Under the pieces are notes generated by a model that worked only from the letters and a program-made list of their open reading frames with translations, did not search any database and was not told the origin of the DNA. Shown here piece by piece: positions 1 through 64,000 of a stretch of DNA of 64,000 nucleotides (positions within the stretch are counted from its first letter, which is position 1; every line of letters begins with the position of its first letter). This stretch comes from Siphonodentalium dalli (taxonomy: Eukaryota > Mollusca > Scaphopoda > Gadilida > Siphonodentaliidae). The DNA lies in contig CP136066.1 in assembly GCA_032622095.1 (NCBI GenBank), forward strand, positions 54,464,609 to 54,528,608. Reading direction: 5' to 3'. Position numbers and translations under genes: made by a program.

Positions 1-8
1 GAATAGAG

Positions 9-262
9 CAAGCCTTGAAATAGGGTGTCTGTCATTTGCAGAATGAGGTCCCCAGAGGGTGAATTTAGTGATGCTACCCTGCATAGCGGACTAGCATCAC
101 CAAATTCACCCTCTGGGGACCTCATTCTGCTTACACCTCAGCAGAATGAGGTTCCCAGAGGGTGAATTTGGTGATGCTAGCTCACTATGCGGGGTAGCAT
201 CACTAAATTCACCCTCTGGGGACCTCATTCTGCAAATGACAGACACCCTATTTCAAGGCTTG
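9..262. mobile_element. Nested double-palindrome foldback element (family FB1)
   Basis: The whole 254 bp is one palindrome centred at 135.5. Positions 9-79 are the exact reverse complement of 192-262 (71 bp), and 91-130 pairs with 141-180 with one mismatch, leaving a 10-bp centre. Each half (39-130 and 141-233) is itself a hairpin, because the same ~40-bp arm occurs four times in alternating orientation. The outer 30 bp (9-38, 234-262) occur only at the two ends. The flanks gaatagagcaa (1-11) and gaatggagcaa (263-273) differ at one base and may be a target-site duplication. No coding capacity; probably a foldback or MITE-type element with unknown mobilising enzyme. Confidence 0.85.
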
Positions 263-830
263 GAATGGAGCAATATTCATAATTAATATAAATAAAAAAA
301 TGTCTGACTATTTTATCTTGATCTTACGGCTTCACTGTTTTTCGATATTCAGTCTTATCGCGATATCTTTAAAAAAAAAATAATAGTTGGTATATCGTGG
401 GTGATGATATGCCAATTATTAAGTCACTTTTCAATTTAAAAACAGACAACAAATTAAGTAAGTAATTGAAATGTCTTCCTATGCACAAGGGATCAAAAAG
501 ACAGAAGTTTCAGATCAAAGGGTTGTATCAGCATAAAGACATGAATAGCATCAACATCTTTGTTCATCCACGTGTGTTGGTGGAAATAATAAAACAATTT
601 CATTGCGCCTAAATCATATCCATGGCCTCATCTGCTATGGGAGACCTAGACACAGATTTAAGTTCCCAGATGGTCATGTGCACCCTTGGTCACCTCAATT
701 ATGCATTGTGTGCTAAAATTGGGGATATAGAGAAAATAAAATAAAAAAGAAAATAATATTTCTCAAGAAGTTTCTATAGGAACTAAAATACTTGTTAATT
801 TGATAATAAAAATACTTCCAGAGAAATGAG
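263..830. other. AT-rich intergenic DNA, no feature recognised
   Basis: No supported open frame, RNA gene or repeat was seen on either strand. There are A-rich runs near 292-300 and 370-381 and a short palindrome TATCGCGATA near 356. The minus-strand open frame covering 713-979 reads through the hairpin at 841-920 and is judged fortuitous. Confidence 0.5.
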
Positions 831-940
831 GCGCAAGCCGAATGGGGTCCCCAGAGAGTGAATTTAGTGATGCTAGCTGTGTGGGGAGCATCACTAAATT
901 CACCCTCTGAGGACCCCATTCTGCAAATGACAGACATCAT
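831..940. mobile_element. Solo hairpin of the FB1 foldback family (half-element)
   Basis: Positions 841-874 pair with 887-920 (one mismatch, 854/907) around a 12-bp loop. The arms are clearly related to those of 9-262 (shared gaatttagtgatgct core and ccctctg..ggacc segment). On the right it continues with ctgcaaatgacagac, which matches the outer arm found only at the ends of the double element. The left outer arm is not preserved. This looks like one half of the double element, left by deletion or representing the single-hairpin progenitor. Confidence 0.75.
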
Positions 941-1304
941 ACTTTGGTGTAAACAATATTTATTCCCAATACAAAACAAGATGAATATTTTACAAAAATG
1001 CTAATGGATGAGTATGGGTGATTGGAAAGGGATGAGACAACAAGCCTATTGTGGCTTTTTTGTAAGTCCTCTCCCAGATCGCTTAAATTTTCCAAACTAC
1101 ATAAGGCCGTTCGGGCGTGTCAGACGGGAATTTTTCTGGTTTGTACTTTAAATAACTTATTGGTGATTTTGATATAGATCGCACTCAACAAAAGATAACA
1201 AGAGATAAGATAAGAACATCATACTTTCAGGCCTGCTTCTTACCAGGAATAAATTATATTTTGTGAATGACTTTGAAGGCTCATTCCATCAACAAATAAT
1301 ACTC
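941..1304. other. AT-rich intergenic DNA, no feature recognised
   Basis: Unique-looking sequence with no convincing open frame or repeat. The nearest features are the FB1 half-element to the left and the dispersed repeat interrupted by the MITE to the right. Confidence 0.45.
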
Positions 1305-1366
1305 GTTGTCTGATCCTCATTTCCATACATTATCTTTTCTATTTATGTATTTGTATCATCAGTATA
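1305..1366. repeat. Left part of an old dispersed repeat split by the MITE
   Basis: The segment starting gttgtctgatcctc matches 2692-2753 with moderate divergence (Catttccata, cttttctattt and tcatcagtatat have counterparts there). Homology stops at the TTAA of the MITE and resumes on its other side at about 1758-1798, matching 2754-2790. The pair therefore records an interrupted and an uninterrupted copy. Confidence 0.7.
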
Positions 1367-1757
1367 TTAACCCTTTACCCAACAGAAGGGCCCTGTGCCA
1401 ATGCATTCTCTTATATATGCGAGTCGACCATAGGTCGCCTCGCATATATAAGAGAATGCATTGGCTTAACACATTAAAAATAATAAAATTGTTAAAGAAT
1501 GTAAGAAAAAATGGTAAAAAGTGTTAAAAAAAGATTTTTTTTAGGCCAATGCATTCTCTTATATATGCGAGGCGACCTATGCATATATAAGAGAATGCAT
1601 TGGCACAGGGCATAACTGTAACTATCACAATGTGGTCAAGGAGCCGGTTCCAATGATATCCATATTTGTATGGTTTTATTGAGACAGACCGAAGATATTT
1701 TAGGCTGTTGAAGCTTTATTTGGCCGGTTTTGGCCGGTTTGTTGGGTAAAGGGTTAA
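1367..1757. mobile_element. piggyBac-like MITE with TTAA target duplication
   Basis: The element body is 1371-1753 (383 bp), flanked on both sides by TTAA (1367-1370 and 1754-1757). Its ends are 14-bp perfect terminal inverted repeats, CCCTTTACCCAACA at 1371-1384 and the reverse complement at 1740-1753. TTAA duplication plus a terminus beginning CCC is the hallmark of the piggyBac superfamily. No transposase frame is present, so it is non-autonomous. A double palindrome (1390-1611) fills the left half, and a tandem tggccggttt pair lies just inside the right end (1721-1740). The uninterrupted relative of the target at 2692-2790 supports insertion. Confidence 0.85.
1390..1611. repeat. Second nested double palindrome, inside the MITE
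   Basis: Outer arms 1390-1420 and 1581-1611 are perfect 31-bp inverted repeats. Inner arms 1431-1465 and 1545-1579 are perfect 35-bp inverted repeats around a 79-bp AT-rich spacer. The same core (ccaatgcattctc plus ttatatatgc) occurs four times in alternating orientation, so each half (about 1397-1465 and 1545-1604) is also a hairpin. The sequence is unrelated to the element at 9-262 but the topology is the same. It could be internal structure of the MITE or a later nested insertion; no target duplication is evident. Confidence 0.8.
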
Positions 1758-1798
1758 GTTATGTTGGATTTTGAAATAAAAATAAGTTTACACTAACA
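1758..1798. repeat. Right part of the dispersed repeat split by the MITE
   Basis: The stretch tggattttgaaataaaaat and what follows matches tggatttggaaataaaaac at 2758 onward. It continues the homology that stops at 1366 on the other side of the MITE. Confidence 0.65.
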
Positions 1799-2592
1799 AA
1801 TATCTCAATAATTTAATGTTATGAACATTATGTATGACTTTAACGCTTTCTTTACTGAACACTCATTGATGAGCATCTATGAGTAATTCCCTTCGGAAAT
1901 TTTCGGATCATTTCCCCACCAATACATAAGTATCCAAAAGCACACGCATTATCTGTTTTTCTATCTGCCATCTGCTCATATTTCCTGAACATCCCTCCAA
2001 ATGGATAATATACAATTCCAATGTATACATATATAACTGATGGGAGATTCCATCTAGTTAAGAAAGGGTGATGAGAAATGCAGACGTGATTTCATTACCT
2101 TTGATTCGATATGAACTGTAAATACAGCGTGACTTCTGGAACTCTCTCTGTTCATTGATGTCGATGCCACCCTCCTATTCAATGATCCATTTGTTAGAAC
2201 CTAAAATTCAATCAAATATAGATTGAAAAGCATAATTTGGAAGGACATTGGGTTACCTTGTATTTATATATATATATATATAACCCTTCATCTGTGTGTA
2301 ACTAATACTTTTTGCACATTTATAATGCTTCAATCATATGACCATTACAATTTCTATATACGAGCATAATTTTTAATCACGCAACAACCCAGTCATTGAA
2401 AACTCCCCACCACTGTCATTATTTCACGACTTCATCTGGCCCTCTCTCCTCTTCTAGTTTCTCCTTCCACTCCCTTTCTCTCTTTTTTTTTCTCTCTCTG
2501 CCTACTGCTATCCCCAACACTAACTTCATCCTTTTTTTCCATCCCTAGCACAAACTCTGTTATAAATCTCCAATTCTAAAAAAAAAAAACAC
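1799..2592. other. AT-rich intergenic DNA with microsatellite and pyrimidine tract
   Basis: No gene is seen. It contains a TA-dinucleotide run at about 2264-2282, a C/T-rich tract at about 2438-2508 (runs of tctc and a 9-T run) and an A run at 2579-2590. These are low-complexity sequences with no evident regulatory context. Confidence 0.5.
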
Positions 2593-2675
2593 TATTTCCA
2601 ACCCTTCCCATCTGACCTATACCCCTCCCTCACTTATAAGGGATGGGGCATGTAGCCAAAGATGAGATGACTTCA
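2593..2675. repeat. Diverged direct repeat X, copy 1
   Basis: Matches 3102-3186 over about 80 bp: tatttcca, ttcccatctga, cccctccctca, ggggca/ggggaa, tgtagccaaag and gacttca occur in the same order with substitutions and small indels. The copies lie about 510 bp apart in the same orientation. Function unknown; probably fragments of a degenerate dispersed repeat. Confidence 0.65.
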
Positions 2676-2691
2676 CATAAGCCCTCGAGTT

Positions 2692-2790
2692 GTTGTCTGA
2701 TCCTCGTTTCCATATATTAACACTTCTATTTTGTTTATATGTGTCAATCTGTATACTTTGGATTTGGAAATAAAAACATGTTTGCATTAA
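2692..2790. repeat. Uninterrupted copy of the dispersed repeat (empty-site relative)
   Basis: Aligns with 1305-1366 joined directly to 1758-1798, with no MITE between. The junction falls around 2753-2754. The TTAA itself is not intact here because the copies have diverged and a few bases are missing, so this is a paralogous relative of the target, not the ancestral site. Confidence 0.65.
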
Positions 2791-2860
2791 CTCACATGTG
2801 ACCAAATTTCTTACCATTCAGTTCAGACTTACCAAAGTTATCATCCGGATAAGAAAATTG
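2789..2860. repeat. Diverged direct repeat Y, copy 1
   Basis: Shares actcacat, then ccattcagttcagactta and aaagt..atcc with 2948-3012, in the same orientation. The common core starts at 2814 and 2972, a spacing of 158 bp. The intervening sequence does not resemble the 160-bp satellite monomer. Confidence 0.6.
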
Positions 2861-2947
2861 AGTCCAAATTCCAACAAAAAAAATACAACTCTGGTGAAAC
2901 TTGGCATGCAGAACTCAAATTTGAACTTCATCTGTATTTTGGGCTAG

Positions 2948-3012
2948 TAAACTCACATACCAACTTTGTTTCCATTCAGTTCAGACTTACTAAAGTCATA
3001 ATCCAGAATAAA
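2948..3012. repeat. Diverged direct repeat Y, copy 2
   Basis: Second copy of the 2789-2860 repeat, with ccattcagttcagactta at 2972-2989. The minus-strand open frame here (2953-3141) is not conserved in the paired copy and is treated as chance. Confidence 0.6.
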
Positions 3013-3101
3013 AAAAGCAAACAAACGGACAGCAACAAAGACAAATGAACCAATAACATAATACGTCCAGTTTTTTTTTTTAAAAGGATGTAAAAAATCA
3101 A

Positions 3102-3186
3102 TTATTTCCACTACTTCCCATCTGAACAACCCCTCCCTCATTTATTGGGGACGGGGAATGTAGCCAAAGGGGAAAAGACTTCATAT
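3102..3186. repeat. Diverged direct repeat X, copy 2
   Basis: Counterpart of 2593-2675, with the same order of short blocks ending in tgtagccaaag and gacttcatat. It lies about 175 bp outside the satellite boundary. Confidence 0.65.
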
Positions 3187-3360
3187 ATATATTTATTTTA
3201 TTACACATGATATATTGCTAATGGGACCCACGTAATCCATGAAGACTCCTACCTACTTCATATAATATAATTATTGACTTTGAATTGAACATTATATTTT
3301 CTCCTGTTCTAAAGCGGTGCCCATTTGCCGGTACTCTGAGTGAATTTTTTATGTTCAGTA
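3187..3360. other. Unique DNA up to the left boundary of the satellite
   Basis: AT-rich with no gene. Homology to the satellite begins at about 3361 with atgaaaactagcactagtca. No terminal inverted repeat or target duplication can be assigned because the other end of the array is outside the window. Confidence 0.5.
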
Positions 3361-3413
3361 ATGAAAACTAGCACTAGTCATTAGTGGTACTGGACTGGGA
3401 ACCAGTCATCTTA
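3361..3413 (+). repeat. First partial monomer at the left edge
   Basis: Begins atgaaaactagcactagtca and runs to the start of L1. It carries private changes (cattagtgg instead of cagtagtgg). The array thus opens with a monomer fragment followed at once by an L unit, which is compatible with L lying at one end of a composite unit. Confidence 0.8.
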
Positions 3414-4143
3414 TAGTTGAGTTATCAGTCGACGTTTATATATGTTTGCCATTTTTTATAGATCTTTCGATATAAAATATTATAACACCACTGGCTAGTG
3501 CTAGTCAAAACATTCTAATTTCTGGGATGCTTCAAAGAAAATAACACCTTTGTTCTTATTAACAACAGTATTAAAAATATATAAAAAAAGTCAGGAATGG
3601 ACAAGATAAACTGTCAATTCTACATGATGAGCTGATACATGGCATTAACAGCTTAAGATGCTAATGTGTTTTGTCACATTTATTAGGTATTGTTTTGACA
3701 AGTCAACAACCACTGACAAAAAAGCTGGAGCACTATGTGTCATTAGATAGTCTATTGTTTGTCACAAAGTGAGAACTTTTCACATCATTAGCAAGTTTGG
3801 AGTGAGGGTTTAAATATTCTGCAGAAACTAAATTTTCAGCATAACATCAACTGTAGTGGACAGGAAAGCAGCTAGGATTTAATATTATAACTGGTTGTTT
3901 TTTTCAACATTGGATTATTTTAGGCATCCAAGCTTAAGGTAAGGTATATTCATTTCTTATAATCTTAGATTTGTGTTTAAAATCAATCACAACACATTTT
4001 TTTTGCATTGTAAAATTTATGGATTTCATTTATTATCATTCATCCAAAAGGATCTTTTAAAATTAAACAAATGTCCTAAATTAAAGAAATTCTTTAGTAA
4101 AATTTAATCAAATATTAAGTTGAAATTTTTTGACATTCAAATT
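3414..4143 (+). repeat. L unit, copy L1 (most diverged)
   Basis: Collinear with the other L units but with many private substitutions (tatagatctttcgatataa near the start, gacaaaaaagctgg in the middle, ggttgtttttttc before the acceptor-like site). The TATA-like segment is present as tatataaaaaaag. The 15-bp segment gcatccaagcttaag bounded by AG and GTAAGG is intact at 3924-3938. Its tail has a single copy of the ttgaaa..tgacattcaaat motif that is doubled in long-tail copies. It shares gggatgcttc and the shorter aacaacagta with L11, suggesting these states are ancestral. Confidence 0.9.
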
Positions 4144-7100
4144 GGTTGAGATAAAAGTTGATACATATATATTAGTTTAACGATTTTCAAGTTATTTTGA
4201 CAGAGAAAAGCTTCCTAGCCAGTCTCACTATTTGGTCAGTTCTGGTGCAACATGAAACTAGCACTAGCCAGTAGTGGTACTGGACTAGGAACCAGTCATC
4301 TTATGGTTGAGTTAAAAGTTGATGTATATATTGCCACGGTTTATCGATTTTCAAGTTCTTTTGACAAATAAGCTTCCTAGTCAGTCCCATTATTTGGTCA
4401 GTTCTGGTGTGACATGAAAACTAGCACTAGCCAGTAGTGGTGTTGGACTGGGAAACAGTCATCTTATGGTTGAGTTAAAAGTTGATGCATTTATTGGTTT
4501 ATCGATTTTCAACTTCTTTTAACAGAGAAACGCTTCCTAGTCAGTCCCACTATTTGGTCAGTTCGAGTGTGAAATGAAAACTAGCACTAGCCACTAGTGG
4601 AACTGGACTGGGAACCAGTCATCTTATGGTTGAGTTAAAAGGGTTGATGTATATAATGGTTTATCGATTTTCAAGTTTTTTTCGGACGAAGAAACGTATC
4701 CTAGTCAGTCACACTATTTGGTCAGTTCTGGTACGAAATGAAAACTAGCACTAGCCAGTAGTGGTGTTGGACTTGGAACCAGTCATCTTATGGTTGAGTC
4801 AAAAGTTTATGTATCTATTTTCAAGATATTTTGACAGAGAAAAGCTTAATAGTCAGTCCCACTATTTAGTCAGTTCTGGTGTGACATGACAACTAGCACT
4901 AGTCAGTAGTGGTGTTGGACTGGGTACCAGTCATCTTATGGTTGAGTTAAAAGTTGATGTATATATTGGTTTATCAAAATTTTCAAGTTATTTTGACAGA
5001 GAAACGCTTCCTAGTCAGTCCCACTATTTGGTCAGTTCTGGTGTGATATGAAAACTAGCACTAGTCAGTAGTGGTACTGGACTGGGAACCAATCATCTTA
5101 TGGTCGAGTCAAACGTTGATGTATATAATGGTTTATCTATTTTCAAGATCTTATGAAAGAGAAAAGCTTCCTAGTCAGTCCCACTATTTGGTCAGTTCTG
5201 GTGTGAAATGAAAAATAGCACTGAGTTAAAAGTTGATATACCTATTGGTTAATCGATTTTGAAGTTATTTTTACCGAGAAAAGCTTCCTAGACAGTTCCA
5301 CTATTTGGTCAGTTCTGGTGCAACATGAAACTAGCACTAGTCAGTAGTGGTACTTGACTGGGAACCAGTCATCTTATGGTTGAGTTAAAAGTTGATGTAT
5401 ACATTGGTTTATCGATTTTCAAAATGTTTTGACATAGAAAAGCTTCCTAGTCAGTTCCACTATTTGGTCAGTTCTGGTGTGATATGAAAACTAGCACTAG
5501 CCAGTAGTGGTGTTGGACTGGGAACCAGTCATCTTATGGTTGAGTCAAAAGTTTATGTATCTATTTTCAAGATCTTTTGACAGAGAAAAGCTTCCTAGTC
5601 AGTCCCACTATTTGGTCAGTTCTGGTGTGATATGAAAACTAGCACTAGCCAGTAGTGGTGTTGGACTGGAAACCAGTCATCTTAAGGTTGAGTCAAAAGT
5701 TGATGTATATATTGGTTTATCGATTTCAAGTTATTTTGACAGAGAAAAGCTTCCTAGTCAGTCCCACTATTTGGTCAGTTCTAGTGTGACATGAAAACTA
5801 GCACTAGTCAGTAGTGGTACTGGACTGGGAACCAGTCATCTTATGGTTGAGTCAAAAGTTGATATATATATATTGGTTTATCTATTTTCAAGATCTTTTG
5901 ACAGCGAAAAGCTTCCTAGACGTACAGTCCCACTATTTGGTCAGTTCTGGTGTGACATGAAAACTAGCACTAGTCAGTAGTGGTACTGGACTGGGAACCA
6001 GTCATCTTATGGTTGAGTTAAAAGTTGATGAATACATTGGTTTATCGATTTTCAAGATCTTTTGACATAGAAAAGCTTCCTAGTCAGTTCCACTATTTGG
6101 TCAGTTCTGGCGTGATATGAAAACTAGCACTAGCCAGTAGTGGTGTTGGACTGGAAACCAGTCATCTTATGGTTGAGTCAAAAGTTGATGTATATATTGG
6201 TTTATCAATGTTCAAGTTATTTTGACAAAGAAAAGCTTCCTAGTCAGTCCCACTATTTGGTCAGTTCTAGTGTGATATGAAAACTAGCACTAGTCAGTAG
6301 TGGTACTGGACTGGGAACCAGTCATCTTATGGTTGAGTCAAAAGTTGATGTATATATTGGTTTATCTATTTTCAAGATCTTTTGACAGAGAAAAGCTTCC
6401 TAGTCAGTCCCACTATTTGGTCAGTTCTGGTGTGAAATGAAAAATAGCACTGAGTTAAAAGTTGATATACCTATTGGTTAATCGATTTTGAAGTTATTTT
6501 TACCGAGAAAAGCTTCCTCGACAGTTCCACTATTTGGTCAGTTCTGGTGCAACATGAAACTAGCACTAGTCAGTAGTGGTACTTGACTGGGAACCAGTCA
6601 TCTTATGGTTGAGTTAAAAGTTGATGTATACATTGGTTTATCGATTTTCAAAATGTTTTGACATAGAAAAGCTTCCTAGTCAGTTCCACTATTTGGTCAG
6701 TTCTGGTGCGATATGAAAACTAGCACTAGCCAGTAGTGGTGTTGGACTGGGAACCAGTCATCTTATGGTTGAGTCAAAAGTTTATGTATCTATTTTCAAG
6801 ATCTTTTGACAGAGAAAAGCTTCCTAGTCAGTCCCACTATTTGGTCAGTTCTGGTGTGATATGAAAACTAGCACTAGCCAGTAGTGGTGTTGGACTGGAA
6901 ACCAGTCATCTTAAGGTTAAGTCAAAAGTTGATGTATATATTGGTTTATCGATTTTCAAGTTATTTTGACAGAGAAAAGCTTCCTAGTCAGTCCCACTAT
7001 TTGGTCAGTTCTAGTGTGACATGAAAACTAGCACTAGTCAGTAGTGGTACTGGACTGGGAACCAGTCATCTTATGGTTGAGTCAAAAGTTGATATATATA

Positions 7101-10100
7101 TATTGGTTTATCTATTTTCAAGATCTTTTGACAGCGAAAAGCTTCCTAGACAGTCCCACTATTTGGTCAGTTCTGGTGTGACATGAAAACTAGCACTAGT
7201 CAGTAGTGGTACTGGACTGGGAACCAGTCATCTTATGGTTGAGTTAAAAGTTGATGAATACATTGGTTTATCGATTTTCAAGATCTTTTGACATAGAAAA
7301 GCTTCCTAGTCAGTCCCACTATTTGGTCAGTTCTGGTGTGATATGAAAACTAGCACTAGCCAGTAGTGGTGTTGGACTGGAAACCAGTCATCTTATGGTT
7401 GAGTCAAAAGTTGATGTATATATTGGTTTATCAATGTTCAAGTTATTTTGACAAAGAAAAGCTTCCTAGTCAGTCCCACTATTTGGTCAGTTCTAGTGTG
7501 ATATGAAAACTAGCACTAGTCAGTAGTGGTACTGGACTGGGAACCAGTCATCTTATGGTTGAGTCAAAAGTTGATGTATATATTGGTTTATCTATTTTCA
7601 AGATCTTTTGACAGAGAAAAGCTTCCTAGTCAGTCCCACTATTTGGTCAGTTCTGGTGTGAAATGAAAAATAGCACTGAGTTAAAAGTTGATATACCTAT
7701 TGGTTAATCGATTTTGAAGTTATTTTTACCGAGAAAAGCTTCCTAGACAGTTCCACTATTTGGTCAGTTCTGGTGCAACATGAAACTAGCACTAGTCAGT
7801 AGTGGTACTTGACTGGGAACCAGTCATCTTATGGTTGAGTTAAAAGTTGATGTATACATTGGTTTATCGATTTTCAAAATGTTTTGACATAGAAAAGCTT
7901 CCTAGTCAGTTCCACTATTTGGTCAGTTCTGGTGTGATATGAAAACTAGCACTAGCCAGTAGTGGTGTTGGACTGGGAACCAGTCATCTTATGGTTGAGT
8001 CAAAAGTTTATGTATCTATTTTCAAGATCTTTTGACAGAGAAAAGCTTCCTAGTCAGTCCCACTATTTGGTCAGTTCTGGTGTGATATGAAAACTAGCAC
8101 TAGCCAGTAGTGGTGTTGGACTGGAAACCAGTCATCTTAAGGTTAAGTCAAAAGTTGATGTATATATTGGTTTATCGATTTTCAAGTTATTTTGACAGAG
8201 AAAAGCTTCCTAGTCAGTCCCACTATTTGGTCAGTTCTAGTGTGACATGAAAACTAGCACTAGTCAGTAGTGGTACTGGACTGGGAACCAGTCATCTTAT
8301 GGTTGAGTCAAAAGTTGATATATATATATTGGTTTATCTATTTTCAAGATCTTTTGACAGCGAAAAGCTTCCTAGACAGTCCCACTATTTGGTCAGTTCT
8401 GGTGTGACATGAAAACTAGCACTAGTCAGTAGTGGTACTGGACTGGGAACCAGTCATCTTATGGTTGAGTTAAAAGTTGATGAATACATTGGTTTATCGA
8501 TTTTCAAGATCTTTTGACATAGAAAAGCTTCCTAGTCAGTCCCACTATTTGGTCAGTTCTGGTGTGATATGAAAACTAGCACTAGCCAGTAGTGGTGTTG
8601 GACTGGAAACCAGTCATCTTATGGTTGAGTCAAAAGTTGATGTATATATTGGTTTATCAATGTTCAAGTTATTTTGACAAAGAAAAGCTTCCTAGTCAGT
8701 CCCACTATTTGGTCAGTTCTAGTGTGATATGAAAACTAGCACTAGTCAGTAGTGGTACTGGACTGGGAACCAGTCATCTTATGGTTGAGTCAAAAGTTGA
8801 TGTATATATTGGTTTATCTATTTTCAAGATCTTTTGACAGAGAAAAGCTTCCTAGTCAGTCCCACTATTTGGTCAGTTCTGGTGTGAAATGAAAAATAGC
8901 ACTGAGTTAAAAGTTGATATACCTATTGGTTAATCGATTTTGAAGTTATTTTTACCGAGAAAAGCTTCCTAGACAGTTCCACTATTTGGTCAGTTCTGGT
9001 GCAACATGAAACTAGCACTAGTCAGTAGTGGTACTTGACTGGGAACCAGTCATCTTATGGTTGAGTTAAAAGTTGATGTATACATTGGTTTATCGATTTT
9101 CAAAATGTTTTGACATAGAAAAGCTTCCTAGTCAGTTCCACTATTTGGTCAGTTCTGGTGTGATATGAAAACTAGCACTAGCCAGTAGTGGTGTTGGACT
9201 GGGAACCAGTCATCTTATGGTTGAGTCAAAAGTTTATGTATCTATTTTCAAGATCTTTTGACAGAGAAAAGCTTCCTAGTCAGTCCCACTATTTGGTCAG
9301 TTCTGGTGTGATATGAAAACTAGCACTAGCCAGTAGTGGTGTTGGACTGGAAACCAGTCATCTTAAGGTTAAGTCAAAAGTTGATGTATATATTGATTTA
9401 TCGATTTTCAAGTTATTTTAACAGAGAAAAGCTTCCTAGTCAGTCCCACTATTTGGTCAGTTCTAGTGTGACATGAAAACTAGCACTAGTCAGTGGTGGT
9501 ACTGGACTGGGAACCAGTCATCTTATGGTTGAGTCAAAAGTTGATATATATATATTGGTTTATCTATTTTCAAGATCTTTTGACAGCGAAAAGCTTCCTA
9601 GACAGTCCCACTATTTGGTCAGTTCTGGTGTGACATGAAAACTAGCACTAGTCAGTAGTGGTACTGGACTGGGAACCAGTCATCTTATGGTTGAGTTAAA
9701 AGTTGATGAATACATTGGTTTATCGATTTTCAAGATCTTTTGACATAGAAAAGCTTCCTAGTCAGTTCCACTATTTGGTCAGTTCTGGTGTGATATGAAA
9801 ACTAGCACTAGCCAGTAGTGGTGTTGGACTGGAAACCAGTCATCTTATGGTTGAGTCAAAAGTTGATGTATATATTGGTTTATCAATGTTCAAGTTATTT
9901 TGACAAAGAAAAGCTTCCTAGTCAGTCCCACTATTTGGTCAGTTCTAGTGTGATATGAAAACTAGCACTAGTCAGTAGTGGTACTGGACTGGGAACCAGT
10001 CATCTTATGGTTGAGTCAAAAGTTGATGTATATATTGGTTTATCTATTTTCAAGATCTTTTGACAGAGAAAAGCTTCCTAGTCAGTTCCACTATTTGGTC

Positions 10101-12620
10101 AGTTCTGGTGTGATATGAAAACTAGCACTAGCCAGTAGTGGTGTTGGACTGGGAACCAGTCATCTTATGGTAGAGTCAAAAGTTGATGTATATATTGGTT
10201 AATCGATTTTCAAGTTATTTTGACAGAGAAAAGCTTCCTAGTCAGTCCCACTATTTGGTCAGTTCTGGTGTGATATGAAAACTAGCACTAGCCAGTAGTG
10301 GTGTTGGACTGGAAACCAGTCATCTTATGGTTGAGTCAAAAGTTGATGTATATATTGGTTTATCAATGTTCAAGTTATTTTGACAAAGAAAAGCTTCCTA
10401 GTCAGTCCCACTATTTGGTCAGTTCTAGTGTGATATGAAAACTAGCACTAGTCAGTAGTGGTACTGGACTGGGAACCAGTCATCTTATGGTTGAGTCAAA
10501 AGTTGATGTATATATTGGTTTATCTATTTTCAAGATCTTTTGACAGAGAAAAGCTTCCTAGTCAGTCCCACTATTTGGTCAGTTCTGGTGTGAAATGAAA
10601 AATAGCACTGAGTTAAAAGTTGATATACCTATTGGTTAATCGATTTTGAAGTTATTTTTACCGAGAAAAGCTTCCTAGACAGTTCCACTATTTGGTCAGT
10701 TCTGGTGCAACATGAAACTAGCACTAGTCAGTAGTGGTACTTGACTGGGAACCAGTCATCTTATGGTTGAGTTAAAAGTTGATGTATACATTGGTTTATC
10801 GATTTTCAAAATGTTTTGACATAGAAAAGCTTCCTAGTCAGTTCCACTATTTGGTCAGTTCTGGTGTGATATGAAAACTAGCACTAGCCAGTAGTGGTGT
10901 TGGACTGGGAACCAGTCATCTTATGGTTGAGTCAAAAGTTTATGTATCTATTTTCAAGATCTTTTGACAGAGAAAAGCTTCCTAGTCAGTCCCACTATTT
11001 GGTCAGTTCTGGTGTGATATGAAAACTAGCACTAGCCAGTAGTGGTGTTGGACTGGAAACCAGTCATCTTAAGGTTGAGTCAAAAGTTGATGTATATATT
11101 GGTTTATCGATTTCAAGTTATTTTGACAGAGAAAAGCTTCCTAGTCAGTCCCACTATTTGGTCAGTTCTAGTGTGACATGAAAACTAGCACTAGTCAGTA
11201 GTGGTACTGGACTGGGAACCAGTCATCTTATGGTTGAGTCAAAAGTTGATATATATATATTGGTTTATCTATTTTCAAGATCTTTTGACAGCGAAAAGCT
11301 TCCTAGACGTACAGTCCCACTATTTGGTCAGTTCTGGTGTGACATGAAAACTAGCACTAGTCAGTAGTGGTACTGGACTGGGAACCAGTCATCTTATGGT
11401 TGAGTTAAAAGTTGATGAATACATTGGTTTATCGATTTTCAAGATCTTTTGACATAGAAAAGCTTCCTAGTCAGTTCCACTATTTGGTCAGTTCTGGCGT
11501 GATATGAAAACTAGCACTAGCCAGTAGTGGTGTTGGACTGGAAACCAGTCATCTTATGGTTGAGTCAAAAGTTGATGTATATATTGGTTTATCAATGTTC
11601 AAGTTATTTTGACAAAGAAAAGCTTCCTAGTCAGTCCCACTATTTGGTCAGTTCTAGTGTGATATGAAAACTAGCACTAGTCAGTAGTGGTACTGGACTG
11701 GGAACCAGTCATCTTATGGTTGAGTCAAAAGTTGATGTATATATTGGTTTATCTATTTTCAAGATCTTTTGACAGAGAAAAGCTTCCTAGTCAGTCCCAC
11801 TATTTGGTCAGTTCTGGTGTGAAATGAAAAATAGCACTGAGTTAAAAGTTGATATACCTATTGGTTAATCGATTTTGAAGTTATTTTTACCGAGAAAAGC
11901 TTCCTCGACAGTTCCACTATTTGGTCAGTTCTGGTGCAACATGAAACTAGCACTAGTCAGTAGTGGTACTTGACTGGGAACCAGTCATCTTATGGTTGAG
12001 TTAAAAGTTGATGTATACATTGGTTTATCGATTTTCAAAATGTTTTGACATAGAAAAGCTTCCTAGTCAGTTCCACTATTTGGTCAGTTCTGGTGTGATA
12101 TGAAAACTAGCACTAGCCAGTAGTGGTGTTGGACTGGGAACCAGTCATCTTATGGTTGAGTCAAAAGTTTATGTATCTATTTTCAAGATCTTTTGACAGA
12201 GAAAAGCTTCCTAGTCAGTCCCACTATTTGGTCAGTTCTGGTGTGATATGAAAACTAGCACTAGCCAGTAGTGGTGTTGGACTGGAAACCAGTCATCTTA
12301 AGGTTAAGTCAAAAGTTGATGTATATATTGGTTTATCGATTTTCAAGTTATTTTGACAGAGAAAAGCTTCCTAGTCAGTCCCACTATTTGGTCAGTTCTG
12401 GTGTGAAATGAAAACTAGCACTAGTCAGTAGTGGTACTGGACTGGGAACCAGTCATCCTATGGTTGAGTCAAAAGTTGATGTATATATTGGTTTATCGAT
12501 TTTCAAGTTCTTTTGACAGAGAAACTCTTCCTAGTCAGTCCCACTATTTGGTCAGATCTGGTGTGAAATGAAAACTAGCACTAGTCAGTATTGGTACTGG
12601 ACTGGGAACCAGTCATCTTA
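4144..12620 (+). repeat. Monomer block 1 (8.5 kb) with ~1.23-kb higher-order repeats
   Basis: The first ~1 kb (4144-5160) contains the most divergent monomers of the array, e.g. tttttcggacgaagaaacg near 4680 and gaaacagtcatc near 4452. From about 5205 the block is built of higher-order units of about 1226-1229 bp. Its last monomer, with gtcagatctgg and agtattgg, is the variant that precedes most L units. Confidence 0.93.
5205..11820 (+). repeat. Higher-order repeat, ~1.23 kb period (5 copies plus partial)
   Basis: A shortened monomer, gaaatgaaaaatagcactga, marks each unit at 5205, 6434, 7660, 8886, 10592 and 11821. Spacings are 1229, 1226, 1226, 1706 and 1229 bp. This fits seven full monomers plus one lacking 43 bp. 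The 1706-bp interval holds three extra monomers (480 bp). Copies starting at 5205 and 10592 share private variants, indicating a later block duplication or conversion. Confidence 0.9.
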
Positions 12621-12789
12621 TAGTTTAGTTATCAGTCGACGTTTATATATGTTTGCCATTTTTTAAAGTTCTTTCAATAGAAAATATTATAACACCACTG
12701 GCTAGTGCTAGTCAAAACATTCTAATTTCTGGGATGCCTCAAAGAAAATAACACCTTTGTTCTTATTAACAACAACAGTACTAAAAATA

Positions 12790-12799
12790 TATATAAAAG
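12790..12799 (+). promoter_or_regulatory. TATA-box-like motif in L (example in L2)
   Basis: tatataaaag fits the RNA polymerase II TATA consensus. It recurs at the same place in L2-L15, and L1 has tatataaaaaaag. Conservation may simply reflect array homogenisation. No initiator or coding frame supports a promoter; the first ATG downstream opens only about a dozen codons. Confidence 0.3.
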
Positions 12800-13135
12800 T
12801 CAGGAATGGACAAGATAAACTGTCAAATCTACATGATGAGCTGATACATGGCATTAACAGCTTAAGATGCTAATGTGTTTTGTCACATTGATTAGGTATT
12901 GTTTTGACAAGTCAACAACCACTGACATCAAAGCTGGAGCATTATGTGTCATTAGATAGTCTATTGTTTGTCACAAAGTGAGAACTTTTCACATCATTAG
13001 CAAGTTTGAAGTGAGGGTTTAAATATTCTGCAGAAACTAAATTTTCAGCATAACATCAACTGTAGTGGGCAGGAAAGCAGCTAGGATTTAATATTATAAC
13101 AACTTGGGTTTTTTTTCAACATTGGATTATTTTAG

Positions 13136-13150
13136 GCATCCAAGCTTAAG
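13136..13150 (+). other. 15-bp segment with splice-acceptor/donor-like borders (example in L2)
   Basis: A run of eight or more T, then attggattattttag, precedes gcatccaagcttaag, which is followed directly by gtaagg. The layout mimics a 3' splice site, a micro-exon and a strong 5' splice site. It is intact in every L copy except L12, including the diverged L1 (3924-3938). Transcription has not been shown, so this is only a candidate. Confidence 0.25.
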
Positions 13151-13344
13151 GTAAGGTATATTAATTTTTTTATAATCTTAGATTTGTGTTTAAAATCAAT
13201 CACAACACATTTTTTTTTTCGATTGTAAAATTTATGGATTTACATTTAATATCATTCATCCAAAAGTAACTTTTAAAATTAAACAAATGTCCTAAAAAAA
13301 AGTTAATAGAAACATTCAGTTGAAATTGTTCTGACATTCAAATT

Positions 13345-14621
13345 GGTTGAGTTAAAAGTTGATATATATATATTGGTTCATCGATTTTAAAGTTATTTTG
13401 ACAGAGAAAAGCTTCCTAGTCAGTCCCACTATTTGGTCAGTTCTGGTGCAACATGAAACTAGCACTAGTCAGTAGTGGTACTGGACTGGGAACCAGTCAT
13501 CTTATGGTTGAGTTAAAAGTTGATGTATACATTGGTTTATCGATTTTCAAGATCTTTTGACATAGAAAAGCTTCCTAGTCAGTTCCACTATTTGGTCAGT
13601 TCTGGTGTGATATGAAAACTAGCACTAGCCAGTAGTGGTGTTGGACTGGGAACCAGTCATCTTATGGTTGAGTCAAAAGTTGATGTATATATTGGTTTAT
13701 CTATTTTCAAGATCTTTTGACAGAGAAAAGCTTCCTAGTCAGTCCCACTATTTGGTCAGTTCTAGTGTGACATGAAAACTAGCACTAGTCAGTAGTGGTA
13801 CTGGACTGGGAACCAGTCATCTTATGGTTGAGTCAAAAGTTTATGTATATAATGGTTTATCAATTTTCAAGATCTTTTGACAGAGAAAAGCTTCCTAGTC
13901 AGTCCCACTATTTGATCAGTTCTAGTGTGACATGAAAACTAGCACTAGTCAGTAGTGGCACTGGACTGGGAACCAGTCATCCTATGGTTCAGTCAAAAGT
14001 TGATGTATATAATGGTTTATCTATTTTCAAGATCTTTTGAAAGAGAAAAGCTTCCTAGTCAGTCCCACTATTTGGTCAGTTCTAGTGTGACATGAAAACT
14101 AGCACTAGTCAGTAGTGGTACTGGACTGGGAACCAGTCATCCTACGGTTGAGTTAAAAGTTGATGTATATATTGGTTTATCGATTTTCAAGTTATTTTGA
14201 CAGAGAAAAGCTTCCTAGTCAGTCCCACTAATTGGTCAGTTCTAGTGTGACATGAAAACTAGCACTAGTCAGTAGTGGTACTGGACTGGGAACCAGTCAT
14301 CTTATGGTTGAGTTAAAAGTATGTCGTATATATTGGTTTAACAATTTTCAAGTTCTTTTGACAGAAAAGCTTCCCAGTCAGTCCCACTATTCGGTCAGTT
14401 CTGGTGACATAAAAACTAGCACTAGGCAGTAGTGGTACTGGACTGGGAACCATCCATCCTATGGTTGAGTCAAAAGTTGATGTATACATTGGTTTATCGA
14501 TTTTCAAGATCTTTTGACAGAGAAACTCTTCCTAGTCAGTCCCACTATTTGGTCAGATCTGGTGTGAAATGAAAACTAGCACTAGTCAGTATTGGTACTG
14601 GACTGGGAACCAGTCATCTTA
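13345..14621 (+). repeat. Monomer block 2
   Basis: Opens with the post-L monomer (gatatatatatattggttc) and the gtgcaacatgaaac monomer. It then follows the same monomer order as block 5 at an offset of about 6607 bp, ending early after a C-class monomer. A minus-strand open frame at 14313-14507 is a shadow of the repeat. Confidence 0.9.
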
Positions 14622-15345
14622 TAGTTTAGTTATCAGTCGACGTTTATATATGTTTGCCATTTTTTAAAGTTCTTTCAATAGAAAATATTATAACACCACT
14701 GGCTAGTGCTAGTCAAAACATTCTAATTTCTGGGATGCCTCAAAGAAAATAACACCTTTGTTCTTATTAACAACAACAGTACTAAAAATATATATAAAAG
14801 TCAGGAATGGACAAGATAAACTGTCAAATCTACATGATGAGCTGATACATGGCATTAACAGCTTAAGATGCTAATGTGTTTTGTCACATTGATTAGGTAT
14901 TGTTTTGACAAGTCAACAACCACTGACATCAAAGCTGGAGCATTATGTGTCATTAGATAGTCTATTGTTTGTCACAAAGTGAGAACTTTTCACATCATTA
15001 GCAAGTTTGAAGTGAGGGTTTAAATATTCTGCAGAAACTAAATTTTCAGCATAACATCAACTGTAGTGGGCAGGAAAGCAGCTAGGATTTAATATTATAA
15101 CAACTTGGGTTTTTTTTCAACATTGGATTATTTTAGGCATCCAAGCTTAAGGTAAGGTATATTAATTTTTTTATAATCTTAGATTTGTGTTTAAAATCAA
15201 TCACAACACATTTTTTTTTTCGATTGTAAAATTTATGGATTTACATTTAATATCATTCATCCAAAAGTAACTTTTAAAATTAAACAAATGTCCTAAAAAA
15301 AAGTTAATAGAAACATTCAGTTGAAATTGTTCTGACATTCAAATT
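14622..15345 (+). repeat. L unit, copy L3 (724 bp, short tail)
   Basis: Same length and landmarks as L2; its gtcgac anchor is 2001 bp from that of L2. TATA-like and splice-like segments are intact. Confidence 0.93.
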
Positions 15346-16443
15346 GGTTGAGTTAAAAGTTGATATATATATATTGGTTCATCGATTTTAAAGTTATTTT
15401 GACAGAGAAAAGCTTCCTAGTCAGTCCCACTATTTGGTCAGTTCTGGTGCAACATGAAACTAGCACTAGTCAGTAGTGGTACTGGACTGGGAACCAGTCA
15501 TCTTATGGTTGAGTTAAAAGTTGATGTATACATTGGTTTATCGATTTTCAAGATCTTTTGACATAGAAAAGCTTCCTAGTCAGTTCCACTATTTGGTCAG
15601 TTCTGGTGTGATATGAAAACTAGCACTAGCCAGTAGTGGTGTTGGACTGGGAACCAGTCATCTTATGGTTGATTCAAAAGTTTATGTATCTATTTTCAAG
15701 ATCTTTTGACAAAGAAAAGCTTCCAAGTCAGTTCCACTATTTGGTCAGTTCTGGTGTGATATGAAAACTAGCACTAGCCAGTAGTGGTGTTGGACTGGGA
15801 ACCAGTCATCCTATGGTTGAGTTAAAAGTTGATGTATACATTGGTTTATCGATTTTCAAGATCTTTTGACATAGAAAAGCTTCCTAGTCAGTTCCACTAT
15901 TTGGTCAGTTCTGGTGTGATATGAAAACTAGCACTAGCCAGTAGTGGTGTTGGACTGGGAACCAGTCATCTTATGGTTGAGTCAAAAGTTTATGTATCTA
16001 TTTTCAAGATCTTTTGACAAAGAAAAGCTTCCTAGTCAGTTCCACTATTTGGTCAGTTCTGGTGTGATATGAAAACTAGCACTAGCCAGTAGTGGTGTTG
16101 GACTGGGAACCAGTCATCTTATGGTTGAGTCAAAAGTTGATGTATATATATTGGTTTATCTACTTTCAAGATCTTTTGACAGAGAAAAGCTTCCTAGTCA
16201 GTCCCACTATTTGGTCAGTTCTGGTGTGAAATGAAAACTAGCACTAGTCAGTAGTGGTACTGGACTGGGAACCAGTCATCCTATGGTTGAGTCAAAAGTT
16301 GATGTATATATTGGTTTATCGATTTTCAAGTTCTTTTGACAGAGAAACTCTTCCTAGTCAGTCCCACTATTTGGTCAGATCTGGTGTGAAATGAAAACTA
16401 GCACTAGTCAGTATTGGTACTGGACTGGGAACCAGTCATCTTA
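15346..16443 (+). repeat. Monomer block 3
   Basis: About seven monomers. The start parallels block 4 at an offset of 1822 bp, including the shared gattcaaaagtttatgtatc and cttccaagtcagttcc variants. Confidence 0.9.
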
Positions 16444-17167
16444 TAGTTTAGTTATCAGTCGACGTTTATATATGTTTGCCATTTTTTAAAGTTCTTTCAA
16501 TAGAAAATATTATAACACCACTGGCTAGTGCTAGTCAAAACATTCTAATTTCTGGGATGCCTCAAAGAAAATAACACCTTTGTTCTTATTAACAACAACA
16601 GTACTAAAAATATATATAAAAGTCAGGAATGGACAAGATAAACTGTCAAATCTACATGATGAGCTGATACATGGCATTAACAGCTTAAGATGCTAATGTG
16701 TTTTGTCACATTGATTAGGTATTGTTTTGACAAGTCAACAACCACTGACATCAAAGCTGGAGCATTATGTGTCATTAGATAGTCTATTGTTTGTCACAAA
16801 GTGAGAACTTTTCACATCATTAGCAAGTTTGAAGTGAGGGTTTAAATATTCTGCAGAAACTAAATTTTCAGCATAACATCAACTGTAGTGGGCAGGAAAG
16901 CAGCTAGGATTTAATATTATAACAACTTGGGTTTTTTTTCAACATTGGATTATTTTAGGCATCCAAGCTTAAGGTAAGGTATATTAATTTTTTTATAATC
17001 TTAGATTTGTGTTTAAAATCAATCACAACACATTTTTTTTTTCGATTGTAAAATTTATGGATTTACATTTAATATCATTCATCCAAAAGTAACCTTTAAA
17101 ATTAAACAAATGTCCTAAAAAAAAGTTAATAGAAACATTCAGTTGAAATTGTTCTGACATTCAAATT
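16444..17167 (+). repeat. L unit, copy L4 (724 bp, short tail)
   Basis: Standard copy, 1822 bp after L3. It has a single private change, aacctttaaaatt, in the tail. Confidence 0.93.
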
Positions 17168-19227
17168 GGTTGAGTTAAAAGTTGATATATATATATTGGT
17201 TCATCGATTTTAAAGTTATTTTGACAAAAAAAAGCTTCCTAGTCAGTCCCACTATTTGGTCAGTTCTGGTGCAACATGAAACTAGCACTAGTCAGTAGTG
17301 GTACTGGACTGGGAACCAGTCATCTTATGGTTGAGTTAAAAGTTGATGTATACATTGGTTTATCGATTTTCAAGATCTTTTGACATAGAAAAGCTTCCTA
17401 GTCAGTTCCACTATTTGGTCAGTTCTGGTGTGATATGAAAACTAGCACTAGCCAGTAGTGGTGTTGGACTGGGAACCAGTCATCTTATGGTTGATTCAAA
17501 AGTTTATGTATCTATTTTCAAGATCTTTTGACAAAGAAAAGCTTCCAAGTCAGTTCCACTATTTGGTCAGTTCTGGTGTGATATGAAAACTAGCACTAGC
17601 CAGTAGTGGTGTTGGACTGGGAACCAGTCATCCTATGGTTGAGTTAAAAGTTGATGTATACATTGGTTTATCGATTTTCAAGATCTTTTGACAAAGAAAA
17701 GCTTCCAAGTCAGTTCCACTATTTGGTCAGTTCTGGTGTGATATGAAAACTAGCACTAGCCAGTAGTGGTGTTGGACTGGGAACCAGTCATCTTATGGTT
17801 GAGTCAAAAGTTGATGTATATATTGGTTTATCAATTTTCAAGTTATTTAGACAGAGAAAAGCTTCCTAGTCAGTCCCACTAATTGGTCAGTTCTAGTGTG
17901 ACATGAAAACTAGCACTAGCCAGTAGTGGTACTGGACTGGGAACCAGTCATCTTATGGTTGAGTCAAAAGTTGATGTATACATTGGTTTATCGATTTTCA
18001 AGATCTTTTGATATAGAAAAGCTTCCTAGTCAGTTCCACTATTTGGTCAGTTCTGGTGTGATATGAAAACTAGCACTAGCCAGTAGTGGTATTGGACTGG
18101 GAACCAGTCATCTTATGGTTGAGTCAAAAGTTGATGTATATATTGGTTTATCTATTTTCAAGATCTTTTGACAGAGAAAAGCTTCCTAGTCAGTCCCACT
18201 ATTTGGTCAGTTCTAGTGTGACATGAAAACTAGCACTAGTCAGTAGTGGTACTGGACTGGGAACCAGTCATCTTATGGTTGAGTTAAAAGTTGATGTATA
18301 CATTGGTTTATCGATTTTCAAGATCTTTTGACATAGAAAAGCTTCCTAGTCAGTTCCACTATTTGGTCAGTTCTGGTGTGATATGAAAACTAGCACTAGC
18401 CAGTAGTGGTGTTGGACTGGGAACCAGTCATCTTATGGTTGAGTCAAAAGTTTATGTATCTATTTTCAAGATCTTTTGACAAAGAAAAGCTTCCTAGTCA
18501 GTTCCACTATTTGGTCAGTTCTGGTGTGATATGAAAACTAGCACTAGCCAGTAGTGGTGTTGGACTGGGAACCAGTCATCTTATGGTTGAGTCAAAAGTT
18601 GATGTATATATATTGGTTTATCTACTTTCAAGATCTTTTGACAGAGAAAAGCTTCCTAGTCAGTCCCACTATTTGGTCAGTTCTGGTGTGAAATGAAAAC
18701 TAGCACTAGTCAGTAGTGGTACTGGACTGGGAACCAGTCATCCTATGGTTAAGTCAAAAGTTGATGTATATATTGGTTTATCGATTTTCAAGTTCTTTTG
18801 ACAGAGAAACTCTTCCTAGTCAGTTCCACTATTTGGTCAGTTCTGGTGTGATATGAAAACTAGCACTAGCCAGTAGTGGTGTTGGACTGGGAACCAGTCA
18901 TCTTATGGTTGAGTCAAAAGTTGATGTATATATATTGGTTTATCTACTTTCAAGATCTTTTGACAGAGAAAAGCTTCCTAGTCAGTCCCACTATTTGGTC
19001 AGTTCTGGTGTGAAATGAAAACTAGCACTAGTCAGTAGTGGTACTGGACTGGGAACCAGTCATCCTATGGTTAAGTCAAAAGTTGATGTATATATTGGTT
19101 TATCGATTTTCAAGTTCTTTTGACAGAGAAACTCTTCCTAGTCAGTCCCACTATTTGGTCAGATCTGGTGTGAAATGAAAACTAGCACTAGTCAGTATTG
19201 GTACTGGACTGGGAACCAGTCATCTTA
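17168..19227 (+). repeat. Monomer block 4
   Basis: About 13 monomers. Near its end a two-monomer segment (about 18580-18860 and 18900-19130) with gttaagtcaaaag is repeated, a recent local duplication. Confidence 0.9.
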
Positions 19228-19951
19228 TAGTTTAGTTATCAGTCGACGTTTATATATGTTTGCCATTTTTTAAAGTTCTTTCAATAGAAAATATTATAAC
19301 ACCACTGGCTAGTGCTAGTCAAAACATTCTAATTTCTGGGATGCCTCAAAGAAAATAACACCTTTGTTCTTATTAACAACAACAGTACTAAAAATATATA
19401 TAAAAGTCAGGAATGGACAAGATAAACTGTCAAATCTACATGATGAGCTGATACATGGCATTAACAGCTTAAGATGCTAATGTGTTTTGTCACATTGATT
19501 AGGTATTGTTTTGACAAGTCAACAACCACTGACATCAAAGCTGGAGCATTATGTGTCATTAGATAGTCTATTGTTTGTCACAAAGTGAGAACTTTTCACA
19601 TCATTAGCAAGTTTGAAGTGAGGGTTTAAATATTCTGCAGAAACTAAATTTTCAGCATAACATCAACTGTAGTGGGCAGGAAAGCAGCTAGGATTTAATA
19701 TTATAACAACTTGGGTTTTTTTTCAACATTGGATTATTTTAGGCATCCAAGCTTAAGGTAAGGTATATTAATTTTTTTATAATCTTAGATTTGTGTTTAA
19801 AATCAATCACAACACATTTTTTTTTTCGATTGTAAAATTTATGGATTTACATTTAATATCATTCATCCAAAAGTAACTTTTAAAATTAAACAAATGTCCT
19901 AAAAAAAAGTTAATAGAAACATTCAGTTGAAATTGTTCTGACATTCAAATT
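19228..19951 (+). repeat. L unit, copy L5 (724 bp, short tail)
   Basis: Standard copy. The following block is duplicated after L6 at an offset of 2803 bp. Confidence 0.93.
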
Positions 19952-22030
19952 GGTTGAGTTAAAAGTTGATATATATATATTGGTTCATCGATTTTAAAGT
20001 TATTTTGACAGAGAAAAGCTTCCTAGTCAGTCCCACTATTTGGTCAGTTCTGGTGCAACATGAAACTAGCACTAGTCAGTAGTGGTACTGGACTGGGAAC
20101 CAGTCATCTTATGGTTGAGTTAAAAGTTGATGTATACATTGGTTTATCGATTTTCAAGATCTTTTGACATAGAAAAGCTTCCTAGTCAGTTCCACTATTT
20201 GGTCAGTTCTGGTGTGATATGAAAACTAGCACTAGCCAGTAGTGGTGTTGGACTGGGAACCAGTCATCTTATGGTTGAGTCAAAAGTTGATGTATATATT
20301 GGTTTATCTATTTTCAAGATCTTTTGACAGAGAAAAGCTTCCTAGTCAGTCCCACTATTTGGTCAGTTCTAGTGTGACATGAAAACTAGCACTAGTCAGT
20401 AGTGGTACTGGACTGGGAACCAGTCATCTTATGGTTGAGTCAAAAGTTTATGTATATAATGGTTTATCAATTTTCAAGATCTTTTGACAGAGAAAAACTT
20501 CCTAGTCAGTCCCACTATTTGATCAGTTCTAGTGTGACATGAAAACTAGCACTAGTCAGTAGTGGCACTGGACTGGGAACCAGTCATCCTATGGTTCAGT
20601 CAAAAGTTGATGTATATAATGGTTTATCTATTTTCAAGATCTTTTGAAAGAGAAAAGCTTCCTAGTCAGTCCCACTATTTGGTCAGTTCTAGTGTGACAT
20701 GAAAACTAGCACTAGTCAGTAGTGGTACTGGACTGGGAACCAGTCATCCTACGGTTGAGTTAAAAGTTGATGTATATATTGGTTTATCGATTTTCAAGTT
20801 ATTTTGACAGAGAAAAGCTTCCTAGTCAGTCCCACTAATTGGTCAGTTCTAGTGTGACATGAAAACTAGCACTAGTCAGTAGTGGTACTGGACTGGGAAC
20901 CAGTCATCTTATGGTTGAGTTAAAAGTATGTCGTATATATTGGTTTAACAATTTTCAAGTTCTTTTGACAGAAAAGCTTCCCAGTCAGTCCCACTATTCG
21001 GTCAGTTCTGGTGACATAAAAACTAGCACTAGTCAGTAGTGGTACTGGACTGGGAACCAGTCATCCTATGGTTGAGTCAAAAGTTGATGTATACATTGGT
21101 TTATCGATTTTCAAGATCTTTTGACAGAGAAAAGCTTCCTAGTCAGTTCCACTATTTGGTCAGTTCTGGTGTGATATGAAAACTAGCACTAGCCAGTAGT
21201 GGTGTTGGACTGGGAACCAGTCATCTTATGGTTGAGTCAAAAGTTGATGTATATATTGGTTTATCTATTTTCAAGATCTTTTGACAGAGAAAAGCTTCCT
21301 AGTCAGTCCCACTATTTGGTCAGTTCTAGTGAGACATGAAAACTAGCACTAGTCAGTAGTGGTACTGGACTGGGAACCAGTCATCTTATGGTTGAGTTAA
21401 AAGTTGATGTATACATTGGTTTATCGATTTTCAAGATCTTTTGACATAGAAAAGCTTCCTAGTCAGTTCCACTATTTGGTCAGTTCTGGTGTGATATGAA
21501 AACTAGCACTAGCCAGTAGTGGTGTTGGACTGGGAACCAGTCATCTTATGGTTGAGTCAAAAGTTGATGTATATATTGGTTTATCAATGTTCAAGTTATT
21601 TTGACAGAGAAAAGCTTCCTAGTCAGTCGCACTAATTGGTCAGTTCTAGTGTGACATGAAAACTAGCACTAGCCAGTAGTGGTGTTGGACTGGGAACCAG
21701 TCATCTTATGGTTGAGTCAAAAGTTGATGTATATATATTGGTTTATCTACTTTCAAGATCTTTTGACAGAGAAAAGCTTCCTAGTCAGTCCCACTATTTG
21801 GTCAGTTCTGGTGTGAAATGAAAACTAGCACTAGTCAGTAGTGGTACTGGACTGGGAACCAGTCATCCTATGGTTGAGTCAAAAGTTGATGTATATATTG
21901 GTTTATCGATTTTCAAGTTCTTTTGACAGAGAAACTCTTCCTAGTCAGTCCCACTATTTGGTCAGATCTGGTGTGAAATGAAAACTAGCACTAGTCAGTA
22001 TTGGTACTGGACTGGGAACCAGTCATCTTA
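19952..22030 (+). repeat. Monomer block 5
   Basis: About 13 monomers including C-class units near 20930-21060. Its monomer order matches the start of block 6 with an offset of 2803 bp, and block 2 with an offset of 6607 bp. Confidence 0.9.
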
Positions 22031-22754
22031 TAGTTTAGTTATCAGTCGACGTTTATATATGTTTGCCATTTTTTAAAGTTCTTTCAATAGAAAATATTAT
22101 AACACCACTGGCTAGTGCTAGTCAAAACATTCTAATTTCTGGGATGCCTCAAAGAAAATAACACCTTTGTTCTTATTAACAACAACAGTACTAAAAATAT
22201 ATATAAAAGTCAGGAATGGACAAGATAAACTGTCAAATCTACATGATGAGCTGATACATGGCATTAACAGCTTAAGATGCTAATGTGTTTTGTCACATTG
22301 ATTAGGTATTGTTTTGACAAGTCAACAACCACTGACATCAAAGCTGGAGCATTATGTGTCATTAGATAGTCTATTGTTTGTCACAAAGTGAGAACTTTTC
22401 ACATCATTAGCAAGTTTGAAGTGAGGGTTTAAATATTCTGCAGAAACTAAATTTTCAGCATAACATCAACTGTAGTGGGCAGGAAAGCAGCTAGGATTTA
22501 ATATTATAACAACTTGGGTTTTTTTTCAACATTGGATTATTTTAGGCATCCAAGCTTAAGGTAAGGTATATTAATTTTTTTATAATCTTAGATTTGTGTT
22601 TAAAATCAATCACAACACATTTTTTTTTTCGATTGTAAAATTTATGGATTTACATTTAATATCATTCATCCAAAAGTAACTTTTAAAATTAAACAAATGT
22701 CCTAAAAAAAAGTTAATAGAAACATTCAGTTGAAATTGTTCTGACATTCAAATT
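22031..22754 (+). repeat. L unit, copy L6 (724 bp, short tail)
   Basis: Standard copy, 2803 bp after L5. It is followed by the longest L-free run in the window (16.5 kb). Confidence 0.93.
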
Positions 22755-25700
22755 GGTTGAGTTAAAAGTTGATATATATATATTGGTTCATCGATTTTAA
22801 AGTTATTTTGACAGAGAAAAGCTTCCTAGTCAGTCCCACTATTTGGTCAGTTCTGGTGCAACATGAAACTAGCACTAGTCAGTAGTGGTACTGGACTGGG
22901 AACCAGTCATCTTATGGTTGAGTTAAAAGTTGATGTATACATTGGTTTATCGATTTTCAAGATCTTTTGACATAGAAAAGCTTCCTAGTCAGTTCCACTA
23001 TTTGGTCAGTTCTGGTGTGATATGAAAACTAGCACTAGCCAGTAGTGGTGTTGGACTGGGAACCAGTCATCTTATGGTTGAGTCAAAAGTTGATGTATAT
23101 ATTGGTTTATCTATTTTCAAGATCTTTTGACAGAGAAAAGCTTCCTAGTCAGTCCCACTATTTGGTCAGTTCTAGTGTGACATGAAAACTAGCACTAGTC
23201 AGTAGCGGTACTGGACTGGGAACCAGTCATCTTATGGTTGAGTCAAAAGTTTATGTATATAATGGTTTATCAATTTTCAAGATCTTTTGACAGAGAAAAG
23301 CTTCCTAGTCAGTCCCACTATTTGGTCAGTTCTAGTGTGACATGAAAACTAGCACTAGTCAGTAGTGGCACTGGACTGGGAACCAGTCATCCTATGGTTC
23401 AGTCAAAAGTTGATGTATATAATGGTTTATCTATTTTCAAGATCTTTTGAAAGAGAAAAGCTTCCTAGTCAGTCCCACTATTTGGTCAGTTCTAGTGTGA
23501 CATGAAAACTAGCACTAGTCAGTAGTGGTACTGGACTGGGAACCAGTCATCCTACGGTTGAGTTAAAAGTTGATGTATATATTGGTTTATCGATTTTCAA
23601 GTTATTTTGACAGAGAAAAGCTTCCTAGTCAGTCCCACTAATTGGTCAGTTCTAGTGTGACATGAAAACTAGCACTAGTCAGTAGTGGTACTGGACTGGG
23701 AACCAGTCATCTTATGGTTGAGTTAAAAGTATGTCGTATATATTGGTTTAACAATTTTCAAGTTCTTTTGACAGAAAAGCTTCCCAGTCAGTCCCACTAT
23801 TCGGTCAGTTCTGGTGACATAAAAACTAGCACTAGTCAGTAGTGGTACTGGACTGGGAACCAGTCATCCTATGGTTGAGTCAAAAGTTGATGTATACATT
23901 GGTTTATCGATTTTCAAGATCTTTTGACAGAGAAAAGCTTCCTAGTCAGTTCCACTATTTGGTCAGTTCTGGTGTGATATGAAAACTAGCACTAGCCAGT
24001 AGTGGTATTGGACTGGGAACCAGTCATCTTATGGTTGAGTCAAAAGTTGATGTATATATTGGTTTATCTATTTTCAAGATCTTTTGACAGAGAAAAGCTT
24101 CCTAGTCAGTCCCACTATTTGGTCAGTTCTAGTGTGACATGAAAACTAGCACTAGTCAGTAGTGGTACTGGACTGGGAACCAGTCATCTTATGGTTGAGT
24201 TAAAAGTTGATGTATACATTGGTTTATCGATTTTCAAGATCTTTTGACATAGAAAAGCTTCCTAGTCAGTTCCACTATTTGGTCAGTTCTGGTGTGATAT
24301 GAAAACTAGCACTAGCCAGTAGTGGTGTTGGACTGGGAACCAGTCATCTTATGGTTGAGTCAAAAGTTGATGTATATATTGGTTTATCAATGTTCAAGTT
24401 ATTTTGACAGAGAAAAGCTTCCTAGTCAGTCCCACTAATTGGTCAGTTCTAGTGTGACATGAAAACTAGCACTAGCCAGTAGTGGTACTGGACTGGGAAC
24501 CAGTCATCTTATGGTTGAGTTAAAAGTATGTCGTATATATTGGTTTATCAATTTTCAAGTTCTTTTGACAGAAAAGCTTCCTAGTCAGTCCCACTATTCG
24601 GTCAGTTCTGGTGACATAAAAACTAGCACTAGTCAGTAATGGTACTGGACTGGGAACCAGTCATCCTATGGTTGAGTCAAAAGTTGATGTATACATTGGT
24701 TTATCGATTTTCAAGATCTTTTGACAGAGAAAAGCTTCCTAGTCAGTTCCACTATTTGGTCAGTTCTGGTGTGATATGAAAACTAGCACTACCAGTAGTG
24801 GTGTTGGACTGGGAACCAGTCATCTTATGGTTCAGTCAAAAGTTGATGTATATATTGGTTTATCAATTTTCAAGATCTTTTGACATAGAAAAGCTTCCTA
24901 GTCAGTTCCACTATTTGGTCAGTTCTGGTGTGATATGAAAACTAGCACTAGCCAGTAGTGGTGTTGGACTGGGAACCAGTCATCTTATGGTTGAGTCAAA
25001 AGTTGATGTATATATTGGTTTATCTATTTTCAAGATCTTTTTACCGAGAAAAGCTTCCTAGTCAGTCCCACTATTTGGTCAGTTCTAGTGTGACATGAAA
25101 ACTAGCACTAGTCAGTAGTGGTACTGGACTGGGAACCAGTCATCTTATGGTTGAGTTAAAAGTTGATGTATACATTGGTTTATCGATTTTCAAGATCTTT
25201 TGACATAGAAAAGCTTCCTAGTCAGTTCCACTATTTGGTCAGTTCTGGTGTGATATGAAAACTAGCACTAGCCAGTAGTGGTGTTGGACTGGGAACCAGT
25301 CATCTTATGGTTGATTCAAAAGTTTATGTATCTATTTTCAAGATCTTTTGACAAAGAAAAGCTTCCAAGTCAGTTCCACTATTTGGTCAGTTCTGGTGTG
25401 ATATGAAAACTAGCACTAGCCAGTAGTGGTGTTGGACTGGGAACCAGTCATCCTATGGTTGAGTTAAAAGTTGATGTATACATTGGTTTATCGATTTTCA
25501 AGATCTTTTGACAAAGAAAAGCTTCCTAGTCAGTTCCACTATTTGGTCAGTTCTGGTGTGATATGAAAACTAGCACTAGCCAGTAGTGGTGTTGGACTGG
25601 GAACCAGTCATCTTATGGTTGAGTCAAAAGTATGTCGTATATATTGGTTTAACAATTTTCAAGTTCTTTTGACAGAAAAGCTTCCCAGTCAGTCCCACTA

Positions 25701-28700
25701 TTCGGTCAGTTCTGGTGACATAAAAACTAGCACTAGTCAGTAGTGGTACTGGACTGGGAACCAGTCATCCTATGGTTGAGTCAAAAGTTGATGTATACAT
25801 TGGTTTATCGATTTTCAAGATCTTTTGACAAAGAAAAGCTTCCTAGTCAGTTCCACTATTTGGTCAGTTCTGGTGTGATATGAAAACTAGCACTAGTCAG
25901 TAGTGGCACTGGACTGGGAACCAGTCATCCTATGGTTCAATCAAAAGTTGATGTATATAATGGTTTATCTATTTTCAAGATCTTTTGAAAGAGAAAAGCT
26001 TCCTAGTCAGTCCCACTATTTGGTCAGTTCTAGTGTGACATGAAAACTAGCACTAGTCAGTAGTGGTACTGGACTGGGAACCAGTCATCCTACGGTTGAG
26101 TTAAAAGTTGATGTATATATTGGTTTATCGATTTTCAAGTTATTTTGACAAAGAAAAGCTTCCTAGTCAGTCCCACTAATTGGTCAGTTCTAGTGTGACA
26201 TGAAAACTAGCACTAGTCAGTAGTGGTACTGGACTGGGAACCAGTCATCTTATGGTTGAGTTAAAAGTATGTGGTATATATTGGTTTAACAATTTTCAAG
26301 TTCTTTTGACAGAAAAGCTTCCCAGTCAGTCCCACTATTCGGTCAGTTCTGGTGACATAGAACTAGCACTAGTCAGTAGTGGTACTGGACTGGGAACCAG
26401 TCATCTTATGGTTGAGTCAAAAGTTGATGTATATATTGGTTTATCTATTTTCAAGATCTTTTGACAGAGAAAAGCTTCCTAGTCAGTCCCACTATTTGGT
26501 CAGTTCTAGTGTGACATGAAAACTAGCACTAGTCAGTAGTGGTACTGGACTGGGAACCAGTCATCTTATGGTTGAGTTAAAAGTTGATGTATACATTGGT
26601 TTATCGATTTTCAAGATCTTTTGACATAGAAAAGCTTCCTAGTCAGTTCCACTATTTGGTCAGTTCTGGTGTGATATGAAAACTAGCACTAGCCAGTAGT
26701 GGTGTTGGACTGGGAACCAGTCATCTTATGGTTGAGTCAAAAGTTGATGTATATATTGGTTTATCAATGTTCAAGTTATTTTGACAGAGAAAAGCTTCCT
26801 AGTCAGTCCCACTAATTGGTCAGTTCTAGTGTGACATGAAAACTAGCACTAGCCAGTAGTGGTACTGGACTGGGAACCAGTCATCTTATGGTTGAGTTAA
26901 AAGTATGTCGTATATATTGGTTTATCAATTTTCAAGTTCTTTTGACAGAAAAGCTTCCTAGTCAGTCCCACTATTCGGTCAGTTCTGGTGACATAAAAAC
27001 TAGCACTAGTCAGTAATGGTACTGGACTGGGAACCAGTCATCCTATGGTTGAGTCAAAAGTTGATGTATACATTGGTTTATCGATTTTCAAGATCTTTTG
27101 ACAGAGAAAAGCTTCCTAGTCAGTTCCACTATTTGGTCAGTTCTGGTGTGATATGAAAACTAGCACTACCAGTAGTGGTGTTGGACTGGGAACCAGTCAT
27201 CTTATGGTTCAGTCAAAAGTTGATGTATATATTGGTTTATCAATTTTCAAGATCTTTTGACATAGAAAAGCTTCCTAGTCAGTTCCACTATTTGGTCAGT
27301 TCTGGTGTGATATGAAAACTAGCACTAGCCAGTAGTGGTGTTGGACTGGGAACCAGTCATCTTATGGTTGAGTCAAAAGTTGATGTATATATTGGTTTAT
27401 CTATTTTCAAGATCTTTTTACCGAGAAAAGCTTCCTAGTCAGTCCCACTATTTGGTCAGTTCTAGTGTGACATGAAAACTAGCACTAGTCAGTAGTGGTA
27501 CTGGACTGGGAACCAGTCATCTTATGGTTGAGTTAAAAGTTGATGTATACATTGGTTTATCGATTTTCAAGATCTTTTGACATAGAAAAGCTTCCTAGTC
27601 AGTTCCACTATTTGGTCAGTTCTGGTGTGATATGAAAACTAGCACTAGCCAGTAGTGGTGTTGGACTGGGAACCAGTCATCTTATGGTTGATTCAAAAGT
27701 TTATGTATCTATTTTCAAGATCTTTTGACAAAGAAAAGCTTCCAAGTCAGTTCCACTATTTGGTCAGTTCTGGTGTGATATGAAAACTAGCACTAGCCAG
27801 TAGTGGTGTTGGACTGGGAACCAGTCATCCTATGGTTGAGTTAAAAGTTGATGTATACATTGGTTTATCGATTTTCAAGATCTTTTGACAAAGAAAAGCT
27901 TCCTAGTCAGTTCCACTATTTGGTCAGTTCTGGTGTGATATGAAAACTAGCACTAGCCAGTAGTGGTGTTGGACTGGGAACCAGTCATCTTATGGTTGAG
28001 TCAAAAGTATGTCGTATATATTGGTTTAACAATTTTCAAGTTCTTTTGACAGAAAAGCTTCCCAGTCAGTCCCACTATTCGGTCAGTTCTGGTGACATAA
28101 AAACTAGCACTAGTCAGTAGTGGTACTGGACTGGGAACCAGTCATCCTATGGTTGAGTCAAAAGTTGATGTATACATTGGTTTATCGATTTTCAAGATCT
28201 TTTGACAAAGAAAAGCTTCCTAGTCAGTTCCACTATTTGGTCAGTTCTGGTGTGATATGAAAACTAGCACTAGTCAGTAGTGGCACTGGACTGGGAACCA
28301 GTCATCCTATGGTTCAATCAAAAGTTGATGTATATAATGGTTTATCTATTTTCAAGATCTTTTGAAAGAGAAAAGCTTCCTAGTCAGTCCCACTATTTGG
28401 TCAGTTCTAGTGTGACATGAAAACTAGCACTAGTCAGTAGTGGTACTGGACTGGGAACCAGTCATCCTACGGTTGAGTTAAAAGTTGATGTATATATTGG
28501 TTTATCGATTTTCAAGTTATTTTGACAAAGAAAAGCTTCCTAGTCAGTCCCACTAATTGGTCAGTTCTAGTGTGACATGAAAACTAGCACTAGTCAGTAG
28601 TGGTACTGGACTGGGAACCAGTCATCTTATGGTTGAGTTAAAAGTATGTGGTATATATTGGTTTAACAATTTTCAAGTTCTTTTGACAGAAAAGCTTCCC

Positions 28701-31700
28701 AGTCAGTCCCACTATTCGGTCAGTTCTGGTGACATAGAACTAGCACTAGTCAGTAGTGGTACTGGACTGGGAACCAGTCATCCTATGGTTGAGTCAAAAG
28801 TTGATGTATACATTGGTTTATCGATTTTCAAGATCTTTTGACAGAGAAAAGCTTCCTAGTCAGTTCCACTATTTGGTCAGTTCTGGTGTGATATGAAAAC
28901 TAGCACTAGCCAGTAGTGGTATTGGACTGGGAACCAGTAATCTTATGGTTGAGTCAAAAGTTGATGTATATATTGGTTTATCTATTTTCAAGATCTTTTG
29001 ACAGAGAAAAGCTTCCTAGTCAGTTCCACTATTTGGTCAGTTCTGGTGTGATATGAAAACTAGCACTAGCCAGTAGTGGTGTTGGACTGGGAACCAGTCA
29101 TCTTATGGTTGAGTCAAAAGTTGATGTATATATTGGTTTATCAATGTTCAAGTTATTTTGACAGAGAAAAGCTTCCTAGTCAGTCCCACTAATTGGTCAG
29201 TTCTAGTGTGACATGAAAACTAGCACTAGCCAGTAGTGGTACTGGACTGGGAACCAGTCATCTTATGGTTGAGTTAAAAGTATGTCGTACATATTGGTTT
29301 ATCAATTTTCAAGTTCTTTTGACAGAAAAGCTTCCTAGTCAGTCCCACTATTCGGTCAGTTCTGGTGACATAAAAACTAGCACTAGTCAGTAATGGTACT
29401 GGACTGGGAACCAGTCATCCTATGGTTGAGTCAAAAGTTGATGTATACATTGGTTTATCGATTTTCAAGATCTTTTGACAGAGAAAAGCTTCCTAGTCAG
29501 TTCCACTATTTGGTCAGTTCTGGTGTGATATGAAAACTAGCACTAGCCAGTAGTGGTGTTGGACTGGGAACCAGTCATCTTATGGTTGAGTCAAAAGTTG
29601 ATGTATATATTGGTTTATCAATGTTCAAGTTATTTTGACAGAGAAAAGCTTCCTAGTCAGTCCCACTAATTGGTCAGTTCTAGTGTGACATGAAAACTAG
29701 CACTAGCCAGTAGTGGTACTGGACTGGGAACCAGTCATCTTATGGTTGAGTTAAAAGTATGTCGTATATATTGGTTTATCAATTTTCAAGTTCTTTTGAC
29801 AGAAAAGCTTCCTAGTCAGTCCCACTATTCGGTCAGTTCTGGTGACATAAAAACTAGCACTAGTCAGTAATGGTACTGGACTGGGAACCAGTCATCCTAT
29901 GGTTGAGTCAAAAGTTGATGTATACATTGGTTTATCGATTTTCAAGATCTTTTGACAAAGAAAAGCTTCCTAGTCAGTTCCACTATTTGGTCAGTTCTGG
30001 TGTGATATGAAAACTAGCACTAGCCAGTAGTGGTGTTGGACTGGGAACCAGTCATCTTATGGTTGAGTCAAAAGTTGATGTATATATTGGTTTATCTATT
30101 TTCAAGATCTTTTTACCGAGAAAAGCTTCCTAGTCAGTCCCACTATTTGGTCAGTTCTAGTGTGACATGAAAACTAGCACTAGTCAGTAGTGGTACTGGA
30201 CTGGGAACCAGTCATCTTATGGTTGAGTTAAAAGTTGATGTATACATTGGTTTATCGATTTTCAAGATCTTTTGACATAGAAAAGCTTCCTAGTCAGTTC
30301 CACTATTTGGTCAGTTCTGGTGTGATATGAAAACTAGCACTAGCCAGTAGTGGTGTTGGACTGGGAACCAGTCATCTTATGGTTGATTCAAAAGTTTATG
30401 TATCTATTTTCAAGATCTTTTGACAAAGAAAAGCTTCCAAGTCAGTTCCACTATTTGGTCAGTTCTGGTGTGATATGAAAACTAGCACTAGCCAGTAGTG
30501 GTGTTGGACTGGGAACCAGTCATCCTATGGTTGAGTTAAAAGTTGATGTATACATTGGTTTATCGATTTTCAAGATCTTTTGACAAAGAAAAGCTTCCTA
30601 GTCAGTTCCACTATTTGGTCAGTTCTGGTGTGATATGAAAACTAGCACTAGCCAGTAGTGGTGTTGGACTGGGAACCAGTCATCTTATGGTTGAGTCAAA
30701 AGTATGTCGTATATATTGGTTTAACAATTTTCAAGTTCTTTTGACAGAAAAGCTTCCCAGTCAGTCCCACTATTCGGTCAGTTCTGGTGACATAAAAACT
30801 AGCACTAGTCAGTAGTGGTACTGGACTGGGAACCAGTCATCCTATGGTTGAGTCAAAAGTTGATGTATACATTGGTTTATCGATTTTCAAGATCTTTTGA
30901 CAAAGAAAAGCTTCCTAGTCAGTTCCACTATTTGGTCAGTTCTGGTGTGATATGAAAACTAGCACTAGTCAGTAGTGGCACTGGACTGGGAACCAGTCAT
31001 CCTATGGTTCAATCAAAAGTTGATGTATATAATGGTTTATCTATTTTCAAGATCTTTTGAAAGAGAAAAGCTTCCTAGTCAGTCCCACTATTTGGTCAGT
31101 TCTAGTGTGACATGAAAACTAGCACTAGTCAGTAGTGGTACTGGACTGGGAACCAGTCATCCTACGGTTGAGTTAAAAGTTGATGTATATATTGGTTTAT
31201 CGATTTTCAAGTTATTTTGACAAAGAAAAGCTTCCTAGTCAGTCCCACTAATTGGTCAGTTCTAGTGTGACATGAAAACTAGCACTAGTCAGTAGTGGTA
31301 CTGGACTGGGAACCAGTCATCTTATGGTTGAGTTAAAAGTATGTGGTATATATTGGTTTAACAATTTTCAAGTTCTTTTGACAGAAAAGCTTCCCAGTCA
31401 GTCCCACTATTCGGTCAGTTCTGGTGACATAGAACTAGCACTAGTCAGTAGTGGTACTGGACTGGGAACCAGTCATCCTATGGTTGAGTCAAAAGTTGAT
31501 GTATACATTGGTTTATCGATTTTCAAGATCTTTTGACAGAGAAAAGCTTCCTAGTCAGTTCCACTATTTGGTCAGTTCTGGTGTGATATGAAAACTAGCA
31601 CTAGCCAGTAGTGGTATTGGACTGGGAACCAGTAATCTTATGGTTGAGTCAAAAGTTGATGTATATATTGGTTTATCTATTTTCAAGATCTTTTGACAGA

Positions 31701-34700
31701 GAAAAGCTTCCTAGTCAGTTCCACTATTTGGTCAGTTCTGGTGTGATATGAAAACTAGCACTAGCCAGTAGTGGTGTTGGACTGGGAACCAGTCATCTTA
31801 TGGTTGAGTCAAAAGTTGATGTATATATTGGTTTATCAATGTTCAAGTTATTTTGACAGAGAAAAGCTTCCTAGTCAGTCCCACTAATTGGTCAGTTCTA
31901 GTGTGACATGAAAACTAGCACTAGCCAGTAGTGGTACTGGACTGGGAACCAGTCATCTTATGGTTGAGTTAAAAGTATGTCGTACATATTGGTTTATCAA
32001 TTTTCAAGTTCTTTTGACAGAAAAGCTTCCTAGTCAGTCCCACTATTCGGTCAGTTCTGGTGACATAAAAACTAGCACTAGTCAGTAATGGTACTGGACT
32101 GGGAACCAGTCATCCTATGGTTGAGTCAAAAGTTGATGTATACATTGGTTTATCGATTTTCAAGATCTTTTGACAGAGAAAAGCTTCCTAGTCAGTTCCA
32201 CTATTTGGTCAGTTCTGGTGTGATATGAAAACTAGCACTAGCCAGTAGTGGTGTTGGACTGGGAACCAGTCATCTTATGGTTGAGTCAAAAGTTGATGTA
32301 TATATTGGTTTATCAATGTTCAAGTTATTTTGACAGAGAAAAGCTTCCTAGTCAGTCCCACTAATTGGTCAGTTCTAGTGTGACATGAAAACTAGCACTA
32401 GCCAGTAGTGGTACTGGACTGGGAACCAGTCATCTTATGGTTGAGTTAAAAGTATGTCGTATATATTGGTTTATCAATTTTCAAGTTCTTTTGACAGAAA
32501 AGCTTCCTAGTCAGTCCCACTATTCGGTCAGTTCTGGTGACATAAAAACTAGCACTAGTCAGTAATGGTACTGGACTGGGAACCAGTCATCCTATGGTTG
32601 AGTCAAAAGTTGATGTATACATTGGTTTATCGATTTTCAAGATCTTTTGACAGAGAAAAGCTTCCTAGTCAGTTCCACTATTTGGTCAGTTCTGGTGTGA
32701 TATGAAAACTAGCACTACCAGTAGTGGTGTTGGACTGGGAACCAGTCATCTTATGGTTCAGTCAAAAGTTGATGTATATATTGGTTTATCAATTTTCAAG
32801 ATCTTTTGACATAGAAAAGCTTCCTAGTCAGTTCCACTATTTGGTCAGTTCTGGTGTGATATGAAAACTAGCACTAGCCAGTAGTGGTGTTGGACTGGGA
32901 ACCAGTCATCTTATGGTTGAGTCAAAAGTTGATGTATATATTGGTTTATCTATTTTCAAGATCTTTTGACAGAGAAAAGCTTCCTAGTCAGTCCCACTAT
33001 TTGGTCAGTTCTAGTGTGACATGAAAACTAGCACTAGTCAGTAGTGGTACTGGACTGGGAACCAGTCATCTTATGGTTGAGTTAAAAGTTGATGTATACA
33101 TTGGTTTATCGATTTTCAAGATCTTTTGACATAGAAAAGCTTCCTAGTCAGTTCCACTATTTGGTCAGTTCTGGTGTGATATGAAAACTAGCACTAGCCA
33201 GTAGTGGTGTTGGACTGGGAACCAGTCATCTTATGGTTGATTCAAAAGTTTATGTATCTATTTTCAAGATCTTTTGACAAAGAAAAGCTTCCAAGTCAGT
33301 TCCACTATTTGGTCAGTTCTGGTGTGATATGAAAACTAGCACTAGCCAGTAGTGGTGTTGGACTGGGAACCAGTCATCCTATGGTTGAGTTAAAAGTTGA
33401 TGTATACATTGGTTTATCGATTTTCAAGATCTTTTGACAAAGAAAAGCTTCCTAGTCAGTTCCACTATTTGGTCAGTTCTGGTGTGATATGAAAACTAGC
33501 ACTAGCCAGTAGTGGTGTTGGACTGGGAACCAGTCATCTTATGGTTGAGTCAAAAGTATGTCGTATATATTGGTTTAACAATTTTCAAGTTCTTTTGACA
33601 GAAAAGCTTCCCAGTCAGTCCCACTATTCGGTCAGTTCTGGTGACATAAAAACTAGCACTAGTCAGTAGTGGTACTGGACTGGGAACCAGTCATCCTATG
33701 GTTGAGTCAAAAGTTGATGTATACATTGGTTTATCGATTTTCAAGATCTTTTGACAAAGAAAAGCTTCCTAGTCAGTTCCACTATTTGGTCAGTTCTGGT
33801 GTGATATGAAAACTAGCACTAGTCAGTAGTGGCACTGGACTGGGAACCAGTCATCCTATGGTTCAATCAAAAGTTGATGTATATAATGGTTTATCTATTT
33901 TCAAGATCTTTTGAAAGAGAAAAGCTTCCTAGTCAGTCCCACTATTTGGTCAGTTCTAGTGTGACATGAAAACTAGCACTAGTCAGTAGTGGTACTGGAC
34001 TGGGAACCAGTCATCCTACGGTTGAGTTAAAAGTTGATGTATATATTGGTTTATCGATTTTCAAGTTATTTTGACAAAGAAAAGCTTCCTAGTCAGTCCC
34101 ACTAATTGGTCAGTTCTAGTGTGACATGAAAACTAGCACTAGTCAGTAGTGGTACTGGACTGGGAACCAGTCATCTTATGGTTGAGTTAAAAGTATGTGG
34201 TATATATTGGTTTAACAATTTTCAAGTTCTTTTGACAGAAAAGCTTCCCAGTCAGTCCCACTATTCGGTCAGTTCTGGTGACATAAAAACTAGCACTAGT
34301 CAGTAGTGGTACTGGACTGGGAACCAGTCATCCTATGGTTGAGTCAAAAGTTGATGTATACATTGGTTTATCGATTTTCAAGATCTTTTGACAGAGAAAA
34401 GCTTCCTAGTCAGTTCCACTATTTGGTCAGTTCTGGTGTGATATGAAAACTAGCACTAGCCAGTAGTGGTATTGGACTGGGAACCAGTCATCTTATGGTT
34501 GAGTCAAAAGTTGATGTATATATTGGTTTATCTATTTTCAAGATCTTTTGACAGAGAAAAGCTTCCTAGTCAGTTCCACTATTTGGTCAGTTCTGGTGTG
34601 ATATGAAAACTAGCACTAGCCAGTAGTGGTGTTGGACTGGGAACCAGTCATCTTATGGTTGAGTCAAAAGTTGATGTATATATTGGTTTATCAATGTTCA

Positions 34701-37700
34701 AGTTATTTTGACCGAGAAAAGCTTCCTAGTCAGTCCCACTAATTGGTCAGTTCTAGTGTGACATGAAAACTAGCACTAGCCAGTAGTGGTACTGGACTGG
34801 GAACCAGTCATCTTATGGTTGAGTTAAAAGTATGTCGTACATATTGGTTTATCAATTTTCAAGTTCTTTTGACAGAAAAGCTTCCTAGTCAGTCCCACTA
34901 TTCGGTCAGTTCTGGTGACATAAAAACTAGCACTAGTCAGTAATGGTACTGGACTGGGAACCAGTCATCCTATGGTTGAGTCAAAAGTTGATGTATACAT
35001 TGGTTTATCGATTTTCAAGATCTTTTGACAGAGAAAAGCTTCCTAGTCAGTTCCACTATTTGGTCAGTTCTGGTGTGATATGAAAACTAGCACTAGCCAG
35101 TAGTGGTGTTGGACTGGGAACCAGTCATCTTATGGTTGAGTCAAAAGTTGATGTATATATTGGTTTATCAATGTTCAAGTTATTTTGACAGAGAAAAGCT
35201 TCCTAGTCAGTCCCACTAATTGGTCAGTTCTAGTGTGACATGAAAACTAGCACTAGCCAGTAGTGGTACTGGACTGGGAACCAGTCATCTTATGGTTGAG
35301 TTAAAAGTATGTCGTATATATTGGTTTATCAATTTTCAAGTTCTTTTGACAGAAAAGCTTCCTAGTCAGTCCCACTATTCGGTCAGTTCTGGTGACATAA
35401 AAACTAGCACTAGTCAGTAATGGTACTGGACTGGGAACCAGTCATCCTATGGTTGAGTCAAAAGTTGATGTATACATTGGTTTATCGATTTTCAAGATCT
35501 TTTGACAGAGAAAAGCTTCCTAGTCAGTTCCACTATTTGGTCAGTTCTGGTGTGATATGAAAACTAGCACTACCAGTAGTGGTGTTGGACTGGGAACCAG
35601 TCATCTTATGGTTCAGTCAAAAGTTGATGTATATATTGGTTTATCAATTTTCAAGATCTTTTGACATAGAAAAGCTTCCTAGTCAGTTCCACTATTTGGT
35701 CAGTTCTGGTGTGATATGAAAACTAGCACTAGCCAGTAGTGGTGTTGGACTGGGAACCAGTCATCTTATGGTTGAGTCAAAAGTTGATGTATATATTGGT
35801 TTATCTATTTTCAAGATCTTTTGACAGAGAAAAGCTTCCTAGTCAGTCCCACTATTTGGTCAGTTCTAGTGTGACATGAAAACTAGCACTAGTCAGTAGT
35901 GGTACTGGACTGGGAACCAGTCATCTTATGGTTGAGTTAAAAGTTGATGTATACATTGGTTTATCGATTTTCAAGATCTTTTGACATAGAAAAGCTTCCT
36001 AGTCAGTTCCACTATTTGGTCAGTTCTGGTGTGATATGAAAACTAGCACTAGCCAGTAGTGGTGTTGGACTGGGAACCAGTCATCTTATGGTTGATTCAA
36101 AAGTTTATGTATCTATTTTCAAGATCTTTTGACAAAGAAAAGCTTCCAAGTCAGTTCCACTATTTGGTCAGTTCTGGTGTGATATGAAAACTAGCACTAG
36201 CCAGTAGTGGTGTTGGACTGGGAACCAGTCATCCTATGGTTGAGTTAAAAGTTGATGTATACATTGGTTTATCGATTTTCAAGATCTTTTGACAAAGAAA
36301 AGCTTCCTAGTCAGTTCCACTATTTGGTCAGTTCTGGTGTGATATGAAAACTAGCACTAGCCAGTAGTGGTGTTGGACTGGGAACCAGTCATCTTATGGT
36401 TGAGTCAAAAGTATGTCGTATATATTGGTTTAACAATTTTCAAGTTCTTTTGACAGAAAAGCTTCCCAGTCAGTCCCACTATTCGGTCAGTTCTGGTGAC
36501 ATAAAAACTAGCACTAGTCAGTAGTGGTACTGGACTGGGAACCAGTCATCCTATGGTTGAGTCAAAAGTTGATGTATACATTGGTTTATCGATTTTCAAG
36601 ATCTTTTGACAAAGAAAAGCTTCCTAGTCATTTCCACTATTTGGTCAGTTCTGGTGTGATATGAAAACTAGCACTAGTCAGTAGTGGCACTGGACTGGGA
36701 ACCAGTCATCCTATGGTTCAATCAAAAGTTGATGTATATAATGGTTTATCTATTTTCAAGATCTTTTGAAAGAGAAAAGCTTCCTAGTCAGTCCCACTAT
36801 TTGGTCAGTTCTAGTGTGACATGAAAACTAGCACTAGTCAGTAGTGGTACTGGACTGGGAACCAGTCATCCTACGGTTGAGTTAAAAGTTGATGTATATA
36901 TTGGTTTATCGATTTTCAAGTTATTTTGACAAAGAAAAGCTTCCTAGTCAGTCCCACTAATTGGTCAGTTCTAGTGTGACATGAAAACTAGCACTAGTCA
37001 GTAGTGGCACTGGACTGGGAACCAGTCATCCTATGGTTCAATCAAAAGTTGATGTATATAATGGTTTATCTATTTTCAAGATCTTTTGAAAGAGAAAAGC
37101 TTCCTAGTCAGTCCCACTATTTGGTCAGTTCTAGTGTGACATGAAAACTAGCACTAGTCAGTAGTGGTACTGGACTGGGAACCAGTCATCCTACGGTTGA
37201 GTTAAAAGTTGATGTATATATTGGTTTATCGATTTTCAAGTTATTTTGACAAAGAAAAGCTTCCTAGTCAGTCCCACTAATTGGTCAGTTCTAGTGTGAC
37301 ATGAAAACTAGCACTAGTCAGTAGTGGTACTGGACTGGGAACCAGTCATCCTATGGTTGAGTCAAAAGTTGATGTATACATTGGTTTATCGATTTTCAAG
37401 ATCTTTTGACAGAGAAAAGCTTCCTAGTCAGTTCCACTATTTGGTCAGTTCTGGTGTGATATGAAAACTAGCACTAGCCAGTAGTGGTATTGGACTGGGA
37501 ACCAGTCATCTTATGGTTGAGTCAAAAGTTGATGTATATATTGGTTTATCTATTTTCAAGATCTTTTGACAGAGAAAAGCTTCCTAGTCAGTTCCACTAT
37601 TTGGTCAGTTCTGGTGTGATATGAAAACTAGCACTAGCCAGTAGTGGTGTTGGACTGGGAACCAGTCATCTTATGGTTGAGTCAAAAGTTGATGTATATA

Positions 37701-39259
37701 TTGGTTTATCAATGTTCAAGTTATTTTGACAGAGAAAAGCTTCCTAGTCAGTCCCACTAATTGGTCAGTTCTAGTGTGACATGAAAACTAGCACTAGCCA
37801 GTAGTGGTACTGGACTGGGAACCAGTCATCTTATGGTTGAGTTAAAAGTATGTCGTATATATTGGTTTATCAATTTTCAAGTTCTTTTGACAGAAAAGCT
37901 TCCTAGTCAGTCCCACTATTCGGTCAGTTCTGGTGACATAAAAACTAGCACTAGTCAGTAATGGTACTGGACAGGGAACCAGTCATCCTATGGTTGAGTC
38001 AAAAGTTGATGTATACATTGGTTTATCGATTTTCAAGATCTTTTGACAGAGAAAAGCTTCCTAGTCAGTTCCACTATTTGGTCAGTTCTGGTGTGATATG
38101 AAAACTAGCACTACCAGTAGTGGTGTTGGACTGGGAACCAGTCATCTTATGGTTCAGTCAAAAGTTGATGTATATATTGGTTTATCAATTTTCAAGATCT
38201 TTTGACATAGAAAAGCTTCCTAGTCAGTTCCACTATTTGGTCAGTTCTGGTGTGATATGAAAACTAGCACTAGCCAGTAGTGGTGTTGGACTGGGAACCA
38301 GTCATCTTATGGTTGAGTCAAAAGTTGATGTATATATTGGTTTATCTATTTTCAAGATCTTTTGACAGAGAAAAGCTTCCTAGTCAGTCCCACTATTTGG
38401 TCAGTTCTAGTGTGACATGAAAACTAGCACTAGTCAGTAGTGGTACTGGACTGGGAACCAGTCATCTTATGGTTGAGTTAAAAGTTGATGTATACATTGG
38501 TTTATCGATTTTCAAGATCTTTTGACATAGAAAAGCTTCCTAGTCAGTTCCACTATTTGGTCAGTTCTGGTGTGATATGAAAACTAGCACTAGCCAGTAG
38601 TGGTGTTGGACTGGGAACCAGTCATCTTATGGTTGATTCAAAAGTTTATGTATCTATTTTCAAGATCTTTTGACAAAGAAAAGCTTCCAAGTCAGTTCCA
38701 CTATTTGGTCAGTTCTGGTGTGATATGAAAACTAGCACTAGCCAGTAGTGGTGTTGGACTGGGAACCAGTCATCCTATGGTTGAGTTAAAAGTTGATGTA
38801 TACATTGGTTTATCGATTTTCAAGATCTTTTGACAAAGAAAAGCTTCCTAGTCAGTTCCACTATTTGGTCAGTTCTGGTGTGATATGAAAACTAGCACTA
38901 GCCAGTAGTGGTGTTGGACTGGGAACCAGTCATCTTATGGTTGAGTCAAAAGTTGATGTATATATATTGGTTTATCTACTTTCAAGATCTTTTGACAGAG
39001 AAAAGCTTCCTAGTCAGTCCCACTATTTGGTCAGTTCTGGTGTGAAATGAAAACTAGCACTAGTCAGTAGTGGTACTGGACTGGGAACCAGTCATCCTAT
39101 TGTTGAGTCAAAAGTTGATGTAAATATTGGTTTATCGATTTTCAAGTTCTTTTGACAGAGAAACTCTTCCTAGTCAGTCCCACTATTTGGTCAGATCTGG
39201 TGTGAAATGAAAACTAGCACTAGTCAGTATTGGTACTGGACTGGGAACCAGTCATCTTA
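22755..39259 (+). repeat. Monomer block 6 (16.5 kb, longest L-free run)
   Basis: Roughly 104 monomers. The first part copies block 5; the rest is large higher-order repeats. The three identical or near-identical 70-codon plus-strand frames at 26252, 28629 and 31324 are copies of one stretch of repeat and change with each small indel, so they are not taken as genes. Confidence 0.93.
24500..38950 (+). repeat. Higher-order repeat, 2.38-2.86 kb period
   Basis: The marker gtggtatata starts at 26271, 28648, 31343 and 34197 (spacings 2377, 2695 and 2854 bp). A second marker, a 2-bp deletion giving gcactaccagtag, occurs at 24786, 27163, 32712, 35567 and 38108 (the 27163-32712 gap equals 2695+2854; 35567-38108 is 2541). 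The spacings correspond to about 15, 17, 18 and 16 monomers, so copies differ by whole monomers. The 2-monomer segment at about 36660-36975 is repeated at about 36980-37295. Confidence 0.9.
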
Positions 39260-39983
39260 TAGTTTAGTTATCAGTCGACGTTTATATATGTTTGCCATTT
39301 TTTAAAGTTCTTTTAATAGAAAATATTATAACACCACTGGCTAGTGCTAGTCAAAACATTCTAATTTCTGGGATGCCTCAAAGAAAATAACACCTTTGTT
39401 CTTATTAACAACAACAGTACTAAAAATATATATAAAAGTCAGGAATGGACAAGATAAACTGTCAAATCTACATGATGAGCTGATACATGGCATTAACAGC
39501 TTAAGATGCTAATGTGTTTTGTCACATTGATTAGGTATTGTTTTGACAAGTCAACAACCACTGACATCAAAGCTGGAGCATTATGTGTCATTAGATAGTC
39601 TATTGTTTGTCACAAAGTGAGAACTTTTCACATCATTAGCAAGTTTGAAGTGAGGGTTTAAATATTCTGCAGAAACTAAATTTTCAGCATAACATCAACT
39701 GTAGTGGGCAGGAAAGCAGCTAGGATTTAATATTATAACAACTTGGGTTTTTTTTCAACATTGGATTATTTTAGGCATCCAAGCTTAAGGTAAGGTATAT
39801 TAATTTTTTTATAATCTTAGATTTGTGTTTAAAATCAATCACAACACATTTTTTTTTTCGATTGTAAAATTTATGGATTTACATTTAATATCATTCATCC
39901 AAAAGTAACTTTTAAAATTAAACAAATGTCCTAAAAAAAAGTTAATAGAAACATTCAGTTGAAATTGTTCTGACATTCAAATT
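39260..39983 (+). repeat. L unit, copy L7 (724 bp, short tail)
   Basis: Shares ttcttttaatag near its start with L14 alone. The monomer upstream has gatgtaaatattgg, also found upstream of L14. L7 and L14 therefore look like sister copies 20 kb apart. Confidence 0.93.
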
Positions 39984-42368
39984 GGTTGAGTTAAAAGTTG
40001 ATATATATATATTGGTTCATCGATTTTAAAGTTATTTTGACAGAGAAAAGCTTCCTAGTCAGTCCCACTATTTGGTCAGTTCTGGTGCAACATGAAACTA
40101 GCACTAGTCAGTAGTGGTACTGGACTGGGAACCAGTCATCTTATGGTTGAGTTAAAAGTTGATGTATACATTGGTTTATCGATTTTCAAGATCTTTTGAC
40201 ATAGAAAAGCTTCCTAGTCAGTTCCACTATTTGGTCAGTTCTGGTGTGATATGAAAACTAGCACTAGTCAGTAGTGGTGTTGGACTGGGAACCAGTCATC
40301 TTATGGTAGAGTCAAAAGTTGATGTATATATTGGTTAATCGATTTTCAAGTTATTTTGACAGAGAAAAGCTTCCTAGTCAGTCCCACTATTTGGTCAGTT
40401 CTAGTGTGACATGAAAACTAGCACTAGCCAGTAGTGGTACTGGACTGGGAACCAGTCATCTTATGGTTGAGTTAAAAGTATGTCGTATATATTGGTTTAT
40501 CAATTTTCAAGTTCTTTTGACAGAAAAGCTTCCCAGTCAGTCCCACTATTCGGTCAGTTCTGGTGACATAAAAACTAGCACTAGTCAGTAGTGGTGTTGG
40601 ACTGGGAACCAGTCATCTTATGGTAGAGTCAAAAGTTGATGTATACATTGGTTTATCGATTTTCAAGATCTTTTGACAGAGAAAAGCTTCCTAGTCAGTT
40701 CCACTATTTGGTCAGTTCTGGTGTGATATGAAAACTAGCACTAGCCAGTAGTGGTGTTGGACTGGGAACCAGTCATCTTATGGTTCAGTCAAAAGTTAAT
40801 GTATATATTGGTTTATCAATTTTCAAGATCTTTTGAAAGAGAAAAGCTTCCTAGTCAGTCCCACTATTTGGTCAGTTCTAGTGAGACATGAAAACTAGCA
40901 CTAGTCAGTAGTGGTACGGGACTGGGAACAAGTCATCTTATGGTTGAGTTAAAAGTTGATGTATACATTGGTTTATCGATTTTCAAGATCTTTTGACAGG
41001 GAAAAGCTTCCTAGTCAGTTCCACTATTTGGTCAGTTCTGGTGTGATATGAAAACTAGCACTAGCCAGTAGTGGTGTTGGACTGGGAACCAGTCATCTTA
41101 TGGTTCAGTCAAAAGTTGATGTATATATTGGTTTATCAATTTTCAAGATCTTTTGAAAGAGAAAAGCTTCCTAGTCAGTCCCACTATTTGGTCAGTTCTA
41201 GTGTGAAATGAAAACTAGCACTAGTCAGTAGTGGTACTGGACTGGGAACCAGACATCTTATGGTTGAGTTAAAAGTTGATGTATACATTGGTTTATCGAT
41301 TTTCAAGATCTTTTGACATAGAAAAGCTTCCTAGTCAGTTCCACTATTTGGTCAGTTCTGGTGTGATATGAAAACTAGCACTAGCCAGTAGTGGTGTTGG
41401 ACTGGGAACCAGTCATCTTATGGTTGATTCAAAAGTTTATGTATCTATTTTCAAAATCTTTTGACAAAGAAAAGCTTCCTAGTCAGTTCCACTATTTGGT
41501 CAGTTCTGGTGTGATATGAAAACTAGCACTATCCAGTAGTGGTGTTGGACTGGGAACCAGTCATCCTATGGTTGAGTTAAAAGTTGATGTATACATTGGT
41601 TTATCGATTTTCAAGATCTTTTGACAAAGAAAAGCTTCCAAGTCAGTTCCACTATTTGGTCAGTTCTGGTGTGATATGAAAACTAGCACTAGCCAGTAGT
41701 GGTGTTGGACTGGGAACCAGTCATCTTATGGTTGAGTCAAAAGTTGATGTATATATTGGTTTATCAATGTTCAAGTTATTTTGACAGAGAAAAGCTTCCT
41801 AGTCAGTCCCACTAATTGGTCAGTTCTAGTGTGACATGAAAACTAGCACTAGCCAGTAGTGGTACTGGACTGGGAACCAGTCATCTTATGGTTGAGTCAA
41901 AAGTTGATGTATACATTGGTTTATCGATTTTCAAGATCTTTTGACATAGAAAAGCTTCCTAGTCAGTTCCACTATTTGGTCAGTTCTGGTGTGACATAAA
42001 AACTAGCACTAGTCAGTAGTGGTACTGGACTGGGAACCAGTCATCCTATGGTTGAGTGAAAAGTTGATGTATACATTGGTTTATCGATTTTCAAGATCTT
42101 TTGACAGAGAAAAGCTTCCTAGTCAGTCCCACTATTTGGTCAGTTCTAGTGTGACATAAAAACTAGCACTAGTCAGTAGTGGTACTGGACTGGGAACCAG
42201 TCATCCTATGGTTGAGTCAAAAGTTGATGTATATATTGGTTTATCGATTTTCAAGTTCTTTCGGCAGAGAAACGCTTCCTAGTCAGTCCCACTATTTGGT
42301 CAGATCTGGTGTGAAATGAAAACTAGCACTAGTCAGTATTGGTACTGGACTGGGAACCAGTCATCTTA
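39984..42368 (+). repeat. Monomer block 7
   Basis: About 15 monomers, including a gtagagtcaaaag variant also seen in blocks 10 and 14, and an internal near-repeat of about 320 bp (40600-41200). The last monomer has tttcggcagagaaacg, shared with the monomer before L9. Confidence 0.9.
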
Positions 42369-43157
42369 TAGTTTAGTTATCAGTCGACGTTTATATATGT
42401 TTGCCATTTTTTAAAGTTCTTTCAATAGAAAATATTATAACACCACTGGCTAGTGCTAGTCAAAACATTCTAATTTCTGGGATGCCTCAAAGAAAATAAC
42501 ACCTTTGTTCTTATTAACAACAACAGTACTAAAAATATATATAAAAGTCAGGAATGGACAAGATAAACTGTCAAATCTACATGATGAGCTGATACATGGC
42601 ATTAACAGCTTAAGATGCTAATGTGTTTTGTCACATTGATTAGGTATTGTTTTGACAAGTCAACAACCACTGACATCAAAGCTGGAGCATTATGTGTCAT
42701 TAGATAGTCTATTGTTTGTCACAAAGTGAGAACTTTTCACATCATTAGCAAGTTTGAAGTGAGGGTTTAAATATTCTGCAGAAACTAAATTTTCAGCATA
42801 ACATCAACTGTAGTGGGCAGGAAAGCAGCTAGGATTTAATATTATAACAACTTGGGTTTTTTTTCAACATTGGATTATTTTAGGCATCCAAGCTTAAGGT
42901 AAGGTATATTAATTTTTTTATAATCTTAGATTTGTGTTTAAAATCAATCACAACACATTTTTTTTTTCGATTGTAAAATTTATGGATTTACATTTAATAT
43001 CATTCATCCAAAAGTAACTCTTAAAATTAAACAAATGTCCTAAAAAAAAGTAAAACTATAGAAAAAATTTAAGAAAAATATTAAATTGAAATGTTTTGAC
43101 ATTCAAATTTGAGTTTAAATAGAAACATTCAGTTGAAATTGTTCTGACATTCAAATT
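42369..43157 (+). repeat. L unit, copy L8 (789 bp, long tail)
   Basis: As L2 up to aaatgtcctaaaa, then about 65 bp extra: the tail contains two copies of a ttgaaat..tgacattcaaat motif. The anchor is 2503 bp from L9, which is a near-identical sister. Confidence 0.93.
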
Positions 43158-44871
43158 GGTTGAGTTAAAAGTTGATATATATATATTGGTTAATCGATTT
43201 TAAAGTTATTTTGACAGAGAAAAGCTTCCTAGTCAGTCCCACTATTTGGTCAGTTCAGGTGTGAAATGAAAAATAGCACTGAGTTAAAAGTTGATGTATA
43301 TATTGGTTAATCGATTTTCAAGTTATTTTGACAGAGAAAAGCTTCCTAGTCAGTCCCACTATTTGGTCAGTTCTAGTGTGATATGAAACTAGCACTAGTC
43401 AGTAGTGGTACTGGACTGGGAACCAGTCATCTTATGGTTGAGTCAAAAGTTTATGTATATAATGGTTTATCAATTTTCAAGATCTTTTGACAGAGAAAAG
43501 CTTCCTAGTCAGTCCCACTATTTGGTCAGTTCTAGTGTGACATGAAAACTAGCACTAGTCAGTAGTGGCACTGGACTGGGAACCAGTCATCCTATGGTTG
43601 AATCAAAAGTTGATGTATATAATGGTTTATCTATTTTCAAGATCTTTTGACAGAGAAAAGCTTCCTAGTCAGTCCCACTATTTGGTCAGTTCTAGTGTGA
43701 CATGAAAACTAGCACTAGTCAGTAGTGGTACTGGACTGGGAACCAGTCATCCTACGGTTGAGTTAAAAGTTGATGTATATATTGGTTTATCGATTTTCAA
43801 GTTATTTTGACAGAGAAAAGCTTCCTAGTCAGTCCCACTATTTGGTCAGTTCTAGTGTGACATGAAAACTAGCACTAGTCAGTAGTGGTACTGGACTGGG
43901 AACCAGTCATCCTACGGTTGAGTTAAAAGTTGATGTATATATTGGTTTATCGATTTTCAAGTTATTTTGACAGAGAAAAGCTTCCTAGTCAGTCCCACTA
44001 ATTGGTCAGTTCTAGTGAGACATGAAAACTAGCACTAGTCAGTAGTGGAACTGGACTGGGAACCAGTCATCTTATGGTTGAGTTAAAAGTATGTCGTATA
44101 TATTGGTTTAACAATTTTCAAGTTCTTTTGACAGAAAAGCTTCCCAGTCAGTCCCACTATTCGGTCAGTTCTGGTGACATAAAAACTAGCACTAGTCAGT
44201 AGTGCTACTGGACTGGGAACCAGTCATCCTATGGTTGAGTCAAAAGTTGATGTATACATTGGTTTATCGATTTTCAAGATCTTTTGACAGAGAAAAGCTT
44301 CCTAGTCAGTTCCACTATTTGGTCAGTTCTGGTGTGATATGAAAACTAGCACTAGCCAGTAGTGGTATTGGACTGGGAACCAGTCATCTTATGGTTCAAT
44401 CAAAAGTTGATGTATATATTGGTTTATCTATTTTCAAGATCTTTTGACAGAGAAAAGCTTCCTAGTCAGTCCCACTATTTGGTCAGTTCTAGTGTGACAT
44501 GAAAACTAGCACTAGTCAGTAGTGGTACTGGACTGGGAACCAGTCATCCTATGGTTGAGTGAAAAGTTGATGTATACATTGGTTTATCGATTTTCAAGAT
44601 CTTTTGACAGAGAAAAGCTTCCTAGTCAGTCCCACTATTTGGTCAGTTCTAGTGTGACATAAAAACTAGCACTAGTCAGTAGTGGTACTGGACTGGGAAC
44701 CAGTCATCCTATGGTTGAGTCAAAAGTTGATGTATATATTGGTTTATCGATTTTCAAGTTCTTTCGGCAGAGAAACGCTTCCTAGTCAGTCCCACTATTT
44801 GGTCAGATCTGGTGTGAAATGAAAACTAGCACTAGTCAGTATTGGTACTGGACTGGGAACCAGTCATCTTA
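43158..44871 (+). repeat. Monomer block 8
   Basis: Opens with the monomer lacking 43 bp (near 43262) and follows the order also used by blocks 9 and 13. One monomer ending cctacggttgag is tandemly doubled here relative to block 9. Confidence 0.9.
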
Positions 44872-45660
44872 TAGTTTAGTTATCAGTCGACGTTTATATA
44901 TGTTTGCCATTTTTTAAAGTTCTTTCAATAGAAAATATTATAACACCACTGGCTAGTGCTAGTCAAAACATTCTAATTTCTGGGATGCCTCAAAGAAAAT
45001 AACACCTTTGTTCTTATTAACAACAACAGTACTAAAAATATATATAAAAGTCAGGAATGGACAAGATAAACTGTCAAATCTACATGATGAGCTGATACAT
45101 GGCATTAACAGCTTAAGATGCTAATGTGTTTTGTCACATTGATTAGGTATTGTTTTGACAAGTCAACAACCACTGACATCAAAGCTGGAGCATTATGTGT
45201 CATTAGATAGTCTATTGTTTGTCACAAAGTGAGAACTTTTCACATCATTAGCAAGTTTGAAGTGAGGGTTTAAATATTCTGCAGAAACTAAATTTTCAGC
45301 ATAACATCAACTGTAGTGGGCAGGAAAGCAGCTAGGATTTAATATTATAACAACTTGGGTTTTTTTTCAACATTGGATTATTTTAGGCATCCAAGCTTAA
45401 GGTAAGGTATATTAATTTTTTTATAATCTTAGATTTGTGTTTAAAATCAATCACAACACATTTTTTTTTTCGATTGTAAAATTTATGGATTTACATTTAA
45501 TATCATTCATCCAAAAGTAACTCTTAAAATTAAACAAATGTCCTAAAAAAAAGTAAAACTATAGAAAAAATTTAAGAAAAATATTAAATTGAAATGTTTT
45601 GACATTCAAATTTGAGTTTAAATAGAAACATTCAGTTGAAATTGTTCTGACATTCAAATT
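44872..45660 (+). repeat. L unit, copy L9 (789 bp, long tail)
   Basis: Sister of L8, with the same tail and the same tttcggcagag upstream monomer. Confidence 0.93.
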
Positions 45661-47717
45661 GGTTGAGTTAAAAGTTGATATATATATATTGGTTAATCGA
45701 TTTTAAAGTTATTTTGACAGAGAAAAGCTTCCTAGTCAGTCCCACTATTTGGTCAGTTCAGGTGTGAAATGAAAAATAGCACTGAGTTAAAAGTTGATGT
45801 ATATATTGGTTAATCGATTTTCAAGTTATTTTGACAGAGAAAAGCTTCCTAGTCAGTCCCACTATTTGGTCAGTTCTAGTGTGATATGAAACTAGCACTA
45901 GTCAGTAGTGGTACTGGACTGGGAACCAGTCATCTTATGGTTGAGTCAAAAGTTTATGTATATAATGGTTTATCAATTTTCAAGATCTTTTGACAGAGAA
46001 AAGCTTCCTAGTCAGTCCCACTATTTGGTCAGTTCTAGTGTGACATGAAAACTAGCACTAGTCAGTAGTGGCACTGGACTGGGAACCAGTCATCCTATGG
46101 TTGAATCAAAAGTTGATGTATATAATGGTTTATCTATTTTCAAGATCTTTTGACAGAGAAAAGCTTCCTAGTCAGTCCCACTATTTGGTCAGTTCTAGTG
46201 TGACATGAAAACTAGCACTAGTCAGTAGTGGTACTGGACTGGGAACCAGTCATCCTACGGTTGAGTTAAAAGTTGATGTATATATTGGTTTATCGATTTT
46301 CAAGTTATTTTGACAGAGAAAAGCTTCCTAGTCAGTCCCACTAATTGGTCAGTTCTAGTGAGACATGAAAACTAGCACTAGTCAGTAGTGGAACTGGACT
46401 GGGAACCAGTCATCTTATGGTTGAGTTAAAAGTATGTCGTATATATTGGTTTAACAATTTTCAAGTTCTTTTGACAGAAAAGCTTCCCAGTCAGTCCCAC
46501 TATTCGGTCAGTTCTGGTGACATAAAAACTAGCACTAGTCAGTAGTGCTACTGGACTGGGAACCAGTCATCCTATGGTTGAGTCAAAAGTTGATGTATAC
46601 ATTGGTTTATCGATTTTCAAGATCTTTTGACAGAGAAAAGCTTCCTAGTCAGTTCCACTATTTGGTCAGTTCTGGTGTGATATGAAAACTAGCACTAGCC
46701 AGTAGTGGTATTGGACTGGGAACCAGTCATCTTATGGTTCAGTCAAAAGTTGATGTATATATTGGTTTATCTATTTTCAAGATCTTTTGACAGAGAAAAG
46801 CTTCCTAGTCAGTCCCACTATTTGGTCAGTTCTAGTGTGACATGAAAACTAGCACTAGTCAGTAGTGGTACTGGACTGGGAACCAGTCATCTTATGGTTG
46901 AGTTAAAAGTATGTCGTATATATTGGTTTAACAATTTTCAAGTTCTTTTGACAGAAAAGCTTCCCAGTCAGTCCCACTATTCGGTCAGTTCTGGTGACAT
47001 AAAAACTAGCACTAGTCAGTAGTGGTACTGGGAACCAGTCATCCTATGGTTGAGTCAAAAGTTGATGTATACATTGGTTTATCGATTTTCAAGATCTTTT
47101 GACAGAGAAAAGCTTCCTAGTCAGTTCCACTATTTGGTCAGTTCTGGTGTGATATGAAAACTAGCACTAGCCAGTAGTGGTATTGGACTGGGAACCAGTC
47201 ATCTTATGGTTGAGTCAAAAGTTGATGTATATATTGGTTTATCTATTTTCAAGATCTTTTGACAGAGAAAAGCTTCCTAGTCAGTCCCACTATTTGGTCA
47301 GTTCTAGTGTGACATGAAAACTAGCACTAGTCAGTAGTGGTACTGGACTGGGAACCAGTCATCCTACGGTTGAGTTAAAAGTTGATGTATATATTGGTTT
47401 ATCGATTTTCAAGTTATTTTGACAGAGAAAAGCTTCCTAGTCAGTCCCACTATTTGGTCAGTTCTAGTGTGACATGAAAACTAGCACTAGTCAGTAGTGG
47501 TACTGGACTGGGAACCAGTCATCTTATGGTTGAGTTAAAAGTATGTCGTATATATTGGTTTAACAATTTTCAAGTTCTTTTGACAGAAAAGTTTCCCAGT
47601 CAGTCCCACTATTCGGTCAGTTCTGGTAACATAAAAACTAGCACTAGTCAGTAGTGCTACTGGACTGGGAACCAGTCATCCTATGGTTGAGTCAAAAGTT
47701 GATGTATACATTGGTTT
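45661..47717 (+). repeat. Monomer block 9
   Basis: Contains a C-class monomer lacking 5 bp (tagtggtactgggaacc near 47026) that recurs at 54270 and 57514. It ends abruptly inside a monomer after tacattggttt, where truncated L10 begins. Confidence 0.9.
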
Positions 47718-48365
47718 GACTGGCTAGTGCTAGTCAAAACATTCTAATTTCTGGGATGCCTCAAAGAAAATAACACCTTTGTTCTTATTAACAACAACAG
47801 TACTAAAAATATATATAAAAGTCAGGAATGGACAAGATAAACTGTCAAATCTACATGATGAGCTGATACATGGCATTAACAGCTTAAGATGCTAATGTGT
47901 TTTGTCACATTGATTAGGTATTGTTTTGACAAGTCAACAACCACTGACATCAAAGCTGGAGCATTATGTGTCATTAGATAGTCTATTGTTTGTCACAAAG
48001 TGAGAACTTTTCACATCATTAGCAAGTTTGAAGTGAGGGTTTAAATATTCTGCAGAAACTAAATTTTCAGCATAACATCAACTGTAGTGGGCAGGAAAGC
48101 AGCTAGGATTTAATATTATAACAACTTGGGTTTTTTTCAACATTGGATTATTTTAGGCATCCAAGCTTAAGGTAAGGTATATTAATTTTTTTATAATCTT
48201 AGATTTGTGTTTAAAATCAATCACAACACATTTTTTTTTTCGATTGTAAAATTTATGGATTTACATTTAATATCATTCATCCAAAAGTAACTTTTAAAAT
48301 TAAACAAATGTCCTAAAAAAAAGTTAATAGAAACATTCAGTTGAAATTGTTCTGACATTCAAATT
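47718..48365 (+). repeat. L unit, copy L10 (5'-truncated, short tail)
   Basis: Lacks the first ~75 bp. A monomer is joined directly at ggttt to gactggctagtgctagtc, i.e. at the inverted monomer fragment. The same join occurs in L13 (54961/54962). The tail is the short form, unlike L13. The T run before the acceptor-like site is one base shorter than usual. Confidence 0.92.
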
Positions 48366-50122
48366 GGTTGAGTTAAAAGTTGATATATATATATTGGTTC
48401 ATCGATTTTAAAGTTATTTTGACAGAGAAAAGCTTCCTAGTCAGTCCCACTATTTGGTCAGTTCTGGTGCAACATGAAACTAGCACTAGTCAGTAGTGGT
48501 ACTGGACTGGGAACCAGTCATCTTATGGTTGAGTTAAAAGTTGATGTATACATTGGTTTATCGATTTTCAAGATCTTTTGACATAGAAAAGCTTCCTAGT
48601 CAGTTCCACTATTTGGTCAGTTCTGGTGTGATATGAAAGCTAGCACTAGTCAGTAGTGGTGTTGGACTGGGAACCAGTCATCTTATGGTAGAGTCAAAAG
48701 TTGATGTATATATTGGTTAATCGATTTTCAAGTTATTTTGACAGAGAAAAGCTTCCTAGTCAGTCCCACTATTTGGTCAGTTCTAGTGTGACATGAAAAC
48801 TAGCACTAGTCAGTAGTGGCACTGGACTGGGAACCAGTCATCCTATGGTTGAATCAAAAGTTGATGTAAATAATGGTTTATCTATTTTCAAGATCTTTTG
48901 ACAGAGAAAAGCTTCCTAGTCAGTCCCACTATTTGGTCAGTTCTAGTGTGACATGAAAACTAGCACTAGTCAGTAGTGGTACTGGACTGGGAACCAGTCA
49001 TCCTATGGTTGAGTTAAAAGTTGATGTATACATTGGTTTATCGATTTTCAAGATCTTTTGACAAAGAAAAGCTTCCAAGTCAGTTCCACTATTTGGTCAG
49101 TTCTGGTGTGATATGAAAACTAGCACTAGCCAGTAGTGGTGTTGGACTGGGAACCAGTCATCTTATGGTTGAGTCAAAAGTTGATGTATATATTGGTTTA
49201 TCAATTTTCAAGTTATTTTGACAGAGAAAAGCTTCCTAGTCAGTCCCACTAATTGGTCAGTTCTAGTGTGACATGAAAACTAGCACTAGCCAGTAGTGGT
49301 ACTGGACTGGGAACCAGTCATCTTATGGTTGAGTTAAAAGTATGTCGTATATATTGGTTTATCAATTTTCAAGTTCTTTTGACAGAAAAGCTTCCCAGTC
49401 AGTCCCACTATTCGGTCAGTTCTGGTGACATAAAAACTAGCACTAGTCAGTAGTGGTACTGGACTGGGAACCAGTCATCCTATCGTTGAGTCAAAAGTTG
49501 ATGTATACATTGGTTTATCGATTTTCAAGATCTTTTGACAGAGAAAAGCTTCCTAGTCAGTTCCACTATTTGGTCAGTTCTGGTGTGATATGAAAACTAG
49601 CACTAGCCAGTAGTGGTGTTGGACTGGGAACCAGTCATCTTATGGTTCAGTCAAAAGTTGATGTATATATTGGTTTATCAATTTTCAAGATCTTTTGAAA
49701 GAGAAAAGCTTCCTAGTCAGTCCCACTATTTGGTCAGTTCTAGTGTGACATGAAAACTAGCACTAGTCAGTAGTGGTACGGGACTGGGAACAAGTCATCT
49801 TATGGTTGAGTTAAAAGTTGATGTATACATTGGTTTATCGATTTTCAAGATCTTTTGACAGGGAAAAGCTTCCTAGTCAGTTCCACTATTTGGTCAGTTC
49901 TGGTGTGATATGAAAACTAGCACTAGCCAGTAGTGGTGTTGGACTGGGAACCAGTCATCTTATGGTTCAGTCAAAAGTTGATGTATATATTGGTTTATCA
50001 ATTTTCAAGATCTTTTGAAAGAGAAAAGCTTCCTAGTCAGTCCCACTATTTGGTCAGTTCTAGTGTGACATGAAAACTAGCACTAGTCAGTAGTGGTACT
50101 GGACTGGGAACCAGTCATCTTA
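48366..50122 (+). repeat. Monomer block 10
   Basis: About 11 monomers resembling block 7 (shared gtagagtc, ggtacgggactgg and gacagggaaaagc variants). It ends with an ordinary A-class monomer, not the gatctgg/agtattgg variant that precedes other full L units. Confidence 0.9.
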
Positions 50123-50908
50123 TAGTTTAGTTATCAGTCGACGTTTATATATGTTTGCCATTTTTTAAAGTTCTTTCAATAGAAAATATTATAACACCAC
50201 TGGCTAGTGCTAGTCAAAACATTCTAATTTCTGGGATGCTTCAAAGAAAATAACACCTTTGTTCTTATTAACAACAGTACTAAAAATATATATAAAAGTC
50301 AGGAATGGACAAGATAAACTGTCAAATCTACATGATGAGCTGATACATGGCATTAACAGCTTAAGATGCTAATGTGTTTTGTCACATTGATTAGGTATTG
50401 TTTTGACAAGTCAACAACGACTGACATCAAAGCTGGAGCATTATGTGTCATTAGATAGTCTATTGTTTGTCACAAAGTGAGAACTTTTCACATCATTAGC
50501 AAGTTTGAAGTGAGGGTTTAAATATTCTGCAGAAACTAAATTTTCAGCATAACATCAACTGTAGTGGGCAGGAAAGCAGCTAGGATTTAATATTATAACA
50601 ACTTGGGTTTTTTTTCAACATTGGATTATTTTAGGCATCCAAGCTTAAGGTAAGGTATATTAATTTTTTTATAATCTTAGATTTGTGTTTAAAATCAATC
50701 ACAACACATTTTTTTTTTCGATTGTAAAATTTATGGATTTACATTTAATATCATTCATCCAAAAGTAACTCTTAAAATTAAACAAATGTCCTAAAAAAAA
50801 GTAAAACTATAGAAAAAATTTAAGAAAAATATTAAATTGAAATGTTTTGACATTCAAATTTGAGTTTAAATAGAAACATTCAGTTGAAATTGTTCTGACA
50901 TTCAAATT
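50123..50908 (+). repeat. L unit, copy L11 (786 bp, long tail)
   Basis: Carries gggatgcttc and a 3-bp shorter aacaacagtac, both shared with L1, plus the long tail. The upstream monomer is of ordinary type. L11 may retain older states than its neighbours. Confidence 0.92.
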
Positions 50909-51698
50909 GGTTGTGTTAAAAGTTGATATATATATATTGGTTAATCGATTTTAAAGTTATTTTGACAGAGAAAAGCTTCCTAGTCAGTCCCACTATTTGG
51001 TCAGTTCTAGTGTGATATGAAACTAGCACTAGTCAGTAGTGGTACTGGACTGGGAACCAGTCATCTTATGGTTGAGTCAAAAGTGTATGTATATAATGGT
51101 TTATCAATTTTCAAGATCTTTTGACAGAGAAAAGCTTCCTAGTCAGTTCCACTATTTGGTCAGTTCTGGTGTGATATGAAAACTAGCACTAGCCAGTAGT
51201 GGTGTTGGACTGGGAACCAGTCATCTTATGGTTGAGTCAAAAGTTTATGTATTTATTTTCAAGATCTTTTGACAAAGAAAAGCTTCCAAGTCAGTTCCAC
51301 TATTTGGTCAGTTCTGGTGTGATATGAAAACTAGCACTAGCCAGTAGTGGTGTTGGACTGGGAACCAGTCATCTTATGGTTGAGTCAAAAGTTGATGTAT
51401 ATATATTGGTTTATCTACTTTCAAGATCTTTTGACAGAGAAAAGCTTCCTAGTCAGTCCCACTATTTGGTCAGTTCTGGTGTGAAATGAAAACTAGCACT
51501 AGTCAGTAGTGGTACTGGACTGGGAACCAGTCATCCTATGGTTGAGTCAAAAGTTGATGTATATATTGGTTTATCGATTTTCAAGTTCTTTTGACAGAGA
51601 AACTCTTCCTAGTCAGTCCCACTATTTGGTCAGATCTGGTGTGAAATGAAAACTAGCACTAGTCAGTATTGGTACTGGACTGGGAACCAGTCATCGTA
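50909..51698 (+). repeat. Monomer block 11 (shortest block)
   Basis: Only about five monomers between L11 and L12; the L anchors are 1576 bp apart, the closest spacing in the window. Confidence 0.9.
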
Positions 51699-52384
51699 TA
51701 GTTTAGTTATCAGTCGACGTTTATATATGTTTGCCATTTTTTAAAGTTCTTTCAATAGAAAATATTATAACACCACTGGCTAGTGCTAGTCAAAACATTC
51801 TAATTTCTGGGATGCCTCAAATAAAATAACACCTTTGTTCTTATTAACAACAACAGTACTAAAAATATATATAAAAGTCAGGAATGGACAAGATAAACTG
51901 TCAAATCTACATGATGAGCTGATACATGGCATTAACAGCTTAAGATGCTAATGTGTTTTGTCACATTGATTAGGTATTGTTTTGACAAGTCAACAACCAC
52001 TGACATCAAAGCTGGAGCATTATGTGTCATTAGATAGTCTATTGTTTGTCACAAAGTGAGAACTTTTCACATCATTAGCAAGTTTGAAGTGAGGGTTTAA
52101 ATATTCTGCAGAAACTAAATTTTCAGCATAATATTTTAATTTTTTTATAATCTTAGATTTGTGTTTAAAATCAATCACAACACATTTTTTTTTTCGATTG
52201 TAAAATTTATGGATTTACATTTAATATCATTCATCCAAAAGTAACTCTTAAAATTAAACAAATGTCCTAAAAAAAAGTAAAACTATAGAAAAAATTTAAG
52301 AAAAATATTAAATTGAAATGTTTTGACATTCAAATTTGAGTTTAAATAGAAACATTCAGTTGAAATTGTTCTGACATTCAAATT
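51699..52384 (+). repeat. L unit, copy L12 (internal ~103-bp deletion, long tail)
   Basis: At about 52130 the sequence passes from ttttcagcataa directly to tattttaattttttta. It therefore lacks the T tract, the acceptor-like site, the 15-bp segment and the donor-like site. It also has catcgtatag and aaataaaataac as private changes. This is the only copy without the splice-like module. Confidence 0.92.
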
Positions 52385-54961
52385 GGTTGAGTTAAAAGTT
52401 GATATATATATATTGGTTAATCGATTTTAAAGTTATTTTGACAGAGAAAAGCTTCCTAGTCAGTCCCACTATTTGGTCAGTTCTAGTGTGACATGAAAAC
52501 TAGCACTAGTGGCACTGGACTGACTGGGAACCAGTCATCCTACGGTTGAATCAAAAGTTGATGTAAATAATGGTTTATCTATTTTCAAGATCTTTTGACA
52601 GAGAAAAGCTTCCTAGTCAGTCCCACTATTTGGTCAGTTCTAGTGTGACATGAAAACTAGCACTAGTCAGTAGTGGTACTGGACTGGGAACCAGTCATCT
52701 TATGGTTGAGTCAAAAGTTTATGTATATAATGGTTTATCAATTTTCAAGATCTTTTGACAGAGAAAAGCTTCCTAGTCAGTCCCACTATTTGGTCAGTTC
52801 TAGTGTGACATGAAAACTAGCACTAGTCAGTAGTGGCACTGGACTGGGAACCAGTCATCCTATGGTTGAATCAAAAGTTGATGTATATAATGGTTTATCT
52901 ATTTTCAAGATCTTTTGACAGAGAAAAGCTTCCTAGTCAGTCCCACTATTTGGTCAGTTCTAGTGTGACATGAAAACTAGCACTAGTCAGTAGTGGTACT
53001 GGACTGGGAACCAGTCATCCTACGGTTGAGTTAAAAGTTGATGTATATATTGGTTTATCGATTTTCAAGTTATTTTGACAGAGAAAAGCTTCCTAGTCAG
53101 TCCCACTAATTGGTCAGTTCTAGTGAGACATGAAAACTAGCACTAGTCAGTAGTGGAACTGGACTGGGAACCAGTCATCTTATGGTTGAGTTAAAAGTAT
53201 GTCGTATATATTGGTTTAACAATTTTCAAGTTCTTTTGACAGAAAAGCTTCCCAGTCAGTCCCACTATTCGGTCAGTTCTGGTGACATAAAAACTAGCAC
53301 TAGTCAGTAGTGCTACTGGACTGGGAACCAGTCATCCTATGGTTGAGTCAAAAGTTGATGTATACATTGGTTTATCGATTTTCAAGATCTTTTGACAGAG
53401 AAAAGCTTCCTAGTCAGTTCCAGTATTTGGTCAGTTCTGGTGTGATATGAAAACTAGCACTAGCCAGTAGTGGTATTGGACTGGGAACCAGTCATCTTAT
53501 GGTTCAGTCAAAAGTTGATGTATATATTGGTTTATCTATTTTCAAGATCTTTTGACAGAGAAAAGCTTCCTAGTCAGTCCCACTATTTGGTCAGTTCTAG
53601 TGTGACATGAAAACTAGCACTAGTCAGTAGTGGTACTGGACTGGGAACCAGTCATCTTATGGTTGAGTTAAAAGTTGATGTATACATTGGTTTATCGATT
53701 TTCAAGATCTTTTGACATAGAAAGGCTTCCTAGTCAGTTCCACTATTTGGTCAGTTCTGGTGTGATATGAAAACTAGCACTAGCCAGTAGTGGTGTTGGA
53801 CTGGGAACCAGTCATCTTATGGTTGAATCAAAAGTTGATGTATATAATGGTTTATCTATTTTCAAGATCTTTTGACAGAGAAAAGCTTCCTAGTCAGTCC
53901 CACTATTTGGTCAGTTCTAGTGTGACATGAAAACTAGCACTAGTCAGTAGTGGTACTGGACTGGGAACCAGTCATCCTACGGTTGAGTTAAAAGTTGATG
54001 TATATATTGGTTTATCGATTTTCAAGTTATTTGACAGAGAAAAGCTTCCTAGTCAGTCCCACTAATTGGTCAGTTCTAGTGTGACATGAAAACTAGCACT
54101 AGTCAGTAGTGGTACTGGACTGGGAACCAGTCATCTTATGGTTGAGTTAAAAGTATGTCGTATATATTGGTTTAACAATTTTCAAGTTCTTTTGACAGAA
54201 AAGCTTCCCAGTCAGTCCCACTATTCGGTCAGTTCTGGTGACATAAAAACTAGCACTAGTCAGTAGTGGTACTGGGAACCAGTCATCCTATGGTTGAGTC
54301 AAAAGTTGATGTATACATTGGTTTATCGATTTTCAAGATCTTTTGACAGAGAAAAGCTTCCTAGTCAGTTCCACTATTTGGTCAGTTCTGGTGTAATATG
54401 AAAACTAGCACTAGCCAGTAGTGGTATTGGACTGGGAACCAGTCATCTTATGGTTGAGTCAAAAGTTGATGTATATATTGGTTTATCTATTTTCAAGATC
54501 TTTTGACAGAGAAAAGCTTCCTAGTCAGTCCCACTATTTGGTCAGTTCTAGTGTGACATGAAAACTAGCACTAGTCAGTAGTGGTACTGGACTGGGAACC
54601 AGTCATCCTACGGTTGAGTTAAAAGTTGATGTATATATTGGTTTATCGATTTTCAAGTTATTTTGACAGAGAAAAGCTTCCTAGTCAGTCCCACTATTTG
54701 GTCAGTTCTAGTGTGACATGAAAACTAGCACTAGTCAGTAGTGGTACTGGACTGGGAACCAGTCATCTTATGGTTGAGTTAAAAGTATGTCGTATATATT
54801 GGTTTAACAATTTTCAAGTTCTTTTGACAGAAAAGTTTCCCAGTCAGTCCCACTATTCGGTCAGTTCTGGTAACATAAAAACTAGCACTAGTCAGTAGTG
54901 CTACTGGACTGGGAACCAGTCATCCTATGGTTGAGTCAAAAGTTGATGTATACATTGGTTT
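52385..54961 (+). repeat. Monomer block 12
   Basis: Begins with a rearranged monomer (actagtggcactggactgactggg near 52505: one stretch deleted and gact repeated). The rest follows block 9 with an initial offset of 6765 bp, rising to 7244 bp after three extra monomers (479 bp) near 53640-54120. It ends at the same truncated-L join as block 9. Confidence 0.9.
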
Positions 54962-55670
54962 GACTGGCTAGTGCTAGTCAAAACATTCTAATTTCTGGGA
55001 TGCCTCAAAGAAAATAACACCTTTGTTCTTATTAACAACAACAGTACTAAAAATATATATAAAAGTCAGGAATGGACAAGATAAACTGTCAAATCTACAT
55101 GATGAGCTGATACATGGCATTAACAGCTTAAGATGCTAATGTGTTTTGTCACATTGATTAGGTATTGTTTTGACAAGTCAACAACCACTGACATCAAAGC
55201 TGGAGCATTATGTGTCATTAGATAGTCTATTGTTTGTCACAAAGTGAGAACTTTTCACATCATTAGCAAGTTTGAAGTGAGGGTTTAAATATTCTGCAGA
55301 AACTAAATTTTCAGCATAACATCAACTGTAGTGGGCAGGAAAGCAGCTAGGATTTAATATTATAACAACTTGGTTTTTTTTTCAACATTGGATTATTTTA
55401 GGCATCCAAGCTTAAGGTAAGGTATATTAATTTTTTTATAATCTTAGATTTGTGTTTAAAATCAATCACAACACATTTTTCGATTGTAAAATTTATGGAT
55501 TTACATTTAATATCATTCATCCAAAAGTAACTCTTAAAATTAAACAAATGTCCTAAAAAAAAGTAAAACTATAGAAAAAATTTAAGAAAAATATTAAATT
55601 GAAATGTTTTGACATTCAAATTTGAGTTTAAATAGAAACATTCAGTTGAAATTGTTCTGACATTCAAATT
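54962..55670 (+). repeat. L unit, copy L13 (5'-truncated, long tail)
   Basis: Same 5' join as L10 (offset 7244 bp), preceded by the same gtttcccag and ctggtaacat variants, but with the long tail. The T run in acacatttttcgattg is shortened. It looks like a recombinant between an L10-type head and an L8/L9-type tail. Confidence 0.92.
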
Positions 55671-58600
55671 GGTTGAGTTAAAAGTTGATATATATATATT
55701 GGTTAATCGATTTTAAAGTTATTTTGACAGAAAAGCTTCCTAGTCAGTCCCACTATTTGGTCAGTTCAGGTGTGAAATGAAAAATAGCACTGAGTTAAAA
55801 GTTGATGTATATATTGGTTAATCGATTTTCAAGTTATTTTGACAGAGAAAAGCTTCCTAGTCAGTCCCACTATTTGGTCAGTTCTAGTGTGATATGAAAC
55901 TAGCACTAGTCAGTAGTGGTACTGGACTGGAAACCAGTCATCTTATGGTTGAGTCAAAAGTTTATGTATATAATGGTTTATCAATTTTCAAGATCTTTTG
56001 ACAGAGAAAAGCTTCCTAGTCAGACCCACTATTTGGTCAGTTCTAGAGTGACATGAAAACTAGCACTAGTCAGTAGTGGCACTGGACTGGGAACCAGTCA
56101 TCCTATGGTTGAATCAAAAGTTGATGTATATAATGGTTTATCTATTTTCAAGATCTTTTGACAGAGAAAAGCTTCCTAGTCAGTCCCACTATTTGGTCAG
56201 TTCTAGTGTGACATGAAAACTAGCACTAGTCAGTAGTGGTACTGGACTGGGAACCAGTCATCCTACGGTTGAGGTAAAAGTTGATGTATATATTGGTTTA
56301 TCGATTTTCAAGTTATTTTGACAGAGAAAAGCTTCCTAGTCAGTTCCACTAATTGGTCAGTTCTAGTGAGACATGAAAACTAGCACTAGTCAGTAGTGGA
56401 ACTGGACTGGGAACCAGTCATCTTATGGTTGAGTTAAAAGTATGTGGTATATATTGGTTTAACAATTTTCAAGTTCTTTTGACAGAAAAGCTTCCCAGTC
56501 AGTCCCACTATTCGGTCAGTTCTGGTAACATAAAAACTAGCACTAGTCAGTAGTGCTACTGGACTGGGAACCAGTCATCCTATGGTTGAGTCAAAAGTTG
56601 ATGTATACATTGGTTTATCGATTTTCAAGATCTTTTGACAGAGAAAAGCTTCCTAGTCAGTTCCACTATTTGGTCAGTTCTGGTGTGATATGAAAACTAG
56701 CACTAGCCAGTAGTGGTATTGGACTGGGAACCAGTCATCTTATGGTTGAGTCAAAAGTTGATGTATATATTGGTTTATCTATTTTCAAGATCTTTTGACA
56801 GAGAAAAGCTTCCTAGTCAGTCCCACTATTTGGTCAGTTCTAGTGTGACATGAAAACTAGCACTAGTCAGTAGTGGTACTGGACTGGGAACCAGTCATCT
56901 TATGGTTGAGTTAAAAGTTGATGTATACATTGGTTTATCGATTTTCAAGATCTTTTGACATAGAAAAGCTTCCTAGTCAGTTCCACTATTTGGTCAGTTC
57001 TGGTGTGATATGAAAACTAGCACTAGCCAGTAGTGGTGTTGGACTGGGAACCAGTCATCTTATGGTTGAATCAAAAGTTGATGTATATAATGGTTTATCT
57101 ATTTTCAAGATCTTTTGACAGAGAAAAGCTTCCTAGTCAGTCCCACTATTTGGTCAGTTCTAGTGTGACATGAAAACTAGCACTAGTCAGTAGTGGTACT
57201 GGACTGGGAACCAGTCATCCTACGGTTGAGTTAAAAGTTGATGTATATATTGGTTTATCGATTTTCAAGTTATTTTGACAGAGAAAAGCTTCCTAGTCAG
57301 TCCCACTAATTGGTCAGTTCTAGTGTGACATGAAAACTAGCACTAGTCAGTAGTGGTACTGGACTGGGAACCAGTCATCTTATGGTTGAGTTAAAAGTAT
57401 GTCGTATATATTGGTTTAACAATTTTCAAGTTCTTTTGACAGAAAAGCTTCCCAGTCAGTCCCACTATTCGGTCAGTTCTGGTGACATAAAAACTAGCAC
57501 TAGTCAGTAGTGGTACTGGGAACCAGTCATCCTATGGTTGAGTCAAAAGTTGATGTATACATTGGTTTATCGATTTTCAAGATCTTTTGACAGAGAAAAG
57601 CTTCCTAGTCAGTTCCACTATTTGGTCAGTTCTGGTGTGATATGAAAACTAGCACTAGCCAGTAGTGGTATTGGACTGGGAACCAGTCATCTTATGGTTG
57701 AGTCAAAAGTTGATGTATATATTGGTTTATCTATTTTCAAGATCTTTTGACAGAGAAAAGCTTCCTAGTCAGTCCCACTATTTGGTCAGTTCTAGTGTGA
57801 CATGAAAACGAGCACTAGTCAGTAGTGGTACTGGACTGGGAACCAGTCATCCTATGGTTGAGTTAAAAGTTGATGTATACATTGGTTTATCGATTTTCAA
57901 GATCTTTTGACAAAGAAAAGCTTCCAAGTCAGTTCCACTATTCGGTCAGTTCTGGTGTGATATGAAAACTAGCACTAGCCAGTAGTGGTGTTGGACTGGG
58001 AACCAGTCATCTTATGGTTGAGTCAAAAGTTGATGTATTTATTGGTTTATCAATTTTCAAGTTATTTTGACAGAGAAAAGCTTCCTAGTCAGTCCCACTA
58101 ATTGGTCAGTTCTAGTGTGACATTGAAAACTAGCACTAGCCAGTAGTGGTACTGGACTGGGAACCAGTCATCTTATGGTTGAGTTAAAAGTATGTCGTAT
58201 ATATTGGTTTATCAATTTTCAAGTTCTTTTGAAAGAAAAGCTTCCCAGTCAGTCCCACTATTCGGTCAGTTCTGGTGACATAAAAACTAGCACTAGTCAG
58301 TAGTGGTACTGGACTGGGAACCAGTCATCCTATGGTTGAGTTAAAAGTTGATGTATACATTGGTTTATCGATTTTCAAGATCTTTTGACAAAGAAAAGCT
58401 TCCAAGTCAGTTCCACTATTTGGTCAGTTCTGGTGTGATATGAAAACTAGCACTAGCCAGTAGTGGTGTTGGACTGGGAACCAGTCATCTTATGGTTGAG
58501 TCAAAAGTTGATGTATATATTGGTTTATCAATTTTCAAGTTATTTAGACAGAGAAAAGCTTCCTAGTCAGTCCCACTAATTGGTCAGTTCTAGTGTGACA

Positions 58601-59292
58601 TGAAAACTAGCACTAGCCAGTAGTGGTACTGGACTGGGAACCAGTCATCTTATGGTTGAGTCAAAAGTTGATGTATACATTGGTTTATCGATTTTCAAGA
58701 TCTTTTGATATAGAAAAGCTTCCTAGTCAGTTCCACTATTTGGTCAGTTCTGGTGTGATATGAAAACTAGCACTAGCCAGTAGTGGTATTGGACTGGGAA
58801 CCAGTCATCTTATGGTTGAGTCAAAAGTTGATGTATATATTGGTTTATCTATTTTCAAGATCTTTTGACAGAGAAAAGCTTCCTAGTCAGTCCCACTATT
58901 TGGTCAGTTCTAGTGTGACATGAAAACTAGCACTAGTCAGTAGTGGTACTGGACTGGGAACCAGTCATCTTATGGTTGAGTTAAAAGTTGATGTATACAT
59001 TGGTTTATCGATTTTCAAGATCTTTTGACATAGAAAAGCTTCCTAGTCAGTTCCACTATTTGGTCAGTTCTGGTGTGAAATGAAAACTAGCACTAGTCAG
59101 TAGTGGTACTGGACTGGGAACCAGTCATCCTATGGTTGAGTCAAAAGTTGATGTAAATATTGGTTTATCGATTTTCAAGTTCTTTTGACAGAGAAACTCT
59201 TCCTAGTCAGTCCCACTATTTGGTCAGATCTGGTGTGAAATGAAAACTAGCACTAGTCAGTATTGGTACTGGACTGGGAACCAGTCATCTTA
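55671..59292 (+). repeat. Monomer block 13
   Basis: About 23 monomers. The first two thirds repeat block 12 with an offset of about 3243 bp. The last third (about 57850-59000) resembles blocks 3 and 4, including the ttgatatagaaaagc variant near 18010 and 58707. It is thus a mosaic. Confidence 0.9.
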
Positions 59293-60016
59293 TAGTTTAG
59301 TTATCAGTCGACGTTTATATATGTTTGCCATTTTTTAAAGTTCTTTTAATAGAAAATATTATAACACCACTGGCTAGTGCTAGTCAAAACATTCTAATTT
59401 CTGGGATGCCTCAAAGAAAATAACACCTTTGTTCTTATTAACAACAACAGTACTAAAAATATATATAAAAGTCAGGAATGGACAAGATAAACTGTCAAAT
59501 CTACATGATGAGCTGATACATGGCATTAACAGCTTAAGATGCTAATGTGTTTTGTCACATTGATTAGGTATTGTTTTGACAAGTCAACAACCACTGACAT
59601 CAAAGCTGGAGCATTATGTGTCATTAGATAGTCTATTGTTTGTCACAAAGTGAGAACTTTTCACATCATTAGCAAGTTTGAAGTGAGGGTTTAAATATTC
59701 TGCAGAAACTAAATTTTCATCATAACATCAACTGTAGTGGGCAGGAAAGCAGCTAGGATTTAATATTATAACAACTTGGGTTTTTTTTCAACATTGGATT
59801 ATTTTAGGCATCCAAGCTTAAGGTAAGGTATATTAATTTTTTTATAATCTTAGATTTGTGTTTAAAATCAATCACAACACATTTTTTTTTTCGATTGTAA
59901 AATTTATGGATTTACATTTAATATCATTCATCCAAAAGTAACTTTTAAAATTAAACAAATGTCCTAAAAAAAAGTTAATAGAAACATTCAGTTGAAATTG
60001 TTCTGACATTCAAATT
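59293..60016 (+). repeat. L unit, copy L14 (724 bp, short tail)
   Basis: Sister of L7 (shared ttcttttaatag and upstream gatgtaaatattgg). Private change ttttcatcataac. Confidence 0.93.
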
Positions 60017-60978
60017 GGTTGAGTTAAAAGTTGATATATATATATTGGTTCATCGATTTTAAAGTTATTTTGACAGAGAAAAGCTTCCTAGTCAGTCCCA
60101 CTATTTGGTCAGTTCTGGTGCAACATGAAACTAGCACTAGTCAGTAGTGGTACTGGACTGGGAACCAGTCATCTTATGGTTGAGTTAAAAGTTGATGTAT
60201 ACATTGGTTTATCGATTTTCAAGATCTTTTGACATAGAATAGCTTCCTAGTCAGTTCCACTATTTGGTCAGTTCTGGTGTGATATGAAAACTAGCACTAG
60301 TCAGTAGTGGTGTTGGACTGGGAACCAGTCATCTTATGGTAGAGTCAAAAGTTGATGTATATATTGGTTAATCGATTTTCAAGTTATTTTGACAGAGAAA
60401 AGCTTCATAGTCAGTCCCACTATTTGGTCAGTTCTAGTGTGACATGAAAACTAGCACTAGTCAGTAGTGGTACTGGACTGGGAACCAGTCATCTTATGGT
60501 TGAGTTAAAAGTTGATGTATACATTGGTTTATCGATTTTCAAGATCTTTTGACATAGAAAAGCTTCCTAGTCAGTTCCACTATTTGGTCAGTTCTGGTGT
60601 GATATGAAAACTAGCACTAGCCAGTAGTGGTGTTGGACTGGGAACCAGTCATCTTATGGTTGAGTCAAAAGTTGATGTATATATATTGGTTTATCTACTT
60701 TCAAGATCTTTTGACAGAGAAAAGCTTCCTAGTCAGTCCCACTATTTGGTCAGTTCTGGTGTGAAATGAAAACTAGCACTAGTCAGTAGTGGTACTGGAC
60801 TGGGAACCAGTCATCCTATGGTTGAGTCAAAAGTTGATGTATATATTGGTTTATCGATTTTCAAGTTCTTTTGACAGAGAAACTCTTCCTAGTCAGTCCC
60901 ACTATTTGGTCAGATCTGGTGTGAAATGAAAACTAGCACTAGTCAGTATTGGTACTGGACTGGGAACCAGTCATCTTA
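60017..60978 (+). repeat. Monomer block 14
   Basis: About six monomers starting with the usual post-L units and including a gtagagtcaaaag monomer. It ends in the standard pre-L monomer. The short frame at 60926-61108 spans this monomer into L15 and is not a gene. Confidence 0.9.
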
Positions 60979-61700
60979 TAGTTTAGTTATCAGTCGACGT
61001 TTATATATGTTTGCAATTTTTAAAGTTCTTTCAATAGAAAATATTATAACACCACTGGCTAGTGCTAGTCAAAACATTCTAATTTCTGGGATGCCTCAAA
61101 GAAAATAACACCTTTGTTCTTATTAACAACAACAGTACTAAAAATATATATAAAAGTCAGGAATGGACAAGATAAACTGTCAAATCTACATGATGAGCTG
61201 ATACATGGCATTAACAGCTTAAGATGCTAATGTGTTTTGTCACATTGATTAGGTATTGTTTTGACAAGTCAACAACCACTGACATCAAAGCTGGAGCATT
61301 ATGTGTCATTAGATAGTCTATTGTTTGTCACAAAGTGAGAACTTTTCACATCATTAGCAAGTTTGAAGTGAGGGTTTAAATATTCTGCAGAAACTAAATT
61401 TTCAGCATAACATCAACTGTAGTGGGCAGGAAAGCAGCTAGGATTTAATATTATAACAACTTGGTTTTTTTTTCAACATTGGATTATTTTAGGCATCCAA
61501 GCTTAAGGTAAGGTATATTAATTTTTTTATAATCTTAGATTTGTGTTTAAAATCAATCACAACACATTTTTTTTTTCGATTGTAAAATTTATGGATTTAC
61601 ATTTAATATCATTCATCCAAAAGTAACTTTTAAAATTAAAAAATGTCCTAAAAAAAAGTTAATAGAAACATTCAGTTGAAATTGTTCTGACATTCAAATT
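60979..61700 (+). repeat. L unit, copy L15 (722 bp, short tail)
   Basis: Standard short-tail copy with small private indels (gtttgcaatttttaaag; aaattaaaaaatgtcc). Confidence 0.93.
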
Positions 61701-63428
61701 GGTTGAGTTAAAAGTTGATATATATATATTGGTTCATCGATTTTAAAGTTATTTTGACAGAGAAAAGCTTCCTAGTCAGTCCCACTATTTGGTCAGTTCT
61801 GGTGTGATATGAAAACTAGCACTAGCCAGTAGTGGTGTTGGACTGGGAACCAGTCATCTTATGGTTGAGTCAAAAGGTGATGTATATATTGGTTTATCTA
61901 TTTTCAAGATCTTTTGACAGAGAAAAGCTTCCTAGTCAGTCCCACTATTTGGTCAGTTCTAGTGTGACATGAAAACTAGCACTAGTCAGTAGTGGTACTG
62001 GACTGGGAACCAGTCATCTTATGGTTGAGTCAAAAGTTTATGTATATAATGGTTTATCAATTTTCAAGATCTTTTGACAGAGAAAAGCTTCCTAGTCAGT
62101 CCCACTATTTGGTCAGTTCTAGTGTGACATGAAAACTAGCACTAGTCAGTAGTGGCACTGGACTGGGAACCAGTCATCCTATGGTTCAGTCAAAAGTTGA
62201 TGTATATAATGGTTTATCTATTTTCAAGATCTTTTGAAAGAGAAAAGCTTCCTAGTCAGTCCCACTATTTGGTCAGTTCTAGTGTGACATGAAAACTAGC
62301 ACTAGTCAGTAGTGGTACTGGACTGGGAACCAGTCATCCTACGGTTGAGTTAAAAGTTGATGTATATATTGGTTTATCGATTTTCAAGTTATTTTGACAG
62401 AGAAAAGCTTCCTAGTCAGTCCCACTAATTGGTCAGTTCTAGTGTGACATGAAAACTAGCACTAGTCAGTAGTGGTACTGGACTGGGAACCAGTCATCTT
62501 ATGGTTGAGTTAAAAGTATGTCGTATATATTGGTTTAACAATTTTCAAGTTCTTTTGACAGAAAAGCTTCCCAGTCAGTCCCACTATTCGGTCAGTTCTG
62601 GTGACATAAAAACTAGCACTAGTCAGTAGTGGTACTGGACTGGGAACCAGTCATCCTATGGTTGAGTCAAAAGTTGATGTATACATTGGTTTATCGATTT
62701 TCAAGATCTTTTGACAGAGAAAAGCTTCCTAGTCAGTTCCACTATTTGGTCAGTTCTGGTGTGATATGAAAACTAGCACTAGCCAGTAGTGGTATTGGAC
62801 TGGGAACCAGTCATCTTATGGTTGAGTCAAAAGTTGATGTATATATTGGTTTATCTATTTTCAAGATCTTTTGCCAGAGAAAAGCTTCCTAGTCAGTCCC
62901 ACTATTTGGTCAGTTCTAGTGTGACATGAAAACTAGCACTAGTCAGTAGTGGTACTGGACTGGGAACCAGTCATCTTATGGTTGAGTTAAAAGTTGATGT
63001 ATACATTGGTTTATCGATTTTCAAGATCTTTTGACATAGAAAAGCTTCCTAGTCAGTTCCACTATTTGGTCAGTTCTGGTGTGATATGAAAACTAGCACT
63101 AGCCAGTAGTGGTGTTGGACTGGGAACCAGTCATCTTATGGTTGAATCAAAAGTTGATGTATATAATGGTTTATCTATTTTCAAGATCTTTTGACAGAGA
63201 AAAGCTTCCTAGTCAGTCCCACTATTTGGTCAGTTCTAGTGTGACATGAAAACTAGCACTAGTCAGTAGTGGTACTGGACTGGGAACCAGTCATCCTACG
63301 GTTGAGTTAAAAGTTGATGTATATATTGGTTTATCGATTTTCAAGTTATTTTGACAGAGAAAAGCTTCCTAGTCAGTCCCACTAATTGGTCAGTTCTAGT
63401 GTGACATGAAAACTAGCACTAGTCAGTA
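61701..63428 (+). repeat. Monomer block 15
   Basis: About 11 monomers in the order of block 6's beginning (atataatgg, catcctatggttcag, cctacgg monomers). The last monomer stops at ctagtcagta, where the unrelated insert begins. Confidence 0.92.
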
Positions 63429-63957
63429 ATATTGTATCTCACGTGACTTTGTTATTGAAATCAAGCTTTCCGATTGGTTGGCTACTCGACTCTATTAGTC
63501 GTAGTTGTATACTACGCCTTCAAGTCTCTCCCATCGTGCACTATGCATATGTAGTTTTGACTACTAAAAATAGTAACGAACACTACATCCAACTTTGTTC
63601 TGAAACTACTTGTTATTTCGCCGCTGATCCAAATTAAAGCTTCAGTAAGGCGAACATCAATTGTCTGAACTTAGTAAAAGTTGAAAATAGTAGTTTCCTA
63701 CTGCTAAATCAAACAAACAAACCTGAACAAAGAGGAATTTAAATTTTTTTTTTTTTTTTTTACATATTATTTTTTTTTCTTTTAATTTCTGCATTTGTTC
63801 GATACAATATAATAATTAGAGCATGACGTGTCGTGAAATACGCCGATATAGTGCATAGTGCGGTTGTGTAGTTCACTCCGCTTCGCGTCGTGAACTACAC
63901 AACCTCACTATGCACTATATCGGCGTATTTCACTCCAAGCCATGCTCTATTTATTGA
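63429..63957. mobile_element. ~529-bp unrelated insertion within a monomer
   Basis: The monomer reads ctagtcagta up to 63428 and continues gtggtactggactggg from 63958, so the intervening DNA was inserted into one unit (ends uncertain by 1-3 bp). It is not satellite-like and holds a 64-codon plus-strand frame (63443-63637) without recognisable motifs, an 18-T run (63744-63761), a second T-rich run (63770-63783) and a large palindrome near its right end. No terminal inverted repeat or clear target duplication is visible, so its class is undetermined. Confidence 0.75.
63817..63949. repeat. 133-bp imperfect palindrome with CpG-containing centre
   Basis: Concentric inverted arms centred at 63883: tagagcatg with catgctcta at the ends, the stretch from 63834 (tgaaatacgccgatatagtg) with its complement ending at 63932, and gttgtgtagttcac with gtgaactacacaac near the centre. 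The loop is cgcttcgcg-like and CpG-rich compared with the satellite. It resembles a foldback/MITE or the terminal hairpin of a larger element. Sequence differs from the left-flank palindromes. Confidence 0.85.
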
Positions 63958-64000
63958 GTGGTACTGGACTGGGAACCAGTCATCTTATGGTTGAGTTAAA
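63958..64000 (+). repeat. Satellite resumes to the right edge
   Basis: gtggtactggactggg followed by aaccagtcatcttatggttg matches the monomer exactly where it was broken at 63428, so the array extends past the window. Confidence 0.9.

Follow-up and report, generated by a model that had tools for sequence, protein, structure and literature searches.

A composite 160-bp satellite array in Siphonodentalium dalli that may be a tandem series of a non-coding, Helentron-like element

What kind of unit has been amplified in a satellite whose monomers are interrupted, again and again, by a segment of a different kind? The question is raised by 64,000 nucleotides of Siphonodentalium dalli DNA (contig CP136066.1 of assembly GCA_032622095.1, positions 54,464,609 to 54,528,608; hereafter ‘the window’), in which an array begins near position 3360 and continues to the window's end, a 60-kb stretch of repeated DNA. 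Monomers of ~160 bp form the bulk of it, and lie in runs between copies of a longer segment, termed ‘L’. L might have entered an otherwise ordinary 160-bp satellite as a chance insert, at the cost of part of a monomer, and then been copied along with its neighbours through unequal exchange. Alternatively, the whole array may consist of a single non-coding element repeated head to tail, of the non-autonomous, Helentron-like sort (HINE, pearl or Cg_HINE type). We favor the latter, at a probability of about 0.5, and consider the chance insert unlikely.

The array contains 303 hairpin sites, up to four mismatches being allowed, and 203 of the 302 intervals between them measure exactly 160 bp; among the other monomer spacings, 157, 148 and 162 are the most frequent. 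The length of 160 bp and the HindIII site bear a resemblance to the bivalve BIV160/Cg170 family, of which we do not claim membership. The preliminary description counted 15 copies of L in a single orientation, separated by runs of 5 to 104 monomers, and this is confirmed: 15 of 15 align on the + strand, where a 16-mer specific to L also has 15 exact copies. Copies 1 to 15 are followed by 55, 8, 7, 13, 13, 104, 15, 11, 13, 11, 5, 16, 23, 6 and at least 11 monomer units, counts that take in the first monomer after L and the short, 117-bp monomers. The final count is a lower bound because the run ends at the window edge, and it includes a monomer split by a 528-bp insertion (63429–63956), the sole long stretch inside the array that is neither monomer nor L.

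Taken as 5′ inverted repeat plus leader, the L copies lie, on the + strand throughout, at 3490–4142 (copy 1, the most diverged), 12697–13343 (copy 2, with the 5′ inverted repeat at 12697–12712 and then the unique leader), 14698–15344, 16520–17166, 19304–19950, 22107–22753 and 39336–39982 (copies 3 to 7), 42445–43156 and 44948–45659 (copies 8 and 9, which share a leader variant with an additional ~65 bp), 47719–48364 (copy 10), 50199–50907, 51775–52383 and 54963–55669 (copies 11 to 13, again with an additional ~65 bp), and 59369–60015 and 61054–61699 (copies 14 and 15). An earlier estimate of 0.72–0.79 kb for the whole of L is roughly right; hairpin spacing minus monomers gives a slightly wider range, 0.68–0.79 kb, with copy 12 carrying an internal deletion of ~100 bp and copies 10 and 13 lacking ~40 bp at the left.

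Read from left to right, L comprises a degenerate, truncated monomer, a 16-bp inverted motif, and a unique leader of ~0.6 kb, after which the monomer resumes with its phase near 1. The degenerate monomer that links one unit to the next at copy 2 occupies 12615–12696 (+ strand). Likeness to the monomer had been placed in the first ~75 bp of L; it does lie at the left, and in copy 2 it extends slightly further, to ~12684, in the form of direct repeats at 75–79% identity. Monomer phase halts at ~66 before 13 of the copies and at ~35 before copies 10 and 13, and it resumes at ~1 after L. A simple insert would leave the phase continuous across L, and it is not continuous; an insert accompanied by partial monomer loss is compatible with the interruption. 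Before copies 10 and 13 the adjoining monomer is of another, inner type, and it meets L precisely where the 5′ repeat begins, as expected of a true 5′ boundary that meets a truncated upstream 3′ end. The 480-bp left flanks of these two copies are identical, so their junction represents one event, and a deletion could have produced it.

The 16 bp at the left of L match, as an exact reverse complement, a motif that recurs through the array, at 117 exact sites and at 294 with no more than one mismatch; the example before copy 2 lies at 12574–12589 (+ strand). The match to the C-variant monomer is 16 of 16, a score attained by none of 2000 shuffles (seven attain 15). Against the monomer consensus alone it is 15 of 16, which 3 of 500 shuffles equal, and this weakens the case for an element. 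The chance insert leaves the 16-bp match unexplained, and likewise the restart of phase near 1 and the presence of two differing left junctions with an identical first base of L.

Past the array motif stands a hairpin, GACTGGGAACCAGTC, with a 6-bp stem and a 3-nt loop (12600–12614 on the + strand before copy 2). It lies exactly 10 nt 3′ of the motif at 293 of 297 sites (up to two mismatches). Just 5 of 160 15-bp windows of the monomer equal it in conservation, a figure biased by the units having been picked by their hairpin. Shuffling yields a 6-bp stem in 8.6% of 60-nt stretches and in 29% of monomers; since such stems are this common in shuffled sequence, the hairpin alone is weak support. 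Of 200 shuffles of the copy 2 joint, taken as a single strand, 196 fold less well than the actual sequence (z −2.45).

We suggest the following anatomy for the element. It would open with the 5′ subterminal inverted repeat ACTGGCTAGTGCTAGT, the ~0.6-kb leader and a first monomer, continue with n inner monomers and a last monomer, and close with a 3′ end that comprises the matching inverted repeat, the hairpin, and the truncated, degenerate monomer. Given this layout, L would not be an insert but a junction, at which the 3′ end of a unit abuts the 5′ end of its successor, and the 16-bp inverted repeats would mark the element's actual ends. The element may once have been mobile, moved in trans by a rolling-circle Rep-helicase. 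The first tandem copies could have arisen by rolling-circle read-through beyond the 3′ hairpin, and unequal homologous exchange, possibly accompanied by the excision and reintegration of circles, could later have multiplied the monomers, mixed up their order, and distributed near-identical copies of L through the array. At the left edge of the array (3360–3489, + strand) stands part of a monomer, which carries the 3′ inverted-repeat motif and the hairpin, and then a degenerate terminal monomer; the edge falls elsewhere than at the proposed 5′ end, and this counts against the element.

Several traits of HINEs are present. Subterminal inverted repeats of ~11–16 bp characterize both HINE ends, and here the two arms agree at all 16 bp when the C-variant monomer is taken; a hairpin follows the 3′ inverted repeat, ahead of the proposed 3′ terminus; and the DNA is non-coding, with zero open reading frames of 90 or more amino acids in the window among those that do not run off its ends. 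As a class, HINEs also insert between T and T without target-site duplication, and have an autonomous partner with a Rep-helicase and the same ends. The left-flank microsatellite of Cg_HINE and DINE-1 was not found in the leaders (Tandem Repeats Finder, score 50), which contain A/T runs only. DINE-1 and Cg_HINE have, in addition, a separate 5′ inverted repeat complementary to the subterminal one; next to the 5′ motif here, none shows up among the 25 inverted pairs, a set restricted to lengths of 9 nt or more, and a shorter one would have escaped it. Mite HINEs have the microsatellite in some copies only, and do without the separate 5′ inverted repeat. The spacing given for them is shorter, at 8–35 bp (plus 2–4), compared with 41 or 82 nt here from hairpin to following 5′ repeat; and the ~40–64 nt that the published mite ranges imply compares with 66 or 107 nt here from 3′ repeat to following 5′ repeat (four copies measured).

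Several published systems come close. The account of Cg_HINE from Crassostrea gigas (PMC7492417) describes an element likewise non-coding, with a left flank, central tandem repeats in one orientation (consensus 138–181 bp), and a right flank that bears, as here, a subterminal inverted repeat and a palindrome. Cg_HINE differs in its left-flank microsatellite, in being described as dispersed elements whose longest array has 29.3 monomers, and in its right flank, a separate segment of ~60 bp past the last repeat; in the present array the motif and the hairpin recur in the monomers as well. In pearl and Cg170/HindIII (CgiSat01) of bivalves, repeats of ~160 bp occur in Helentron-type elements and long arrays alike, and element-associated arrays reach 89 monomers; in the portions of these accounts that we draw upon, whole-element head-to-tail series of the present size do not appear (PMC8268682, PMC5139131). 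The BIV160 primer sequences look unlike our monomer, by eye only (PMC5139131). DINE-1/HINE, in the sections used here, shares subterminal inverted repeats (palindromic, 12–15 bp), a 3′ palindrome, optional tandem repeats and a lack of coding capacity, and has a shorter 3′-end spacing than our array (PMC4067079). Tandem Helitron arrays attributed to rolling-circle amplification (Xiong et al. 2016, as summarized in part of PMC12628747) consist, as here, of tandem elements with truncated 3′ ends. Many of them are described as carrying multiple 5′ ends and a single 3′ end (PMC12628747), whereas here it is the motif resembling a 3′ end that recurs, in the monomers.

How the array reached its present state is suggested by sequence differences among its parts. 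Cores of L copies 2–15 differ by a mean of 0.42%, while the neighbouring 480 bp differ by ~5.5% and random pairs of monomers by 7.1%. Copies 3 and 7 have cores that are 100% identical, and adjoining 480-bp stretches just 92.9% and 93.4% alike. From the disparity between cores and neighbours we infer that homologous exchange has probably shuffled the order of the array. Among 14 copies of L there are seven types of right-hand neighbour and six of left. This mixture, much like that of the scrambled monomer types, is what a chance insert might show, as are the younger look of L copies 2–15 relative to the monomers, and the existence of long runs without L.

The monomers next to L have a character of their own. 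Eleven of the 14 last monomers differ by 0–2.5% from another last monomer and by at least 4.4% from every inner one, and 11 of the 14 first monomers fall within 1.3% of another first monomer, all 14 being at least 6.7% from every inner monomer compared. Exceptions exist, and go against the preferred reading: the last monomers before copies 10, 11 and 13 differ from an inner one by no more than 1.3%, and the first monomers of copies 11, 12 and 15 are 4.0–6.6% from any other first one. Such grouping could also reflect, in favor of a chance insert, a block of L plus neighbours amplified whole. The view of the array first proposed, as a composite unit repeated head to tail, holds up on four counts: the common orientation, the monomer-matching inverted repeat that opens L, the restart of phase, and the membership of most end monomers in groups of their own. 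The companion proposal, that ‘L plus n monomers’ is the amplified block, does not always apply. Copies 3 and 7 share cores and differ in their 480-bp flanks, and the two longest runs hold higher-order repeats without L: much of that of ~55 monomers (4143–12573, + strand) is taken up by 1.23-kb repeats with 117-bp short monomers, and that of 104 (22754–39268, + strand) contains repeats of ~2.4–2.9 kb.

The element might not be a Helentron relative. A foldback or terminal-inverted-repeat (TIR) type of miniature transposon, such as Tetris or the MITEs with internal tandem repeats, could have been tandemized in the same way; we think this rather improbable. The inverted repeat lengthens to 23 nt at 87%, with TA at the outer end of both arms, as would suit a TIR element, and Tetris of Drosophila virilis, in the portion of its description considered here, is a precedent for the birth of a satellite from such an element, by growth of transposon-internal tandem repeats (PMC4079207). 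Tetris carries these repeats inside its terminal inverted repeats, whereas ours follow a single-copy leader (PMC4079207, in part). The hairpin at its fixed distance past the 3′ motif is part of the HINE layout, and a TIR element has no need of it. An assembly artefact, by which fewer units were expanded or scrambled by the assembler, is very improbable: long, near-identical blocks are difficult to assemble, but many units are distinct (115 sequences among 280 monomers), and variants of L are private to single copies or sub-regions. Many independent insertions of L into the satellite, suggested by the diversity of its neighbours, can be rejected given the single orientation (~2^−14 were orientation free) and the constant right-hand phase, besides end-monomer groups that are mostly common.

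If the reading as a Helentron-like series is right, the step from transposable element to satellite is visible base by base at one locus, where element ends, terminal monomers, expanding and scrambling inner monomers, and stretches free of L adjoin one another. Oysters and flies already offer cases of satellites that grew out of elements of this kind, and the present array looks like a clean example. A bolder version, which we hold to be doubtful, makes of each monomer, with its inverted repeat and hairpin, a working 3′ terminator, so that the array would be a rolling-circle element whose 5′ ends are single and whose alternative 3′ ends number in the hundreds. Replication begun at any L could then halt at any monomer, releasing elements of variable, unrestricted repeat number, and failures to halt would build the head-to-tail array. 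Were this true, the satellite would be a source of elements and not just their graveyard, and variable repeat number would have a simple cause, one that could be checked on dispersed copies.

Searches by similarity returned nothing. Rfam at the gathering threshold and a tRNA search (bacterial setting) were both empty, and so no RNA-derived origin is visible. Exact patterns of the monomer had no match in viral contigs or genome contigs (viral, bacterial and archaeal collections), nor had those of L in genome contigs (bacterial and archaeal collections), nor L and monomer by blastn against plasmids, nor the palindromes of the left flank in viral contigs; these collections being viral, bacterial and archaeal, the missing matches carry little weight. 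A text search of the literature for monomer words was likewise without a match.

Three breakpoints lie near the inverted-repeat motif, at monomer positions 115–130, which is no more than a hint, as the events were picked post hoc. The left edge of the array lies ~7 nt 5′ of the motif, the 117-bp short monomers end at monomer position 123, and the right-hand insertion falls after position 131.

The satellite array extends from about 3360 to the end of the window. Tandem Repeats Finder returns a unit of 160 bp over its whole length, plus higher-order periods, and hairpin sites (n = 303 with up to 4 mismatches) follow one another at exactly 160 bp in 203 of 302 intervals. The preliminary description of a composite satellite, in which 15 same-orientation copies of the ~0.7-kb unit L lie between runs of ~160-bp monomers, is confirmed: all 15 copies are on the + strand and, from left to right, are followed by 55, 8, 7, 13, 13, 104, 15, 11, 13, 11, 5, 16, 23, 6 and at least 11 units (a range of 5 to 104). 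Its proposal that the array comprises head-to-tail composite units is partly supported. The joints fit an element of fixed ends, but the two longest runs contain higher-order repeats that lack L, and monomers therefore also multiply alone.

A simple insert would keep the monomer phase continuous across itself. At L, the phase instead breaks off, at ~66 (13 copies) or 35 (copies 10 and 13), and resumes at ~1; this is one reason why we read L as a junction and not an insert. In copy 2, for example, the preceding monomer carries the 3' motif (ACTAGCACTAGTCAGT) 10 nt before a hairpin (GACTGGGAACCAGTC, at 12600). A degenerate monomer of 82 nt (75–79% identity in two blocks) separates this hairpin from the 5' motif (ACTGGCTAGTGCTAGT, 12697–12712), the 16-bp inverted repeat with which L starts. 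The reverse complement of ACTGGCTAGTGCTAGT matches the C-variant monomer motif exactly, and this motif is present in the array at 117 exact sites, or 294 with up to one mismatch. Against either monomer variant, 0 of 2000 dinucleotide shuffles of L gave a 16/16 inverted match and 7 gave 15/16; against the monomer consensus alone the real match is 15/16, and 3 of 500 shuffles reach at least 15. The single-stranded joint of copy 2 pairs both motifs, and its fold is better than those of 196 of 200 shuffles. The leader, the unique part of L, occupies ~0.6 kb after the 5' motif, and the next monomer then begins at phase 1. The leader has no ORF of 90 aa or more, and no Rfam family match at the gathering threshold. 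Copies 8, 9, 11, 12 and 13 (42445–55669) have ~65 extra leader bases ahead of the first monomer, absent from the remaining copies, that look like a diverged duplicate of the leader's end.

At copies 10 and 13 the 5' motif directly follows a monomer of the inner type, and their common L sequence starts at the motif's first base. This is the arrangement expected of a head-to-tail joint whose upstream 3' end was truncated, though a deletion could also account for it. We count the two as one event because their 480-bp left flanks are identical. Last monomers (directly before L) and first monomers (directly after it) mostly group apart from the inner ones, counted over copies 2–15 against an inner set free of 276-bp double units. 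Eleven of 14 last monomers lie 4.4% or more from every inner monomer, yet no more than 2.5% from another last monomer; the exceptions, which precede copies 10, 11 and 13, have an inner monomer within 1.3%. None of the 14 first monomers (taken as the final 150 bp of the L unit) comes closer than 6.7% to an inner monomer; 11 are within 1.3% of another first monomer, and the remaining three (copies 11, 12 and 15) are 4.0–6.6% from any other first monomer. The phase, joint and end-monomer facts fit an element whose ends are fixed and whose centre expands, and whose mobility we infer. They would also be compatible with amplification of L and its neighbours as one block.

Non-autonomous Helentrons (HINEs) offer a comparison, and like them the array has both an inverted-repeat motif and a hairpin. 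Mite HINEs have palindromic subterminal inverted repeats of 12–15 bp, 2–4 nt from the 5' end and 38–60 bp from the 3' end, and a palindrome 8–35 bp from the 3' end (PMC4067079). The motifs lie 66 or 107 nt apart across the joint (four copies measured), more than the ~40–64 obtained by summing these mite ranges. The Crassostrea gigas elements (Cg_HINE; PMC7492417) comprise a left flank, central repeats in one orientation averaging 165 bp, and a right flank that bears an inverted repeat and a palindrome. The left-flank microsatellite of Cg_HINE and DINE-1 elements is absent here (Tandem Repeats Finder), and no separate 5' inverted repeat was found among inverted pairs of at least 9 nt. Shuffling alone yields a hairpin of equal size in 8.6% of 60-nt stretches and 29% of monomers. 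The argument therefore leans chiefly on the inverted repeat, on how the joint is built and on the end monomers. Tandem Helitron arrays from rolling-circle replication (PMC12628747 for arrays) and satellites grown out of Helitron central repeats are described in reviews and satellitome papers; in a non-exhaustive search of the literature we found no precedent for a large array made of complete, repeat-carrying elements with the 3'-end motif recurring in each monomer.

L cores of copies 2–15 differ by a mean of 0.42% (0.34% leaving out copy 12), whereas the copy at the edge of the array, copy 1, is 4.3% from them. The 480-bp flanks differ on average by 5.4% (left) and 5.7% (right) over 91 pairs, and in 52 of these both flanks are less than 96% identical. 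The cores of copies 3 and 7, for example, are identical, and their flanks have 92.9% and 93.4% identity. With near-identical cores and diverged flanks, L thus behaves as one of ~66 unit types recurring among changing neighbours (at a threshold of 1.35% chosen in the analysis, the low within-type distance being partly by construction). Random monomer pairs are 7.1% apart, and adjacent ones 7.5%. The single orientation and single phase point to homologous exchange rather than repeated transposition. Short monomers of 117 bp, without hairpin and terminating within the inverted-repeat motif, end at 5222, 6451, 7677, 8903, 10609, 11838, 43280, 45783 and 55791; six recur with higher-order repeats, mostly of 1.23 kb, and three come after L copies 8, 9 and 13.

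One stretch of the array, 63429–63956 (528 bp), is neither monomer nor L. It interrupts a monomer one base past the inverted-repeat motif, has a 145-bp imperfect palindrome (87%) near its right end, and looks like a foldback-type element. Left of the array, 1390–1611 is a further long imperfect palindrome of two related halves; one word from it, and one from the palindromes at 9–262 and 827–944, had no match in viral contigs. The latter two are related to each other (the first is 254 bp at 94%), and may be members of a foldback or MITE family.
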